DNA of 64,000 nucleotides from Brucella cytisi (GTDB lineage: Bacteria > Pseudomonadota > Alphaproteobacteria > Rhizobiales > Rhizobiaceae): assembly GCA_012103075.1 (NCBI GenBank), contig JAAVLQ010000001.1:248001-312000 (forward strand). The letters run 5' to 3'. Shown here piece by piece: positions 1 through 64,000 of the stretch. Under the pieces are notes generated by a model. That model was given only the letters and a program-made list of their open reading frames with translations. It was not told where the DNA came from and did not search any database. Positions within the stretch are counted from its first letter, which is position 1. Each line of letters opens with the position of its first letter. Made by a program: the position numbers and the translations under genes.

Positions 1-1687
1 GCCGGAAGGCACGGTGAATGTTTATTTCGAGGCTGCCGCCGTCATCGTCACATTGATCCTGATCGGGCGTTATCTGGAGGCGCGTGCCAAGGGACGCACC
101 AGTGCGGCTATCAGCCGGCTGGTCGGCTTACAGGCGAAGTCGGCGCGTGTGGTGCGTAATGGCGAGACGATCGATGTGCCGCTGGAAGATGTTCGCGCTG
201 GTGACGTCGTACAAGTCCGCCCCGGCGAGAAAGTGCCGGTCGACGGCGAGGTGATCGAAGGTTCGTCCTATGTGGATGAATCGATGATTACCGGCGAGCC
301 TGTACCTGTTGCCAAGGAAAAGGGCGCGGAAGTGGTCGGCGGTACGATCAATAAAACCGGTGCTTTCACCTTCCGTGCAACCAAGGTTGGCCGTGATATG
401 GTGATCTCGCAGATCATCCGCATGGTCGAGGACGCTCAGGCCGACAAGCTGCCAATTCAGGCAAAGGTCGACAAGGTGACCGGCTGGTTCGTACCCGCTG
501 TTATGGCAGCCGCAGCACTGACCTTCGCTTTGTGGCTTGTGATCGGTGGCACGGGCATGCTGGGTTACGCGCTGGTGAACGCCATTGCGGTTCTCATCAT
601 CGCCTGCCCGTGTGCCATGGGCCCCGCCACACCAACATCCATCATGGTCGGTACCGGTCGTGCAGCCGAGTTCGGCGTCCTGTTTCGCCGCGGTGATGCT
701 TTGCAGACCTTGCGCGATGTTTCCGTTATCGCCGTCGACAAGACCGGTACGCTGACACAGGGAAAGCCCGCTTTGGCCCATTTTGCGACGGTCGATGGCT
801 TTTGAAAAGGATGAACTTCTGGCACTTGTCGCGGCTGTGGAGGCACGTTCCGAACACCCGATTGCCGACGCGATTGTAGAAGCAGCGAAAGAGAAGGGAT
901 TGAAGCTTGCGGATGTATCGGCTTTCGAAGCCGTACCGGATTTGGTCTGAAGGCTCATGTGTCCGGCCATGAGATTGCCATCGGCGCTGATCGTTACATG
1001 GCGAAACTCGGTCATGATGTTGCTGTCTTTGCCAATGATGCGAAGCGTCTCGGTAATGAAGGGCAGTCTCCGCTCTATGCAGCTGTCGATGGTAAGCTGG
1101 CAGCAATCCTGACTGTTGCCGACCCAATGAAGGAAACCACGCCAGCGGCGATTGCTGCCCTGCACGAGCAGGGGCTGAAGGTAGCCATGATCACCGGCGA
1201 TAACCGCCGCACGGCGGAAGCCATCGCAAAACGTCTCGGCATCGATGAAGTCGTTGCAGAAGTGCTGCCAGACGGCAAGGTTGAAGCGTTGAAGCGGCTT
1301 TCGGCAGGTGGCAAGCGGATTGCCTTTGTCGGTGATGGTATCAACGATGCGCCTGCATTGGCTGCTGCCGATGTCGGCATTGCGATTGGCACTGGCACGG
1401 ATATTGCGATTGAAAGCGCGGATGTGGTGTTGATGTCGGGCGATCTGCGCGGCGTGGTCAATGCCATTGCCATATCGAAGGCGACGATCCGTAATATCAG
1501 CGAAAACCTGTTTTGGGCCTTTGCCTATAACGTCGCGCTGATCCCTGTCGCGGCGGGTGTCCTCTATCCGTTCACTGGCACGTTGTTGTCACCGGTTCTG
1601 GCGGCAGGCGCCATGGCTTTCTCCAGCATCTTCGTGCTGAGCAATGCCTTGCGGCTCAAGGTTTTTAAAAGCCCGATAGAGGCCTGA
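1..1687 (+). CDS. copA: Copper-translocating P1B-type ATPase, 5' end outside window, frameshifted
   Basis: Exports Cu(I) across the inner membrane using ATP. The reading frame is open from base 2, so the N-terminal metal-binding domains and first helices lie outside the window. Visible in order: actuator motif TGEP, the CPC metal-binding helix motif (CPCAMG), phosphorylation motif DKTGTLT, the SEHP nucleotide-binding motif and the hinge GDGINDAP. The frame breaks near 800 (extra T, or two bases lost) and near 943 (one G lost). The middle segment around SEHP reads only in another frame, and the original frame then resumes. The residue after CPCAMG is Pro where Leu is usual (GLATPTS). A terminator follows directly. 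A CueR/HmrR-type regulator lies about 10 kb downstream. Family certain; the breaks are probably sequence errors. Confidence 0.9.
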
Positions 1688-1694
1688 GCAAAAG

Positions 1695-1723
1695 AAAGGC
1701 GCGGTGTTGACCGCGCCTTTTTG
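1695..1723 (+). terminator. Rho-independent terminator after copA
   Basis: Perfect 11-bp stem AAAGGCGCGGT / ACCGCGCCTTT with a GTTG loop, followed by T residues, starting 8 bases after the copA stop. Confidence 0.85.
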
Positions 1724-1728
1724 TTTCA

Positions 1729-1821
1729 GAGCATTTCCAGCAAAAGTGCGAAGCGGTTTTGCGTAGGATAATGCGTACAAACAAAGACATAGAGCGGTTC
1801 CGTTTCAACCGGAACCGCTCT
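1729..1821 (+). repeat. Bipartite palindromic repeat, copy A
   Basis: Module 1 starts GAGCATTTCCAGC and contains AAAAGTGCGAAGCGGTTTT. It is followed by an A-rich linker and module 2, a perfect 12-bp hairpin AGAGCGGTTCCG / CGGAACCGCTCT. Related copies lie at 39872-39973, 45000-45100 (reverse orientation) and 61172-61218 (module 1 only, reverse). The hairpin end covers the stop codon of the convergent gatZ gene, so it may also act as a terminator. Confidence 0.8.
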
Positions 1822-3106
1822 AATGAGTTCCTACAGCCTTGCCGTATGTCCGGACCACATTGCGGACGGCCTCCACTATCAAGGCGTGGGGCGTCGCTTC
1901 AATCTCACCCGAGGCGACAGCCGGATAAAGCGTGCCCAGATACTGGCTGATCAGCGTTTCCGGTATCTTGCGCCCTTCCAGACGTTTCAAAAGCGCATCG
2001 ACGGCAGCAGTTGCGACCGGATGCGGCCAGTAATAGCGAATGCGGTCACTATAAGAGAAATGGCGTTGCAGGCGCAGTTCTTCCGCATCACCGTGGTAAT
2101 ATTTTTCCCAGTTCTTCGGCTCTGCGAGAAGCAGCGCTTCCATCTTACCGCGCAGGGTTTCTTCTTCCAGCAGCTTGTCGAGGAAAGCTGCAATCTGGTC
2201 GAGGCCATAGAGTGTCTCGCGCAGTGCAAAAGTCAGGCCGGGGCCGACTTTCAGAATGGTGAAACCGTCATCAACCAGATCGGAAAGCGCTTCCACCGGC
2301 TGATAGTCGGTGGAGTGGGCTTCAAAGACGAATTGCGCCATTTCGCTGAGAACGCCACTGAGAGCTGTCGCCTTCTCGCTGTTGTAGAACACGAGATTTT
2401 CGTTGCCGAACTCTACGCCCGGCTGCACCACGACACCGATGGCGCGGGCGAAGGCGTCTTCCAGCCCCAGCGCTGCGAAAGCCTTGCGGTGAATGGCGAC
2501 GGTTTCGACCGCCGCACTCGGCTTGGTCAATTCCAGCTCTTCGATTTCTTCCATCGCGCCGCCGGGGATCGGTACTTCGGTGCCGATGATGTAGACCGGC
2601 AGGTCGTATCCGGCTTCACGGGCCGCTGCTTCCGAAACCTTGGCCAGACGCGCAGCGCGCTCGGCGGTCACGGCATCGGGTAGCGCGACCGGCTCGCCAG
2701 CACAGCCCATCGAGGTGTCGAGATGGATCTTTGTGAAGCCAGCGCGCACGAAGGCGTCGATCATCACATCCGACTTCAGCAAGGCTTCTTCGGCGGGCAG
2801 GTGCTTCCACGGGTTCGGGCCGAGATGGTCGCCGCCCAGAATAAGCCGCTTGGTGTCGAAGCCGACGCGGGCTGCGATGTCTTCCACGAAGCGGCGGAAG
2901 TCGGCAGGCGTCATGCCTGTATAACCGCCATCCTGATTGACCTGATTACAGGTGGCCTCGATCAGCACATCCGTGTCGGTTGCAACGCCTTCGAGGAGGG
3001 CGGCTTCGATCACCAGAGGATGCGCAGAGCAGATCGACGTGATGCCACCACGAACTCCGCTGGCGTAACGGGCGGGAAGTGCACTTAGAACTTGCGTACT
3101 GCTCAT
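1820..3106 (-). CDS. gatZ: GatZ/KbaZ-family (COG4573) protein, probable tagatose-6-phosphate 4-epimerase or aldolase subunit
   Basis: Intact 428-residue protein of the GatZ/KbaZ family, recognised from the N-terminal GGITSICSAHP, the metal-site region GGDHLGPNPW and the PGVEFGNENLVFY segment. In enterobacteria the family is the non-catalytic partner of class II tagatose-bisphosphate aldolase. In Agrobacterium a COG4573 protein beside a tagatose kinase is reported as D-tagatose 6-phosphate 4-epimerase. No catalytic GatY/KbaY gene is seen here and the gene overlaps the adjacent kinase by ATGA, so the epimerase role is favoured (inference). It is the last gene of the sugar operon. Its TAG stop lies inside palindromic repeat A. 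Confidence 0.85.
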   Translation of the reverse strand: MSSTQVLSALPARYASGVRGGITSICSAHPLVIEAALLEGVATDTDVLIEATCNQVNQDGGYTGMTPADFRRFVEDIAARVGFDTKRLILGGDHLGPNPWKHLPAEEALLKSDVMIDAFVRAGFTKIHLDTSMGCAGEPVALPDAVTAERAARLAKVSEAAAREAGYDLPVYIIGTEVPIPGGAMEEIEELELTKPSAAVETVAIHRKAFAALGLEDAFARAIGVVVQPGVEFGNENLVFYNSEKATALSGVLSEMAQFVFEAHSTDYQPVEALSDLVDDGFTILKVGPGLTFALRETLYGLDQIAAFLDKLLEEETLRGKMEALLLAEPKNWEKYYHGDAEELRLQRHFSYSDRIRYYWPHPVATAAVDALLKRLEGRKIPETLISQYLGTLYPAVASGEIEATPHALIVEAVRNVVRTYGKAVGTH

Positions 3107-4050
3107 GCTGGAACTCCGTTTTTCTGAAGGAGGGCTTCTATTTCGGCCATGGTCGAGGTGCCCTCCATCGGCCCTTTGACACCAACGGCGCGTGCGCCGG
3201 TGGCGTTGGCGATGACAAGAGCTTCTTTTGGTGCCATGTCGCGCAGCCAGCAGGTGACGAATGCCGCGCCAAAACTGTCGCCCGCTCCGGTCGGGTCGAT
3301 CTCATCGACCTTGAAAGCAGGCGCGGAAACCTCGCCGGACTGGTCGAAATAGCTGGCGCCTTCCGCGCCGCGCTTGACCACAACGGCCTTGATGCCACGC
3401 GCCAGAAGTTCTTGCACGGCGGCCTTTTCTTCGGTCGCCTTGGTGAAGAGGAAGATTTCCGGGCCGCTCGGCATGAACAGGTCGGTGTTTTCCAGCGCAT
3501 GGGCCAGTGCCCGGCGCATACCCGGTAATTCGAGCATTTCCTTGCGGATATTCGGATCGAAGGAGACAGTGCCGCCCTTCGCCTTGATACGGATCGTCGC
3601 CTCGTGGATCGCCGAAACAATGCCATCGGAGAACAGGGCGGAGCCCATGATATGCAGATGATCGGCAGTCTCGATCAGCCTTTCGGCTTCGGGCGTCAGG
3701 CCGATGGCACCGCATGCGCTGTGCTTGATGTTGAAGATGAAATCGCGATTGCCGTCCGGACGATAACGCACGAAGGCGCTGCCGGTGGCGGCTGTCGGAT
3801 GCACGCTGATGGCCGATACATCCACGCCGTCCTTCTGCAGGCGCTCGACATTGAGCGCGCCGAAGTCGTCATTGCCGACCGCGCTGACCATGCCGCAAGG
3901 CTGGCCCATTTTGGCGGCCTGATCGATGAAGATTGCGGGCGCGCCGGAGGCGAACGGCCCGATCAATGGGATGGCGGTCTTGAAACCGTTGCCGGTTTCC
4001 ATGGCCATGATTTCGACGACGATCTCGCCGATGGTGATGATCTTTTTCAT
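3103..4050 (-). CDS. PfkB-family sugar kinase, probable tagatose kinase
   Basis: About 315 residues with the ribokinase/PfkB fold: an N-terminal ITIGEIVVEIMA strand, a sugar-binding Gly-rich stretch, and the C-terminal catalytic and anion-hole motif DPTGAGDSFGAAF with its catalytic Asp. The ATG at 4050 is preferred, 14 bases after the permease stop; a GTG at 4059 is also in frame. It is expected to phosphorylate the imported ketose in the cytoplasm. The gene lies between the permease and gatZ genes and overlaps gatZ by four bases, which implies translational coupling. Substrate (D-tagatose) is inferred from the gatZ pairing. A 2-keto-3-deoxygluconokinase-like or fructokinase activity cannot be excluded. 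Confidence 0.85.
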   Translation of the reverse strand: MKKIITIGEIVVEIMAMETGNGFKTAIPLIGPFASGAPAIFIDQAAKMGQPCGMVSAVGNDDFGALNVERLQKDGVDVSAISVHPTAATGSAFVRYRPDGNRDFIFNIKHSACGAIGLTPEAERLIETADHLHIMGSALFSDGIVSAIHEATIRIKAKGGTVSFDPNIRKEMLELPGMRRALAHALENTDLFMPSGPEIFLFTKATEEKAAVQELLARGIKAVVVKRGAEGASYFDQSGEVSAPAFKVDEIDPTGAGDSFGAAFVTCWLRDMAPKEALVIANATGARAVGVKGPMEGTSTMAEIEALLQKNGVPA

Positions 4051-4064
4051 AAGGTGCACCGCGA

Positions 4065-5059
4065 TTATGTGCGCATGGATTTCGAGCGCACGTCCAGCCA
4101 GACGGCGACCAGAATGACCACGCCCTTGACGATGAGCTGATAGAAATAGGGCACCGACAGCATGTTCATGCCGTTATTGATGACGCCGATGATGAGCGCG
4201 CCGAGAATGGTGCCGACCATGGTGCCGACGCCGCCAGCAAGTGAGGTGCCGCCCAGCACGACCGCAGCAATGGCGTCGAGTTCGTAGCCCATGCCTGCAT
4301 TGGTCTGTGCTGAGGACAGGCGTGATGAGAGCAAGATGCCGCTGATGGCTGCCATGACGCCGGAGAGCATGAAGACGATGATCTTGATGCGGTCGACGCG
4401 GATACCCGAATAGATCGCCGCTTCCTTGTTGCCGCCCGACAGATAGATGCGGCGACCGAAAACAGTCTTCGACAGCAGGATATAATTGAAGATGAACAGA
4501 ACACCGACGATCCAGATGATGATCGGCAGACCGAGCCAGTTTTCCGAACCAATGGCGAGCCGGTATCGTTTTCGATGATTTCAGGCGCGCCATTGGTCGG
4601 CAGGCTGACCATGCCGCGATAGATGCCCATTGTCGCAACCGTCACGATGAAGGATGGCAGCATCAGCTTTGCCGAAAGTACACCATTGAGCCCGCCCATG
4701 ATGGCGCCCGCCGCAAGGGTGAAAATAACGGTCGGCACGAAGCCGAAGCCCATGGCGAAGGCTTGCGCTGCCACCATGCCGGAAACTGCGATGATCGAGC
4801 CGATGGACAGGTCGATTTCGCCGAGCAGGATCACATAGGTCATGCCATAGGCAGCAACGGCGATCACCGCCACCTGCTGCATGATGTTCATGAAGTTGTT
4901 GAAAGCGAGAAAGCGCGGGTTGAGCACCGCGAAGACCACGCAGAGCACGGCCAACGAGATGATGATACCGCCATACTGGCGAACCAGCGGGGAGCTGAAA
5001 AGCGAACGGCGGACTTCCGCGTCCACGGCTTTCTTCTGAATATTTTGTGCGTTGCTCAT
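4065..5059 (-). CDS. Ribose-type (RbsC family) sugar ABC transporter permease, frameshifted
   Basis: Integral membrane permease of the CUT2/RbsC family, about 330 residues when repaired. The N-terminal half (from MSNAQNIQ) carries hydrophobic helices and the conserved [15 protein letters not shown] stretch. The C-terminal half in another frame carries the typical [18 protein letters not shown] loop. One base is missing near 4560 between [11 protein letters not shown] and LAIGSENW. The start codon overlaps the ATPase stop (ATGA-type), so the two are coupled. It works with the ATPase at 5056-6601 and the binding protein at 6776-7680. Family assignment is secure; the break is likely a sequence error because homology resumes immediately. 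Confidence 0.88.
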
Positions 5060-6601
5060 ATGTGCATTCCTGCTGCGTAGCTCATGACGGTTTCGGGCGT
5101 AAGGCCATCGGCATCGACAATGGCGGCGACATGCTTGTTATGCATGATAGCCACCCGGTCGCTGAGGCCCAGCACTTCCGGCAGTTCGGAGGAAACCATC
5201 AGGATCGCCGCGCCATTGGCGGCAAGTTCACGGATGATGCGATAGATTTCGAATTTTGCGCCGACATCGACGCCGCGTGTCGGTTCGTCGAGAATGAGGA
5301 TGCGCGGCTTTTTGTCTGCAGCCATTTTGCCAGCACGATCTTCTGCTGGTTGCCGCCGCTGAGCGACCCGGCAACCGTGTCGATGGATGCTGTCTTGATG
5401 GCAAGACGCAGTACTTCCGCCTTGGCGGCAGAGCGCTCAGCCCGAGAGCGCATGAGGCCGAAAGGCCCTGCAAGCTGTCCGAGCCCAACCATGTTGATGT
5501 TGCGCTCAACGCTATGCGGAAGAACGAGGCCTTCTTCCTTGCGGTTCTCGGTCACGAAAGCAATGCCGTTGCGAATGGCATCGGTCGGTGAGGAGAGGGT
5601 GATGGCTTTGCCGTCGAGCCTGATTTCGCCCGTGGGCCGAAGGATACCGAACAATGCCTTCATCACGTCCGAACGGCCAGAACCGACCAGTCCAAAAGCC
5701 CCAAAACTTCGCCGGGTTTCACGTCGATGGAAACATTGCTAAATTTGCCCGCAACCGAGAGGTTCTTCGTTTCAAGTATGGGCGGCACGCTTGCCGATGG
5801 CCTCGGCGCTTCGCGCGGCGGATAGATGTCGTTCATCTCACGGCCGACCATCAGGGCAATCAGTCGCTCGATGGTGGTCTCACTCTTTTCCGTGGTCGTT
5901 ACATATTCGCCATCGCGAACGACCGTAATGTCGTCGGAAAGCCGCATGATTTCTTCCATGCGATGCGAAATATAAATAACGGCTGTGCCCCCGGCTTTCA
6001 GGCGCTCGATAATCGAAAACAGGATTTCCGCTTCGCTGTCGGAAAGCGATGAGGTCGGCTCATCCAGAATGACGACGTCAGCAGGCTGGCTCAGGCCCTT
6101 GGCGATTTCGACGAGCTGGCGCTGGGCAATCGACAGGTCGCCGACCTTTGCGCGTGCATCGACGGGCAGACCAAGCTCATCGATGAGCTTGTCGGCAGCT
6201 GCGTTCAGTTCCCGCTCCCGCACAAAACCGAAGCGGCTAGGCTCATGATTGGCGAAGATGTTTTCGGCCACGCTGAGATTGCGCGACAGACTCAATTCCT
6301 GAAAGACTATGGCGATGCCATTTGCACGGGCATCGCGCGGGTCTTTCGGCGCATAGGCTGCGCCTTTCAGCAAAATGGTGCCGGAGGTTGGCTTGAAAAC
6401 GCCAGCCAGAATCTTCATCAGCGTGGATTTTCCGGCGCCGTTTTCGCCAAGAAGCGTATGCACGCGGCCGCGACGCACGGTCAGGTTCATGCGCTTGAGT
6501 GCGATGACCGGGCCGAAGGATTTCGCCACATCGCGAATTTCAAGAACCATATCCGGCAGGGCGTTTCCTTCGGATTTGGTGGCTGTCTCGGTATCTGTCA
6601 C
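5056..6601 (-). CDS. Sugar ABC transporter ATP-binding protein (RbsA family, two ATPase domains), frameshifted
   Basis: Double-domain ATPase of CUT2 sugar importers. Domain 1 has Walker [10 protein letters not shown], signature LSIAQRQ and Walker [13 protein letters not shown]. Domain 2 begins around VKPGEVLG, with a degenerate P-loop, signature SLSGGNQQK and Walker [16 protein letters not shown]. Frames break near 5692 (one T lost in a T-run) and near 5323 (one G lost). A GTG at 6601 has GGAGG eight bases upstream and is chosen as start; a GTG at 6616 is also in frame. A hairpin at 6736-6767 separates it from the binding-protein gene. Function is secure, substrate is inferred. Confidence 0.88.
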
Positions 6602-6735
6602 TTTGGGGGCCTCCACTCTCCGTTATTCAGTTTCGCAGTGGATTTTAAGATCGATCCCGAGCGAAGTCTGCAATTCAAAAGGGTTGCGGCGGCGGCAAGG
6701 CGTGTGGTGTTCGCCGGGCCGCCGCACGCAGATAG

Positions 6736-6767
6736 GAAACAGCGACTGGGAGGAGTGTCGCTGTTTC
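6736..6767 (-). terminator. Intercistronic hairpin between binding protein and transporter genes
   Basis: Perfect 11-bp inverted repeat GAAACAGCGAC / GTCGCTGTTTC with a 10-base loop, placed just after the binding-protein stop codon and before the ATPase gene. It has no strong T-run. The position fits a partial terminator or an mRNA-stabilising stem that keeps binding-protein expression above that of the membrane components. Confidence 0.7.
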
Positions 6768-6775
6768 ACGCGGTG

Positions 6776-7680
6776 TTACTTGGTTTCGCCGTCCTTGGTG
6801 ACGACGCCCGGAACGATTGGCTGCTTGGCTGGAACTTCCTCGCCCTTGATGACCTTGGCAGCGGTTTCAACTGCAACCTTGCCCATCTGGTCCGGGTACT
6901 GGGCGATAACGCCGACCATGACCGGGTCGTTTTTCACGGCATTGCGGGCTTCTTCCATGCCGTCAAAACCGATCACCTTGACACACGGTTTTCAAGCTTG
7001 GCCGATTTCACTGCCGAGGCAGCGGCCAGCGCAGCATCGTCACCGAAACCGAAGATGCCGACGATATCCGGATTGGCCTGAAGGATGTTCTGGGCAGCCG
7101 AAAGAGCTTCCGGACGGGTGATGCCCGGCTGGATTGCCACGATCTTGATGTCGGGATATTTGGCAATGCCCTTCTTGAAGCCTTCAATGCGGTCCACGAC
7201 CGACTGAACCGTCGGGTAATCGATCACAGCGACGTTGCCCTTCTCGCCGATGGACTTTGCCATCAGTTCGGCAGCCTTTTCGCCGCCTGCGAAGTTGTCC
7301 GTGCCCACAAACGAGGTCACATCGACATTGTTGGCCGGAACATCGACGGTAATGACCTTGATGCCAGCCTTTTCAGCCTTGTTGATGGCCGAGCGAACGC
7401 CCTTGCTGTCAACCGGCGAGATGATGATGACGTCAACGCCCTTGGTGATGAAATCTTCCACATCGGCAAGCTGCTTGCTCAGGTCCTGATTGGCGATGGA
7501 GACTTCCAGCGGTACATTTTCTGCCTGCGCTTCCTTTTTCATCGCATCTGCGAGCGCGATGTAGAACGGATGCTGCTGGGTGAGAAGCGACGCGCCGATG
7601 CCTTCGGCAGATGCAGCACCTGCCATCATTGCCAGAGCTACACCGGAAAAGAGAATACGGCTGAGCGATTTGCGAAACAT
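6776..7680 (-). CDS. Periplasmic sugar-binding protein (RbsB family), frameshifted
   Basis: Substrate-binding protein of the CUT2 importer. It starts with a clear Sec signal peptide (MFRKSLSRILFSGVALAMM then AGAASA, cleavage expected after ASA) and has the typical periplasmic-binding-protein-like fold motifs such as QQHPFYIALADAM, GVDVIIISPVDS and IGIFGFGDDAA-like segments. The frame breaks near 6977, where GT appears duplicated (or one base is lost), between KLENRV and KVIGFDGMEEA. The final 66 residues continue in another frame. First gene of the operon, divergent from the LacI-family regulator at 8056. Probably binds a ketohexose or hexitol (inference from the kinase and GatZ genes). Confidence 0.88.
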
Positions 7681-7853
7681 GATTTCCTCCGAATGACCGG
7701 CGCTCGCCGGGGCGTCCTTCTATGGGACATGAACAACGGTTTTCCTGCTGGTCCGTCAGTTGTCGCCAACTTCAAACCTCCCGAAGGGCAGGGCCTTCAG
7801 CTCGTGATTGAGCCCCCTAGACATGCTAGAGCTTGTTCAGTGTGTCAATATAA

Positions 7854-7874
7854 AATTTTTCACGTGTAAAAATT
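7854..7874. promoter_or_regulatory. Candidate LacI-family operator in a divergent promoter region
   Basis: The gene-free stretch 7681-8055 separates the sugar operon (minus) from lacI-type regulator (plus). It contains one striking dyad, AATTTTT-CACGTGT-AAAAATT, with perfect 7-base arms and a central CACGTG. LacI-family proteins bind such dyads with a central CG, so this is the likely operator (inference). Nothing else was recognised in the stretch. Confidence 0.5.
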
Positions 7875-8055
7875 ATAACGATTGAATTTGGGCAGGTTAT
7901 ATAGGCGTGAACTGCAGCAGGCACGTGAAGGCGTGGACTACTGATCACTGATGTGTTGAAATTTGTTGCTTCTGGGCGGAAATAAATTTACGCATGAAAA
8001 GAAAAATGGGTGGTGCCGAAAAATCGCTTCGATACCCCAATGGGAAAAGCAGGGC

Positions 8056-9085
8056 ATGACCGAACAGAAGATCAGGACGATGGAAGAGTTCGCGGCGGCA
8101 AGCGGATTGTCTCGTCCTACGGTCTCGAAATATTTCGACAATCCTGAAAGCGTAAAGCCTTCCACGCGGGCTCGTATCGAAAAGGCGTTGAAAGACTATA
8201 ATTATCAGCCCAACATTTTTGCAGTCAGCCTCAATCGCAAGAAGCCGAAGAATATCGGCGTTATCGTTCCGCATATATCCGATCCATTCTATGCGGAAAT
8301 CATTCGCCAGATCGAGATGCGCTGTCTGGCGGAGGGCTACTGGACCATCGTGCTGTCATCTCATGGTGAGAGAAAACTCGAAGCGCGGGCGATGCGCACC
8401 TTGATGTCTCTCAAGATTGCGGGTGTTCTGATGGCTCCGCTCGGTTTCGATACCGACGAGAAGCTTCTTTCCAGTCTGTCGAACTCGACACCTGCAGTTT
8501 TCTGGACAGCCGTATCAGCGATGATCAGCCGTTCGTCGGCACGGATAATCGTCAGAGCATAGGGAATATCACCGAATATCTCTATCGAACGGGGAGCACC
8601 CCTGCTTCCTCGAAATGCCAGCTGTAAACCAGAATGCGCTGGAACGGCGTTCGGCCTATATCAAAACCATGGAAAGGCTTGGCGTTGAACCAATCGTCCT
8701 TCCCATAGCCGCAAAGAACTGGAATTTTGAGGAGCTGGGCTATCAGGAGGCAGGCCGGATTTTTGATCGCGGCGGGTTTCCGACGCGCACGGTTCTGTGT
8801 GCCAATGATCGTCTGGCCTTCGGCGTGATCTCCGCCGCTTTCGAGCGTCGGCGCCATGTCGGGCGCGAAGAGGGCTGCGATCTTCGCGTCGCCGGTCACG
8901 ACGACCATCCTCTCAGTCGCTTCACCTGTCCGCCGCTGACGACGGTTGCGCAGGATTATCGGCAAATCGCGCAACTCGGTCTCGATATGCTTTTCTCGCG
9001 GATCAATGCGCAGGAAAGCGGGGCGGCCGTCGAGAAGGAAATTCGCCGTCTCGATAGCCACCTCATCATGCGCGGATCTGCGTGA
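8056..9085 (+). CDS. LacI-family transcriptional regulator, frameshifted
   Basis: About 343 residues when repaired. The N-terminal helix-turn-helix reads MEEFAAASGLSRPTVSKYFD, followed by the hinge region and the periplasmic-binding-protein-like effector domain (NIGVIVPHISDPFYAEII, then LCANDRLAFGVI, and RVAGHDD near the C-terminus). Start ATG 8056 is chosen because HTH proteins of this family begin a few residues before the helix; a TTG at 7963 would add an implausible leader. The frame breaks near 8505 (one C lost) and near 8603 (one T lost). Divergent from the tagatose-type transporter operon, so it most likely represses it in the absence of the sugar (inference). Confidence 0.87.
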
Positions 9086-9487
9086 TATCACCGAAAAGCC
9101 TCCTGAAAGCCGGGATATACACAGTTTTGCCATGCGTTCGCCGCAATTGATGGGCGAAAATACGCCTATTCGCGCAACGTTTCACGTCTTTTGACAGCTC
9201 AAGCTTCTTCTCGGCACTCTGCCTTAATTAAGGATGCCGCTTGGACTGAAACCAGTCCCTCTCGGCCTTTCCGGTGAAAGAATTACTCTGCCGCTCCCTA
9301 GATTTTTTCCATGCTCGCCTATGTGGATATGTAGGCAGCAGGGAGTTGTGCGGCACACGGATTGCTGCAAGACTTGCAACCTATATCTGACCATATCTGA
9401 AATGCCTCGAAATTGGTGAGCGGTTAATCCGCCCGGCTTCTCTGCACATATGACGGGATGCCGGTTGTGCTAGAAGGGGGTAATGTC
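9086..9487. other. Intergenic stretch without recognised gene
   Basis: About 400 bases between the LacI-type gene and gcd. It holds only a short palindrome CTTAATTAAG at about 9224-9233 and a purine-rich Shine-Dalgarno AGAAGGGGG at 9471-9479 for gcd. A short open frame at 9234-9419 lacks coding character. No RNA gene or repeat recognised. Confidence 0.5.
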
Positions 9488-11798
9488 TTGCTTATCTGGT
9501 TAACTTCTATTGTTCTTTTCCTGATCGGGCTTGCGCTCGGCGCGGGAGGCATCTGGCTCGCCGCACTCGGCGGCAGCTGGTATTACATACTTGCGGCGAT
9601 CGGCTTTCTGCTGACCGCTGTTTTGCTTTCCCGGCGCAGCGCCTCAGCATTATGGGTCTATGCGCTTGTCATTCTCGGATCGCTCGGCTGGGCCGTTTAT
9701 GAAGTCGGCTTCGATTGGTGGCAGCTTGGCGCACGCGGCGGCGTCATCGTGCTGCTCGGCTTCTGGATGCTGACGCCCCGGATCAGGAAACCTCTGAATA
9801 ACGGGGCAGGTAATAGTGGTCTGCCGCTGGCTGCAGCCTCGGTGATCGCAGTCGTGGTCGCAGGCTATGCGATAACACAGGATACCTACAATATTGCCGG
9901 AGACCTGCCGACGGAGAAGGTCGCTGCAACGCCCGATCTTGGCGGCAACGTGCCCGATGGCGAATGGCACCAATATGGTCGAACGCCTTACGGTCAGCGC
10001 TACTCGCCGCTGGCGCAGATCACGCCGGAAAATGTTTCCAAGCTTCAGGTTGCCCGGCAGTATCAGACCGGCGATGTGAAGCAGCCGCAGGATGTGGGCG
10101 AAACGACCTATCAGGTTACACCGCTCAAGATTGGTGATTCCTTTATCTCTGCACGCCGCATAACTGGGCTATTGCGCTGGATGCGGCGACCGGCAAGGAA
10201 AAGTGGAAATTCGACCCCAAGGTCGGTTTCAATACAGACCGCCAGCACCAGACCTGCCGTGGTGTGAGCTACTGGAAGGATGCGACCGCAACGGCTGGAG
10301 CGAAATGCGCCGAGCGTGTCTATCTGCCGACATCTGACGCACGATTGATTGCACTGGATACGGCCACCGGAGAAATCTGCACGGATTTCGCCAATGGTGG
10401 AACTCTCGATCTCAGCCACGGCATGAAATACAATCCGGCAGGGTATTACTACTCCACTTCGCCCCCTGCGGTCGTCGGCGACAAGATCATCGTTGGCGGT
10501 GCCGTCAACGATAATTATTCGACGGAAGAACAGTCGGGCGTCATTCGCGCATTCGATATCCGCACCGGCCAACTGCTGTGGAACTGGGATTCGGGCAATC
10601 CGGATGTCACCACGCCGCTGCCGGAGGGGGAGCACTACACAACCAACTCACCCAATAGCTGGTCCGTTTCAAGCGTCGATGAGAAGCTCGGGCTGATCTT
10701 TGTTCCACTCGGCAACAAGGTGCCCGACCAGCTTGGTATGGACCGCAGCGAGAATGTGGAGAAGTTTTCCTCGTCCATCGTCGCTCTCGATGTGAACACC
10801 GGACAGCTTCGCTGGGTGCGCCAGACTGTTCACCATGATCTGTGGGACATGGACGTTCCAGCCCAGCCGGTCCTGCTGGAAATTAACGGGGTTCCGGCAC
10901 TGGTCGGACCGACGAAGCAGGGCGATCTCTATGTTCTGGATCGACGCACTGGTGAGCCGATCATTCCAGTCAGGGAAATTCCTGCTCCGACAGGTGCGAT
11001 ACCCGAGGACCATACTGCGCCGACGCAGCCGATCTCCGATCTTACTTTCAGTCCGCCGCCCTTGCGCGAAAGCGACATGTGGGGTGTGACGATGTTCGAT
11101 CAGCTCGCTTGTCGTATCAAGTTCCACGAGCTGTTCTATGAGGGCCGATATACCCCGCCTTCGCTGCGCGGAACGATTGTCTATCCGGGCAATTTCGGTG
11201 TGTTCAACTGGGGCAGCGTGGCCGTCGATCCGGTGCGGCAAGTTATGTTCGGTATGCCGACCTATCTCGCCTTCACCTCGCGCCTCGTTCCACGCGCGGA
11301 CATTCCGCCGAAAGGACAGGATGAAAAGGGAAGCGAGCAAGGTCTGAACCGTAACGATGGTGCTTCCTATGGCGTCTTCATGGGGCCATTCCCGGGTCCG
11401 CTCGGTATTCCCTGCCAGACGCCGCCATGGGGCTATGTCGCCGGTGTTGACTTGCGAACCGGCAAGATTGCCTACAAGCATCGGAATGGGACTATCCGCG
11501 ATATGTCACCGGTTCCACTTCCGCTGAAGGTCGGCGTTCCGGGCATTGGCGGGGGCCGATGATCACCGCAGGCGGCGTTGCCTTCCTTGGTGCAGCCGTG
11601 GATGACTATCTGCGCGCCTATGACCTGACTTCGGGCAAGCAGCTCTGGGAAGCACGGCTTCCTGCTGGCGGCCAGTCGACGCCAATGAGCTATACGGTCG
11701 GCGATCAGCAATTCGTTCTGATGGTTGCCGGCGGGCATGGTTCTGTTGGCACCAAGCCCGGCGATTATGTGATCGCCTATACTTTGCCGAAAGGCTGA
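9488..11798 (+). CDS. gcd: Membrane-bound PQQ-dependent glucose dehydrogenase, frameshifted
   Basis: Oxidises D-glucose to gluconolactone in the periplasm and passes electrons to ubiquinone. The N-terminus has about five hydrophobic helices (residues 1-140), then a beta-propeller PQQ domain with recognisable Gcd segments: WHQYGRTPYGQRYSPL, HHDLWDMDVPAQPVLL, MWGVTMFDQLACRI and the C-terminal AGGHGSVGTKPGDYVIAY. The length (about 770 residues) fits the family. Frames break near 10140 (one C lost) and near 11553 (one G lost in a G-run). A TTG at 9488 has AGAAGGGGG eight bases upstream; an ATG at 9458 is in frame but has a weak ribosome site. No PQQ synthesis genes are in the window. Confidence 0.9.
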
Positions 11799-11818
11799 GC
11801 TGGTGATGTGAAGAAAAG

Positions 11819-11846
11819 CGCCGGGAGTGATCCCGGCGTTTTATTT
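11819..11846. terminator. Terminator between gcd and hmrR
   Basis: Perfect stem CGCCGGGA / TCCCGGCG with GTGA loop followed by TTTTATTT. It lies between convergent gcd and the MerR-family gene, and its T-run serves the plus-strand gcd transcript. Confidence 0.85.
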
Positions 11847-11853
11847 GCAGACC

Positions 11854-12302
11854 TCAAATTTTACCGTGCAGCAATTCACCTTTGCGTGGAGCCGGGCGCT
11901 TGCGGCTTTCCACGCTGTTTTCTGCAAGCTGGTGAATGATCGGGCAATCGGGGCGGTTGTCCCCGTGGCAGTTTTTCGCGAGGTAGCGCAGCGTATCAGC
12001 CATTTCCTGCAACTGACGCATCTTGGCTTCCAGCTCCTCGACATGGCCAAGCGCTACCTTCTTGACGTCAGACGATGCGCGATTGCGATCGCGCCAGAGC
12101 GTCAGCAGTTCCTTGATCTGTTCAACCTGAAAACCGAGATCGCGGCTGCGGCGGATGAAGCGCAGCGTCTCAACGTCTTTTGCGTATAGACGCGATAGCC
12201 CGAACCGGTTCTCTCGGCAGCTTCAATGAGTCCGATTGTTTCATAATGGCGGATCATCTTCGCCGATATGCCAGATGCTGCAGCTGCCTGCCCTATATTC
12301 AT
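11854..12302 (-). CDS. hmrR: Copper-responsive MerR-family regulator (CueR/HmrR type), frameshifted
   Basis: About 148 residues. The N-terminal winged helix reads MNIGQAAAASGISAKMIRHY and ETIGLIEAAERTGSGYRVY. The C-terminal metal loop has the Cu(I)-binding pair of cysteines in the context NCHGDNRPDCPII, typical of CueR/HmrR and unlike zinc or mercury sensors. One base is missing near 12177, between the HTH domain and the dimerisation helix. ATG 12302 is preferred, with GAGGAAC upstream; a GTG at 12314 is in frame. It is expected to activate copper efflux genes such as the copA at the window start, though the two are 10 kb apart. Confidence 0.88.
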
Positions 12303-12374
12303 CCCGTTCCTCACTGGCTGGTTATTTGCAAGGATATAGGAATGCAGAGACGTCTTTCAAAGAGGCTTATGTTT

Positions 12375-13121
12375 TCAGATGGCTCGTCTGGAACGTTTCA
12401 TAAGGTAATGTTCAATTGCCTGAAACCCATCAAAGATGAGTATGGCAAGTGCGGCCACGACGAGCCCTCCTTGCAAAACAAAAGCAAGATTGTTGGAAAT
12501 GAGCCCGGCGATGATGACTTCTCCAAGTGTTCTGGCAGCGACAGTCGAGCCAATGGTAGCCGTTGCAAGGCCGATCACAACGGAAAGTCTGATACCCGCC
12601 AGAATAACCGGCATGGCAAGGGGAACCTCGACTTTGACAAGCCGTTGCGCGCTGGTCATCCCCATGCCGCGTGCAGCTTCGACAACCGGAGGCGGCAAAG
12701 TCGTTAGTCCTGTTAGCGTATTTTCAAAAATCGGAAGCAGACCATAGAGGAAGAGTGCAATCAGGGTCGGCTTGTCTCCGAAACCGAAGACCGGCACTGC
12801 AAGTGCCAGCACTGCAACTGGAGGAAAGGTCTGGCCGATATTTACAAGGCTGCGTGAGAGTGGCAGAAACTCCGCGCCCTGCTTTCTGGTAACAAAGATT
12901 GCCATCGAGACGGCTACAATCGTGGATGCAAGTGCGGCCAGAGCGACCGGGCCGAGATGCTGCAAAGTCAGTGTCACGAAGTTCGCACGATCATAAATGA
13001 CCGGGACGCCCTCATCGACGAGCGGTCGAAACAACGGCTCGAAAAGATGGGGCCGCCACAGAAACAGCAGCAGAACGCCCAGAAGCAGCGCACGCGGAAC
13101 AAGGGACAGGAACAACCTCAT
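12375..13121 (-). CDS. yehW: Osmoprotectant ABC transporter permease (YehW/OpuCB type)
   Basis: Intact 248-residue membrane protein with about six helices and the binding-protein-dependent transport motif EAARGMGMTSAQRLVKVEVP that docks the ATPase. It resembles the short permease of YehZYXW/OpuC systems, which import glycine betaine, choline or related osmolytes. Its ATG overlaps the ATPase stop by ATGA, so it is translationally coupled. It is the last gene of the four-gene operon running leftwards from 16202. Substrate not determinable from sequence; E. coli Yeh/Osm system is reported as a low-affinity betaine importer. Confidence 0.87.
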   Translation of the reverse strand: MRLFLSLVPRALLLGVLLLFLWRPHLFEPLFRPLVDEGVPVIYDRANFVTLTLQHLGPVALAALASTIVAVSMAIFVTRKQGAEFLPLSRSLVNIGQTFPPVAVLALAVPVFGFGDKPTLIALFLYGLLPIFENTLTGLTTLPPPVVEAARGMGMTSAQRLVKVEVPLAMPVILAGIRLSVVIGLATATIGSTVAARTLGEVIIAGLISNNLAFVLQGGLVVAALAILIFDGFQAIEHYLMKRSRRAI

Positions 13122-14054
13122 GCCGGACGCTCTGCCTGATGCAGAAGCCTGTCGAGCGTAACTTGTCCAAGTGGCCTTCCATCATGATCAAGAACGGGAA
13201 GAGCTTTGCGTCCTGACCACAGAAGCTCGGCAAGGGCATCGCGTTGCGACGCTGTTACCGGCATTGTTGCACCGCTTGCATCACCGGGCTGGAGCACGGT
13301 TTTAAGGTCCATGAGAGAGAGGAGGCGGAAAGGCCGTTCGCCCGTACCGACAAGGCGTTCGACGAAATCGGTTGCCGGACGGGCAAGAATTTCTGCCGGT
13401 GGACCATATTGCAGCAATTTTCCGTCATCCATGACGGCGATACGATCACCCAGCGATATGGCTTCCTCCATGTCGTGCGTGACAAGGATTATGGTCGTGC
13501 CGAGCCGCTTCTGGATCGCCTTTAGATCTTCCTGTGCCTTGGCACGAATAACCGGATCGAGTGCCCCGAAGGGCTCGTCCATGAAGGATGTTCGGCCCGA
13601 CAGCGAGCGCGCGTGCCACGCCGACGCGTTGCTGTTGCCCTCCGGAAAGTTCATGCGGATAGCGGTCGCGATAGTCCGCTGGTTCAAGCTGGAAGAGGTC
13701 AAGCAGTTCATCCACACGTGTATCGATGCGTTGTTTCTGCCATCCAAGCAGAAGGGGAACCGTCGCTATGTTTCCTGCGACAGTGCGATGCGGAAACAGT
13801 CCGTTCTGCTGGATGACGTAACCGATCCGCCGCCGCAGAACATGACCGGGTTCGTCCATGATGCTGCGGCCATCGATGCGGATTTCTCCGTCGGTCGGCT
13901 CAACCAGACGATTGACCATCCGCAGGAGGGTCGTCTTGCCGGAACCTGACGTCCCGACAATGGCAGCAATACTGTGGGGTTCGATGGTGAAGCTCACTGC
14001 GTCCACCGCTGCGCGTCCGTTATAGCGCTTCGTGATATGGTCGAATTCGATCAT
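13118..14054 (-). CDS. yehX: Osmoprotectant ABC transporter ATP-binding protein (YehX/OpuCA type), frameshifted
   Basis: ATPase of the osmolyte importer, about 312 residues. Walker A is GTSGSGKTT, signature is LSGGQQQRVGVARAL, Walker B is DEPFGALDPV and the H-loop is THDMEEA. The C-terminal region after about residue 230 resembles one CBS-like sensor segment (VTASQRDALAEL, ALPVLDHDGRPLGQVTLD), as in OpuCA/ProV-type proteins regulated by ionic strength. The frame breaks near 13581, just before Walker B, where two bases are lost or one is extra. Start and stop overlap with yehY and yehW by four bases on both sides. Confidence 0.88.
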
Positions 14055-15243
14055 TGGGAGCTGCCTTTCCCGGTGATTTCTATCGCTGCATCGAGAATGA
14101 CAGCAGCCGCAAAGGCGAGGAGAACGGTAGGCAAGGCACCCAGCAGAACAAGATCCATGGCCGTTTGCCCAATGCCCTGAAAGACGAATGTTCCGAAGCC
14201 GCCGCCACCAATCAATGCCGCAATGGTCGTCAGGCCGATATTCTGCACCATGACGATACGTATGCCGGTGAGAATAACGGGAAAAGCGAGCGGAAATTCC
14301 GTTTTGAAGAGGCGTTGTAGGCGCGTCATGCCCATGCCGCGGGCTGCGTCCGTTACCGGCTCCGGCACCTGTGCCAGCCCTGCGACGGTATTTGCCACGA
14401 TAGGCAGCAGCGAATAGAGAAAAAGCGCAACGAATGCCGGTGCAGCGCCAATACCACGGATACCGATAGCACCCGCCCGTGGAAAACTGCGTGGCGACCC
14501 AGCCGAGTGGCGCAATCAAAATACCGAACAGGGCCATTGACGGAATGGTCTGCACGATATTGAGGCTGTTAAGAACGAAAGCCCGCAACCCGGCCAAGCG
14601 ATGGCAGACAAGCCCCAGCGGAATACCCACTGCGGTCGCCGCCGCAAGCGATCCCAATGCCAACGCTATATGCCGTTCCGCTTCGTTCCAGAAGCTGTCC
14701 GCGCGGCTTTGATATTCTTTCATGAATGAGATGCTGTCCCAGAGGCCTGAGGAAAGCAGCGCGGCCAGAAGTAATCCTGCAATGACCAGCAGCCCGACCC
14801 GTAAAACGGACCGGCACGCAGCCGGACCAGCCCATCCGCGACATAAAGTGCGCTCGCAAAAACAACAGCCAGAAACCGGAAGCCGGAGAAACGCGCGCAT
14901 ATCTGTTTCCTTCGGGCGACAGATATGACGCGGCGGGCCGATTGCCACCATGACGGATGCGAGACAGAACAGAGCCGCGTACAGCCGCAACAAATTGTTG
15001 CTGCGGACAAAGCCGATCAGCAGTCCTGCCGCTACGACAGCGGCGAACAGCAGCGCCAATGAGGTCGGCAGGGCATCCAAAAATAACGCGGTTCGCCTTG
15101 AACGATGCGGTTTGCCCGAAAGTTTGCGAATGGCAGAAGCAATCCCGATAAGGCGATTGCCGCAATGACCAGTCCGAGCTTGTCGATATATGCAAACAAG
15201 CCCCTCGTGCCATTTGCCGGATCGTCTGGTGTGTTGCACTCAT
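14051..15243 (-). CDS. yehY: Osmoprotectant ABC transporter large permease (YehY type), multiply frameshifted
   Basis: Reconstructed length is about 390 residues, matching the long YehY-type permease. The N-terminal helices are spread over several frames (LGLVIAAIALSGLLLPFANF, LPTSLALLFAAVVAAGLL, VGLLVIAGLLLAALLSSG). The permease core, with ALGSLAAATAVGIPLGL and the ATPase-docking loop DAARGMGMTRLQRLFKTEFP, is split near 14480. I count about five breaks (near 15195, 15085, 14915, 14815 and 14480), the densest in the window. A 597-residue open frame here is a chimera of this gene and yehX and is not a real protein. True decay is possible but the neighbours argue for sequence error. Confidence 0.8.
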
Positions 15244-15271
15244 GCCCGGCAATTATCCGTTATCGCGCTCT

Positions 15272-16202
15272 CTACTTGAGAAATCCGTTGGCTTTAAGAA
15301 AATCCTCGGCGACCGCCTTTGCCGGTTCGCCACCCAGTTGCACGCGACCGTTGAGTTCCTGAAGGGTGGTCAGGTCGAGTTTCTCGAAGACGGGTTTCAG
15401 AAGTTCCTCGATCTTCGGATTTTTCTTCAAGACTTCCTCACGGATGATCGGGGCGGGCTGGTAGACCGGCTGCACATGCTTGTCGTCTTCGAGAACGACA
15501 AGTCCGGAAGGCGCGATGCCGCCATCGGTGCCGTAGACCATGGCCGCGTTGGCGCCGCTGGTCTGGTTGGCAGCGGCAGCAATGGTTGCAGCCGTGTCCC
15601 CGCCTGAAAGTGTGATGAGCTGGTCGGGTTTCAGGGTGAAGCTATAGGCGGTCTGGAAAGCGGGCAGGGCTGCTGCCGAGTTCACGAATTCCGAGGATGC
15701 GGCCAGAATGACCTTTCCACCGCCTGAAATGTACTTTCCGAATTCGCTCAGGTTCGTAAGCTTGTTTTCGTCGGCGACATCCTTGCGCACCGCAATGCCC
15801 CGGTGTTGTTTGCCGGTGAGGGCGCCAGCCAGACGATCTTGTTGGCATCGTAATCGAGCTGCTTTGCAGTCTCATAAGCTTTGGCTGGGTCTTTCCAGAG
15901 CGGATCGTCAGCCTTGTTGAAGAAGAAGGCGGCATTGCCAGTATACTCGGGATAGATGTCGATTTCGCCAGCGGTGATCGCCTTTGCGAACGACCGGCGT
16001 GGCGCCGAGCTGGATACGATCAGTGGTCTGGATACCATTCGCATTGAGAATGGCCAGAATGATGTTGCCAAGGACGCCGCCCTCAGTGTCGATCTTGGAA
16101 GACACGACCACCTCTGCCTGCGCGAGGCTGGAAAACTGAACTGCGCCTGCAAAGAGGGGCAAGTGCGATGGCACTTCCCTTGAATAGGTTTCTGTACGAC
16201 AT
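15272..16202 (-). CDS. yehZ: Osmoprotectant-binding periplasmic protein (YehZ/OsmF type), frameshifted
   Basis: Periplasmic binding protein of the OpuAC/QAT family, about 308 residues. It has a signal peptide (MSYRNLFKGSAIALAPLFAG-like, ending before AQAEVVVSSKIDTEG). Family segments are ILAILNANGIQTTDRIQLG, AGEIDIYPEYTGNAAFFF and YGTDGGIAPSGLVVLEDDK. Frames break near 16165, 16000 and 15800. It is the first gene of the operon, and the adjacent glutamate dehydrogenase gene stands in the same direction upstream. Binds betaine-like quaternary amines in the family; the aromatic box could not be checked residue by residue. Confidence 0.85.
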
Positions 16203-16281
16203 GCTCATCATCCCATCGCGCTGGTTTTTCCTTGTGAAGGTAAACTATAGCGCCAACGGGAAAAGGAAACCGCCGTTCGAC

Positions 16282-16313
16282 ACCCCTCCTGACAGCGGGC
16301 TGGCAGGAGGGGT
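16282..16313. terminator. Hairpin downstream of gdhA
   Basis: Perfect 10-bp inverted repeat ACCCCTCCTG / CAGGAGGGGT with a 12-base loop, 17 bases past the gdhA stop. It has no T-run on either side, so it is a weak or Rho-assisted terminator at best. Confidence 0.55.
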
Positions 16314-16330
16314 AATGTCAAAAGGCTGGA

Positions 16331-17596
16331 TCAGGCAGCAAAATCGTTTTGCGTGCCGTGTGCTTCAATAGCCTGTGCAAGACGCTGCAGCGCATGGACA
16401 TAAGCTGCCGAGCGAACTGTCACATTGTGCTGCTTGGCATGGTTCCAGATGGCGCGGCCCTCACGTTCCATGATAGTTTTCAGGCGCTCATGGATTTCTT
16501 CAAGCGTCCAGTAATAGCCCTGACGGTTCTGCACCCATTCGAAATAGGAAACCGTCACGCCACCGGCATTGGCCAGAATATCCGGCAGAACGATGACGCC
16601 ATTTTTCGCAAGGATTTCGTCTGCTTCCGGTGTCACGGGACCATTTGCAAGCTCGACAATCAGCTTTGCCTTGATGGAAGCTGCGTTGTCGGCATGGATC
16701 ATGTTTTCCATGGCGCTTGGCACCAGCACATCGCAGTCGGCTGCAAGCAACTCATCGGGAGTGATGGCTTCATGGCCATTCTTGCCAGCTGTCGAGACAA
16801 CCGACTTGTTCTGTGCTTTCGCTTCCAGAAGAGCATCGAGATCAAGGCCGTTGGCGCAATAAACAGCACCGGACGAATCCGATACGGCAACGATCTTGTG
16901 ACCATCGCTAGCCATCAGCTTGGCGATGAACTGACCGGCATTGCCGAAGCCCTGAACCGTGACGCGAAGCTGCGCAGCAAGGCCCAGATCGTGTGACAGA
17001 TGGCGCACGAGATAAAAGCCGCCGCGCGCCGTGGCATCATTGCGTCCAAGCGAACCGCCAAGCGCCAGCGGCTTGCCAGTGATGACGGCAGGCGAGGACT
17101 GTCCGACGATCTGGGAATATTCGTCTGCCATCCAGCCCATGATCATGGAATTGGTGTAGACATCCGGTGCCGGAATGTCGCGATCCGGCCCGATAATGCC
17201 GGAGAAAGCCCGGATGTAGGCGCGCGAAAGACGCTCCAGCTCAGCCTTTGAAAGTTGACGTGGATCGACCTGAATTGCACCCTTTCCGCCGCCATAAGGC
17301 AGGTTCATGACGGCGCATTTGAAAGTCATCCAGAAGGCCAGCGTTTCAACCTCTTCCGCGGTCGATTCCGGATGATAGCGGATGCCGCCCTTCGTCGGTC
17401 CGCGCGTGTCGTCGTAGCGGCAGCGCCATGCAAGAAAGGATTTGCGCGAACCATCATCCATGCGGATCATCAGTCGCACTTTCATGGTCTCACGTGCATA
17501 TTTCAGCTTCTCGATGACGTCCGCATCGATGTTGATGTGGCCTGCGGCCTCGTCCAGACGGACAAGTGCACTTTCGAGTAGATTCTCCTTAGTCAC
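16331..17596 (-). CDS. gdhA: Glutamate dehydrogenase (Glu/Leu/Phe/Val dehydrogenase family)
   Basis: Intact, about 421 residues, the size of hexameric GDH. Interconverts glutamate and 2-oxoglutarate plus ammonia. Substrate motif TKGGIRYHP, catalytic-lysine motif MNLPYGGGKGAI, and the nucleotide-binding GFGNAG motif (near residue 215) are present. Start is GTG 17596, with AAGGTGA just upstream; the longer frame to 17692 would add a Lys-rich leader (KIKKKRKKG) foreign to the family. NAD versus NADP preference is not decided here. The neighbouring sarcosine oxidase and osmolyte importer make a role in nitrogen recovery from betaine-type compounds plausible (inference). Confidence 0.93.
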   Translation of the reverse strand: MTKENLLESALVRLDEAAGHINIDADVIEKLKYARETMKVRLMIRMDDGSRKSFLAWRCRYDDTRGPTKGGIRYHPESTAEEVETLAFWMTFKCAVMNLPYGGGKGAIQVDPRQLSKAELERLSRAYIRAFSGIIGPDRDIPAPDVYTNSMIMGWMADEYSQIVGQSSPAVITGKPLALGGSLGRNDATARGGFYLVRHLSHDLGLAAQLRVTVQGFGNAGQFIAKLMASDGHKIVAVSDSSGAVYCANGLDLDALLEAKAQNKSVVSTAGKNGHEAITPDELLAADCDVLVPSAMENMIHADNAASIKAKLIVELANGPVTPEADEILAKNGVIVLPDILANAGGVTVSYFEWVQNRQGYYWTLEEIHERLKTIMEREGRAIWNHAKQHNVTVRSAAYVHALQRLAQAIEAHGTQNDFAA

Positions 17597-17927
17597 GGAA
17601 TCACCTTTCTTGCGTTTCTTTTTTATTTTGGACGCGATTTTACGAAAGAATGCGTAGTCCTTTGCGCAATAAAAGAAAAGGGAAAAGGACAATAATGTTG
17701 TCCTATTTTACAGGGGCGATTTTTGAAACTGCTTTGCCGTCAGGTTTGCAGACGCGGGCCCACTTGTATGAGGTGGACCAGATGTCGCGAAATGGTGGGC
17801 ATGTCGTATTTGTGGCGTCTTTTGACGCAAGCCTGCTGTCGGGTTTGAAACGGAAACAATAGAAATATCATCAAAGGCTTCGCTTGCGCCGACAGGGCGC
17901 TTGCGGTCGCGAAACTGGTGGTTGTCT
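17597..17927. other. Divergent promoter region between gdhA and soxB
   Basis: 331 bases between two divergent operons, so promoters for both must lie here. It is rich in A-runs next to gdhA (GAAAAGGGAAAAGGAC). I saw no convincing operator, riboswitch or RNA. A short open frame at 17650-17862 has no coding character. Confidence 0.5.
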
Positions 17928-19181
17928 ATGTCCCGTTTTTCTGCAGCTTCTATTATTAAAAATGCGCTTTCCGGCAACAAGAACTGGAAGCCGCAATGGC
18001 CCAATGCCGAACCCAAGACCGAATATGACGTGATCATCGTCGGCGGTGGTGGGCATGGTCTGGGTGCCGCCTATTATCTGGCCAAGGAACATGGCATCAC
18101 CAATGTCGCGGTCATCGAAAAAGGCTGGCTTGGCGGCGGCAATACCGGGCGCAACACCACCATCATCCGCTCCAACTATCTCTATGATGAGAGCGCACAT
18201 CTCTACGAACATGCGATGAAGCTGTGGGAAGGCTTGAGCCGGGACCTCAACTACAATGTCATGTTCTCGCAGCGCGGCGTGATGATGCTGGCCCATACGG
18301 TGCATGATGTGCAGAGCTTCAAGCGTCACATCCATGCCAATCGTCTCAACGGCATCGACAATGAATGGCTGACCGGGGAGCAGGCGAAGGAATATTGCCC
18401 GCCGCTCGATATTTCAGCCAATGCGCGCTATCCGGTCGTCGGTGCCACCTTGCAGCGGCGCGGCGGCGTGGCTCGTCACGATGCGGTTGCATGGGGCTAT
18501 GCACGCGGCGCGACAGAGCGCGGCGTTGATATCATCCAGAATTGCCCGGTCACGGCCATTCGTCGTGACGCATCGGGTCGCGTGACCGGCGTTGATACGC
18601 CACGCGGTTTCATCAAGGCGAAGAAAGTGGCGGTTTCCGCTGCTGGCAGCACTTCCATTGTCATGGATACGGCAGGCGTGCGTATGCCGCTTGAAAGCTT
18701 CCCGCTACAGGCGCTCGTGTCCGAGCCGGTCAAGCCGATCTTCCCATGTGTGGTCATGTCTAACACGGTTCATGCCTATATCAGCCAGTCCGACAAGGGC
18801 GAGCTGGTCATCGGCTCCGGCACTGACCAATATGTGTCCTACAGCCAGCGCGGTGGTCTGCCGCTGATCGAGCATACGCTTGCGGCCATCTGCGAAGTCT
18901 TCCCGATCTTCACCCGTATGCGGATGCTGCGTAAATGGGGCGGTATTGTTGACGTCACGCCGGATCGTTCGCCGATTATCGGCAAGACGCCGGTGCCGGG
19001 CCTCTTCGTGAATTGCGGCTGGGGTACCGGCGGCTTCAAGGCGACACCGGGTTCGGCGCATGTCTTTGCCCATACGATCGCACGCGACGAACCACACTGG
19101 ATCAACGCACCGTTCACGCTTGAACGCTTCACCACCGGTCGCTTGATTGATGAAGCGGCTGCTGCCGCTGTGGCTCACTAA
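17928..19181 (+). CDS. soxB: Sarcosine oxidase beta subunit
   Basis: Intact, 417 residues from the ATG at 17928. Heterotetrameric sarcosine oxidase demethylates sarcosine to glycine, producing H2O2 and methylene-tetrahydrofolate. The beta subunit carries FAD and the covalent FMN. The FAD-binding Rossmann motif [18 protein letters not shown] is near residue 35, and the C-terminal segment [20 protein letters not shown] is typical of the family. An in-frame upstream start would only add nine residues. First of the operon soxB-D-A-G, all intact and tightly spaced. Confidence 0.95.
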
Positions 19182-19199
19182 GGAATAGGGGAAACACTA

Positions 19200-19505
19200 A
19201 TGCTTCTTATCCGTTGCCCTTATTGCGAGATGGAACGCCCAGAGCTGGAATTCGCCTATGCGGGCGAAGCGCATATCGCGCGTCCAGCCGACCCATCGAC
19301 ACTGACCGATGATGAATGGCGCGACTTCCTGTTCACGCGCTCCAATCCGCGCGGCACCCATTATGAACGCTGGCGGCATATCAATGGCTGCGGCCGCTTT
19401 TTCAATGCGGTGCGCGATACGGTGAGCGATAAGTTTGTCACCACCTACAAGGCCGGTGAACCCCGTCCTGCTTTGGCAGAAACTCCGGCTGCGGAGACGA
19501 AATAA
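19200..19505 (+). CDS. soxD: Sarcosine oxidase delta subunit
   Basis: Intact, 101 residues. Small zinc-binding subunit of the heterotetramer. The N-terminal zinc ligands CPYCE are visible, with a later His and a Cys (RHINGCGRFFN) fitting the Cys3His site. The start follows the soxB stop by 18 bases, and the TAA stop overlaps the soxA start (TAATG), which implies coupled translation. Length and motifs match SoxD exactly. Confidence 0.94.
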   Translation: MLLIRCPYCEMERPELEFAYAGEAHIARPADPSTLTDDEWRDFLFTRSNPRGTHYERWRHINGCGRFFNAVRDTVSDKFVTTYKAGEPRPALAETPAAETK

Positions 19506-22504
19506 TGACCGATATGCGCATTCATAACAAAGGCCGTGTCAACAAGGCCAAGTCCGTTCGGTTCAGCTTCAATGGCAAGACCTATTCCGGCTTTGAAGGT
19601 GATACGCTGGCATCCGCCATGCTTGCCAATGGCGAGCATTTGGCCGGTCGTTCGTTCAAATATCACCGCCCGCGCGGCATTCTTTCTGCCGGTTCCGAAG
19701 AGCCGAATGCACTGATGGGCGTTTCGCGTGGGCGAGGTCGGTTTGAGCCGAACACCCGCGCAACGGTGCTGGAACTCTATGATGGCCTCAAGGCCGAAAC
19801 CCAGAACCATTGGCCGTCGCTGAAGCACGATGTCGGCGCGATCAATGATGCGTTCTACATGTTCTTCTCGGCAGGCTTTTACTACAAGACCTTCATGTGG
19901 CCGAAAAGCTTCTGGAACAAGGTCTATGAGCCTTTCATCCGTAGTGCCGCCGGTCTTGGCAAATCGCCGTCCGAACCGGACCCGGATACGTATGCCAGCC
20001 GCTATGCTTTCTGCGATGTGCTGGTTGCCGGTGGTGGACCTGCCGGTCTGGCCGCTGCCCTTGAAGCCGCAAAGAGTGGCGCGAAGGTCATCCTCGTCGA
20101 CGAGCAGGCCGAATTTGGCGGCTCGCTTCTGTCGGAACCGGAGCCGGTCATCAATGGCCGCGCAAGCTGGGACTGGCTGAATGAAACCATAGAAGTGCTC
20201 AAGGCTAATCCGAATGTCACGCTTTTGCCGCGCACGACGGCCATTGGCTATTACCATCAGAACATGGTTGGTCTTTGCGAACGCCTGACCGATCATCAGG
20301 CCAAGGCTGCCTCCAATGCGCCGCGTGAGCGTATGTGGCGCGTGCGCGCAAAACAGGTGGTGCTGGCGCAGGGCGCGATTGAAAAGCCGCTGGTCTTTGC
20401 AGGCAATGATCGCCCCGGCGTGATGCTGGCTTCTGCCGCACGCACCTATCTCAATCGCTATGGCGTCAAGGTCGGCAATCAGGCTGTCGTCGTCACCTCG
20501 CATGACAGCGCATGGCTTGCGGCTTTCGATCTCGCGGTCGCAGGCGTCAAGGTTCCGGCCATCATCGATGTGCGTTCAAGCGTTGCCGACAGCCTCGTCA
20601 ACCGCGCCAAAATGCTTGGCATTGAAACACTGACCGGCTGGACTGTGACGGACACGGGCGGACGCTATCGCGTGTCATCTGTGCGGGCTAATCCGGTTTC
20701 CAATGGCTCGGTCGGCGCTGCACGTACTATTGCCTGCGATGTGCTGCTGATGTCTGGCGGGTGGAATCCGAGCGTGCATCTGTTCTCGCACACGAAAGGC
20801 TCTCTCGTCTGGGATGAAGCGCGTCAGATCTATCTGCCGGGCGAACGCACCGAGGAAAGCCGCTGTGCCGGTGCAGGCAATGGCAATTTCGACCTGCAGG
20901 CTGCATTGCGTGAGGGTGCGGAAGCGGGTGCCGCTGCTGCCAATGATTCCGGACACAAAGCCAAGGCGTCTGAATATGCGGTCGCCGGTGATTTCGTCTG
21001 CGATGGCGTAAGCTGTCGCGAACTGCCAACCGATCGCGATCCGGGCAAGGCTAAGGCTTTCATCGATTTCCAAAACGATGTGACCGCCAAGGATATTCGT
21101 CTGGCCGTGCGTGAGGGTTTCCATTCCATTGAGCACGTCAAGCGCTATACCACCAATGGCATGGCGACCGATCAGGGCAAGACCTCGAACATCAACGGTC
21201 TGGCTGTTGCCGCCGACGCACTCAAGCGTCCAACGCCGCAGGTTGGTCTCACCACTTTCCGTCCGCCTTATACGCCGACGACCTTTGGCGCTTTCTGCGG
21301 TTATAATCGCGGCAAACTGTTTGATGTCACGCGCAAGACGCCTATCGATAGCTGGGCCGAACAGCATGGCGCAGCTTTTGAGCCGGTCTCGCTGTGGCGT
21401 CGCGCATGGTACTTCCCGAAAACCGGCGAAGACATGCATCAGGCCGTGGCGCGTGAATGCAAGGCGACCCGCCAGTCGCTCGGCATGTTCGACGCTTCCA
21501 CCCTTGGCAAGATCGAAGTGGTCGGCCCGGATGCCGCGGAATTCATGAACCGCATGTATACCAATCCTTGGACGAAGCTTGGTGTCGGGCGCTGCCGTTA
21601 TGGTCTGCTGCTTGGCGAAGATGGTTTCATCCGGGATGACGGTGTTGTCGGGCGTCTGACGCAGGATCGTTTCCACGTGACGACCACGACCGGCGGCGCC
21701 GCGCGTGTTCTCAATATGATGGAAGACTATCTCCAGACCGAATGGCCGGAGCTGAAAGTCTCATTGACCTCGACCACCGAACAGTGGGCAGTGGTGGCAA
21801 TCAACGGCCCGAATGCGCGCAAGCTCATTGAGCCAATGGTGGAAGGTCTGGATATTTCCGATGAAGCTTTCCCGCATATGTCGGTGGCGGAATGCACATT
21901 CCTTGGCGTGCCAGCGCGTCTGTTCCGCATGAGTTTTACCGGCGAGCTGGGCTATGAAATCAACGTGCCTGCCCGTTACGGCCTGTCACTCTGGAAGGCG
22001 CTCTATGAGGCCGGTCAGCAATATGACATCACGCCTTACGGCACCGAAACCATGCACGTTCTGCGCGCTGAAAAGGGCTATATCATTGTCGGTCAGGACA
22101 CTGACGGCACGATTACGCCGGATGATGCAAGCCTTGGCTGGGCTGTCGGCAAGCAGAAGCCGGATTTCGTCGGCAAGCGTTCGCTGGCGCGTCCGGATAT
22201 GCTGAAAGCGGATCGCAAGCATCTCGTGGGTCTGTTGACCAACGATCCGAAGCTGGTGCTGGAAGAAGGTGCGCAGATTGTTGCCGATCCAAAGCAGGCG
22301 CTGCCGATGACCATGCTCGGCCATGTCACCTCGTCCTATTGGAGCGAGGCGCTTGGTCGTTCCATCGCCATGGCTGTGGTCTCCGGTGGCAAGGATCGTA
22401 TGGGTGAAACGCTTTATATGCCGATGCCTGATGGCAACGTACACGAAGCGGTCGTTTCGGGCATGGTCTTCTATGACCCCGAAGGCAAGAAACTGAACGG
22501 ATAA
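19505..22504 (+). CDS. soxA: Sarcosine oxidase alpha subunit
   Basis: Intact, 999 residues, the usual size. Order of parts: an N-terminal ferredoxin-like domain (residues about 10-100, with RSFKYHRPRG), an NAD-binding Rossmann domain (VLVAGGGPAGLAAALEAA near residue 175), a SoxA central region, and a C-terminal GcvT-like folate-binding domain (about 600-999, with ELGYEINVPARYG). The last domain receives the formaldehyde equivalent as methylene-THF. Lies between soxD and soxG and needs them for assembly. Confidence 0.95.
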   Translation: MTDMRIHNKGRVNKAKSVRFSFNGKTYSGFEGDTLASAMLANGEHLAGRSFKYHRPRGILSAGSEEPNALMGVSRGRGRFEPNTRATVLELYDGLKAETQNHWPSLKHDVGAINDAFYMFFSAGFYYKTFMWPKSFWNKVYEPFIRSAAGLGKSPSEPDPDTYASRYAFCDVLVAGGGPAGLAAALEAAKSGAKVILVDEQAEFGGSLLSEPEPVINGRASWDWLNETIEVLKANPNVTLLPRTTAIGYYHQNMVGLCERLTDHQAKAASNAPRERMWRVRAKQVVLAQGAIEKPLVFAGNDRPGVMLASAARTYLNRYGVKVGNQAVVVTSHDSAWLAAFDLAVAGVKVPAIIDVRSSVADSLVNRAKMLGIETLTGWTVTDTGGRYRVSSVRANPVSNGSVGAARTIACDVLLMSGGWNPSVHLFSHTKGSLVWDEARQIYLPGERTEESRCAGAGNGNFDLQAALREGAEAGAAAANDSGHKAKASEYAVAGDFVCDGVSCRELPTDRDPGKAKAFIDFQNDVTAKDIRLAVREGFHSIEHVKRYTTNGMATDQGKTSNINGLAVAADALKRPTPQVGLTTFRPPYTPTTFGAFCGYNRGKLFDVTRKTPIDSWAEQHGAAFEPVSLWRRAWYFPKTGEDMHQAVARECKATRQSLGMFDASTLGKIEVVGPDAAEFMNRMYTNPWTKLGVGRCRYGLLLGEDGFIRDDGVVGRLTQDRFHVTTTTGGAARVLNMMEDYLQTEWPELKVSLTSTTEQWAVVAINGPNARKLIEPMVEGLDISDEAFPHMSVAECTFLGVPARLFRMSFTGELGYEINVPARYGLSLWKALYEAGQQYDITPYGTETMHVLRAEKGYIIVGQDTDGTITPDDASLGWAVGKQKPDFVGKRSLARPDMLKADRKHLVGLLTNDPKLVLEEGAQIVADPKQALPMTMLGHVTSSYWSEALGRSIAMAVVSGGKDRMGETLYMPMPDGNVHEAVVSGMVFYDPEGKKLNG

Positions 22505-22514
22505 GGATTGAACC

Positions 22515-23060
22515 ATGCTTGTTGAGACAAAACCTTATTCGAACCGCAAGGTCGTCATTTCCGGTCGTCTGGAAATCCATGCAGCCGATGACGCCGCCCG
22601 TTTCATCCTGCGCATTGCCCCGGCAAAACTGGCCTTGGCCGAAAAAGCGCTGGGCGCAAAAATCCCAGCAAAGATTGGTGGTCTTACGCGCACTGGTGAT
22701 ATTGCGGTCGCCTGTATCGGACCGGATGAATGGTATATCTGGGCCGAGGAAGAAGCCAAGGGCGCAGCCATCACGCAGGCTTTCGCCAAGCTTTACGAAA
22801 CAGAGCCGCACAGCCTGACGGAAGTAAGCCATCGGGAAACCGGCATCGATATTTCCGGTCCCAAAGCGGAGTGGCTGTTGAATGCCGCTTCCCCGGTTGA
22901 GCTTTCGCAGATGAGCTTTCCGGGTGCTGCGCGCACAATCTTTGATCACGCCCAGATCATTCTGTTGAAGTGGGATGCCGATCATTACCGGATCGAAGTG
23001 TGGAACTCATTCGCGGATCACGTTTGGACTTTGCTGGAACTGGCCAGCAACGAGGTCTAA
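22515..23060 (+). CDS. soxG: Sarcosine oxidase gamma subunit
   Basis: Intact, 181 residues, beginning 10 bases after soxA. The gamma subunit is a short GcvT-fold protein that lines the tunnel between alpha and beta subunits. Recognised by GPDEWYIWAEEEA, VSHRETGIDISGP and the C-terminal WNSFADHVWTLLELA. A strong terminator follows, which closes the sox operon. No glyA or purU gene follows, unlike in some sox operons. Confidence 0.93.
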   Translation: MLVETKPYSNRKVVISGRLEIHAADDAARFILRIAPAKLALAEKALGAKIPAKIGGLTRTGDIAVACIGPDEWYIWAEEEAKGAAITQAFAKLYETEPHSLTEVSHRETGIDISGPKAEWLLNAASPVELSQMSFPGAARTIFDHAQIILLKWDADHYRIEVWNSFADHVWTLLELASNEV

Positions 23061-23088
23061 CACGCAATCCAATTCATCATCGAGACTG

Positions 23089-23117
23089 AAAACGCCGCCC
23101 AACCGGGCGGCGTTTTT
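23089..23117 (+). terminator. Terminator after sox operon
   Basis: Perfect stem AAAACGCCGCCC / GGGCGGCGTTTT with AACC loop and a run of five T. Confidence 0.92.
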
Positions 23118-23158
23118 GCATTCAAAGCCCAAATTCGGTCTTGCCTTCCATAAATCCA

Positions 23159-23185
23159 TATGTGAAGATTGTATTCACATAAGAA
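23159..23185. promoter_or_regulatory. Candidate operator upstream of the CoA-transferase gene
   Basis: Perfect dyad TATGTGAA-N7-TTCACATA at 23159-23181. Its right part extends to TTCACATAAGAA (23174-23185), a 12-mer that recurs with two changes at 27266-27277 and one at 26435-26446, both next to the iclR-type gene. A shared regulator site is inferred. Confidence 0.55.
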
Positions 23186-23208
23186 ATTCATGAGGAGGGA
23201 ATTTCCCG

Positions 23209-24366
23209 ATGTCGGAAAGCGAACTGCCGCTGAGCGGGCTTGTCGTTGTCGATATGAGCCAGTTTCTGTCGGGGCCTTATTGCTCGTTGCGTCTGATGGA
23301 TCTGGGCGCACGCGTCATCAAGATTGAACGGCCCGATGGTGGCGATCTCTCGCGCAGGCTTTATCTGAGCGACACGGAGATCGGCGGTGATTCCACGATT
23401 TTTCATGCGATCAATCGCGGCAAGGACAGCCTTGCGATCGACCTCAAAAATCCTGACGATCTGGCAGCATTGAAGAAGCTTCTCACACAGGCCGATGTGC
23501 TGATTCAGAACTTCCGCCCCGGTGTCATCAAGCGTCTTGGCCTTGATTACGAGGCAGCCAAAGAAATCAATCCGCGTCTCGTCTATGCATCGATCAGCGG
23601 CTATGGCGAAGAAGGGCCATGGGTCGGGCGGCACGGGCAGGATTTGCTGGCGCAGGCGCGCTCGGGCCTCATGTGGCTCAATGGTGATGAGGGCCAAGGA
23701 CCGGTGCCATTCGGTCTGGCGGTTGCCGATATGCTGGCGGGGGCTGCTGCGGCACAAGGCATTCTCGCAGCGCTGGTGCGGCGCGGCATCACCAATAAAG
23801 GCTCGCATGTCGAAACCAGTCTTCTTGAAGCGCTGGTCGACTTCCAGTTTGAAGTGCTGACCACCCACCTTAACGATGGTCGTCGCCTGCCAAAACGTTC
23901 TGATTTCCGCAGCGCCCACGCCTATCTTGCTGCTCCCTATGGCGTCTATCCGGCAGCGGACGGCTATCTTGCCATCGCCATGATGCCGATTGCGAAACTG
24001 GCGCCACTGTTGGAAGCGGACACGCTCGCCCCATTTGCCGATGATCCCAAAAGCGCTTTCGCAAAACGCGATGAGATCAAGCGCCTGATCGCTGACCGCA
24101 TTGCCGAGAAGACCGTTGATGAATGGCTTGCCATTCTGGAACCAGCCGATATCTGGTGCGCCCGCGTTCTCAACTGGGAAGAACTGCTATCAAGTGAAGG
24201 CTTTTCGGTCCTCGACATGCTCCAGACGGTGACGCGTGAGGATGATGTTTCCATCACCACGACACGTTCCCCACTGCGCATCAATGGGCAGCGCCCGAAG
24301 GTGGCACGCGCTGCACCGCGCATTGGCGAAAATAGCGAGCAAATACGCGAGGAGTTCGGACTATGA
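23209..24366 (+). CDS. Class III CoA-transferase (CaiB/BaiF family)
   Basis: Intact, 385 residues, with strong ribosome site GAGGAGGG upstream. Family III CoA-transferases move CoA between carboxylic acids. Recognised by the N-terminal VVDMSQFLSGPYCSLRLMDLG, the GADVIKIERP-like GARVIKIERPDGGD, the SLAIDLK segment and the catalytic-Asp region SISGYGEEGPW...GLAVADMLAG. Substrate unknown. The stop overlaps the next gene by ATGA. A MaoC-type hydratase (34213) in the same gene neighbourhood suggests a CoA-ester step in the pathway, but that is inference. Confidence 0.88.
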   Translation: MSESELPLSGLVVVDMSQFLSGPYCSLRLMDLGARVIKIERPDGGDLSRRLYLSDTEIGGDSTIFHAINRGKDSLAIDLKNPDDLAALKKLLTQADVLIQNFRPGVIKRLGLDYEAAKEINPRLVYASISGYGEEGPWVGRHGQDLLAQARSGLMWLNGDEGQGPVPFGLAVADMLAGAAAAQGILAALVRRGITNKGSHVETSLLEALVDFQFEVLTTHLNDGRRLPKRSDFRSAHAYLAAPYGVYPAADGYLAIAMMPIAKLAPLLEADTLAPFADDPKSAFAKRDEIKRLIADRIAEKTVDEWLAILEPADIWCARVLNWEELLSSEGFSVLDMLQTVTREDDVSITTTRSPLRINGQRPKVARAAPRIGENSEQIREEFGL

Positions 24367-25487
24367 GCACGATCAAGCTTAAAGGCATGACCGGAGCCAC
24401 CCACGCGGCTACGATCCGATGGTTGCGGGGGCCGAACAATGGCTCGCGGACAAGGGCGTTGAAATCGTGTGGGAAAAGCGGTCGCTACAGGATTTCGAGA
24501 CCTTCCCGGTCGAGGAATTGGCGCGCAATTTCGATATGATCGTGATCGACCATCCGCATGTGGGTCAGATCACCAAGGAAGGCTGTCTGCTGCCGCTGGA
24601 TGTGCCGGGTCGCGAAGCGGAACTGAAGGCGCTTGCCGAAGGTTCGGTCGGCCAGTCCTTCCCAAGCTATAACTGGCAGAGCCGGCAATGGGCATTTCCG
24701 CTTGATGCCGCCACACAGGTTCAGGCATGGCGTCCCGATCTCATGGACAACCCAGCAACCTCATGGGGCGAGGTGCTGAGGCTTGCGCGCGCCGGGAAAG
24801 TTCTGCTGCCACTGCGCTCGCCGCATTCGCTGATGTGCTTTTACACACTCGTTGCCAATGCTGGAACGCCTTGCACGGTCGAAGGCGAGCTGATCTCTGT
24901 TGAGGATGGTGTCAAAGCTTTCGAGCAACTGCGCGAGATCGCTTCGCTGGTAAAGCCGGAATGCTTCGGTATGGACCCGATTGCGGTGTTTGAGGAAATG
25001 GTGCTGCCGGACTCGTCCATTGCCTGCTCACCGCTGATCTATGGCTATGTGAATTATGCCATGTCGGGCTTCCGCGATCGCCTGATCCGCTTTGCCGATA
25101 TTCCAGCGGGCGCGGCAGGTGTTGCGGGTTCGGCTCTGGGCGGTACGGGCATTGCCGTTTCAGCCTTCAGCAAGCATCCGGAGGCTGCTATCGATTTTGC
25201 CTATTGGATTGCAAGCGGTGACGTACAGAAGGGGCTTTTATGCGGCTTCCAACGGTCAGCCGGGACATGCGGATGCATGGGAAGACGATATTGTGAATTC
25301 GTCGACGTCTGACTTTTATTGCGAAACGCGCGCGACACTGGAAGGCGCATGGGTACGTCCGCGTCACGATGGCTATATGACGTTTCAGGAAGCGGCGTCG
25401 GAACGCATCAACAAAGGCTTGCTGGACAATGAGAAGGCGGAAGATGTCGTGGCCGATCTAAACCGGCTTTTCCGCGAAAGCTTCTGA
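24363..25487 (+). CDS. Solute-binding protein family 1 homologue without signal peptide, frameshifted
   Basis: About 375 residues when repaired, in the family of extracellular solute-binding proteins (MalE-like, COG1653): GMTWSHPRGYDPMVA near the start, then DMIVIDHPHVGQI, GTGIAVSAFSKHPEAAIDFA and a C-terminal helix with ERINKGLLDN. The start ATG overlaps the CoA-transferase stop (ATGA), and no hydrophobic leader precedes the mature-like sequence, so the protein should stay in the cytoplasm. Frames break near 24395 (one T lost) and 25240. No permease genes follow directly. Role unknown: a cytosolic ligand sensor or an enzyme-associated binding protein is conceivable. Confidence 0.8.
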
Positions 25488-25499
25488 TTTATATGGAAA

Positions 25500-25521
25500 G
25501 GCTGGCGGCTTGCCGCCAGCC
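25500..25521. terminator. Bidirectional terminator-like hairpin
   Basis: Perfect 9-bp stem GGCTGGCGG / CCGCCAGCC with CTTG loop between convergent genes. The flanks are only weakly T-rich. Confidence 0.7.
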
Positions 25522-25530
25522 CGATTAGTT

Positions 25531-26389
25531 TTATAGTTTCCAGAGGCGCGTTGCATTCTCGGAGAGAAGCAGCGCCTTTGTCTCTTCGCTGCATCCTTCA
25601 AGAAGCGCATGGGTCGTCGCCACCCATGTCAAAAGCCCCGCATCGACACTGCTCGCCCCGGAACTGCTAAAGTGCAGACAGGCCAGTCGCTGCCCCACAC
25701 AATCCGCTCCCAGCCGAAGGCCTGAATGACATGTTCTACATAGGGGCGTACCGTGTCGACGGTCCAGCTTTCAGCATCGGCATAGGCAACCACACCGGAA
25801 ATCTTTGCCGTCACATCGTCGCGCTGCGCAATCTCGCTAATGCCCTTTTTCCAGCCGTCCAGCGCACCTGACTTGATGTCCGGAACGCCGCAGTGATCGA
25901 GCACGAATTGCACGTCCGGGGCAAGATCGGCCAGTGCTGTCACCTTGTCGATCTGATGTGGGAGTGTGCAGAGATCGAAGGTCAGGCCAGTGCCTTCCAA
26001 CCGCTTGATATTCTCGCGGAAAAGAACACCCTCGGAAACGTCATCAGGTACGACATGCAGCACACGACGAAAGCCTTTGACGAAAGGATTGCCAAGCTGC
26101 AATTCGAGATACTCGGGAAAGCCCGGTTCTTCTGGGCGGCAGGAGGCAATTGCACCTTTTATAAAGCCACCATTCGCGATTGAAATATCCTGAACATGGT
26201 GCGTCTCGGCTTGAATGCTATCAGCCGCAACATCCACTTCCATATGCAGCGCTGCCTTGATGCCGCAGCGTTCGGCCTGCTTCCGATAGGTCTCTAACAG
26301 AAAATCGTGGTTGAGCGCCGGGACATCCCCAGCCACGGGTAAGTCAGCGCGCTTTTGTCTATCAGATGCAGATGGGTATCGATAATCAT
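25531..26389 (-). CDS. Amidohydrolase-family lactonase, probable L-fuconolactonase, frameshifted
   Basis: About 286 residues. The metal-binding HxH motif THLHLI is at residues 5-10, and the closing catalytic Asp is in WGSDWPVC. This matches amidohydrolase family 2, which includes L-fucono-1,5-lactonase, rhamnonolactonase and 2-pyrone-4,6-dicarboxylate hydrolase. Context with L-fuconate dehydratase favours hydrolysis of L-fuconolactone. Frames break near 26328 (one G lost) and 25665. The ATG at 26389 is chosen because the HxH motif follows at once; an upstream ATG at 26411 is in a different frame. The gene follows iclR on the same strand. A 10-bp inverted repeat overlaps its ribosome site. Confidence 0.83.
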
Positions 26390-26446
26390 GAAAACTCTCC
26401 TCCATTGACATACTTTCAAAAAAAGAAGAGAGTTTTCAAATAAGAA
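26390..26446 (-). promoter_or_regulatory. Inverted repeat overlapping the amidohydrolase ribosome binding site, plus shared 12-mer
   Basis: Perfect 10-base arms at 26390-26399 and 26428-26437. In the transcript the arms read GAAAACTCTC and GAGAGTTTTC; the second arm touches the start codon and includes the end of the GGAGGAGAG ribosome site. Pairing would mask it. The 12-mer TTCAAATAAGAA (26435-26446) overlaps the upstream arm and matches sites at 23174 and 27266. Confidence 0.55.
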
Positions 26447-26459
26447 TTATCGGCATTGC

Positions 26460-27239
26460 TTAGTCGGCTGTCCCTATGTCGGAGCCGACCAGTTTCGACA
26501 GGTCTTTGACGGTCTTTTGCAACAGGCTGATGGTCTGCGTAATGTCGGGTGCTGAAGCCGAATTGACGAGTGTCACATAGGGACAGGTCAGTGATGCAAT
26601 GCAAGTACCATCCGGGCCGAGAATCGGGGCCGAGAGATTGTAGACGCCTGCCACCTGAGCGCTGGGCATCATTTCATAGCCACGTTCGCGAATCTGGTCG
26701 AGGCGCTCGTAGAAACTCTCATCGAGCTTCACGCTTTCACCGTCTTTCGCATATTCGGCAATCATCATCTTGCGTTCTTCCGGTGACCGGAAGGCGAGAA
26801 GCACATGGCCGGAACCGGTATCGAACAGGCTGATATGCGAACCGACGCGGATTGAGATGCCCCAGTAATCCGGAGCCTCCTGCTGTGCAATGACGACAAC
26901 AGATCCTCGGTCAAACACGGCAAGCTGGTTGGCCTGCTTTGAGCGGTCGGCAAGTTCACGCATGAAAGGCGTGGCAAAGGATGCAAGTCTGCGCACCGGT
27001 GCATGAAGGTGTGCAAGACCGAACAGCTTGAGCGTCAGCGAGTAGCGGTCGCCCTCGAGCTTGGTCACGTAACCGCGCTTCACCGGGCGATCCAGCATCC
27101 GGTAAAACTCGTTGGGGCTGCGGTCGAGGTGTTTGGCAATTTCTGCCTGTGTCAGCCCACCATCCACGCTCGCAAGCAGTTCCAGAATATCCAGTCCCTT
27201 GTCCAGTGCGGGGGCGCGGTAGCGATCGTCTGTTTCCAA
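26460..27239 (-). CDS. IclR-family transcriptional regulator
   Basis: Intact, 259 residues. N-terminal winged HTH (residues about 8-65: ALDKGLDILELLASVDGGL, TQAEIAKHLDRSPNEFYRML) and the C-terminal IclR effector domain (VFDRGSVVVIAQQEAPD, SVRVGSHISLFDTGSGHVLLAF-like, GVYNLSAPILGPDG). IclR proteins usually bind a pathway intermediate. It is divergent from the sugar ABC operon at 27410 and upstream of the amidohydrolase, so it probably controls both. The intergenic region carries the motif TTCATATACGAA (27266-27277). Effector unknown, perhaps an acid sugar such as L-fuconate. Confidence 0.9.
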   Translation of the reverse strand: METDDRYRAPALDKGLDILELLASVDGGLTQAEIAKHLDRSPNEFYRMLDRPVKRGYVTKLEGDRYSLTLKLFGLAHLHAPVRRLASFATPFMRELADRSKQANQLAVFDRGSVVVIAQQEAPDYWGISIRVGSHISLFDTGSGHVLLAFRSPEERKMMIAEYAKDGESVKLDESFYERLDQIRERGYEMMPSAQVAGVYNLSAPILGPDGTCIASLTCPYVTLVNSASAPDITQTISLLQKTVKDLSKLVGSDIGTAD

Positions 27240-27265
27240 GTTAGCTCCTCTCGTGAATATTCCTC

Positions 27266-27300
27266 TTCATATACGAACAACCGGGAATGCGAAAGTCGCA
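27266..27300. promoter_or_regulatory. Candidate IclR-type operator between divergent regulator and transporter operon
   Basis: Holds TTCATATACGAA (27266-27277), sharing 10 of 12 bases with the site at 23174-23185, and a dyad TGCGA-AAG-TCGCA (27288-27300). Region 27240-27409 must contain the promoters of both iclR and the sugar operon. Confidence 0.45.
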
Positions 27301-27409
27301 AATGTGCGGAAACTCGCCTTGACCGGTTTTGAATAATATGTTTGCATATAAATACCAGATGCACAATTGGGGGCGGACCGGGGAAAAGTCCGTCGTGAGG
27401 AGGAGAAGC

Positions 27410-28725
27410 ATGATGAGTTTCAAAACGTCCTGCCCGGCGGGAACGGCTCTATTGGCATTGGCAGTAGGTTCCGCTGGTGCGGCCGATTTGCCGGGTAAAT
27501 TTGAAGGCGTGACGGTAAACGCCAAGCTGATCGGCGGTCAGCAGTATGAAGCGCTGTATTCGCGCATTGCCGAATGGGAAAAAGCGACCGGTGCCAAGGT
27601 CAACATCCTGTCCAAGAAGAACCACTTCGAACTGGACAAAGAAATCAAGTCGGACATCGCTTCTGGTTCGATCAACTGGTGCGTCGGCTCCAACCATTCG
27701 TCCTTTGCGCCGCAATATCCCGATCTCTATGCCGACCTGAATGGTTTGCTTCCAAAGGAAGAAATCGAAGGTTTCGTGCCATCGGTGATCAAGGCTTCGA
27801 CGCTCGACGACAAGCTGGTCATGCTGCCGCGCGCCCAGTTCGACGTCTCGGCGCTCTACTATCAGAAGGGCCTTTACGAAGACGACGCCAAGAAGACCGC
27901 GTTCAAGGAAAAATACGGCTACGATCTGGCACCGCCAAAGACACGGAAAGAAGTTTCCGATCAGGCTGTGTTCTTTGCCGATCCACCGAATTTCTACGGC
28001 ACGCAGTTTGCGGGCAAGGAAGAAGCGATCAATGGCCGCTTCTATGAAATGCTGGTTGCAGAAGGTGGCGAATATCTCAAGGACGGCAAGCCTGCTTTCA
28101 ATTCTGAAGCCGGTGTCCGTGCGCTCGATTGGTTCGTCAATCTCTACAAGGCCAAGGCCGTTCCTGCAGGCACCACCAACTATCTCTGGGATGAACTCGG
28201 CGCAGGCTTTGCTTCGGGCACCATCGCAATCAACCCGGATTGGCCGGGCTGGGCGACCTATTTCAACGATCCAAAGTCGTCGAAGGTCGCAGGCAATGTC
28301 GGTATCGTTCCGCCTCCGACGGGTTCTTCCGGCAAACGCACTGGCTGGTCGGGTCATCACGGCTTCTCGGTCACCGAATCCTGTGCCACCAAGGAAGCGG
28401 CTGCTTCGCTCGTCTGGTTCCTGACCAACGAAGATTCGCAGAAGCAGGAATCGGCTGCTGGCACGCTGCCAACTCGCACTGCCGTCTGGGACTATGTGAT
28501 CGAACAGGCTGCTTCCGATCCATACAAGAAGGAAGTGCTCTCCGTGTTCCGGAAACGGCGAAGACCGCTTTCCCGGTTCCACAGACCCCATCACGGATCG
28601 AGATTTCCAACGCTGTTTATCCTGAACTTCAGGCAGCTATTCTTGGCGACAAGACCTCGCAACAGGCGCTTGACGATGCAGCCAAGAAGGCAACGCAGAT
28701 ACTTGAGGATGCTGGCGAGCTCTAG
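27410..28725 (+). CDS. Sugar ABC transporter substrate-binding protein (CUT1), frameshifted
   Basis: About 438 residues. Strong ribosome site GAGGAGGAG precedes two tandem ATG codons (27410, 27413). Signal peptide about 25 residues long, ending SAGAADLPG. Family 1 solute-binding features are YSRIAEWEKATGAKVNILS and TIAINPDWPGWATYF. One G is missing near 28550 in the context FRETAKTAF; the last 58 residues lie in another frame and end at 28725. It delivers ligand to the permease pair at 28819-30593 and the ATPase at 30600. L-fucose or a related deoxyhexose is the inferred ligand. Confidence 0.88.
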
Positions 28726-28744
28726 TCTCGCTTTGTGACTTCAT

Positions 28745-28775
28745 GGCCCGCCTTTGGGAAACCAATTGGCGGGCC
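28745..28775 (+). terminator. Intercistronic hairpin after the binding-protein gene
   Basis: Perfect 8-bp stem GGCCCGCC / GGCGGGCC with a 15-base loop followed by GTTTTGAC, located between the binding-protein and first permease genes. Likely attenuates downstream expression, like the hairpin at 6736-6767. Confidence 0.7.
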
Positions 28776-28818
28776 GTTTTGACAGGTTTTCTGGCTGATC
28801 CACCGCTTCGGAAGAACA

Positions 28819-29712
28819 ATGTTTAAACGAATATCCCCGCCGGTTCTGCTTTTGCTTCCGGCCATTATCATCCTTGCGGCGGTGGTTCTGTTTCCCCTCG
28901 CGCTTTCGCTTTATTCAAGCTTTACGCCGTTTCGGCTGACGCGCCCTGACAGCCTGTTCAACTTCATCGGCTTACGCAATTATCAGCGCATCATGAGCGA
29001 TTGGGTGTTCTGGGCTGCATTCATCCGCACGGTGATTTTCCTCACCATCGCGCTCAATCTGGAAATGCTGCTCGGCCTTGGCTTGGCGCTGCTCATCAAC
29101 AAGGCGACCCATGGCCAGCGCGTTTTGCGCACGCTGATGATGTTCCCGATGATGTTTTCGCCGGTTCTCGTCGGCTTCCAATTCAAGTTCATGTTCAACG
29201 ACAATATCGGTCTCGTGAACAATGCGCTGCAATCTCTGGGCATCACCAGCCGGGCTATTCCATGGCTGATCGACGGCAATCTGGCGCTGTTTGCGATTTT
29301 ACTGGCAGAAGTCTGGATGTCGACCTCTGTGTTCGCGATCCTCATTCTGGGCGGTCTTCTGTCCATGCCGCAGGACCCGGTTGAAGCCGCGCGCGTTGAT
29401 GGCTGCACGCCATGGCAGACATTCCGCTATGTCATCTGGCCTTATCTGATGCCATTTGCCTTCATCGCAATGACCATTCGTTCGCTCGATGTGGCGCGCG
29501 CTTATGACATTGTGAAGATCATGACCGACGGTGGCCCGGCACGCCGAACCGAGCTGATCTGGACACTGGTCGGGCGCACCGCCTATTCGGATGCGCAGAT
29601 GGGACTGGCCAATGCCATGGCCTATGTCGCGATCCTGCTCTCGATCCTCTTCACCGTAATGTTCTTCCGCAAGCTTGCAGCCGCACGCGCGCAAATTGGA
29701 GCGGAGTGGTAA
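28819..29712 (+). CDS. Sugar ABC transporter permease 1 (MalF/UgpA type)
   Basis: Intact, 297 residues, about six transmembrane helices beginning with PVLLLLPAIIILAAVVLFP. The ATPase-docking EAA loop is EAARVDGCTPWQTFRYVIWP near residue 193. This is the first permease of a CUT1-type importer; it pairs with the protein at 29715. The two genes are separated by two bases. No frame damage. Confidence 0.92.
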   Translation: MFKRISPPVLLLLPAIIILAAVVLFPLALSLYSSFTPFRLTRPDSLFNFIGLRNYQRIMSDWVFWAAFIRTVIFLTIALNLEMLLGLGLALLINKATHGQRVLRTLMMFPMMFSPVLVGFQFKFMFNDNIGLVNNALQSLGITSRAIPWLIDGNLALFAILLAEVWMSTSVFAILILGGLLSMPQDPVEAARVDGCTPWQTFRYVIWPYLMPFAFIAMTIRSLDVARAYDIVKIMTDGGPARRTELIWTLVGRTAYSDAQMGLANAMAYVAILLSILFTVMFFRKLAAARAQIGAEW

Positions 29713-29714
29713 TC

Positions 29715-30593
29715 ATGGCATCAACAACGCTCTCCAATAACCAGCATCGCCTGCTGCGTCGCGTCAAGAAAGTCGCGTACCTTATCGGCCTGTTTCTCGC
29801 GATGACGATCATCTGCCTGCCCGGTCTGTGGATCGTGCTGTCCTCGCTGCGTCCGCCGGTTGAAATCATGGCAAAGCCGCCGGTCTGGATACCGCAGGAA
29901 ATCACGCTTGATGCCTATTATGCGATGTTCTCAGGCGCAGGCGGCGGCGGTATTCCGGTCTGGGATTATTTCCGCAACTCGCTGATTATCTCGGTCACAT
30001 CCACCATCATCGCGCTGATTGTAGGCGTTTCGGGTGGCTATGCCTTCGCGCGCTTCCGCTTCTGGGGCAAGTCGACAACCTTCCTCGGCCTCATGCTGAC
30101 GCGCTCGGTGCCGGGCATTGCCCTGTCGCTGCCGCTGTTCATGCTCTATTCGCGCATCGGCATCATCGATACGCATTTTGGCCTGATCGTCACCTATGTG
30201 GCGCTCAATGTGCCGTTTACGATCTGGTTGATCGACGGCTTCTTCCGTCAGGTGCCGAAGGATCTGGCGGAGGCAGCCCAGATTGATGGCTGCACGCGCT
30301 GGCAGGCCTTCTGGCAGGTGGAATTTCCGCTAGCTGGTCCCGGCATTGCGACCGCAGGCATTTTTGCCTTCCTCACTTCGTGGAACGAATATGCGCTGGC
30401 GTCCCAGCTCACCCGTTCCGTCAATTCCAAGACCCTTCCTGTTGGTCTTCTCGATTACACCGCTGAATTCACCATCGACTGGCGCGGTATGTGCGCGCTG
30501 GCGGTCGTGATGATTATTCCGGCGCTGACCCTCACATTCATCGTCCAGAAGCATCTTGTTGCTGGTCTGACGTTCGGCGCGGTTAAAGGTTGA
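29715..30593 (+). CDS. Sugar ABC transporter permease 2 (MalG/UgpE type)
   Basis: Intact, 292 residues from the ATG at 29715; a GTG at 29706 is in frame but overlaps the preceding gene. Six predicted helices, EAA loop EAAQIDGCTRWQAFWQVEFP near residue 195, and the MalG-type C-terminus VQKHLVAGLTFGAVKG. Forms the heterodimeric channel with the 28819 protein. The ATPase starts seven bases downstream. Confidence 0.92.
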   Translation: MASTTLSNNQHRLLRRVKKVAYLIGLFLAMTIICLPGLWIVLSSLRPPVEIMAKPPVWIPQEITLDAYYAMFSGAGGGGIPVWDYFRNSLIISVTSTIIALIVGVSGGYAFARFRFWGKSTTFLGLMLTRSVPGIALSLPLFMLYSRIGIIDTHFGLIVTYVALNVPFTIWLIDGFFRQVPKDLAEAAQIDGCTRWQAFWQVEFPLAGPGIATAGIFAFLTSWNEYALASQLTRSVNSKTLPVGLLDYTAEFTIDWRGMCALAVVMIIPALTLTFIVQKHLVAGLTFGAVKG

Positions 30594-30599
30594 TATAAA

Positions 30600-31691
<1,092 letters not shown>

Positions 31692-31693
31692 TT

Positions 31694-32805
31694 ATGGCAC
31701 GGATTGAAAAAGTCGAATTGCGCATGGTCGACCTTCCGCCGAAGGTCAAACGTACCGATGCGATCCAGAGCTTTGTCAGTCAGGAAACACCAATCGTCAC
31801 CATCACCGATAGTGATGGTGCGGTGGGTACGGGCTACAGCTACACCATCGGCACTGGCGGCTCGTCCGTCATGCGCCTGTTGAGCGATCATCTGGTGCCG
31901 CTGATTATCAATGAGGATGCGGATTGCATCGAAGCGATCTGGCGCAAGCTCGAATTTGCAACCCACGCCACAACCATCGGCGCGATTACAGCCTTGGCTC
32001 TCGCGGCCATTGATACCGCACTTTGGGATTTGCGTGCCAAGAAACAGAGCCTGCCGCTATGGAAACTTGCGGGTGGTGCGGATCGTTGCCCGCTTTACAC
32101 GACCGAAGGCGGCTGGCTGCATATCGAAAAAGAAGCGCTGGTCGAGGATGCGCTGCAAGCCAAAGCCAAGGGTTTCTCCGGCTCTAAGATGAAGATCGGC
32201 AAGCCACATGGTTCGGAAGACTATGCGCGTCTTTCCGCTGTTCGTGCAGCCGTGGGGACGGCTTTGAGATCATGACCGATTGCAATCAGGGCTTTACGGT
32301 GGACGAAGCCATTCGCCGCGCCGAGCGCCTGAAAGAGCTTGATCTGGCGTGGATCGAAGAACCGCTTCCCGCGGATGATCTTGACGGGCACATCCGCCTG
32401 ACCCGTTCCACCCCGACACCGATTGCGGTGGGTGAATCAATCTATTCGATCCGCCATTTCCGCGAATATATGCAGAAGGGCGCTTGCTCCATCGTTCAGG
32501 TGGATGTGGCGCGTATCGGCGGCATCACGCCATGGCTGAAAGTGGCACACGCCGCAGAAGCCTTCGACATTCCCGTCTGCCCGCACTTCCTGATGGAACT
32601 GCATGTCAGCCTTACCTGTGCCGTTCAGAACGGGCGCTATGTCGAATATATTCCGCAGCTTGATGATCTGACCACCAAGGGCATGGAAATCCGTGATGGC
32701 CACGCCATCGCACCATCCGAACCGGGCATTGGTATTTCGTGGGATTGGGATGCCGTGCGCGCGCGCTCCGTTTCCGAATTCACCCGCGAGATCGTGAGAT
32801 CGTGA
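31694..32805 (+). CDS. Mandelate racemase/enolase-superfamily acid-sugar dehydratase, frameshifted
   Basis: About 371 residues. Barrel residues of the mandelate-racemase group are visible: KMKIG (Lys-x-Lys, near residue 165), Mg ligands in MTDCNQG, WIEEP and VGES, and the general-base His in CPHFLME. These point to dehydration or epimerisation of an acid sugar. The frame breaks near 32262 (one base lost before GFEIMTDCNQG). It is a different subgroup from the L-fuconate dehydratase at 36465, so the operon encodes two enolase-superfamily enzymes. Substrate unknown. The TGA stop overlaps the mutarotase start (TGATG). Confidence 0.85.
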
Positions 32806-33136
32806 TGTCGCAAAGAATGGGGATGGTGATCGGGCTTCACCCTGAGAAGATTGCAGAATATAAAAGCTGCATGCGAGCGTGTGGCCGGAAATTCTGGCAC
32901 TCATTTCCGAGTGCAACATCACCAATTACACGATCTTTCTCAAAGAGCCTGAGAACCTGCTGTTTGGCACATGGGACTATGTCGGCACTGACTTTGAAGC
33001 CGACATGAAGAAGATGGCCGATAATCCTAAAAATCAGGAATGGTGGTCGGTCTGTATGCCATGCCAGAAGCCGCTTGAAACCCGTAAAGAGGGTGAGTGG
33101 TGGGCAATGATGGAGGAGGTTTTCCATCATGACTGA
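32805..33136 (+). CDS. RhaM-type sugar mutarotase (L-rhamnose mutarotase family), frameshifted
   Basis: About 110 residues, matching the L-rhamnose mutarotase family (COG3254). Segments MGMVIGLHPEKIAEYK, LHASVWPEILALIS, NITNYTIFLKEPENLLFG and EWWSVCMPCQKPLE are typical, including the Tyr, Trp and His residues around the active site. One base is missing near 32870 (YKS to LHASVWP). It interconverts anomers of the imported deoxysugar, which speeds its oxidation. The gene starts inside the stop of the preceding one and overlaps the following gene by eight bases. Confidence 0.85.
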
Positions 33137-34210
33137 ACCTTTTGATCCAAAAACCTGCGCCAGTGGTGGGCGAAGCCGTCTGAGCCAAAACCGATTGTGA
33201 TTTTCGGCGCGGGCAGCATCGTCGGCGACGCGCATTTGCCAGCCTACAAGAAGGGCGGCTTCCCGGTTGCGGGTATTTTCGATCCTAATTTTGAGAAGGC
33301 CAAAGAACTCGCCGACAAATGGAATGTGAAGGCTTTTGCAAGCCTTGAAGAGGTGCTTGCGGTTGAAGGCGCGATCTTTGATCTCGCTACGCCGCCGTCG
33401 GCCCATGCTTCGATCCTCGCGCAATTGCCGGCAAGCTCCGCTTGTCTCATCCAAAAGCCGATGGGCAGCGACTTGGCTAGCGCCACGGAAATCCTGAAGG
33501 TCTGCCATTTGCGCGATCTCAAGGCTGCGGTGAATTTCCAGCTGCGCTTTGCGCCGATGATGCTCGCGCTTTACGACGCCGCCGTCGATAAGGGCCTGCT
33601 GGGCGAAGTCGTGGATTTCGACGCATGGCTGGCGCTTGCCACGCCATGGGGTCTGTGGCCGTTCCTGAAAGGTCTGCCGCGCATCGAGATCGCCATGCAC
33701 TCGATCCATTATCTCGATTTCGTGCGCGGGCTGCTTGGCAATCCGCAAGGCGTTCACGCCAAGACCATCGGTCATCCGAACCATGAAGTCGCACAGACCC
33801 GCACGGCTGCAATCCTCGATTATGGCAACCGCGTGCGTTGTGCGCTGTCGATAAATCACGACCATGATTTTGGCCGCAAATTTCAGGCCTGCGAGTTCCG
33901 CATTTCAGGCACTGATGGCGCTGCCTATGTGAAACTGGGCGTCAATCTCGACTATCCGCGTGGCGAGCCGGACGAGCTCTGGATCAAGCCAAAAGGCGGG
34001 GACGACTGGGTGCAGGTCGCACTTGAAGGCGCATGGTTCCCGGATGCATTCTTGAACCGCATGGCACAGTTGCAGCGCTTCGCGACTGGCGAAGATGCAG
34101 AGCTTATCGGCTCGGTTGAGGATGCCCGGCACACCATGGCGCTGGTCGAAGCCGCCTATCAGTCAAGCGCTGCGCCCGCTACGCCGCTTGCCGCAAAACC
34201 GGAGGTGTGA
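33129..34210 (+). CDS. Gfo/Idh/MocA-family NAD(P)-dependent oxidoreductase, frameshifted
   Basis: About 360 residues. The Rossmann motif is [20 protein letters not shown], here preceded by about 18 residues ([17 protein letters not shown]). The conserved KP of the family is in [11 protein letters not shown]. The frame breaks near 33160 (one base lost). It is the best candidate for the missing L-fucose 1-dehydrogenase of the pathway, though many family members act on other cyclic polyols (inference). It starts inside the mutarotase gene, so expression is coupled. Confidence 0.82.
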
Positions 34211-34212
34211 TT

Positions 34213-34659
34213 ATGGCCGAACAGAAAATCTACTACGAAGATTATGAAATGAACCATGTGCGCCTCACGACGGGCCGCACGATCACTGAAACGGATTTCG
34301 TGGTTCATGCCGGGCATACGGGCGATTTCTTTCCGCATCATATGGATGCGGAGTTTGCTAAGACCCTGCCGGGTGGCCAGCGCATTGCTCATGGCACGAT
34401 GATCTTTGCAATTGGTGTCGGATTGACCGCAACGCTGATCAATCCGGTTGCATTTTCCTATGGTTATGATCGTCTGCGCTTTATTCGTCCGGTTCATATC
34501 GGAGATACGATCCGCACGCGCGTGACAATCAGCGCCAAGGAAGATGACCCAAAGAGGGCCAATATGGGCCGCGTTACCGAGCGGTGCGAAGTGCTTAATC
34601 AGCGGGATGAAGTGGTGCTGGCTTGCGACCACATCCCGCTTGTCGAACGGAGGGCTTGA
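34213..34659 (+). CDS. MaoC-family hot-dog hydratase
   Basis: Intact, 148 residues. Start ATG 34213 follows GGAGGTG at the right distance. The MaoC hydratase motif appears as [21 protein letters not shown], with catalytic Asp and His, then [14 protein letters not shown]. Such proteins hydrate enoyl-CoA or similar substrates. No CoA step is needed in the L-fucose route, so this is an outlier among its neighbours. The nearby CoA-transferase at 23209 may be its partner. Substrate unknown. Confidence 0.85.
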
Positions 34660-34661
34660 AA

Positions 34662-35395
34662 ATGACGATACGATTTGATGGAAAAACCGCACTGGTGACG
34701 GCCGCCGCTCAGGGCATTGGCCGTGCAAGTGCGCTGGCTTTTGCGGAAGCTGGCGCCAAGGTCTACGCGACCGATATCAACGAGGCGGCACTCAAGGAAA
34801 TCGAAGGCGTTTCGGGCATTATCACCCGCAAGCTCAATGTGCTTGACGAGGCGGAAGTGAAGGCCGCGGTCGCCGAGATCGGCGTGTCGATATCCTGTTC
34901 AACTGCGCGGGCGTCGTCCATGGCGGCTCAATCCTTGAGATGAAGGACGAAGACCTCGACTTTGCCGTCAATCTCAACGTCAAGGCCATGATCCGCACCA
35001 TTCGTGCAGTGCTGCCGGGAATGCTGGAGCGCAAGGACGGTTCTATCGTCAACATGGCGTCGGTCGCTTCGAGCGTGAAGGGCGTGCCGAACCGCTTTGC
35101 TTATGGCGTCACCAAGGCGGCTGTCATCGGCCTCACCAAGGCTGTCGCTGCCGACTACGTCGCCAAGGGCATCCGCTGCAACGCCATCTGCCCCGGTACG
35201 GTTGAAAGCCCGTCGCTGCAGGACCGTCTGCGTTCGCAGGGCGATTATGAAGAACAGCGCGCTGCATTCATCGCGCGTCAGCCTATTGGCCGTATCGGTC
35301 AGCCGGAAGAAATCGCCGATCTCGCGGTCTATCTCGCAGGTGCCACGTACACAACCGGTCAGGCTTATAACATTGATGGAGGCTGGACGATCTAG
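34662..35395 (+). CDS. Short-chain dehydrogenase, probable 2-keto-3-deoxy-L-fuconate dehydrogenase, frameshifted
   Basis: About 245 residues. NAD-binding TAAAQGIGRASALAFAEAG, NCAG motif (after repair), catalytic Ser and Tyr-x3-Lys in MASVASSVKGVPNRFAYGVTK. It closely resembles the DHRS6/BDH2 group; the Xanthomonas 2-keto-3-deoxy-L-fuconate dehydrogenase is described in that group. Product would be 2,4-diketo-3-deoxy-L-fuconate. One C is missing near 34882. It lies just before the FAH-family hydrolase that would cleave the product, which supports the assignment. Confidence 0.87.
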
Positions 35396-35457
35396 GGTAG
35401 TCGATATTCAGGCTCTGGCGGCCTGCAAATGGCACTTTTCTGCGCTTGCCTAGGCCC

Positions 35458-35475
35458 ATGTACCTATAAGTACAT
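35458..35475. promoter_or_regulatory. Inverted repeat in the gap before the FAH-family gene
   Basis: ATGTAC-CTATAA-GTACAT, perfect 6-base arms, in the 189-base gap between the SDR and the hydrolase. This is the largest gap inside the operon, so an internal promoter or operator is possible. No terminator was seen here. Confidence 0.4.
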
Positions 35476-35584
35476 TCCGCTCCGGTTCTCGAAAAACACC
35501 ATTTTCGGCACGCCATAACCAGAATCTCAACCTTCCTAGGCTCCCCATCGTTACCAATTCAGCATCCCCACAAGGAGTAAACTC

Positions 35585-36432
35585 ATGAAATTTCTTCGCT
35601 ATGGCGAAACCGGTCAGGAAAAGCCGGGCCTTCTCGATGCGGACGGCGATATCCGTGATCTTTCCGCCCATGTAGGCGATCTTTCCGGCGCGGCTCTGTC
35701 CCCGGATGCACTGGCCAAGCTCGGTGCGATCGATATCAATTCGTTGCCGAAGGTCGAAGGCAACCCACGCCTCGGTCCATGCGTTGCAGGCACCGGCAAG
35801 TTCATCTGCATTGGCCTCAACTATGCCGATCATGCTGCAGAATCCGGCATGGCAGTGCCGCCGGAGCCCGTTATTTTCATGAAGGCAACTTCGGCCATCG
35901 TTGGCCCTAATGACGATCTGCTCATCCCGCGCGGTTCGGAAAAAGACCGACTGGGAAGTCGAACTCGGCATCGTTATCGGCAAGACCGCGAAATATGTTT
36001 CGGAAGATGATGCGCTTGATTACGTCGCGGGCTACTGCACGCTGCACGACGTCTCGGAACGTGCTTTCCAGATCGAGCGCGCCGGTCAGTGGACCAAGGG
36101 CAAATCCTGCGACACGTTCGGCCCGACCGGCCCATGGCTGGTGACGAAGGACGAAGTTGCCGACCCGCAGAACCTTGGCATGTGGCTCAAGGTCAATGGC
36201 GAAACCATGCAGGACGGCTCGACCAAGACCATGGTCTATGGCGTACGCCACCTCGTTTCCTATCTCTCGCAGTTCATGTCTTTGCAGCCGGGCGATATCA
36301 TCTCCACCGGCACGCCTCCCCGGCGTTGGCATGGGCATGAAGCCACCGCGCTATCTCAAGGCTGGCGACGTTGTCGAACTCGGCATCGAAGGTCTCGGCA
36401 CGCAGAAGCAGAACGTGCGCGCTGACGTTTAA
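35585..36432 (+). CDS. FAH-family hydrolase, probable 2,4-diketo-3-deoxy-L-fuconate hydrolase, frameshifted
   Basis: About 281 residues of the fumarylacetoacetate hydrolase fold: KFICIGLNYADHAAE, metal ligands in DWEVELGIVIGK, then ERAGQWTKGKSCDTFGP and GDIISTGTPPGVGMGMKPP. Expected to split the diketo acid into pyruvate and L-lactate in the cytoplasm. Both breaks are single extra bases in runs: an A in the A-run near 35941 and a C in the CCCC near 36318. Ribosome site AAGGAGTAAAC precedes the ATG. Followed by L-fuconate dehydratase after 32 bases. Confidence 0.87.
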
Positions 36433-36464
36433 CTTTTTGAGCATGCTCTGATCACGGATAAATC

Positions 36465-37742
36465 ATGACGAAAATCACTGATCTGCGCGTCTTCGATCTC
36501 CGCTTCCCGACTTCGCAAAGTCTGGACGGCTCTGACGCGATGAACCCGGACCCGGACTATTCGGCAGCCTATGTTATCCTCGATACGGATGACGAGGCGC
36601 TGAAGGGCCATGGCCTCACCTTCACCATTGGACGCGGCAACGACATTTGCTGTCAGGCGATTCTCGCCATGCGTCATCTGGTCGTGGGTGCCTCGATGGA
36701 TGATTTCCTCGCGGCCCCCGGCAAGTTCTGGCGCTACCTGACCGGTGACAGCCAGCTGCGCTGGATCGGCCCGGACAAGGGCGCGATGCATCTTGCCACC
36801 GGCGCTGTCGTCAACGCCTTCTGGGATTTGGCTGCAAAGCAGGCTGGTAAGCCGGTATGGCGGCTTGTGGCCGACATGTCGCCGGAAGAAATCGCCGATA
36901 TCGTCGATTATCGCTACCTCACCGATGCGCTGACCCGCGACGAAGCTGTCGAAATTCTGCGTAAAGCGGAAGCCAGCAAGGCCGAGCGTATCGCGAAGCT
37001 CGAAGCCGAGGGTTATCCTTGCTACACGACGTCTGCTGGCTGGCTCGGCTATGACGATGACAAGCTGCGTCGTCTTTGCCGTGAAGCGATTGATGAAGGC
37101 TTCAATCATGTAAAGATGAAGGTTGGTCGCGATCTGGAAGACGATATTCGTCGTCTCACCATCGCACGTGAAGTAATCGGCCCGGATCGTTATCTGATGA
37201 TCGACGCCAATCAGGTCTGGGAAGTCGATCAGGCAATTGAGTGGGTCAACAAGCTTGCCTTCTCCAAGCCCTTCTTCATCGAAGAGCCGACCAGCCCGGA
37301 TGATGTTGCAGGCCATCGCAAGATCCGCGAAGCCATTGGCGATGTGAAGGTTGCGACTGGTGAAATGTGCCAGAACCGCATCATGTTCAAGCAGTTCATC
37401 GCAGAAGGCGCTATCGACATCGTTCAGATCGATTCATGCCGTATGGGTGGCCTGAATGAAGTTCTGGCCGTGCTGCTGATTGCTGCAAAATACAACAAGC
37501 CGGTTTGGCCACATGCGGGCGGCGTTGGCCTGTGTGAATATGTCCAGCACCTTTCCATGATCGACTATGTGGCCGTTTCCGGCGCCATGGACGGTCGTGT
37601 GATCGAATATGTCGATCACCTGCACGAACATTTCATCGAGCCATGCATCATCAAGGATGCGGCCTATATGCCGCCATCGCTGCCGGGCTTCTCGATTGAA
37701 ATGAAACCGCAGTCGATTGCGGAATATACGTTCAAGGGTTGA
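36465..37742 (+). CDS. fucD: L-fuconate dehydratase
   Basis: Intact, 425 residues, of the L-fuconate dehydratase/ENOSF1 group in the enolase superfamily. Visible residues are the Lys-x-Lys in HVKMKVGRD (near residue 218), Mg ligands in MIDANQVW, FIEEPTSPDD and ATGEMCQNR, and the catalytic His in VWPHAGGVGLCEY. Removes water from L-fuconate to give 2-keto-3-deoxy-L-fuconate, the substrate of the SDR at 34662. Last gene of the operon, followed by a terminator. The group assignment is strong and anchors the whole operon to an L-fucose-type pathway. Confidence 0.92.
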   Translation: MTKITDLRVFDLRFPTSQSLDGSDAMNPDPDYSAAYVILDTDDEALKGHGLTFTIGRGNDICCQAILAMRHLVVGASMDDFLAAPGKFWRYLTGDSQLRWIGPDKGAMHLATGAVVNAFWDLAAKQAGKPVWRLVADMSPEEIADIVDYRYLTDALTRDEAVEILRKAEASKAERIAKLEAEGYPCYTTSAGWLGYDDDKLRRLCREAIDEGFNHVKMKVGRDLEDDIRRLTIAREVIGPDRYLMIDANQVWEVDQAIEWVNKLAFSKPFFIEEPTSPDDVAGHRKIREAIGDVKVATGEMCQNRIMFKQFIAEGAIDIVQIDSCRMGGLNEVLAVLLIAAKYNKPVWPHAGGVGLCEYVQHLSMIDYVAVSGAMDGRVIEYVDHLHEHFIEPCIIKDAAYMPPSLPGFSIEMKPQSIAEYTFKG

Positions 37743-37771
37743 AAGCCAGTTTTTAGCTTATCGTAAAATAA

Positions 37772-37797
37772 AAAGCCGCGCTGAAAAGTGCGGCTTT
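37772..37797. terminator. Terminator after fucD
   Basis: Perfect stem AAAGCCGC / GCGGCTTT with GCTGAAAAGT loop and trailing TGCTTTT. It lies between convergent fucD and the YdcZ-family gene. Confidence 0.85.
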
Positions 37798-37801
37798 GCT
37801 T

Positions 37802-38242
37802 TTAGAGAAAGCGGATCATCAGTGCGCCGGAAAGCAACAGAACCGCACCAACAATGCGCCCGGCGGTGATTTCACGCACCGCAACGCCCATGAAACCGAT
37901 GCGGTCAGCAGCCAGTCCGGCCATCAATTGTCCAGCAACAGCAAGCCCCATCACGGCAGCAGCCCCGATGCGCGGCGTCAGCAACACCGATGCGGTTACA
38001 TAGATACAGCCAAGCGCACCGCCAGCCACGAACAGCCAGCCCGCAGGCACGTTGAACGCTGGCATTGCACCCGTCGCGCGGGCGGTAATTCCGGCGATAA
38101 CGGCAAGGATGACAGCTCCCGAAAGGAACGAAATTGCAGCAGCCGTCACCGGCGACCCCAATCCACGAGCCAAGGCTGCATTGATAGGCGCCTGAATAGC
38201 AATACAGGCACCGGAAAGGATGCCGAACAACGTCCAGAGCAT
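37802..38242 (-). CDS. YdcZ-family (DUF606) small membrane transporter
   Basis: Intact, 146 residues, with about five hydrophobic helices. Conserved YdcZ/DUF606 features include QAPINAALARGLGSPVTAA and GAVILLSGALM-like C-terminal helix. Family proteins are relatives of DMT exporters and often form pairs, but only one copy is here. Substrate unknown. It sits apart from the fucose operon, facing it across the terminator. Confidence 0.87.
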   Translation of the reverse strand: MLWTLFGILSGACIAIQAPINAALARGLGSPVTAAAISFLSGAVILAVIAGITARATGAMPAFNVPAGWLFVAGGALGCIYVTASVLLTPRIGAAAVMGLAVAGQLMAGLAADRIGFMGVAVREITAGRIVGAVLLLSGALMIRFL

Positions 38243-38399
38243 GGAGATTTCCTCGCTTGGTGAAGAACCCGAAGGAACAAATGGAATGATTAGTCCTTGC
38301 AGAGGATAATCGTCAGGTCAATATTTCGAACATGATCACGCCGAATACAGAGGCCTGATTGAACAAGTATTTTTGCGACAACTATTGAAGGGCTTAAAA

Positions 38400-38475
38400 T
38401 GGTGCCCGGAGGCGGATTCGAACCACCGACACGCGGATTTTCAATCCGCTGCTCTACCAACTGAGCTATCCGGGC
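38400..38475 (-). tRNA. tRNA-Phe (GAA)
   Basis: On the minus strand the 76-base sequence starts GCCCGGATAGCTCAG, has the anticodon loop TTGAAAA (anticodon GAA), the T-loop GGTTCGAATCC, and an encoded CCA end. All four stems pair. Confidence 0.97.
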
Positions 38476-38645
38476 ATCCGTAACAAGCAGCTAGCTCGTT
38501 CGAGGCGGCGTTGGTTCCCGCCGGAAGTGGGTGGGTTATAGCATTAAATTTCGCGCTGTCCAGCACCGTATCGCAATTTTATCAGCTTTTCTCACATCTT
38601 TGATAAATAACTGATTTTGTTGGAGGAAGCCACTTTGAGAGAGGC

Positions 38646-38862
38646 TTAGTTTCCTTCTTCTTCCTCTTCGTCAATCGGCTTTCCCGGCAGGACATAGCTG
38701 CCGGATAGCCAGCGATTGAGGTCGATGCTTTTACAGCGTGGCGAACAGAACGGATAGGATTCTGCGCGATGAAGGCTTTCCGCATTCCGGGCAGGGGCGC
38801 GTCGGACGCAATGGCGTCACTCGTGCACCTGCTGCGGTCGATATGTCCTTCTTGTCGCTCAT
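38646..38862 (-). CDS. yacG: DNA gyrase inhibitor YacG (zinc protein), frameshifted
   Basis: About 71 residues. Four zinc-binding cysteines appear in CPECGKPS and [16 protein letters not shown], followed by an acidic C-terminus (DEEEEEGN). The family binds GyrB and inhibits gyrase. The frame breaks near 38772 between the two Cys pairs (a GC lost from a GCGC run, or one extra base). Too short for its parts to stand out as open frames. Eight bases separate its start from maf, a common pairing in alphaproteobacteria. Confidence 0.85.
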
Positions 38863-38870
38863 ACCTGCTC

Positions 38871-39496
38871 TCAGACTTTCCCGCTGTTCCAGTTAGCGTA
38901 AACCGGGTAGTCGACGTCGTTCAGCAGGCTGATAGTTTCCTGCAGCGGCAATCCCACGACGTTTGTATAGGAGCCAACCAGCTTCACGACGAAACTACCG
39001 GCTAGTCCCCGGATTGCATAGCCGCCCGCTTTCCCTCGCCATTCACCAGACGAGAGATATGCATCCATCTGCTGGCGGATAACCGTTCAAAACGCAATCG
39101 TGTTTCAACCAGTGTCTGGCGCAAGTTCCCATTCGGCAAGACAAGGCTCACTCCTGTGAAAACCTTGTGCGTGCGCCCGGAAAGCAGCCGCAGACATTCT
39201 CTTGCCTCGTCGGCAATCTCCGTTTTGGGGAGAATGCGCCGGCCCACGGCCACAACAGTATCGGCAGCAAGAATGAAGGCACCGGCGAAATTCGCATCGT
39301 CCTTCAGCTGCTCTTGTGCCTTGCGCGCCTTCTCCCGCGACAGACGTCGCGCCAGCGAGCGCGGGTGTTCCGCGCGCTGCGGCGTTTCATCTATATCGGC
39401 CGGATGAATGTGGTCCGGTTCGATGCCTGTCTGCCCCAGAAGCTCGATCCTGCGTGGAGAACCGGAGGCAAGAACCAGCTTGTGTTGCGCGCTCAT
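38871..39496 (-). CDS. maf: Maf-like nucleoside triphosphate pyrophosphatase, frameshifted
   Basis: About 209 residues. The N-terminal signature [14 protein letters not shown], the catalytic Asp region [15 protein letters not shown] and the C-terminal [20 protein letters not shown] are all Maf. Family members hydrolyse non-canonical or excess NTPs (for example dTTP or UTP) to the monophosphates. One C is missing near 39072 between RLSA and [10 protein letters not shown]. Lies between infA and yacG as in other Rhizobiales. Confidence 0.9.
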
Positions 39497-39529
39497 CGAA
39501 TAGACATTTCCGGAACGGGAACGGATTGC

Positions 39530-39748
39530 TTACTTGAAGCGGTAGGTGATGCGGCCCTTGGTCAGATCGTAAGGGGTCATCTCAACCAGAACCTTGTCGC
39601 CGGCCAGAACGCGGATGCGATTCTTGCGCATACGGCCTGCCGTATGGGCGATGATTTCATGTTCGTTTTCGAGCTTTACGCGGAACATTGCATTCGGCAG
39701 CAGTTCCGTAACAACACCCGGAAATTCTAGGACTTCTTCTTTCGCCAT
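39530..39748 (-). CDS. infA: Translation initiation factor IF-1
   Basis: Intact, 72 residues, full length for IF-1. S1/OB-fold sequence with [21 protein letters not shown] and [19 protein letters not shown]. Binds the 30S A site during initiation. Good example of an essential gene undisturbed in this window. Only 33 bases separate it from maf, so co-transcription is likely. Confidence 0.97.
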
Positions 39749-39871
39749 GCGATACCTGTGTCTTTCTTTGATAAAATGCCGCTCTCGAGCGGTCTTTAGG
39801 TCGGAATTTGCGCGGAACCTATATGATTAGGCGGCATTTGTGAACAACGGAATTCCGTGAACTTGATGCTG

Positions 39872-39973
39872 GAGCATTTCCAGCAAAAGTGCGAAGCCAT
39901 TTTGCGTCGGATAATGCGACAAAACAAACAGTTAGAACGGTTCCGCCGATTCCGTATTAGCCGGAACCGTTCT
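39872..39973 (+). repeat. Bipartite palindromic repeat, copy B
   Basis: Module 1 (GAGCATTTCCAGC, AAAAGTGCGAAGC, GGATAATGCG) is almost identical to copy A. Module 2 is a 12-bp hairpin AGAACGGTTCCG / CGGAACCGTTCT with a 16-base loop; compared with copy A one G-C pair is replaced by A-T on both arms. The loop and right arm encode the C-terminus and stop of the phosphatase gene at 39957. Confidence 0.8.
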
Positions 39974-40451
39974 TGTCAAAGCGCTGCATGATTTGCCGCT
40001 TCAGACGATCCCGCACATCGCGATAAGCCGCCATGATCTGACTTCTGCTGCCTGCCACCAGCGTGGGGTCAGGCGTCGGCCAATATTCGACATCAACCGA
40101 GAAACCGCGCATTCGCTCCAAGACGGTATGATGGGCGAGTGGTGTCAGCGTTACAATCAGGTCGAAATAGCCATCCGCAAGTTCTTCAAGGCCACGTGGT
40201 TGCCGGTTATCAAGCGACAAACCTTCTTCCTGAAGTACAGCATCGACAAACGGATCACGTTCGCCCCGCTTCACACCTGCAGAAGCTACATAAATATTGG
40301 GTGGCAGGGCCTGTCTTGCAAGTAACTCCGCCATGGGTGAACGAATTGCATTCTTGCCGCAGACAAAAAGCAGGGATTTGGGCGGGCTCGATTTATGATC
40401 TTCGTCGCCGTCGGCGCTGAAATTCACGGGAGGGGCATCGGTGATGACCAT
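39957..40451 (-). CDS. Low-molecular-weight protein tyrosine phosphatase family protein
   Basis: Intact, about 164 residues from the ATG at 40451, ten bases after a GGAGAGG ribosome site. The phosphatase P-loop CGKNAIRS (Cys-x5-Arg-Ser) is near residue 32, and the catalytic Asp lies in the YWPTPDPT segment. The family also contains arsenate reductases, but the position between infA and UPF0262/hisD is conserved and suggests a housekeeping role. The last few codons (DKNGSG) and the TAA stop lie inside palindromic repeat B, so the C-terminus may differ from relatives that lack the repeat. Confidence 0.87.
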   Translation of the reverse strand: MVITDAPPVNFSADGDEDHKSSPPKSLLFVCGKNAIRSPMAELLARQALPPNIYVASAGVKRGERDPFVDAVLQEEGLSLDNRQPRGLEELADGYFDLIVTLTPLAHHTVLERMRGFSVDVEYWPTPDPTLVAGSRSQIMAAYRDVRDRLKRQIMQRFDKNGSG

Positions 40452-40457
40452 CAATGA

Positions 40458-40940
40458 TCAGCCTCTCCAGTGCAGGACGCAGACAAGTGTGAAAAGCCGC
40501 CGTGCCGTGTTGAAATCAACCTCGATCTTGCCCTGCAGCCTGTTCTGGAGCGTCTGCGACCCTTCATTGTGCAGGCCGCGCCGTCCCATGTCGATTGCTT
40601 CGATCTTGCTTGGTGTGGCTGACCGGATCGCCTGATAATAGCTTTCACAAATCATGAAATAATCCCGCACGACGCGCCGTAAGGGCGTGAGCGAGAGAAT
40701 ATGAGTTGCGACGTCTTCACCGGCCTCCCGGGTGATGGCGAAGATCAGTCGCGATTCCATCAGCGAAAGCTTGAGACGGTACGGCCCTCCCGTGTCGTCT
40801 CCGATCGGGTGGAAGGAATTTTCTTCGATGAGGTCAAAATGGCCACCGCACGTTCATGCTCGACGTCAGGCGTCGAGCGCCCGATGGATTCATCGAGCTC
40901 GACGTCAACAAGGCGCGCATTTGGAACAGCGGCGGTCATG
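40458..40940 (-). CDS. UPF0262 family protein, frameshifted
   Basis: About 160 residues. The conserved N-terminus [19 protein letters not shown] and the body [21 protein letters not shown] and [14 protein letters not shown] identify UPF0262, a family of unknown function mostly found in alphaproteobacteria. One T is missing near 40840 (VAIFDLIEEN). It stands between hisD and the phosphatase gene, six bases after hisD, so it is part of the hisD transcript. Confidence 0.88.
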
Positions 40941-40945
40941 TCACC

Positions 40946-42236
40946 TCATAGATTCAGCCGGATAGCGACAGACTGCGCGTGTGCGTCAAGGCCTTCGGCG
41001 CGGGCAATCTCGATTGCCGCAGGTCCGAGTACGCGCAGTTGATCAGGGCCGAGTTTGAGAAGCGACGTGCGTTTCATGTAGTCGAGAACCGACAAGCCGG
41101 ACGAAAAGCGCGCTGAGCGCGCCGTTGGCAGAACGTGGTTACAGCCGCCGACATAATCGCCGATCACTTCCGGCGTATAGCCGCCGATGAAGATCGATCC
41201 CGCATTACGGATTTTGGGCAGCAATGCTTCCGGATCGGCTGTAGCGATTTCCAGATGCTCGGCTGCAATGCGATTGGCAAGCGGAATGGCCGCGTCGAAA
41301 TCCTCGACCAGAATAACCGCGCCGAAATCACGCCAGCTCGCGGCGGCAGTTTGCGCGCGGGGAGGTTGCGAAGCTGCCGTTCGACAGCTTCTTCGACAGC
41401 CAAAGCGAGAGCCTCATCATTGGTCATAAGGATTGATTGCGCAGCGGTATCATGCTCCGCTTGGGCAAGGAGATCAGCGGCGATCCAGTCAGGATTGTTG
41501 TCCTTGTCGGCGATGACCAGCACTTCCGATGGCCCAGCGATCATGTCGATGCCGACCGTGCCGAAGACGATACGTTTGGCCGCTGCAACATAGGCGTTGC
41601 CGGGGCCGACGATCTTGGCAACCGGACTAATTGTTTCGGTGCCATAGGCGAGTGCAGCGATAGCCCGTGCGCCGCCGACACGATAAATTTCGGAAACGCC
41701 AGCCAGACGTGCTGCCACCAGAACCAATGGATTGAGGATGCCGTCGGGTGCCGGGACGACCATGACAATGCGCTCTACACCTGCCACCTTGGCGGGAACA
41801 GCGTTCATCAATACGGAACTTGGGTAGCTTGCCGTGCCGCCCGGAACATAGAGCCCCACAGCTTCGATAGCGGTCCAGCGCGAACCGAGCTCAACGCCAA
41901 GCGCATCCGTATAACGATCATCTTTCGGCAACTGCCGCGCGTGGTGTTTCTCTATGCGCTCGTGAGCAAGCTTCAGCGCTTCGATCGTCGATGCCGGGGC
42001 TATGTCGAATGCGGCATCGATTTCAGCTTCAGTGACCGCAATTCCGGTTTTTCGAGATCGATCCGGTCAAAGCGACGGGAATAGTCGATGAGTGCACTGT
42101 CACCTTCACGACGCACCCGTTCAACGATCTCGCGGGCCGCACGATCGACATCCTCGGACGCCTCGCGTTTGCTGGCCAGAAATGTCGCGAAATTATTCTC
42201 GAAATCGGGATCGGTTTGTCTGAGCGTCTTGACCAC
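40946..42236 (-). CDS. hisD: Histidinol dehydrogenase, frameshifted
   Basis: About 430 residues. Catalyses the last two steps of histidine synthesis, NAD-dependent oxidation of histidinol to histidine. Signature regions are GLYVPGGTASYPSSVLMNAVPAKVA-type loop (GLYVPGGTASYPSS), KIVGPGNAYVAAAKR, DMIAGPSEVLVIAD and the zinc and catalytic histidines in AAEHLEI and NHVLPT. Frames break near 42050 (one C lost) and 41345. The enzyme is needed for growth without histidine, so two independent breaks argue for sequence error. Confidence 0.92.
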
Positions 42237-42412
42237 GCTTCTGTTCCTTCAAATATGCTTTGCCAAACTGGCGTCCGGCTGACGAAAGACGGTTTTGTAT
42301 AACCCTCTCTTATGCGGGGCGCTAAGATGCTGACGCTATCCAAGCCCTGAAAATGTTCAATCGCCACACGGGCTTTCCAAATCTCGATGATTTAGCTCAT
42401 CAAGGTTTGGTA

Positions 42413-42851
42413 TTAGACGTTATGGCGAGGAAGTGATTCTGTTTCCCATGCCGCGCCAAGGTCCGTCATTTGCGCTTCGATACATTCCACTTCAAGACGG
42501 ATAGCCGCATTTGCCGAGAAAGTCAGTTCTATTGTTCCGGCAGGTGTTTCACCGGCCGTGAACTGAATGGCCATCAGGGAAAGCACTTCATCCGGTTTCT
42601 GGCGGTCAATGCCGACTGCCTTGGCTGCGATCACACGGTTGAAGTGCAGAGCGGTACGCCTGCGTTGATATTGCGGCTTGCGCAGGAACTTCGGCTTGCT
42701 TTCTTCCCAGACAAAGCGGTTTGCCGTGAGAACGAAGCTTCTCGTTCCCGAGATACTGAAGGTCGGATACTTTCAAAACTGCGTCCTGAAGATGAGCGGA
42801 CAGGACCTGCAAATCCTCCTCATCCAGCGCCACAAGCTTCAACATCTCCAT
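42413..42851 (-). CDS. DUF2948 family protein, frameshifted
   Basis: About 146 residues; alphaproteobacterial family of unknown function next to hisD and murA. Conserved pieces are LKLVALDEEDLQVLSAHLQDA at the N-terminus, RFVWEESKPKF in the middle and EVLSLMAIQFTAG and LEVECIEAQMTDLGAAW at the C-terminus. The break near 42750 looks like one extra G (GGG for GG). Rich in acidic residues; no membrane segment. Distance to murA and hisD is 160-200 bases on each side. Confidence 0.85.
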
Positions 42852-43010
42852 ACTCCAGCACCACTTTCCGTTGTCGGTTAATAACTGCTCCCAACAGGCA
42901 GAAAATCAATCACCCGCTCGGCCGATTATCAACTTGGCATGTCAAAACAAAAAAATCGACAGGCTTTTCAAGCCTGTCGCCCTTCGACTGGAATCTTTAG
43001 CGTTGCGCGA

Positions 43011-43044
43011 GAAAAAGCCGGAGCGATGAATGTCACTCCGGCTT
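43011..43044 (-). terminator. Terminator after murA
   Basis: On the minus strand AAGCCGGAG / CTCCGGCTT, a perfect 9-bp stem with a 12-base loop and five Ts ending the transcript, eight bases past the murA stop. Confidence 0.88.
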
Positions 43045-43051
43045 GGTCAGA

Positions 43052-44340
43052 TCAGCCACTGATACGTTCTACTGTTGCGCCGCAGCGTGACAGTTTTTCT
43101 TCCAGACGCTCAAAGCCGCGATCCAGATGATACACGCGGTTGACCATGGTTTCGCCTTCAGCAGCAAGGCCAGCGATCACAAGCGAAACTGAAGCCCGAA
43201 GATCCGTTGCCATCACCTGAGCACCCTTCAGGCGTTCCACGCCTTCGACGGTTGCAGTCTGGCCGGACAGCGAAATCTTTGCGCCAAGACGTGCCAGCTC
43301 CTGCACGTGCATGAAGCGATTTTCAAAAATGGTTTCCGTGATGCGCGACGTTCCCTTGGCCTTGGTCATCAGGCCCATGAACTGCGCCTGCAAGTCGGTC
43401 GGGAAACCGGGGAAAGGGTCGGTAGTAACGTCAACGGGATGGATACCATGACCGTTACGGACAACGCGGAGACCGCTATTGGTCTCGGTGATTTCAGCTC
43501 CGGCCTGTCGCAGCGTTTCGAGAGCTGCGGAAAGCTGGCTTTCCTGTGCGCCTTCCAGAAGCACATCACCGCCGGTCATGGCGACGGCCATGGCATAGGT
43601 TCCAGCTTCGATACGGTCTGGAATAACACGAACGCGCGCGCCCGACAGGTTGGTGACCCCATCGATATGGATAGTGCTGGTTCCGGCGCCGGTGATCTTG
43701 GCGCCCATTGCATTAAGGCAGTCGGCGAGATTGACGACTTCCGGTTCGCGGGCAGCGTTCTCGATGACGGTTTCGCCCTTGGCGAGCGCTGCTGCCATCA
43801 GCATGACATGGGTCGCGCCGACGGAGACCTTCGGGAACTTATAGCGTGCGCCGACGAGACCGTGCTTGGCTTTCGCCTTCGCATAGCCGTTTTCGATTTC
43901 GATGTCGGCTCCAAGAGCTAAAAAGCTTCGAGAAGAAGGTCGACAGGGCGCGTTCCGATAGCGCAGCCGCCCGGCAGGGAAACATTTGCTTCGCCCATGC
44001 GAGCGAGAAGAGGCGCAATAACCCAGAAGCTTGCACGCATCTTGGATACGAGTTCGTACGGTGCAGTGGTGGTGACGATATTACGGGCAGTGAAATGGAT
44101 CGTACGCGAATAGGCCCCATCCTGATGCTCGCGACGTCCGTTAACCGAATAATCGACGCCATGATTACTGAGGATGCGGATCAACTGTTCGACGTCAGCC
44201 AGATGCGGCACATTTTTCGAGCGTCAGCGTATCGTCGGTCAGAAGCGAGGCGATCATCAACGGCAGAGCGGCGTTTTTGCGCCGGAGATTGGAATGATGC
44301 CGTTGAGCTTGTTGCCACCAACGATTTTGATGCGATCCAT
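43052..44340 (-). CDS. murA: UDP-N-acetylglucosamine 1-carboxyvinyltransferase, frameshifted
   Basis: First committed enzyme of peptidoglycan synthesis; adds enolpyruvate to UDP-GlcNAc. About 429 residues. N-terminus [14 protein letters not shown] and ISGAKNAALPL, active-site loop around [16 protein letters not shown] (Cys nucleophile), and C-terminal [17 protein letters not shown] match MurA. Frames break near 44275 (one A lost from an A-run), 44218 (one extra A) and 43920 (one T lost). As the enzyme is normally essential and no second copy is visible here, three breaks in one gene strongly suggest sequence errors. Confidence 0.93.
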
Positions 44341-44555
44341 GCTGTGTCACCTTCTGGGCCGATACCTTGCCCGATAAATTTTCACCAAATCCGGCAGCCC
44401 TTACGGCGCGGTGGCGTTGCGTCATGAAATTACGAGTCTTGCGGCCAAATTACGTCAAATACGAATCACAATAGGACGACATCGCTGCGAAGAACAGAAA
44501 TGAACTTTTACCGCAGAGCCCCCTATCTTCAAGGAAGGCTTTGTTGTTGCGATTC

Positions 44556-44734
44556 TCAGTCGGTATCGTCGCTGGCGGCGGTGATGCCGTCGTTTCGTTC
44601 ATCCGCTTCGCCTGCGCGACGTGATCTGGATTGCGCTTTGCGGCGCATCAGATTCGCGCGCAACTCCTCGGCCCGGCGCTTTTGCGCTGGTCCGATTGGG
44701 TTTGTTTCTCTTTGTTGGTCGTATTTTCGCTCAT
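44556..44734 (-). CDS. Small basic conserved protein, probably frameshifted
   Basis: About 59 residues. The N-terminus MSENTTNKEK (from 44734) and the C-terminal part PAQKRRAEELRANLMRRKAQ, rich in Arg and Lys, lie in different frames joined by one indel near 44712. The C-terminus is acidic (DGITAASDDTD). I recognise it only as a short hypothetical protein of the kind found near murA in Rhizobiales. No domain is visible. The basic helix might bind RNA or a membrane surface, but this is speculation. Confidence 0.5.
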
Positions 44735-44880
44735 GGCGGTCCTCTACTACGGGAAAAGGGCCGGAAAAGCTGCTTTCAAATGCGCGTCCGGCAGATTTCC
44801 ACATTATGTGAAAAGAAATGCAATTGCTTGCTTGCGATTTGCGTAATGATGTGGCAGAAGTCCGCCGCACTCAAGAGATT

Positions 44881-44953
<73 letters not shown>

Positions 44954-44999
44954 TTATTTTCCAATAAGATCCAGAAACTGGCTTTGCCGTGCTTTCGTT

Positions 45000-45100
45000 A
45001 GAGCACGTTTCGATCTGATCGGATCAGATCGGCGCTCTAATCATTTGTTGTTACGCGCATCTTTTCCGAAAACCGTTTCACACTTTTCTGGATGCGCTCT
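45000..45100 (-). repeat. Bipartite palindromic repeat, copy C (reverse orientation)
   Basis: Reads on the minus strand GCGCATCCAGAAAAGTG and TGAAACGGTTTTCGG (module 1), then an ACAACAAATGATTAGAGCG linker and module 2, an almost perfect palindrome CGATCTGATC-C-GATCAGATCG. It lies in the 399-base gap between tRNA-Thr and the DUF2189 gene. Confidence 0.75.
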
Positions 45101-45208
45101 AATGGAAAGTGCGTGTGGTTGCTGATTTAAGATCAGTTCACACGGGGTTTTCAATCTCATTGAGCCGCTTTTCTTTCGCCATCAGTCTTTTCGATGTATA
45201 CTGATTGC

Positions 45209-45328
45209 CAGACCGTCAGGCTCTGGTCTGACGAATTGGCGTGACGAAAATCGGATTTATCCGGTGACTGTTTGAAAGCCAGAAATTGCGTGCAGGCCAT
45301 GTCCTGACCGTTTCCTTGCCGTCAGGAC
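45209..45328 (+). promoter_or_regulatory. Structured leader before the DUF2189 gene
   Basis: Two inverted repeats lie in the 5' region: CAGACC / GGTCTG (45209-45230) and a perfect 8-bp stem GTCCTGAC / GTCAGGAC with a 12-base loop (45301-45328). The second ends 14 bases before the AGGAGGAG ribosome site. A leader regulatory element is possible. No known riboswitch recognised. Confidence 0.35.
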
Positions 45329-45352
45329 TGCTTAATCCGCAGGAGGAGCGTC

Positions 45353-46164
45353 ATGGCACAGTTTCATGTTGTTGCAGGTCGAGACCAATCAGCCTTTTAT
45401 CCCGAAGTTAAGCGCATTCGCATGGCAGATGTATTTGATGCCCTGCGTCTGGGCTTCGACGACTTCTGGGCAAAGCCATCGCATTACGTTTTCCTTTGCC
45501 TCATATATCCGCTGGCGGGGCTGCTCATCACTTACTGGAGCACGAACGCAAACGCGTTACCGCTCTTGTTTCCCCTGATGTCCGGCTTTGCCCTGATCGG
45601 GCCAATTGCTGCACTGCCGCTTTATGAGATGAGCCGACGCCGTGAAGAAGGGTTGGATACATCCCGAAACGTGCGCTCGATGTGAGCCATTCCCCGGCAT
45701 TGCCGTCCATCGTGGCTGTCGGTGCTTTTCTGTTCGCAATCTTTATTGCCCGGCTGCTGGTGGCTCAAAATCTCTATGTTCACTATTTCGGGCCGATGCC
45801 GCCCGAGAGCTTCTCAATGTTGATGAATCAGGTGTCGTCAACGGAAGAGGGACGCAGTCTGGTTTTTGCCGGTTGTGGCATTGGTTTGCTTTTTGCAATC
45901 GTTGTCCTGTGCTCGACGATTGTGACGTTCCCGATGCTGCTTGATCAGGATTGCGGCGCTGCGGCGGCGGTTGCGACATCGTTGCGTGTTGTCATGCGCA
46001 ACCCCGTGGAATCGCTGCTCTGGGCTGCAATCGTAACCGCGATGCTGATCGTCGGTTTTGCCACGATGTTTGCCGGATTGGCGGTAGTAATACCCATCCT
46101 TGGGCATGCGAGCTGGCATCTCTATCGAAAGACGGTCACGCACCCGGCGGCAATGCATATTTGA
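45353..46164 (+). CDS. DUF2189-family integral membrane protein, frameshifted
   Basis: About 270 residues with about six hydrophobic segments (YVFLCLIYPLAGLLITY, LLFPLMSGFALIGPIAALP, SIVAVGAFLFAIFIARLLV and others). The N-terminal AFYPEVKRIRMADVFDALRLG and FDDFWAKPSHY match DUF2189, a family of unknown function. One C is missing near 45665 (TSPKRALDV). Strong ribosome site AGGAGGAG. It is 171 bases upstream of the urease operon on the same strand, but no functional tie is known. Confidence 0.85.
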
Positions 46165-46273
46165 CCGGGGAACTGATCGATAAATCCCATCCGAAACATT
46201 GCTTCGGGTGGGATTGCCGTGGCTTTTATGAAACATTTTCAAGCTTTCCAATATGTGGCGGCGTCCTGCCGCA

Positions 46274-46284
46274 CCCCCCCCCCC
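46274..46284 (+). repeat. Poly-C tract (11 C) upstream of ureD
   Basis: An uninterrupted run of 11 C between GCA and TTTATT, 51 bases upstream of the ureD start codon. It is by far the longest homopolymer noticed in the window and could vary in length by strand slippage. Confidence 0.9.
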
Positions 46285-46335
46285 TTTATTCTGCGGTCGG
46301 TTCTGCTTTAGAAGAGCAAGACGAGATTCGCGCGG

Positions 46336-47187
46336 ATGATAATAAATAACAATAAGTTAGCGGAGCTCTCCTCGCAGCGCGTCAACGGGCTGGGTGGGCT
46401 TTCGATACATTTCAAGGACGGGCGTTCGCGCATTTCCGTGCTTTACCGGGGAAGGCGCAGCCAAGATCCGCATGCCGCAGGTCGGAGGCGACCCGCTGGA
46501 AGCAATCCTGATCAACACATCAGGAGGGCTGACGGGTGGTGACCGACTGCAATGGGATGTGGAGATTGGCGAAAACGCTTCGGCTGTCATCACCACGCAG
46601 GCCTGTGAGCGTATCTATCGCTCAGGGGCGGCGAGGCACGCATTGCCACGCGCTTGAAGGCGGCAAAAGGCACGCGTCTTGCTTGGCTTCCGCAGGAAAC
46701 CATTCTGTTCAATCAATCCGTGTTGTCACGAACGCTGGATGTCGCGCTGGAGGAGGGGGCGGAAATCACGGTGGTGGAGGCGACTATATTCGGGCGCCTT
46801 GCCATGGGTGAGCGGGTTGATGAAGCGATGTTCAGTGATCGTTGGCGTGTGCGGTTGGGTGGGCGGCCCGATGGGAGGCTTGTGCATGCCGAAGAGTTTC
46901 GGCTGGGACCAGATGTTGGGGCCGAATTGCAAGCGCGTCCAGTGACCGCCGGGGCTTTTGCCGTGGCCACCGTGCTTCTGATTTCAGGGGAGGCCGGGAA
47001 ACATCTGGAAGCTGCCCGGCAGATCATTGGAGAGGAGGGCGGTGCCAGCCTCTGGCAGGTTGGTCCTGTAACCAAACTGATGATGCGACTTCACGCGCCG
47101 GATAGTTACACCTTGCGCAAACGTCTGGGGCCATTGCTTGCCCTGCTTAACGGTAAGGCAGGACTGCCCAAAGTTTGGACATTTTGA
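46336..47187 (+). CDS. ureD: Urease accessory protein UreD, frameshifted
   Basis: About 280 residues. UreD (UreH) is a scaffold that, with UreF and UreG, delivers nickel to the urease apoprotein. Family parts are [50 protein letters not shown] and [13 protein letters not shown]. Frames break near 46445 (one extra G) and 46632. It is the first gene of ureD-A-J-B-C-E-F-G, the order seen in many Rhizobiales. A poly-C tract lies just upstream of the start. Confidence 0.9.
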
Positions 47188-47263
47188 GTTCGCGGCAATC
47201 CCGCCGCTTTTAACGCCAGCGGAATGCATACCGCTTTGAAAGTAAGAAGTTTGGAACGAAGTC

Positions 47264-47566
47264 ATGAATTTGACGCCCGGGGAAAAAGACAAGCTTTTGA
47301 TCGCCATGGCCGCCATGGTTGCCCGCCGCCGCCCGGAGCGCGGTGTAAAACTCAATCATCCGGAAACGATCGCACTGATCAGCGATTTTGTCGTTGAAGG
47401 TGCCCGCGATGGGCGCACGGTTGCTGATCTGATGGAAGCAGGCGCGCACGTCATCACCCGTGAACAAGTGATGGATGGCGTGCCCGAAATGATCCACGAC
47501 ATTCAGGTCGAAGCCACATTTCCCGATGGCACAAAGCTCGTCACCGTTCACGAGCCGATCCGCTGA
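47264..47566 (+). CDS. ureA: Urease gamma subunit
   Basis: Intact, 100 residues, full size. Motifs [36 protein letters not shown] and the [21 protein letters not shown] end are diagnostic. Smallest structural subunit of the (UreABC)3 trimer that hydrolyses urea to ammonia and carbamate. Starts 76 bases after ureD. Confidence 0.96.
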
Positions 47567-47611
47567 TTTTCAGGTTTCGCCGAGGCGAACCTGTTTTTGA
47601 AAGGTACGATA

Positions 47612-48199
47612 ATGAAGAAGACTACGGTCCCTGCCGCGGTGGCAATGGCGCTCACCGCAAGCCCTGCCTTTGCCCATCTTAATCCGGCCGAACACGGCTC
47701 ATTCGCGGCGGGCTTCACACATCCGCTCTCCGGCGCGGATCATATTCTGGCGATGGTTGCGGTAGGACTTTGGGCCGCCATGCTCGGTGGACGGGCACTC
47801 TTCGTCGTGCCAGCGGCATTTGTCGGCGTGATGCTGCTTGGTTTTGTGGCGGCACTTCGGGGCATGCCACTGCCCTTCGTTGAGCCGGTCATTCTGGCTT
47901 CGGTGGTCGTGCTTGGTCTTATGGTGGCGCTTGCCCTCCCTGTCACTACGGTTGTTGGTGCACTTATTGCCGGCTTCTTCGCCTTCTTTCACGGTCATGC
48001 ACACGGTGGTGAAATCGGAGGCGCGGCATTCCTCTCCTATGCGGCTGGATTTGCGCTTGCGACCGCACTGCTACACGCCGCTGGCATGGGTGTCGGCCTT
48101 GCCGCAGGACGGCTTCTGGCGGGCAAGAATGGCAAAATTGCTTTGCGTCTGGCCGGTGGCGCTACCGCACTTAGCGGCCTGATGCTGATGGCCGGGTGA
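47612..48199 (+). CDS. ureJ: HupE/UreJ-family membrane protein, probable nickel permease
   Basis: Intact, 195 residues. A cleavable signal peptide ([22 protein letters not shown]) is followed by about six helices. The HupE/UreJ signature [20 protein letters not shown] and the HGHAHGGE segment carry the His residues thought to bind nickel. It lies between ureA and ureB, as in several Rhizobiales urease operons. It probably supplies Ni2+ for the urease centre. ATG 47612 with AAAGGT upstream is preferred over an in-frame start five codons earlier. Confidence 0.9.
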
Positions 48200-48207
48200 G
48201 GTGTGAC

Positions 48208-48512
48208 ATGATCCCCGGCGAAATTATTACGCAGGACGGCGATATAGAACTCAATCAGGGGCATCCCACCATCACGGTCAAGGTCGCCAATACCGGCGAC
48301 CGCCCCATCCGTGTCGGTAGTCATTTTCATTTTACGAAGTGAATGCGGCCCTTTCTTTCGAACGCGACAAGGCGCTCGGACAGCGGCTGGATATTGCAGC
48401 CGGAACTGCCGTGCGCTTTGAGCCCGGTCAGGAACGCGACGTGACATTGGTTCCCGTGAGCGGCAAGCGCGAGATCTACGGATTTCGCCAGATGGTCATG
48501 GGAAAGCTCTAG
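48208..48512 (+). CDS. ureB: Urease beta subunit, frameshifted
   Basis: About 101 residues. Starts [16 protein letters not shown]; the core [21 protein letters not shown] and the end [17 protein letters not shown] are typical UreB. One T is missing near 48335 inside HFHFYEVN, which produces a premature TGA. Because the gene is short and the frame change falls in its middle, it is easily missed by gene finders. It lies between ureJ and ureC; eight bases separate it from ureJ and 21 from ureC. Confidence 0.9.
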
Positions 48513-48533
48513 AACAGGTGACGGAGACATTTC

Positions 48534-50244
48534 ATGCCAGCCAGAATTAGTCGCGCCACCTATGCGCAAATGTTCGGCCCTACTGTTGGCGATAAGGTGC
48601 GTCTCGCCGATACGGAACTGTTTATCGAAGTCGAACGGGACCTCACCACCTATGGCGAAGAGGTAAAGTTTGGCGGAGGGAAGGTTATCCGCGACGGTAT
48701 GGGACAAAGCCAGATGTCGCGCGCCGACGGTGCGATGGATACAGTCATTACCAATGCTCTGATCCTTGATCATACTGGTATTTATAAAGCCGATGTGGGG
48801 CTTCGCGACGGGCGTATCGCGGTGATCGGAAAGGCCGGAAATCCGGATACGCAGCCCGGCGTTTCGATCATCATCGGCCCCGGTACGGAGATTATCGCGG
48901 GTGAGGGCAAGATCCTCACGGCGGGCGGTATCGACACGCATATCCATTTCATTTCACCGCAACAGGTGGATGAAGCACTTAATGCAGGCATCACCTGCAT
49001 GGTCGGTGGCGGCACCGGATCCGCCCATGGCACGCTTGCAACCACATGCACGCCGGGGCCGTGGCATATAGCCCGGCTGATCCAATCATTTGACGGCCTG
49101 CCGATGAATATCGGTGTGTTCGGCAAAGGAAACGCTTCACTGCCCGGTGCATTGGAAGAAATGATCCGCGCCGGTGCCTGTGGCTTGAAGTTGCATGAGG
49201 ACTGGGGCTCGACGCCAGCTGCGATCGATAATTGCCTGTCGGTTGCCGATCAGTTCGATATTCAGGTTGCGATCCACACCGATACGCTGAACGAAGGCGG
49301 CTTCGTCGAAGACACGCTCAACGCCTTCAAGGGACGCACGATCCATTCCTTCCATACGGAGGGCGCCGGTGGCGGACACGCCCGGATATTATTCGCGTGT
49401 GTCAGTATCCGAACGTGTTGCCGGCTTCGACAAATCCGACCCGGCCTTACACGGTCAATACGATTGCAGAGCATCTCGACATGCTGATGGTGTGCCATCA
49501 TCTGTCCCCGGCAATTCCTGAAGATATCGCCTTTGCAGAAAGCCGTATCCGCAAGGAAACAATCGCCGCAGAAGACATCCTCCACGATATGGGAGCGTTC
49601 TCCATCATTTCCTCCGACAGTCAGGCGATGGGCCGTGTCGGCGAAATGATCATTCGCTGCTGGCAGACTGCAGACAAGATGAAGAAGCAGCGCGGCAGTC
49701 TTCCCGACGACAAGCTGGGCAATGACAATTACCGGGCGCGTCGCTACATCGCGAAATACACCATCAACCCAGCAATCGCCCATGGCATGGCGCATGAAAT
49801 CGGTTCGGTGGAAGTGGGCAAACGGGCTGATCTCGTTTTGTGGAATCCTGCTTTCTTCGGAATCAAGCCGGAGATGGTTCTGCTTGGTGGCTGGATCGCA
49901 ACCGCGCCGATGGGGACCCGAATGGCTCAATTCCAACGCCGCAACCGATGCATTATCGTCCGATGTTTGGCTCGTTTGGAAAAGCCCGCACCAATACGTC
50001 CATTACATTTGTTTCGCAGGCCGCAATGGATGAGGGGCTTCGAGAGAAGATTGGGGTGGACAAGCAGATGATTGCAGTGGCCAATACCAGAGGCGGTATC
50101 GGCAAACATTCCATGATCCTCAACAATGCGATGCCGCAAATGGAAGTTGACCCGGAAACCTATGAGGTGCGCGCAGATGGCGAACTTCTGACCTGCGAGC
50201 CCGTCGACGTCGTGCCAATGGCGCAACGCTACTTCATGTTCTGA
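48534..50244 (+). CDS. ureC: Urease alpha (catalytic) subunit, frameshifted
   Basis: About 571 residues. Nickel-ligand and catalytic motifs are all present: [14 protein letters not shown], the carbamylated lysine in [12 protein letters not shown] (about residue 219), [25 protein letters not shown], the flap MVCHHL and [13 protein letters not shown]. Frames break near 49382 (one C lost after GGHAP) and near 49918 (one G lost in MGD). Between the breaks the sequence is fully conserved, so an active enzyme is likely encoded in the organism. Needs UreDEFG for nickel insertion. Confidence 0.95.
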
Positions 50245-50260
50245 TCTTGAAAGGCAAAAA

Positions 50261-50783
50261 ATGTTTCGTGCCACTGCCATTATTCGTGCGGATAAGGTGA
50301 TCGATGCCGTGCCTGCGGGCCATGCCGTTCTCGAACGTGATGAACGTCATTTGCGGCGCAAAGCCATTGTACTGGAAGGCGGCGAGAAGGTGCTCATCGA
50401 TTTCGCAGAGCCGGTGGTGCTGGAACACGGTGACCGGCTTGTCCTCGATGACGGACGTGAGATTGAAATCCGCGCCGCAAGCGAGAAACTTTACGAAATC
50501 CGCGGGCGTGATCCGCTGCATATTGCCGAACTCGCCCGGCATATCGGCAACCGTCACCTCGCGGCTCAGATCGAGTGATCGCATCTTCATTCTTCGCGAC
50601 CATGTCATAAAGGCGATGCTAGAAGGGCTTGGTGCGACAGTTACGGATGTAACGGCTATTTTCAGTCCACTACGCGGTGCTTATTCCGGTGGCCATTCGC
50701 GTCATGACCATGGGCATGACCACGATCATCATCATGGTCATCACGAACACGATCATGAACATCACCACCACCACCACGACTAA
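50261..50783 (+). CDS. ureE: Urease accessory nickel chaperone UreE with His-rich tail, frameshifted
   Basis: About 174 residues. N-terminal peptide-binding domain ([20 protein letters not shown]) and nickel-binding domain ([22 protein letters not shown]) are followed after the break near 50573 by [17 protein letters not shown] and a His/Asp-rich C-terminus (residues about 145-174, [18 protein letters not shown] and more). The tail can bind several Ni2+ ions, as in Klebsiella-type UreE. It ends ...HHHHHHD with a TAA at 50781, and its last codons overlap the start of ureF in another frame. Confidence 0.9.
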
Positions 50784-51441
50784 TACCACCACCGCTTTGC
50801 TGCGGCTGATGGCCCGGCTGTCGCCGGTCTTTCCGGTCGGATCGTTCAGCTATAGTCATGGGCTGGAGCGGACCGTCCATGATGGCTATGTCGCAGACAC
50901 AGCCACGATGGGCGATTGGCTGCATTGGCTTGTAACACGTGGCTCCGGCTGGAACGATGCCGTGCTTTGCGCGGAAAGCTGGCGGCGTGCGGTTGCCGAA
51001 GGCGATCTTGTCGAGGTTGCAGAATTGGCCGAATCACTGGCCGGTTCGCGCGAACGTCATATGGAGACGATGCTGCAAGGCGAAGCGTTTCTGGCTGCAG
51101 CCCGAAACTGGCCAAGTTCTGTATTCGATCGCCTGCCAGCCGATTGTCCCTATCCGGTGGCAGTCGGTGCCGTGGCGGGCGCTAACAAAGTATCGCTTGG
51201 ATTGACACTCGCCGCCTTTCTGCAAGCCTTCTGTATCAATCTTTTGCAGGCATCCATCCGTCTTTCTGTCATGGGGCAGAACGGCGTGACTGCGACAATG
51301 TCGGATTTGGAGCCGGTTTTCGCCGAAACAGCGGCGCGAATAGAAAAAACTTCATTGAGTGACCTTGGTTCCGCGACTTACATTAGCGACATCATGGCCA
51401 TGAGACACGAAACCCAACATTCGAGGCTTTTTCGCACATGA
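50755..51441 (+). CDS. ureF: Urease accessory protein UreF
   Basis: About 228 residues. UreF gates nickel transfer in the UreDFG complex. Conserved [41 protein letters not shown] end and the central [20 protein letters not shown] are clear. I choose the ATG at 50755, which gives [19 protein letters not shown]. It overlaps the ureE His tail by 29 bases in another frame, so the Thr run is the frame-shifted reading of the His codons. Longer starts to 50677 would only translate more of the ureE tail. Confidence 0.9.
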
Positions 51442-52058
51442 CACAGAAAAACGGACCCTTGCGTATAGGTATCGGCGGACCAGTGGGATCGGGAAAGACG
51501 ACGCTGACCGAAAAGCTTTGCAAAGCGCTGCGTGATAAATACTCGGTCGCCGTGATTACCAACGATATCTACACACAGGAAGACGCCCTCATTCTGGCGC
51601 GTTCTCAGGCTTTGTCCGAAGATCGGATCATGGGTGTCGAAACGGGCGGATGCCCGCATACGGCAATCCGCGAGGATGCCTCCATCAATCTGCAGGCAAT
51701 TGCCGAAATGAACCGGCGATTTCCCGATCTGGAGATTGTCTTCATCGAATCCGGTGGTGACAATCTCGCTGCTACCTTCTCGCCAGATCTAGCGGACCTG
51801 ACGCTTTATGTCATCTCTGTTTGCCGGGGCGAGGAAATTCCGCGCAAAGGCGGTCCCGGTATCACACGGTCAGATTTTCTTGTGATCAACAAGAGCGATC
51901 TTGCCCCTCACGTTCATGTCGATCTCGATATCATGCAAGGCGATGCGGCACGCATGCGCGGCAAGCGTCCATTCGGTTTCACCGACCTCCATCGCGGCAA
52001 GGGCGTGCCGGAAATCATCGACTTTATCGTTGAGAATGGCGGACTGGAAGCGCGTTGA
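51438..52058 (+). CDS. ureG: Urease accessory GTPase UreG
   Basis: Intact, 206 residues. P-loop [11 protein letters not shown] (about residue 12), the nickel-binding Cys-Pro-His motif [30 protein letters not shown] and the guanine-specificity motif INKSDL are present. GTP hydrolysis drives nickel transfer. Start overlaps the ureF stop by four bases. Its stop is directly followed by the stop of convergent phrB, with no gap and no terminator between. Confidence 0.96.
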
Positions 52059-53465
52059 TTACGGCTGGCTGTTGAGCCGTTTGCGGGCCTCCCGTTGTGA
52101 GGCCTGCAAATCAATGATTGGTTTGGGATAGGTACTGCCCAACGCAATTCCAGCGCTGGTCAGCACATCCTTGGGGGCCTCAAACGGCTTGTGCAGCCAT
52201 TTGTTGGACAGGCCCGATAGTTCTGGCACCCAATGCCGGACATATTGTCCTTCGGCATCGAATTTTTCACCCTGCAAGATCGGATTGAATACCCGGAAAT
52301 AGGGCGCAGCGTCCATGCCGCAGCCTGCCACCCACTGCCAGCTTCCCGGATTGCTGGCGATATCACCGTCCACGAGCGTATCCCAGAACCATTCTTCACC
52401 CTTTCGCCAGTCGATGAGCAGATTCTTGGTGAGAAAAGATGCCACAAGCATTCGCACGCGATTGTGCATCCATCCGGTGGCCCAAAGCTGGCGCATACCG
52501 GCATCGATGATGGGAAAGCCCGTCTCTCCGCGACGCCACGCTTCGAATGCAGCTGGGGCATCGTGCCATGCGATGCCGGACAGTGTGTCACGCATATCGT
52601 GTCGGCTGATGTCGCGGCGGTGATAGAGCTGGTGATAGTTAAAGTCCCGCCAGATCAGTTCGGACAGAAACTTTTCACCGCCCGCCCGTGCTGCAAAATG
52701 CTCGTCCATAAACGCCAGCGTGGCATACCACGCCTGACGGGAGCTGATTTCACCGAACCGCAAATGAGGTGAAAGTCTTGAAGTTCCGTCGATGCCGGGA
52801 ACGTCGCGATCCTCGGTATAGGTCGACAGCGTGTTCTCCAGAAAACGCGTCAGACAATCGCGCGCTGCGTCTTCTCCAATATTCCAAAGCCCATCCAACT
52901 TTTCCGCCCGGGACGGAACGCTGGGCGAATAGCAGGCTTTCTGTGTTGGTTTGATGTCCCATTGCCTTCGAGAAAGCGGGCGGGGAACGTTATGGAGGCG
53001 CAACGCTTTGGCGAAAGGGGTGAAGACCTGATACGGCGTATCGCTGGCTGTCTTGAGCTCCCGGGGCTCAAGAAGAAGATTGCCGTGAAATGAGGTTACA
53101 CCGGTTCCGCTCTCCTTGAGTTGTGACTTCAGATTTGCATCGAATTCACGTTCCGCCGGAGCGTAGCGACGGTTCCAGAACAGTTCGGTGACGGCCAGTT
53201 TCGCGATCAACTGAGGGAGGATATCCCTCGGATCACCGGTCTCGATGAGAAGTTCAATATCACGATCAGCCAGCTGTTTTCCTATCGCTTTCAGGCTCTG
53301 ATCGAGCCACCACCGCGCCGCGCCGACGGGCGCCCGAATCTCGGCAACGGTCTCATGAACGTAAACTGCTGTGATATGGTCGCCTGTTTCGGCGGCTGCA
53401 TCCAGTGCGGGATTGTCGTTGATTCGAAGATCGTTACGCAGCCAGACGAGCGCGTGATGCTTCAT
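52059..53465 (-). CDS. phrB: Deoxyribodipyrimidine photolyase
   Basis: Intact, 468 residues from ATG 53465 (MKHHALVWLRNDLRI). Uses blue light to split cyclobutane pyrimidine dimers. N-terminal photoantenna domain (residues 1-130) and C-terminal FAD-binding domain with TSRLSPHLRFGEIS, FLSELIWRDFNYH, GFPIIDAGMRQLWATGWMHN and RMLVASFLTKNLLIDW. WNxRY-type residues fit class I photolyases. An upstream in-frame start at 53513 would add 16 residues with no support. It abuts ureG tail to tail. Confidence 0.93.
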   Translation of the reverse strand: MKHHALVWLRNDLRINDNPALDAAAETGDHITAVYVHETVAEIRAPVGAARWWLDQSLKAIGKQLADRDIELLIETGDPRDILPQLIAKLAVTELFWNRRYAPAEREFDANLKSQLKESGTGVTSFHGNLLLEPRELKTASDTPYQVFTPFAKALRLHNVPRPLSRRQWDIKPTQKACYSPSVPSRAEKLDGLWNIGEDAARDCLTRFLENTLSTYTEDRDVPGIDGTSRLSPHLRFGEISSRQAWYATLAFMDEHFAARAGGEKFLSELIWRDFNYHQLYHRRDISRHDMRDTLSGIAWHDAPAAFEAWRRGETGFPIIDAGMRQLWATGWMHNRVRMLVASFLTKNLLIDWRKGEEWFWDTLVDGDIASNPGSWQWVAGCGMDAAPYFRVFNPILQGEKFDAEGQYVRHWVPELSGLSNKWLHKPFEAPKDVLTSAGIALGSTYPKPIIDLQASQREARKRLNSQP

Positions 53466-53632
53466 GAGAAAAATTCCACTGCAGAAATGTGATGCCGACA
53501 TGTCGAGCCACATATAGCGGAGCGAGCAAAAACGTCACGAGGTCGAGGGCAGTCAATTTGGGAAATATGCAAAGCAACGCATAAACCGGTTCGTCACGCG
53601 CCGAAACAAATCACTGATTGTTTTGAGAAAAA

Positions 53633-53709
53633 TGGCGCACCCGAAAGGATTCGAACCTCTGACCCCCAGATTCGTAGTCTGGTGCTCTATCCAGCTGAGC
53701 TACGGGTGC
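53633..53709 (-). tRNA. tRNA-Arg (ACG)
   Basis: On the minus strand GCACCCGTAGCTCAGCTGG starts the 77-base tRNA; the anticodon loop reads CTACGAA (anticodon ACG, read as inosine-CG for CGN codons), T-loop GGTTCGAATCC, encoded CCA. Confidence 0.96.
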
Positions 53710-53867
53710 TTGCCTGTGTGCCGCTCGCTGCGGCGATGGGCGGTTGATAATCGGACGGATCGCTAAATGCAAGCGTCTTCTTAGAAAAAATGTGGTTCTG
53801 TGAAGATTTCTTGTCAGGCCCCACATTTCCGGGCTTTTCGTTCAAAGTTGGCGCAACGGTAGATTGC

Positions 53868-55422
53868 CTAAACACTTTCCTCTGCCCGTTGGGGACTCCG
53901 GTCTCCGCGTTGCATCGGCAAATCGGGGATGCGAATCTCGAAATGTGCCCCAACCGGGCGGTCTTCTCGAAGCTCGATTGTCCCACCATGCGCGCGGATC
54001 AGTTCTTGCGCGATGGCAAGCCCAAGACCCGTGCCGTCACTGCGTGTCGATCCCTTGAATGCCGTGAAAAGATTGTCGCGTGCTTTTTGTGGCAAACCGG
54101 GGCCGGTGTCCTCGACACCGATGATTGCCGTCGTCCCGATTCTTCCGGCAGAAATCGTGAGTCGCTTGACGGTCGCGTCATCAATGCTCTGATCACGCTC
54201 CATGGCTTGCACAGAATTCCGGCAAAGATTGCTCAGCACACGGAACAACTGTTCCGAATCGACATTGAGTTCGAAATCCTCTGGAACAAGATTCTCGAAC
54301 TCAACGCTGCTTTCTGACACGGGGCTAAGGGTTTCCTGAACGTCAGCGATAATTGTGTGCAGCAGAACGCGACGCGGGCGCGGTGGTGCTTCTTGCGAGC
54401 GACCATAGGCCATGACGCTTTCGGAATAGCTGATCGCGCGGCTGAGAGTACGGATAAGTTTGGGTGCAAAACCGCTGCACCATCGGGTCTTCGGTATCGG
54501 CAAGCCGGTCAGACATCAACTGCGCTGAGGCCAGAATATTGCGCATGTCGTGGTTGATTTTGGAGACGGCGAGGCCAAGATCGGCGAGATGTTTCTGTTC
54601 TTTGAGCGTTCTCTGAAGGTCGCTCTGAATATGCGATATCTGACGCTGGGCCACGCCGAATTCGTCCTTGCGGTTTTCTGGCACAAGGATCAGCGCAGGA
54701 TTGTCAGGGGATGAGGCGAAATCGATCATGTTGCGATGCATGATACGCACCGGCCGCAACAGCATTTCGTGAATGATCAGGTAAATCAGGCTCGCCGCTA
54801 TGACTGAAATGATGAGCGAGATAAAAGTCACGTTGCGCGCATAGACGAGCATAGCGTGTCGGAGGGGTGCATCCGAGGTCACGATTTCAATAATACGTCC
54901 CGGAGAACTGGATGGCGAAACCGAACCATAGATTCGTAGCGTTCTGTCTCCGCCGTTGAACAAGGTTCCGAATGCGTCCCATATGGCAGCTGCTTCGCTG
55001 ATATTGTTGAGATCAATGACCGGGTCAATCTTGCCGGGTACTTCCGACATGGCAAGCAGGCGCGAAGCACCGGCTTCCCGCATGGCTATAGCTTTCGTGC
55101 CGGTTGCCAGAAGTACCTTGTCCTGAATGTCACGCGGCACATCCATATCGCCGCCTGCGGCGAGAACCTCGCTGACGGCGCCCACCGTATCAAGTCTCGA
55201 ACTCATCCAGCGCACGCGCATATTGGCAACAGACGGGACGAAGATCAGAACTTCGGTGATCAGCACGGCAAGTGCGGTCAAGAGCAATAGCTTGCTCGAA
55301 AGCCGGTTTCGCCGGGGTAAACGTGTGAACTGGGTTGACGAGAGCCGTTCCGTGGTCGCAGTTTGGGAGGCCGCTTCAGGGGAAGGCGTGCCCGTATCTG
55401 TGGTCTTTTCAACAACCGCCAT
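53868..55422 (-). CDS. Membrane sensor histidine kinase, frameshifted
   Basis: About 518 residues. Two transmembrane helices (LLLLTALAVLITEVLIFV near residue 45 and FISLIISVIAASLIYLII near 210) enclose a periplasmic sensor domain. The phosphoacceptor His is in SKINHDMRNILASAQ, followed by the ATPase domain with N-box LFRVLSNLCRNSVQAM, G1 VEDTGPGLP and G2 DGTGLGLAIAQELI. One extra T near 54475 breaks the frame between H-box and ATPase domain. No response regulator gene is adjacent, so it is an orphan kinase. Divergent from the RND efflux genes, which might be its target. Confidence 0.88.
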
Positions 55423-55748
55423 AGCCTGTGCTTCCAACTCAAGGTGAACCGGCCTGATTGCCGCGGTGCCTCAACCTGTGTGCCATCGAAACGCAATACA
55501 TAAAGGTAGCCTCCTATATATGGAGCCGACCGATAAATCCAACAGCCTTTGTTCAATCGGTTAAGAACGAACCCGTTTCCGGGATATCTGTGAGCAGTAT
55601 TACCGAAATTTAACTCGACGCCTTGGAATCGTACGTGCAAAGTCTTGGTTGGAAAAATTCATGGATCCTGATGGGTTGCATGATTTGCGCAATGTGAAGG
55701 CAATCATCATTCTGATACTATTTGCTGGCATTTTCCGCGCCCGACAAA
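55423..55748. other. Divergent promoter region between histidine kinase and efflux genes
   Basis: 326 bases with no gene. Contains a small dyad CTCC-TATATATG-GAG near 55513 and AT-rich patches suited to promoters. No RNA gene, repeat or operator could be assigned. Confidence 0.45.
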
Positions 55749-56929
55749 ATGGTTTCGAAAAACGAGGGCCGTCAGGTGGCGGTAGGCCTTGCCGGAGAGC
55801 TGAATGAAATCCGGAAGCAGATTGCCTTGTGCCTGCTCATAGCTGTGGCCGCCGTTGGCGGCTGGTATGGCTATAAGAACAAGAATGATGTGGTGAAGGC
55901 CGCAGCAACCGGAGAAGAAGCGCAGAAAGGCGGAAGCGGGCGATCCGCACCACTCGTTGTTGTCGAGGCTGCCGGCGAAGAGACTATCAACAACCGTTTG
56001 ACGGCTATCGGTTCGGCACGGGCTCTCAGCACTGTGTCGATAACCCCGTACTCCAGCGGTTACATGACGAAGCTTTACGTCAAGGCGGGCGATAGCGTGA
56101 AGGAAGGCGACTCGATTGCTGAACTTGACGCCGAGACGGAAAAGATCGCTGTCGCTAAGGCCGCGACGGCGTTGAAAGATGCACAGACGACACGCCAGCG
56201 CATCGCAAAATTGCGGGCGACGAACACCGCAACTGAAGTTCAGGTGGTTGAGACTGAGCTGGCAGTCGCGAACGCACAGCTTGCTTTGCAGGACGCGCAA
56301 CTCGCCTTGAGCCGTCGCACGGTTCGTGCACCAATCTCCGGTATTGTTGGTATTCTTCCTGTCAACGTGGGCAACTACATTACCGCACAGACTTCTATTG
56401 GCCGTATCGATGACCGGTCAAAAGTGCTGATCGATATATGGGTGCCAGAACGCTTCGCACCGCAAATCAAGGTTGGCCAGCCATTGACTGCGGAATCGAC
56501 CGCTTTCCCCGGTGAAACCTATAGCGGTGAGATCAACGCGGTTGACAATATGCTGGATGAAGCCAGCCGTACGCTGCATGTTCGCGCAGAAGTGCCGAAC
56601 ACGCAGGATCGTCTGCGCGCGGGCATGTCATTTTCCGTCACGGTTCTCTTTCCGGGTGATCGTTATCCTTCGGTCGATCCGCTGGCTATTCAATGGGGCG
56701 CTGACGGTTCCTATGTCTGGCGTGTTGAGGACGGTGTCGCCAAAAAATTGTCGCTCGTATCGTTCAGCGTAATTCAACCAACATTCTCATCGATGGTCCG
56801 GTGAAACAGGGCGACATGATCGTAACGCAAGGTGTTCAAACCGTGCGTGATGATGCGCCGGTACGTGTAAAGGACGAGCAGGGTACGGCACTGGCTGATC
56901 CTGTTTCGATAACACGTACTGCAGGATGA
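55749..56929 (+). CDS. RND efflux periplasmic adaptor (membrane fusion protein), frameshifted
   Basis: About 393 residues. Start at ATG 55749. An N-terminal anchor helix (IALCLLIAVAAVGGWYGY, about residues 27-44) is followed by the lipoyl half-motif YVKAGDSVKEGDSIAELDAE, a short coiled coil (TALKDAQTTRQRIAKL, VVETELAVANAQLALQDA), the second half-motif RRTVRAPISGIVGI, and a beta-barrel domain. One indel near 56748 puts the last 60 residues in another frame, ending at 56929. It links the RND pump at 56940 to an outer-membrane channel; no tolC gene is present here. Confidence 0.88.
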
Positions 56930-56939
56930 GGGTAAGCGC

Positions 56940-59900
56940 GTGACTGGTCACAATTCCTCATCCAGCAGTGGCGGATCGACGGCGCTTTTCATCCGTCGTC
57001 CAGTTTTCGCTTTTGTTATAAATGTGCTGATCGTTGTCGCGGGTCTTGCAGCCTTCACTGGCGTTGATATTCGCGAACTGCCGGACGTTGACCGGCCTGT
57101 AGTGACAATCAGCACAGATTTCAGTGGTGCATCCGCTGAAACCATTGATCGTCAGTTGACACAGGTTCTCGAAAACGCAGTCGCGCGTGTTTCGGGCGTG
57201 AAATCTATTTCTTCGACATCCTCGTTCGAACGCAGCCGTGTCACGGTGGAATTTAACGACGGTGTAGACCTCAACGTTGCAGCCGCAGATATGCGCGACG
57301 CGATCTCTCGTGTCGCCAACAACGTGCCCGAAGAGGCAGATCCGTCACGCATCATCAAGGCGGATTCCAATGCTGATCCCGTGATGCGTCTGGCAGTTAC
57401 GTCCGACACCATGTCTGTCGATGACATGACGGTTTTAGTCGAAGACCAGATACAGGATATCCTGTCAGCAGTCCCGGGTGTTGCTGACGTGCAGATCAAC
57501 GGTGAACGTGACAAGATTTTCCGTATCGATATCATTCAGGCGCGCCTTGCGAGCTACGGTCTGACCATTGCCGATATATCCTCGGCGCTTTCTTCCATGG
57601 GCCTAGACGCTCCTGCCGGTTCATTGCGTAGTGCCGATCAGTCCATTGTGGTTCGCGCTACGGCCAATCTGGAAAAGCCGGAAGATTTTGAGAACGTCTA
57701 CATCAACGGACGCACGCAGATCCGCGATGTTGCGACCGTCACGCTTGGGCCGGATATCGAAAGCTCGGCAGTTCGCTCTAACAGCAAGACGGCAATCGGT
57801 CTAGGTATTGTCCGTCAGGCACAGTCAAATACGCTCGACATCTCGGAAGGCATTCGCGCAGCGGTTGCCAATTTGCAGCAAACCTTGCCTGCGGGCGTGA
57901 ATATCGCCGTTACCAGTGACGATGCGAATTTCATCAATGGTGCCATCCACGAGGTGGAAATCGCACTGATTGCGTCAGTGATCATCGTTGTGGCAATTAT
58001 CTTCGTGTTCCTCTGGGATATACGTGCAACGCTTATCCCGGCCTTGTCCATGCCTGTCGCTTTGATCGGCACGATTGCGGCCATCTATCTGGCAGGATTC
58101 TCGGTCAATATTCTTACCCTTCTGGCTTTGGTGCTGGCTACGGGTCTCGTGGTCGATGACGCCATTGTTGTGTTGGAAAACGTTGTCCGGCGACGCAATC
58201 AGGGTATGGGGCCGCGTGCTGCGGCAGTCCTCGGCACGCAGGAAGTCTTCTTCGCCGTTATTGCCACGACGCTGACTTTGGCGGCAGTCTTCGTTCCAAT
58301 TTCGTTTTTGCCGGGGCAGGCGGGTGGTCTGTTCCGTGAATTCGGCTTCGTGCTGGCAATTGCTGTTCTTCTGTCATCTGTTGTTGCGTTGACGCTTTGC
58401 CCCATGCTTGCCTCTCGCTTCCTCAAGGAAGGAAGTGGCGAAGACGGCGGCCACGGTCCGCTTTTCCTGCGTCGTATCGGCGGCGGGCTTGCGAACTTCT
58501 ATAAAAAGACGCTGCACATTTGTCTGTCGGCGCCATTCGTTGTTGTGCTGGTGGCAATGCTTTTCGCAGGCGCATCCTTTATCGGCTACGGTCTGATCCG
58601 TCAGGAACTGACGCCTTCGGAAGATCGTGCCGTTGCACTGCTGCGCATCAACGGGCCCCGAGGGGCATCAGTGTGGAGTTCCTCCAGTCGCAGCTCGACA
58701 AGATTGAGGAAGCCGTCCAGTCTCTGCGCGATAGCGGTGAAATCATTACTACTTATGCCATCGCAGGTTCCGGCGGGTCGTCCAATAACGGCTTTGTTGT
58801 CCTGACGCTGGCACCGTGGAAGGAACGCGCGCGCAGCCAGCAGGAAATCATGGCTGACATTACCCAGCGCATCAAAGGCATAACCGCGGTGCGTATTTTT
58901 ACTACCCAACCGAACAGCCTTGGTATCCGTGGTGCGGGCAACGGTTTGCAGTTTGCCATACTCGGTAGCGATTATGCCAAGCTACAGCCTGCCGCGCAGG
59001 CGGTCGTTGCTGCGCTGGAAAAGGATCCACGGTTCGTGCAGCCGCGACTGTCCGTCGAGCCGACCCAGCCGCAGCTTTCCGTCGAGATCAATCGCGAACG
59101 AGCATCCGATCTTGGTATCGACATTACAGGGCTTGCGAATGCTGTGCAGTCGGTACTCGACGGTCGCAAGATCGGATCGGTTTATGTCGGAGATCGCAGT
59201 TTTGATGTGAAACTCGTTGCCACCACCAACCCGATCAACGATCCGACCGATCTTGAAAACATATTCATGAAGACGACGGACGGTCGCTATGTGCCGATGT
59301 CGTCTATCGCTACGGTCGTTGAGAAAGCGGTTCCGCCACAGCTTGATCGCGAGACGCGTCAGCGCTCGGTGTCCATAACGACAAATCTGCGCGACGATTT
59401 CGCCTTGGGTGATGCCTATCAGGCGGCACAGGAAATCGCAGCGCCTTTGTTGCCGCCGGGAAGCCATATCATTCCGCTGGCGGAAGCTTCGACGCTCAGC
59501 GAAACATCAAGCGGCCCGGCAATGGTGTTCGGTTTTGCCATCATCATCATTCTTCTAGTGCTGGCAGCGCAGTTTGAAAGCTTTGTCAGTGCGCTGATCG
59601 TGATGGCGACGGTTCCTCTCGGGCTTGGTTGTGCGGTTTTTGCGATGCTGCTCACAGGTACGAGCCTGAACGTCTATAGCCAAATCGGTCTCGTGCTTCT
59701 GGTCGGCATCATGGCCAAGAATGGTATCCTGATTGTCGAATTCGCAGATCAATTGCGTGACAGGGGCTTGAGCGTTCGAGAAGCAATCGAGGAAGCATCC
59801 AACATTCGTCTTCGCCCGGTCTGTATGACGATGATCTGCGCCGTGCTTGGCGGTGTGCCGCTGGTTTTGGCAAGTGGCGCTGGCGCAGAAGCCCGTGTGG

Positions 59901-60094
59901 CTCTGGGCTGGGTCATTGTGGGTGGTCTTGGATTAGCAACGATTGCTACGCTTTATGTAACGCCGGTCGCCTATCTGCTGCTGGGACGCTTTACGCAGCC
60001 CAAAGCCGAAGAGGAAGCACGACTCGAAAGGGAGCTGAACTACGCCCTTAAAGGGAAGTCACAAAAGGGTGGCACGGCTGAACCGGCGGAATAG
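56940..60094 (+). CDS. RND multidrug efflux permease (AcrB/MexB family), frameshifted
   Basis: About 1050 residues, full length. GTG start at 56940 with GAGGG upstream. It has 12 expected helices; helix 4 carries the proton-relay region TGLVVDDAIVVLENV, helix 10-11 the matching MAKNGILIVEFADQL. RND signatures are FIRRPVFAFVINVLIVVAG and RLRPVCMTMICAVLGGVPLVLA. One base is missing near 58662 at the start of the second periplasmic loop (ISVEFLQSQLDKIE). Substrate unknown; the adaptor overlaps the same transcript 10 bases upstream. Confidence 0.91.
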
Positions 60095-60102
60095 ACAAAA
60101 AG

Positions 60103-60128
60103 AAACCGGCCTTTTGGGGCCGGTTTTT
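60103..60128. terminator. Terminator after the RND operon
   Basis: Perfect stem AAACCGGCC / GGCCGGTTT with TTTTGG loop and a run of five T. Lies between convergent genes. Confidence 0.9.
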
Positions 60129-60144
60129 GCTGTTTTGAACCGGA

Positions 60145-61143
60145 TCACTTCTTCATGGCGTCGGTTATCTTGGCTGTCCACGCGCCTTCCGGTTTCTTGG
60201 TGATGACGGGGTCGGAGCCACCGCCCAGAAGCGTTTCCACGGTGCGGTCGGCAGCCGCCACATCAAGGGTGCCATCGGAGCCGTCAACCAGCTTGCCGAT
60301 TTCCTTGACCATACGTTCCTGAACCTCCTTGGTCTGAGCACCCGAAGCATCGTTGTCGAGTATGATATCAGCTGCTTCTCCGGGGTTCTCGGATGCGTAT
60401 TTCCAGCCCTTCATTGAGGCGCGGACAAAACGGGCGAGCTTGTCGACCATTGCCGGATCATCTAGGCTCTTTTCCAGCACATAGAGACCGTCTTCCAGCG
60501 TGGCGACGCCTTGCTCTTCATATGGGAAGACCACAAGCTGATCGGCTGGAATGCCTGCATCAATCACTTGCCAATATTCATTATAGGTCATTGTAGAAAT
60601 GCAGTCGGCCTGCTTCTGGATCAGCGGGTCGACGTTGAAGCCCTGCTTGAGCACGGTCACGCCATCCTTGCCGCCTTCGGTAGGAATTTTCAGATGGCTC
60701 ATCCATGACAGGAACGGGTATTCATTGCCGCCGAACCAGACACCGAGCGTGCGACCCTTGAAGTCTTCCGGCTTGGTGATGTTGGTGTCCTTGCGGCAGG
60801 TCAGCATCATGCCGGATTTCTTGAAGGGCTGGGCGATGTTGACGAGCGGGACGCCTTTTTCGCGGGTCGCGAGCGCCGACGGCATCCAGTCAACCACAAC
60901 ATCCGCGCCACCACCGGCAATCACCTGCGGCGGAGCGACGTCCGGTCCGCCCGGCTTGATATCGACATCGAGATTTTCTTCCTCATAGAAGCCTTTGTCC
61001 TTGGCTACATAGTAACCGGCAAATTGCCCCTGCGTCACCCATTTGAGCTGCAAGGTCAGCTTGTCGGCTGCCATTGCCGAACTGCTCATAAGCGCGAGCG
61101 CCGGGCCGGCTGTTCCAAGGCATAAAGAAATTGCTTTTTTCAT
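60145..61143 (-). CDS. ABC transporter substrate-binding protein (NMT1/ThiY type, probable pyrimidine or HMP binder)
   Basis: Intact, 332 residues. Signal peptide MKKAISLCLGTAGPALALM ending ...SSSAMAADK. NMT1-type motifs LQLKWVTQGQFAGYYVAKDKG and FKGRTLGVWFGGNEYPF are present. In Rhizobiales such proteins, with two different permeases and an ATPase as here, are often annotated as pyrimidine transporters near reductive pyrimidine degradation genes. The alternative is a thiamine-precursor (HMP) importer; no thiamine riboswitch was seen. Last gene of the operon, separated from the permease by 114 bases that contain repeat copy D. Confidence 0.87.
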   Translation of the reverse strand: MKKAISLCLGTAGPALALMSSSAMAADKLTLQLKWVTQGQFAGYYVAKDKGFYEEENLDVDIKPGGPDVAPPQVIAGGGADVVVDWMPSALATREKGVPLVNIAQPFKKSGMMLTCRKDTNITKPEDFKGRTLGVWFGGNEYPFLSWMSHLKIPTEGGKDGVTVLKQGFNVDPLIQKQADCISTMTYNEYWQVIDAGIPADQLVVFPYEEQGVATLEDGLYVLEKSLDDPAMVDKLARFVRASMKGWKYASENPGEAADIILDNDASGAQTKEVQERMVKEIGKLVDGSDGTLDVAAADRTVETLLGGGSDPVITKKPEGAWTAKITDAMKK

Positions 61144-61171
61144 TTCAGTTCTCCTCTGGTTCTTTTTTTAT

Positions 61172-61218
61172 TGCGCGCATTTTGCCCGAAAACCGGTTCC
61201 CACTTTTCGGAATGCGCT
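61172..61218 (-). repeat. Palindromic repeat, copy D (module 1 only, reverse orientation)
   Basis: Minus strand reads GCGCATTCCGAAAAGTGGG then AACCGGTTTTCGGGCAAAATGCG, matching module 1 of copies A-C. It lacks module 2 and sits in the 114-base gap just upstream of the NMT1-type binding-protein gene. Confidence 0.72.
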
Positions 61219-61257
61219 TTGGTCTGCCTTATTTTTGCAGATGCCAATTATTCAGGC

Positions 61258-62118
61258 TTATGCCCTCCTGTATGAAGGGTGCCAGAAAGTCATTCTGCGC
61301 TCGATCAGCGCGATCAGCCCATAAGAGAGCGATCCCGCAAGAGCAGCTACAAAGATTTCAGCCCAGACCATATCCACATTCATGCGCCCGATTTCCGCAG
61401 AGATGCGGAACCCCATGCCGACAATCGGCGTGCCAAAAAACTCCGCCACGATCGCTCCGATAAGTGCGAGGGTGGAATTGATCTTGAGAGCGTTGAATAT
61501 GAACGGCATGGCTGCTGGAAGACGCAGCTTGAACAATGTCTGCCAGTAACTTGAGCCGTAGGTTTCCATCATGTCCCGTTCCATTGCCCCGGTACTGGCA
61601 AGGCCCGCGACCGTGTTCACCAGCATAGGGAAGAAGGTCATGATGATGACGACCGCTGCTTTCGATTGCCAGTCGAAGCCAAACCACATCACCATGATCG
61701 GTGCGACGCCCACGATTGGAAGTGCTGCAGCCAGATTGCCGAGCGGCAACAGGCCTTTACGCAGGAATGGAATCCGGTCGGCGATGATGGCGGTTATGAA
61801 ACCGAGGCCGCATCCCGCCACATAGCCGATGATGACGGCCTTCAGAAAGGTCTGTCGGAAATCCGCCCAGAGAATTGGTACGGACGCCGTTATGCGTGCC
61901 CAGATTGCTGATGGTGCTGGAAGGAGAACCTGAGGAATAGCGAAAAGCCGGACGGTTACTTCCCAGAGCAATAACATTGCGATGCCAAAGAGCGCTGGCA
62001 CTGCGATATCCAGAAGCTTTTGGCCCAAAGGGTTACGGGTCTTGAGACTTGCGACCCAGCCCACAACCAGCCATGAAACAGCTATTAGCGCTATGACGGA
62101 TAGGATGCCTGTCATCAT
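61258..62118 (-). CDS. ABC transporter permease (NitT/TauT type), second of pair
   Basis: Intact, 286 residues from the ATG at 62118. About six helices. It carries LLPAPSAIWARI typical for TauC/SsuC-type permeases and the ATPase-docking loop MMETYGSSYWQTLFKLRLPA. The start ATGATGA overlaps the stop of the preceding permease. It forms a heterodimer with that protein to import the substrate of the binding protein at 60145. Confidence 0.9.
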   Translation of the reverse strand: MMTGILSVIALIAVSWLVVGWVASLKTRNPLGQKLLDIAVPALFGIAMLLLWEVTVRLFAIPQVLLPAPSAIWARITASVPILWADFRQTFLKAVIIGYVAGCGLGFITAIIADRIPFLRKGLLPLGNLAAALPIVGVAPIMVMWFGFDWQSKAAVVIIMTFFPMLVNTVAGLASTGAMERDMMETYGSSYWQTLFKLRLPAAMPFIFNALKINSTLALIGAIVAEFFGTPIVGMGFRISAEIGRMNVDMVWAEIFVAALAGSLSYGLIALIERRMTFWHPSYRRA

Positions 62119-63006
62119 GTGGCTGCTCTTTCCGGCTTTACACCCATGCGTCGGTTCACAAGCTGTGCCGCGACGCCAATCAGCGCAACCAGCACAGCAG
62201 CCATCAGAGCAGCGGCAACAAGTGCTGCCCATATCTGCACGGTCTGGCCATAGTACGAGCCTGCAAGAAACCGGGCACCAAGACCGGCAACTGCACCGGT
62301 TGGCAATTCACCGACGATAGCCCCCCACAAGGCTGATCGCGACGGCGATCTGCATCGATGTGAACAGGAATGGCATGGCCGCAGGCCAGCGCAGTTTCCA
62401 GAACACCTGCGATCTTGATGCATTATAGGTGCGCATGAGGTCGAGATGCATCACATCAGGCGATCTCAGCCCTTTCACCATACCGACCGCAACCGGGAAG
62501 AAAGAGAGATAGGTCGAGATGATAGCCTTGGGCAGCAAGCCCGATATGCCAATGGCATTCAGGACCACGATAATCATCGGCGCGATGGCAAGGATCGGGA
62601 TCGTTTGTGAGGTGATGATCCATGGCATCAGGCTCTTGTCGAGTGTGCGGGAATGAACGATTCCGACTGCAAGAAGAACCCCAGCGCCGACCCAAGCACA
62701 AAACCGAGCAGGGTAGACGATAATGTGACCCATCCGTGATAGATCAGGCTGCGCTTGGAACTCGGTTTGACCCCAAAGACGGTTTTCCAGATTTCTTCAG
62801 CTACTTGATGCGGTGCGGGCAGGACCGGACGGTCCTGATGCATCGTATTGGCAACAAGCGTCGAGAAAGTGATTTCTGTCCCTGCGCGTGTCGCCTGATC
62901 ACGCTCAAACGGGGCGTTGAGCACCGCCGCCGCCGTACCAAAGCGCAATAATGACTGCGAGTATAGTCGCCACGGGGATAAATCTGTCGTGCAGAAAGCC
63001 TTTCAT
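62115..63006 (-). CDS. ABC transporter permease (NitT/TauT type), first of pair, frameshifted
   Basis: About 298 residues when repaired, starting MKGFLHDRFIPVATILAVII. Membrane segments and the docking loop LMRTYNASRSQVFWKLRWPA identify a TauC-type permease. Further conserved parts are VLPAPHQVAEEIWKTVFG and LDKSLMPWIITSQTIPILAI. Frames break near 62965, 62690 and 62325. Being distinct from the intact permease at 61258, it makes the transporter a heterodimer, as in Rhizobiales pyrimidine importers. Sequence error is the likely cause of the breaks. Confidence 0.84.
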
Positions 63007-63042
63007 GGCCGATCTCCAGCACGATGCCGTTGAAAAGCGTCC

Positions 63043-63862
63043 TTATTCATGGATGTGCCCCAAACGCAAACCCTCACGGACGCGGTGGGCAATTTTCAGG
63101 AACGCTTCGGACTCCCTGATTTCAAGTGGTCTGTCCCGGCCAAGATCGCAATCGATGATTTCATGAATGCGGCCCGGGCGCGGGCTCATGACAACGATCT
63201 TGGTTGAGAGAAACACCGCTTCCGGGATGGAGTGTGTGACGAAAATCACTGTTTTGCGGGTTGCTGCCCAAAGCTTGAGAAGCTGTTCGTTGAGGTGATC
63301 GCGCACGATTTCGTCCAGAGCGCCGAAGGGCTCGTCCATCAGCAGCATATCAGGATCGAATGATAATGCGCGGGCTATCGATGCGCGCTGTTGCATGCCA
63401 CCGGAAAGCTGCCGGGGATATTTTTGTCAAAGCCTGAGAGATTGACGAGCGCGAGGTTCTTTTCGATCCGCTCGCGCCGTTCTGCCTTGGAGAACCTCAT
63501 AATCTCCAGCGGCAGGCTGATATTGTCTTCGATGGTGCGCCACGGAAACAGAGCGGCCGCCTGAAATACGTAACCATAGGACCGGTCGAGACGGGCTTGC
63601 TCCGGTGTTTTGCCGTTGACCGTGACAGAACCTGATGTCGGTTCCTCCGTGTCGGCCACCACACGCATCAGCGTAGTCTTGCCGCATCCCGAAGGTCCGA
63701 TGAAGGAAACGAACTCGCCGCGCTTGACGGCAAGATCAATATTGGACAGCGCATGGACAGGTCCGTCATTCGTCTCGAAGACGAGCGACAAGTCTTTGAT
63801 GTCGATCACTGTCTGCGCATTTGCCTCGCCCTCTCCGGGGCCATGCTGTCATTCAAGTTCAT
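63043..63862 (-). CDS. ABC transporter ATP-binding protein (NitT/TauT type), frameshifted
   Basis: About 272 residues. Walker A FIGPSGCGKTTLMRVV, Q-loop YVFQAAALFPWRTIEDN, signature LSGGMQQRASIARAL, Walker B MLLMDEPFGALDE and H-loop VTHSIPEAVFL are all present. One A is missing near 63420 (FDKKYPRQLSGG) and one C near 63842 in the N-terminal leader. With the second repair the protein starts at ATG 63862 (MNLNDSMAPGEGEA). Without it, GTG 63809 would be the start. It energises the two permeases at 61258 and 62115. Confidence 0.87.
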
Positions 63863-63895
63863 GCGTGGTTCCCGAAGCTGGACGATGGCCATGTC

Positions 63896-64000
63896 TCAGA
63901 CCCCTATCGGCATATGTTCGGCGCTGCGTTCCACCTTGCGCGGCGCAACGATTTCCTTCCATTGTGACAGCGCCCGATTGACGGCACCGTTCGGCTCGCG
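63896..64000 (-). CDS. C-terminal fragment of an unidentified gene, runs past window end
   Basis: Open minus-strand frame of 34 codons ending in TGA, continuing beyond base 64000. It reads REPNGAVNRALSQWKEIVAP and then RKVERSAEHMPIGV. The ATPase start lies 33 bases downstream, so the gene heads the same operon. Pyrimidine-degradation enzymes such as dihydropyrimidinase or the dihydropyrimidine dehydrogenase subunit are often placed here, but the fragment is too short for me to assign it. Confidence 0.6.
   Translation of the reverse strand, partial: REPNGAVNRALSQWKEIVAPRKVERSAEHMPIGV

What the first reader, a model, noticed from the sequence alone, without database searches (positions are those of the whole stretch)
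1..64000. Single-base indels interrupt about 35 genes, probably sequencing error
Conserved proteins switch frame with no residue lost, usually inside short homopolymers: for example T-run at 5692, G-run at 11553, A-run at 35941 and 44275, and the CCC after GGHAP at 49382. Essential or core genes (murA three breaks, ureC two, hisD two) are hit as often as accessory ones, and neighbours such as infA, soxA and fucD are clean. Genuine decay would not spare motifs on both sides of every break. Gene calls taken at face value would wrongly describe urease, peptidoglycan synthesis and several transporters as broken. Some breaks are insertions (35941, 36318, 46445, 54475), others deletions, which points to homopolymer miscounting.
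Basis: partly seen in the sequence, partly recalled or inferred. Interest (0 to 1): 0.75.

Follow-up and report, generated by a model that had tools for sequence, protein, structure and literature searches.

The report
Sequencing errors, not broken genes
The many apparently broken genes in this stretch are most likely mistakes of long-read DNA sequencing, partly at runs of one letter and partly at one probably methylated five-letter word (CCAGG/CCTGG) that the assembly has almost wholly lost, so gene losses and some single amino-acid changes read from it should not be believed.

Summary
The cause is assembly-wide: 0.95-1.19 breaks per coding kb in the window and the next 600 kb, versus 0.045-0.12 between two relatives, while in-frame stops are not clearly raised.

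About 58% of breaks touch runs of four or more equal bases (background 18%), but a second systematic error exists: CCWGG is almost erased. The window has none; the whole genome has 30 CCAGGC against 2819 for the reversed control word, the only such case among 297 genomes of the family. These sites become wrong bases or gaps even in rRNA operons, often differently in different copies (27 of 28 altered; 0 of 99 in four relatives). Trp after CC reads Arg in 65 of 72 cases.

The genome carries two dcm-vsr pairs, one beside an EcoRII-type endonuclease. Best reading: nanopore-type consensus errors at homopolymers plus methylated CCWGG, a published error mode.

The parts
1..64000 (.). Whole window: 53 frame breaks in 32 of 56 tested genes; zero CCWGG sites
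2..1681 (+). Heavy-metal P-type ATPase (copper type among the best), 2 breaks
   Evidence: family of intact relative
5059..6622 (-). ABC transporter ATPase with two matched ABC_tran stretches, 2 breaks
8056..9082 (+). LacI-family regulator, 2 breaks
9467..11795 (+). Membrane-bound PQQ-dependent dehydrogenase, 2 breaks
14057..15128 (-). ABC permease (BPD_transp_1), 5 breaks, the most of any tested gene
15275..16156 (-). OpuAC-type substrate-binding protein, 2 breaks
19505..22501 (+). Sarcosine oxidase alpha subunit (soxA), no break
24395..25484 (+). Extracellular solute-binding protein, 2 breaks
31571..32802 (+). Enolase-superfamily (MR_MLE) enzyme, 1 break
35585..36429 (+). 2,4-didehydro-3-deoxy-L-rhamnonate hydrolase-like (439 bits, below that model's cut-off of 500), 2 breaks
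36441..37739 (+). Enolase-superfamily dehydratase, no break
   Evidence: (below cut-off)
40949..42236 (-). hisD, histidinol dehydrogenase, 2 breaks
43055..44340 (-). murA, 3 breaks
48534..50241 (+). ureC, urease alpha subunit, 2 breaks
50217..50699 (+). ureE, urease accessory protein, 2 breaks
53871..55703 (-). Sensor histidine kinase, 2 breaks
56919..60037 (+). RND-type permease, 1 break (two overlapping open frames in the window)

Best explanation
The window belongs to a long-read-only assembly whose consensus was not corrected with accurate reads. Two systematic basecalling errors remain. (1) The lengths of homopolymer runs are miscounted, mostly as deletions. (2) Nearly every CCWGG site is misread, mostly as a substitution (commonest at the middle base), in roughly a fifth of conserved sites as a small gap. 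The second error most likely arises because the cell's DNA was methylated at CCWGG by resident Dcm/EcoRII-type cytosine methylases and the basecaller had not learned that signal. Shown: the breaks, their similar rate over 664 kb, the run dependence, the loss of CCWGG in the whole genome, and the dcm, vsr and EcoRII genes. Inferred: the nanopore platform, the methylation itself, and that the genes are intact in the cell.
For: Break rate 0.95-1.19 per coding kb in three C1 segments with either reference, controls 0.045-0.12. In genes of at least 85% identity: 440 breaks in 385 genes (other reference 440 in 374), controls 31 in 402 and 28 in 397. Break rate per 1000 runs: 3.1, 12, 58, 143 for runs of 3, 4, 5, 6. 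C/G runs of 6: 13 versus 38 and 48 in about equal lengths of the relatives. CCWGG: 0 in the window, 17 in the next 600 kb, 818 and 840 in about 664 kb of G009 and G011. Of 208 sites conserved in both relatives: 3 intact, 166 substituted, 39 gapped; same-composition words GGWCC, GCWGC, CGWCG 60-68% intact with under 1% gapped; CCSGG 71% intact, 18 of 662 gapped. Whole genome CCAGGC 30 versus reversed word 2819, 11 relatives at ratios 0.83-1.14; lowest of 297 family genomes. Trp after CC reads CGG in 65 of 72 (other reference 68 of 74); the relatives keep TGG in 169 of 171 and 173 of 175. rRNA operon CCWGG altered in 27 of 28 copy-sites; 0 of 99 in G005, G007, G009, G010. Two dcm-vsr pairs in this genome, one with an EcoRII-C protein. 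G005 has 18 breaks in 10 genes, no vsr match, and keeps CCWGG. G002 has dcm, vsr and EcoRII-C, no breaks in 17 genes, and keeps the word. Low completeness with few contigs: 85.78% in 3. The same two error classes are published: PMC6591954 and PMC8011154 (passages).
Against: No reads were seen, so platform and depth are inferred. 133 of 472 breaks (reference G009) and 150 of 484 (G011) touch neither a run of 4 nor a CCWGG of that relative. Some are probably CCWGG sites the relative lacks, since CCGG is enriched at low-run sites, 62 of 211 versus 19.8 expected, but this is not proven. In-frame stops do occur: 27 in 409 genes (32 in 407) against 18 and 27 in 434 control genes. Searches printed zero stops, but there the aligner's scoring let it avoid them, so those zeros are not evidence. 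G002, with the same kind of system, holds 14 CCWGG in 40 kb against 49.4 expected from G009, so some real avoidance may add to the loss. G005 is itself broken and 69% complete, so a missing vsr there is weak evidence. The rRNA sites were defined from a G009 copy. Contamination of 6.38% was not examined.
Confidence: 0.95

Rival explanations
1. Real, recent mass pseudogene formation (genome decay).
For: The breaks are in the deposited sequence, in 32 of 56 genes. In-frame stops are not absent (27 in 409 genes).
Against: Stops are close to the control level (22 in 385 genes of at least 85% identity versus 14 in 402 and 22 in 397) while breaks are about 14-fold higher; protein identity is 0.91-0.98 in 29 of the 32 hit genes; hits follow gene length, murA included; rRNA operon copies of one genome differ at runs and at CCWGG; similar rate over 664 kb.
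Confidence: 0.02
2. CCWGG was lost by evolution (avoidance of the resident EcoRII-type enzyme or deamination of 5-methylcytosine), and only the homopolymer breaks are errors.
For: EcoRII-C, dcm and vsr genes are present; G002 with such a system has 14 CCWGG in 40 kb versus 49.4 expected.
Against: 205 of 208 sites conserved in two relatives are lost, where same-composition control words lose 32-40%; the commonest change is at the middle base, not C to T; 39 of 208 are gaps; rRNA operon copies change in different ways; Trp to Arg in conserved proteins; no other of 297 family genomes comes near.
Confidence: 0.03
3. Basecaller bias against CCWGG irrespective of methylation.
For: No direct methylation data were seen.
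Against: G005, an assembly with the same kind of breaks and no vsr match, keeps CCWGG: 33 in 40 kb, and CCAGGC 2351 versus 2176 control. It may have been called with other software, so this is one case only.
Confidence: 0.07
4. Programmed frameshifting, slippage or a changed code keeps the products whole.
For: Conserved residues continue on both sides of the breaks.
Against: rRNA operons, not translated, carry the same kinds of difference; in the word scans run, the strongest signals were run length and CCWGG-like words; two relatives lack nearly all such breaks.
Confidence: 0.01

Closest known systems
Nanopore consensus errors at Dcm motifs and homopolymers (Wick et al. 2019, PMC6591954; passages seen)
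   Same: Errors at CCAGG/CCTGG and in run lengths dominate. There about 70% of consensus errors of then-current ONT basecallers with default models were in Dcm motifs, and the authors infer that training data lacked Dcm methylation.
   Different: Here the organism is an alphaproteobacterium with EcoRII-type genes, and the loss is read from a public consensus without reads.
Homopolymer indels causing frame shifts and false pseudogenes (Homopolish, PMC8011154; passages seen)
   Same: Indels in runs shift frames; Racon-Medaka R9.4 assemblies gave 151-5298 pseudogenes.
Modification-mediated errors (Modpolish, PMC10687267; passages seen)
   Same: A lineage-specific modified motif is misread through the genome.
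   Different: Their motifs were GCAGC and GCTGG in Listeria and the errors mainly mismatches; here CCWGG, with gaps too.
EcoRII restriction-modification (endonuclease structures 1na6, 3hqg matched by the Neorhizobium homologue)
   Same: C5-methylase, Vsr and EcoRII-C endonuclease pieces side by side on C3 near 802 kb.
   Different: Specificity not measured; the module's genes are themselves broken into pieces in this assembly.

Membership tests
Homopolymer indel artefact of long reads | Break rate climbs with run length | tested here: met
   3.1, 12, 58, 143 per 1000 runs of 3, 4, 5, 6; runs of 1 and 2 at 0.72 and 0.4
Homopolymer indel artefact of long reads | Genome-wide, independent of gene function | tested here: met
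   0.95-1.19 per kb in three neighbouring C1 segments; P 0.19 against length-proportional. On C2 and C3 only open-frame length was looked at, without a relative's C2 or C3 as control
Homopolymer indel artefact of long reads | Absent from accurate reads of the same DNA | not testable with these tools
   No reads held
Dcm-motif miscall | Errors at CCAGG/CCTGG through the genome | tested here: met
   CCAGGC 30 versus 2819; 3 of 208 conserved sites intact
Dcm-motif miscall | CCWGG cytosine methylase in the strain | tested here: inconclusive
   Two dcm-family genes next to vsr; CCWGG specificity only inferred from the family and the EcoRII-C neighbour
Dcm-motif miscall | 5-methylcytosine present at CCWGG | not testable with these tools
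   Needs raw signal or bisulfite data
EcoRII-type restriction-modification system | C5-methylase above curated cut-off | tested here: met
   TIGR00675 234.3 bits, cut-off 100.65; NF007772 353.8 bits, below its cut-off of 710
EcoRII-type restriction-modification system | EcoRII-C endonuclease domain | tested here: met
   PF09019 101.1 bits on an open piece beside the 802-kb methylase; not found in the one neighbouring piece searched beyond vsr at the 136-kb methylase
Genuine pseudogenisation | Raised nonsense substitutions and relaxed protein identity | tested here: not met
   Stops 22 in 385 genes versus 14 in 402 and 22 in 397 controls; identity 0.91-0.98 in 29 of 32 hit window genes

The most novel reading that the evidence does not exclude
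The bare consensus of a public long-read genome records which methylase was at work when the cells were sequenced: near-total loss of one palindrome marks active EcoRII-type CCWGG methylation in this Brucella-group bacterium. Scanning assemblies for erased words could map active methylases, and flag unsafe missense calls, without raw signal.
Probability: 0.85. Interest if true: 0.35.

Novelty: already known. Interest (0 to 1): 0.2.

Why it matters
Taken at face value this genome would be called deficient in cell-wall synthesis, histidine synthesis, urease and several transporters. The less visible harm is worse: genes that look whole carry wrong residues at CCWGG, for example Trp read as Arg in 65 of 72 CC contexts. 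A simple count of CCWGG-containing words against a reversed control shows it at once.

Tried and rejected
Homopolymers as the only cause: my first tally put 83 of 156 placed single-base events at run length 1, which did not fit. From the contexts I read this as partly gap placement (the relative has a change inside the run) and partly CCWGG. GANTC (CcrM) as the error motif: rejected, 356 of 419 conserved sites intact. Other erased words: none near CCWGG among 4-, 5-, 6-mers and gapped 3+3 words tested; GGGGGA at 0.20 I take as a run effect. A fast DNA-gap count was too noisy because gaps occur between relatives too; replaced by the frame-aware aligner. Zero in-frame stops: withdrawn, an effect of my scoring; recounted, where stops exist at about control level. 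A paper search for an Ochrobactrum nanopore genome assembled with Canu (3 listed, listing only) gave none that I could tie to this assembly. A plasmid copy of the EcoRII locus was too distant (93.5%) to serve as truth.
Full report
WHAT THE WINDOW IS. The window is bases 248001-312000 of contig C1 of a 5,865,807-base genome in 3 contigs, completeness 85.78%, contamination 6.38%. Twenty-three other same-genus genomes were listed. The best-scoring named record is Falsochrobactrum shanghaiense, 91% in SoxA, family Brucellaceae, so the organism is probably of the Brucella/Ochrobactrum group (inference; gene order as in Brucella is recalled, not tested). For that reason I counted and compared only, and mended nothing.

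THE OBSERVATION. G009 aligns to 63,195 of 64,000 window bases at 85-89% DNA identity. A protein-to-DNA aligner that allows frame breaks found 53 breaks in 32 of 56 genes (one ORF doubtful). murA has 3, hisD 2, ureC 2. Eight control comparisons among relatives in this region gave 0-5 breaks each. Breaks follow gene length (P 0.19).

IT IS NOT LOCAL. Over 664 kb of C1 with two references, breaks run at 0.95-1.19 per coding kb; G009 against G011 gives 0.045-0.12. With G009 as reference 262 of 409 genes are hit. In-frame stops: searches printed zero, but my scoring let the aligner gap them away. Recounted with a mild stop score there are 27 in 409 genes (32 in 407 with G011), against 18 and 27 in 434 control genes; in genes of at least 85% identity 22 in 385 and 25 in 374, against 14 in 402 and 22 in 397. 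So stops are at or a little above the control level, while breaks are about 14 times higher (440 versus 31 and 28). Mean length of non-overlapping open frames of at least 100 aa is 264 and 216 aa in the C2 and C3 samples, 236-265 on C1, and 320-361 on C1 of the relatives; break rates on C2 and C3 were not measured.

CAUSE ONE: HOMOPOLYMERS. Of 488 distinct placed sites (407 of 472 and 416 of 484 breaks could be placed with the two references), 417 are single-base: 306 deletions and 111 insertions, 239 of 417 touching a run of 4 or more. The rate per run climbs steeply with length. C/G runs of 5 and 6 are scarce in G000 (189 and 13, versus 243 and 38 in G009, 310 and 48 in G011). Readable parts of the rRNA operon copies in this genome differ by 3 to 12 single-base gaps in 1.1-2.2 kb. 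Copies in G009 and G010 differ by 0-1, G005 by 4-8, and G007 has two rRNA types with up to 8 single-base gaps but, for most pairs between the types, more mismatches than gaps. Part of each stretch seems masked (seen as N in the one copy checked).

CAUSE TWO: CCWGG. The window holds no CCWGG and the next 600 kb hold 17, against 818 and 840 in about equal lengths of G009 and G011. Of 208 sites conserved in both relatives 3 are intact, 166 substituted and 39 gapped (with a slightly different flank rule, 3 of 207). In the whole genome CCAGGC occurs 30 times against 2819 for the reversed word; 11 relatives have ratios of 0.83-1.14. Among 297 genomes drawn from the family it is the only one of its kind; the next lowest ratio I read from the table is about 0.49 (G219). 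No other short word tested is erased to that degree.

WHY THIS IS ERROR, NOT EVOLUTION. At nine CCWGG sites of the rRNA operon, defined from one G009 copy (by the coordinates seven lie in 23S and two just downstream), 27 of 28 readable copy-sites of G000 are altered (20 of 20 in 23S), at several sites differently between copies; 99 of 99 in G005, G007, G009 and G010 are intact. Trp codons of the relatives, where G000 has CC before them, read CGG in 65 of 72 cases and TGG in 2; the relatives keep TGG in 169 of 171 and 173 of 175 (codons within 4 of a break left out). In the window itself it is 3 of 3 and 5 of 5 with the two references. The commonest change is at the middle base alone (87 of 207 sites), which is not what deamination of 5-methylcytosine would give (established knowledge).

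THE LIKELY AGENT. G000 has dcm-family genes at C3 about 136 kb and 802 kb, each with vsr beside it, and an EcoRII-C endonuclease piece beside the second. A Neorhizobium plasmid carries the order dcm, vsr, type II endonuclease, that endonuclease being EcoRII-C. G002 has dcm, vsr and EcoRII-C too but no breaks in 17 genes and CCWGG present, though below expectation in 40 kb (14 versus 49.4); over its whole genome CCAGGC is 1453 versus 1615 control. G005 has 18 breaks in 10 genes, no vsr match, and keeps CCWGG (33 in 40 kb). So such breaks do not need the methylase, and the methylase genes do not by themselves erase the word; erasure was seen only where both meet. This rests on one genome of each sort, and how G002 and G005 were sequenced is inferred.

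WHAT REMAINS. With G009 as reference 472 breaks divide into 273 at runs, 66 at CCWGG and 133 at neither; with G011, 282, 52 and 150 of 484. Some of the rest may be CCWGG sites that the relative lacks (CCGG enriched at low-run sites), some are aligner noise (control rate), some unexplained.

AGAINST WHAT IS KNOWN. Wick et al. (PMC6591954, passages) report that Dcm sites made about 70% of consensus errors with default models, then homopolymers. Homopolish (PMC8011154, passages) describes the false pseudogenes. PMC10687267 (passages) describes motif-wide modification errors. [quoted passage not shown] PMC8495745 (passages) reports that ONT reads detect methylation at CCWGG in E. coli. So the kind is already known. 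I did not search specifically for earlier use of erased words to infer methylases; (listings) are the nearest.

Noticed in passing
window 48687-48975, - strand: Rfam 5' ureB sRNA (RF02514, 96.8 bits) matches the strand opposite ureC; probably the conserved coding sequence read backwards rather than a separate RNA (the reading is mine).
   Followed up: no
G000:C3 about 135.6-137.0 kb and 801.5-802.9 kb (L254, L247): Two separate dcm-vsr pairs in one genome; the second with an EcoRII-C endonuclease piece and 93.5% DNA identity over 3.8 kb to a Neorhizobium petrolearium plasmid, suggesting transfer.
   Followed up: partly
G005 (unnamed same-genus genome; L268, L269): A second assembly with frame breaks: 6 contigs, 69% complete, soxA in three pieces, 18 breaks in 10 genes, but CCWGG kept.
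   Followed up: partly
G002, L266-L267: CCWGG at 0.28 of the G009-based expectation in 40 kb while carrying dcm-vsr-EcoRII genes and no breaks in 17 genes; possible real avoidance.
   Followed up: no
G044 (family survey): CCAGGC 2404 against 14 for the reversed word: an extreme bias in the other direction in a 2.0 Mb genome.
   Followed up: no
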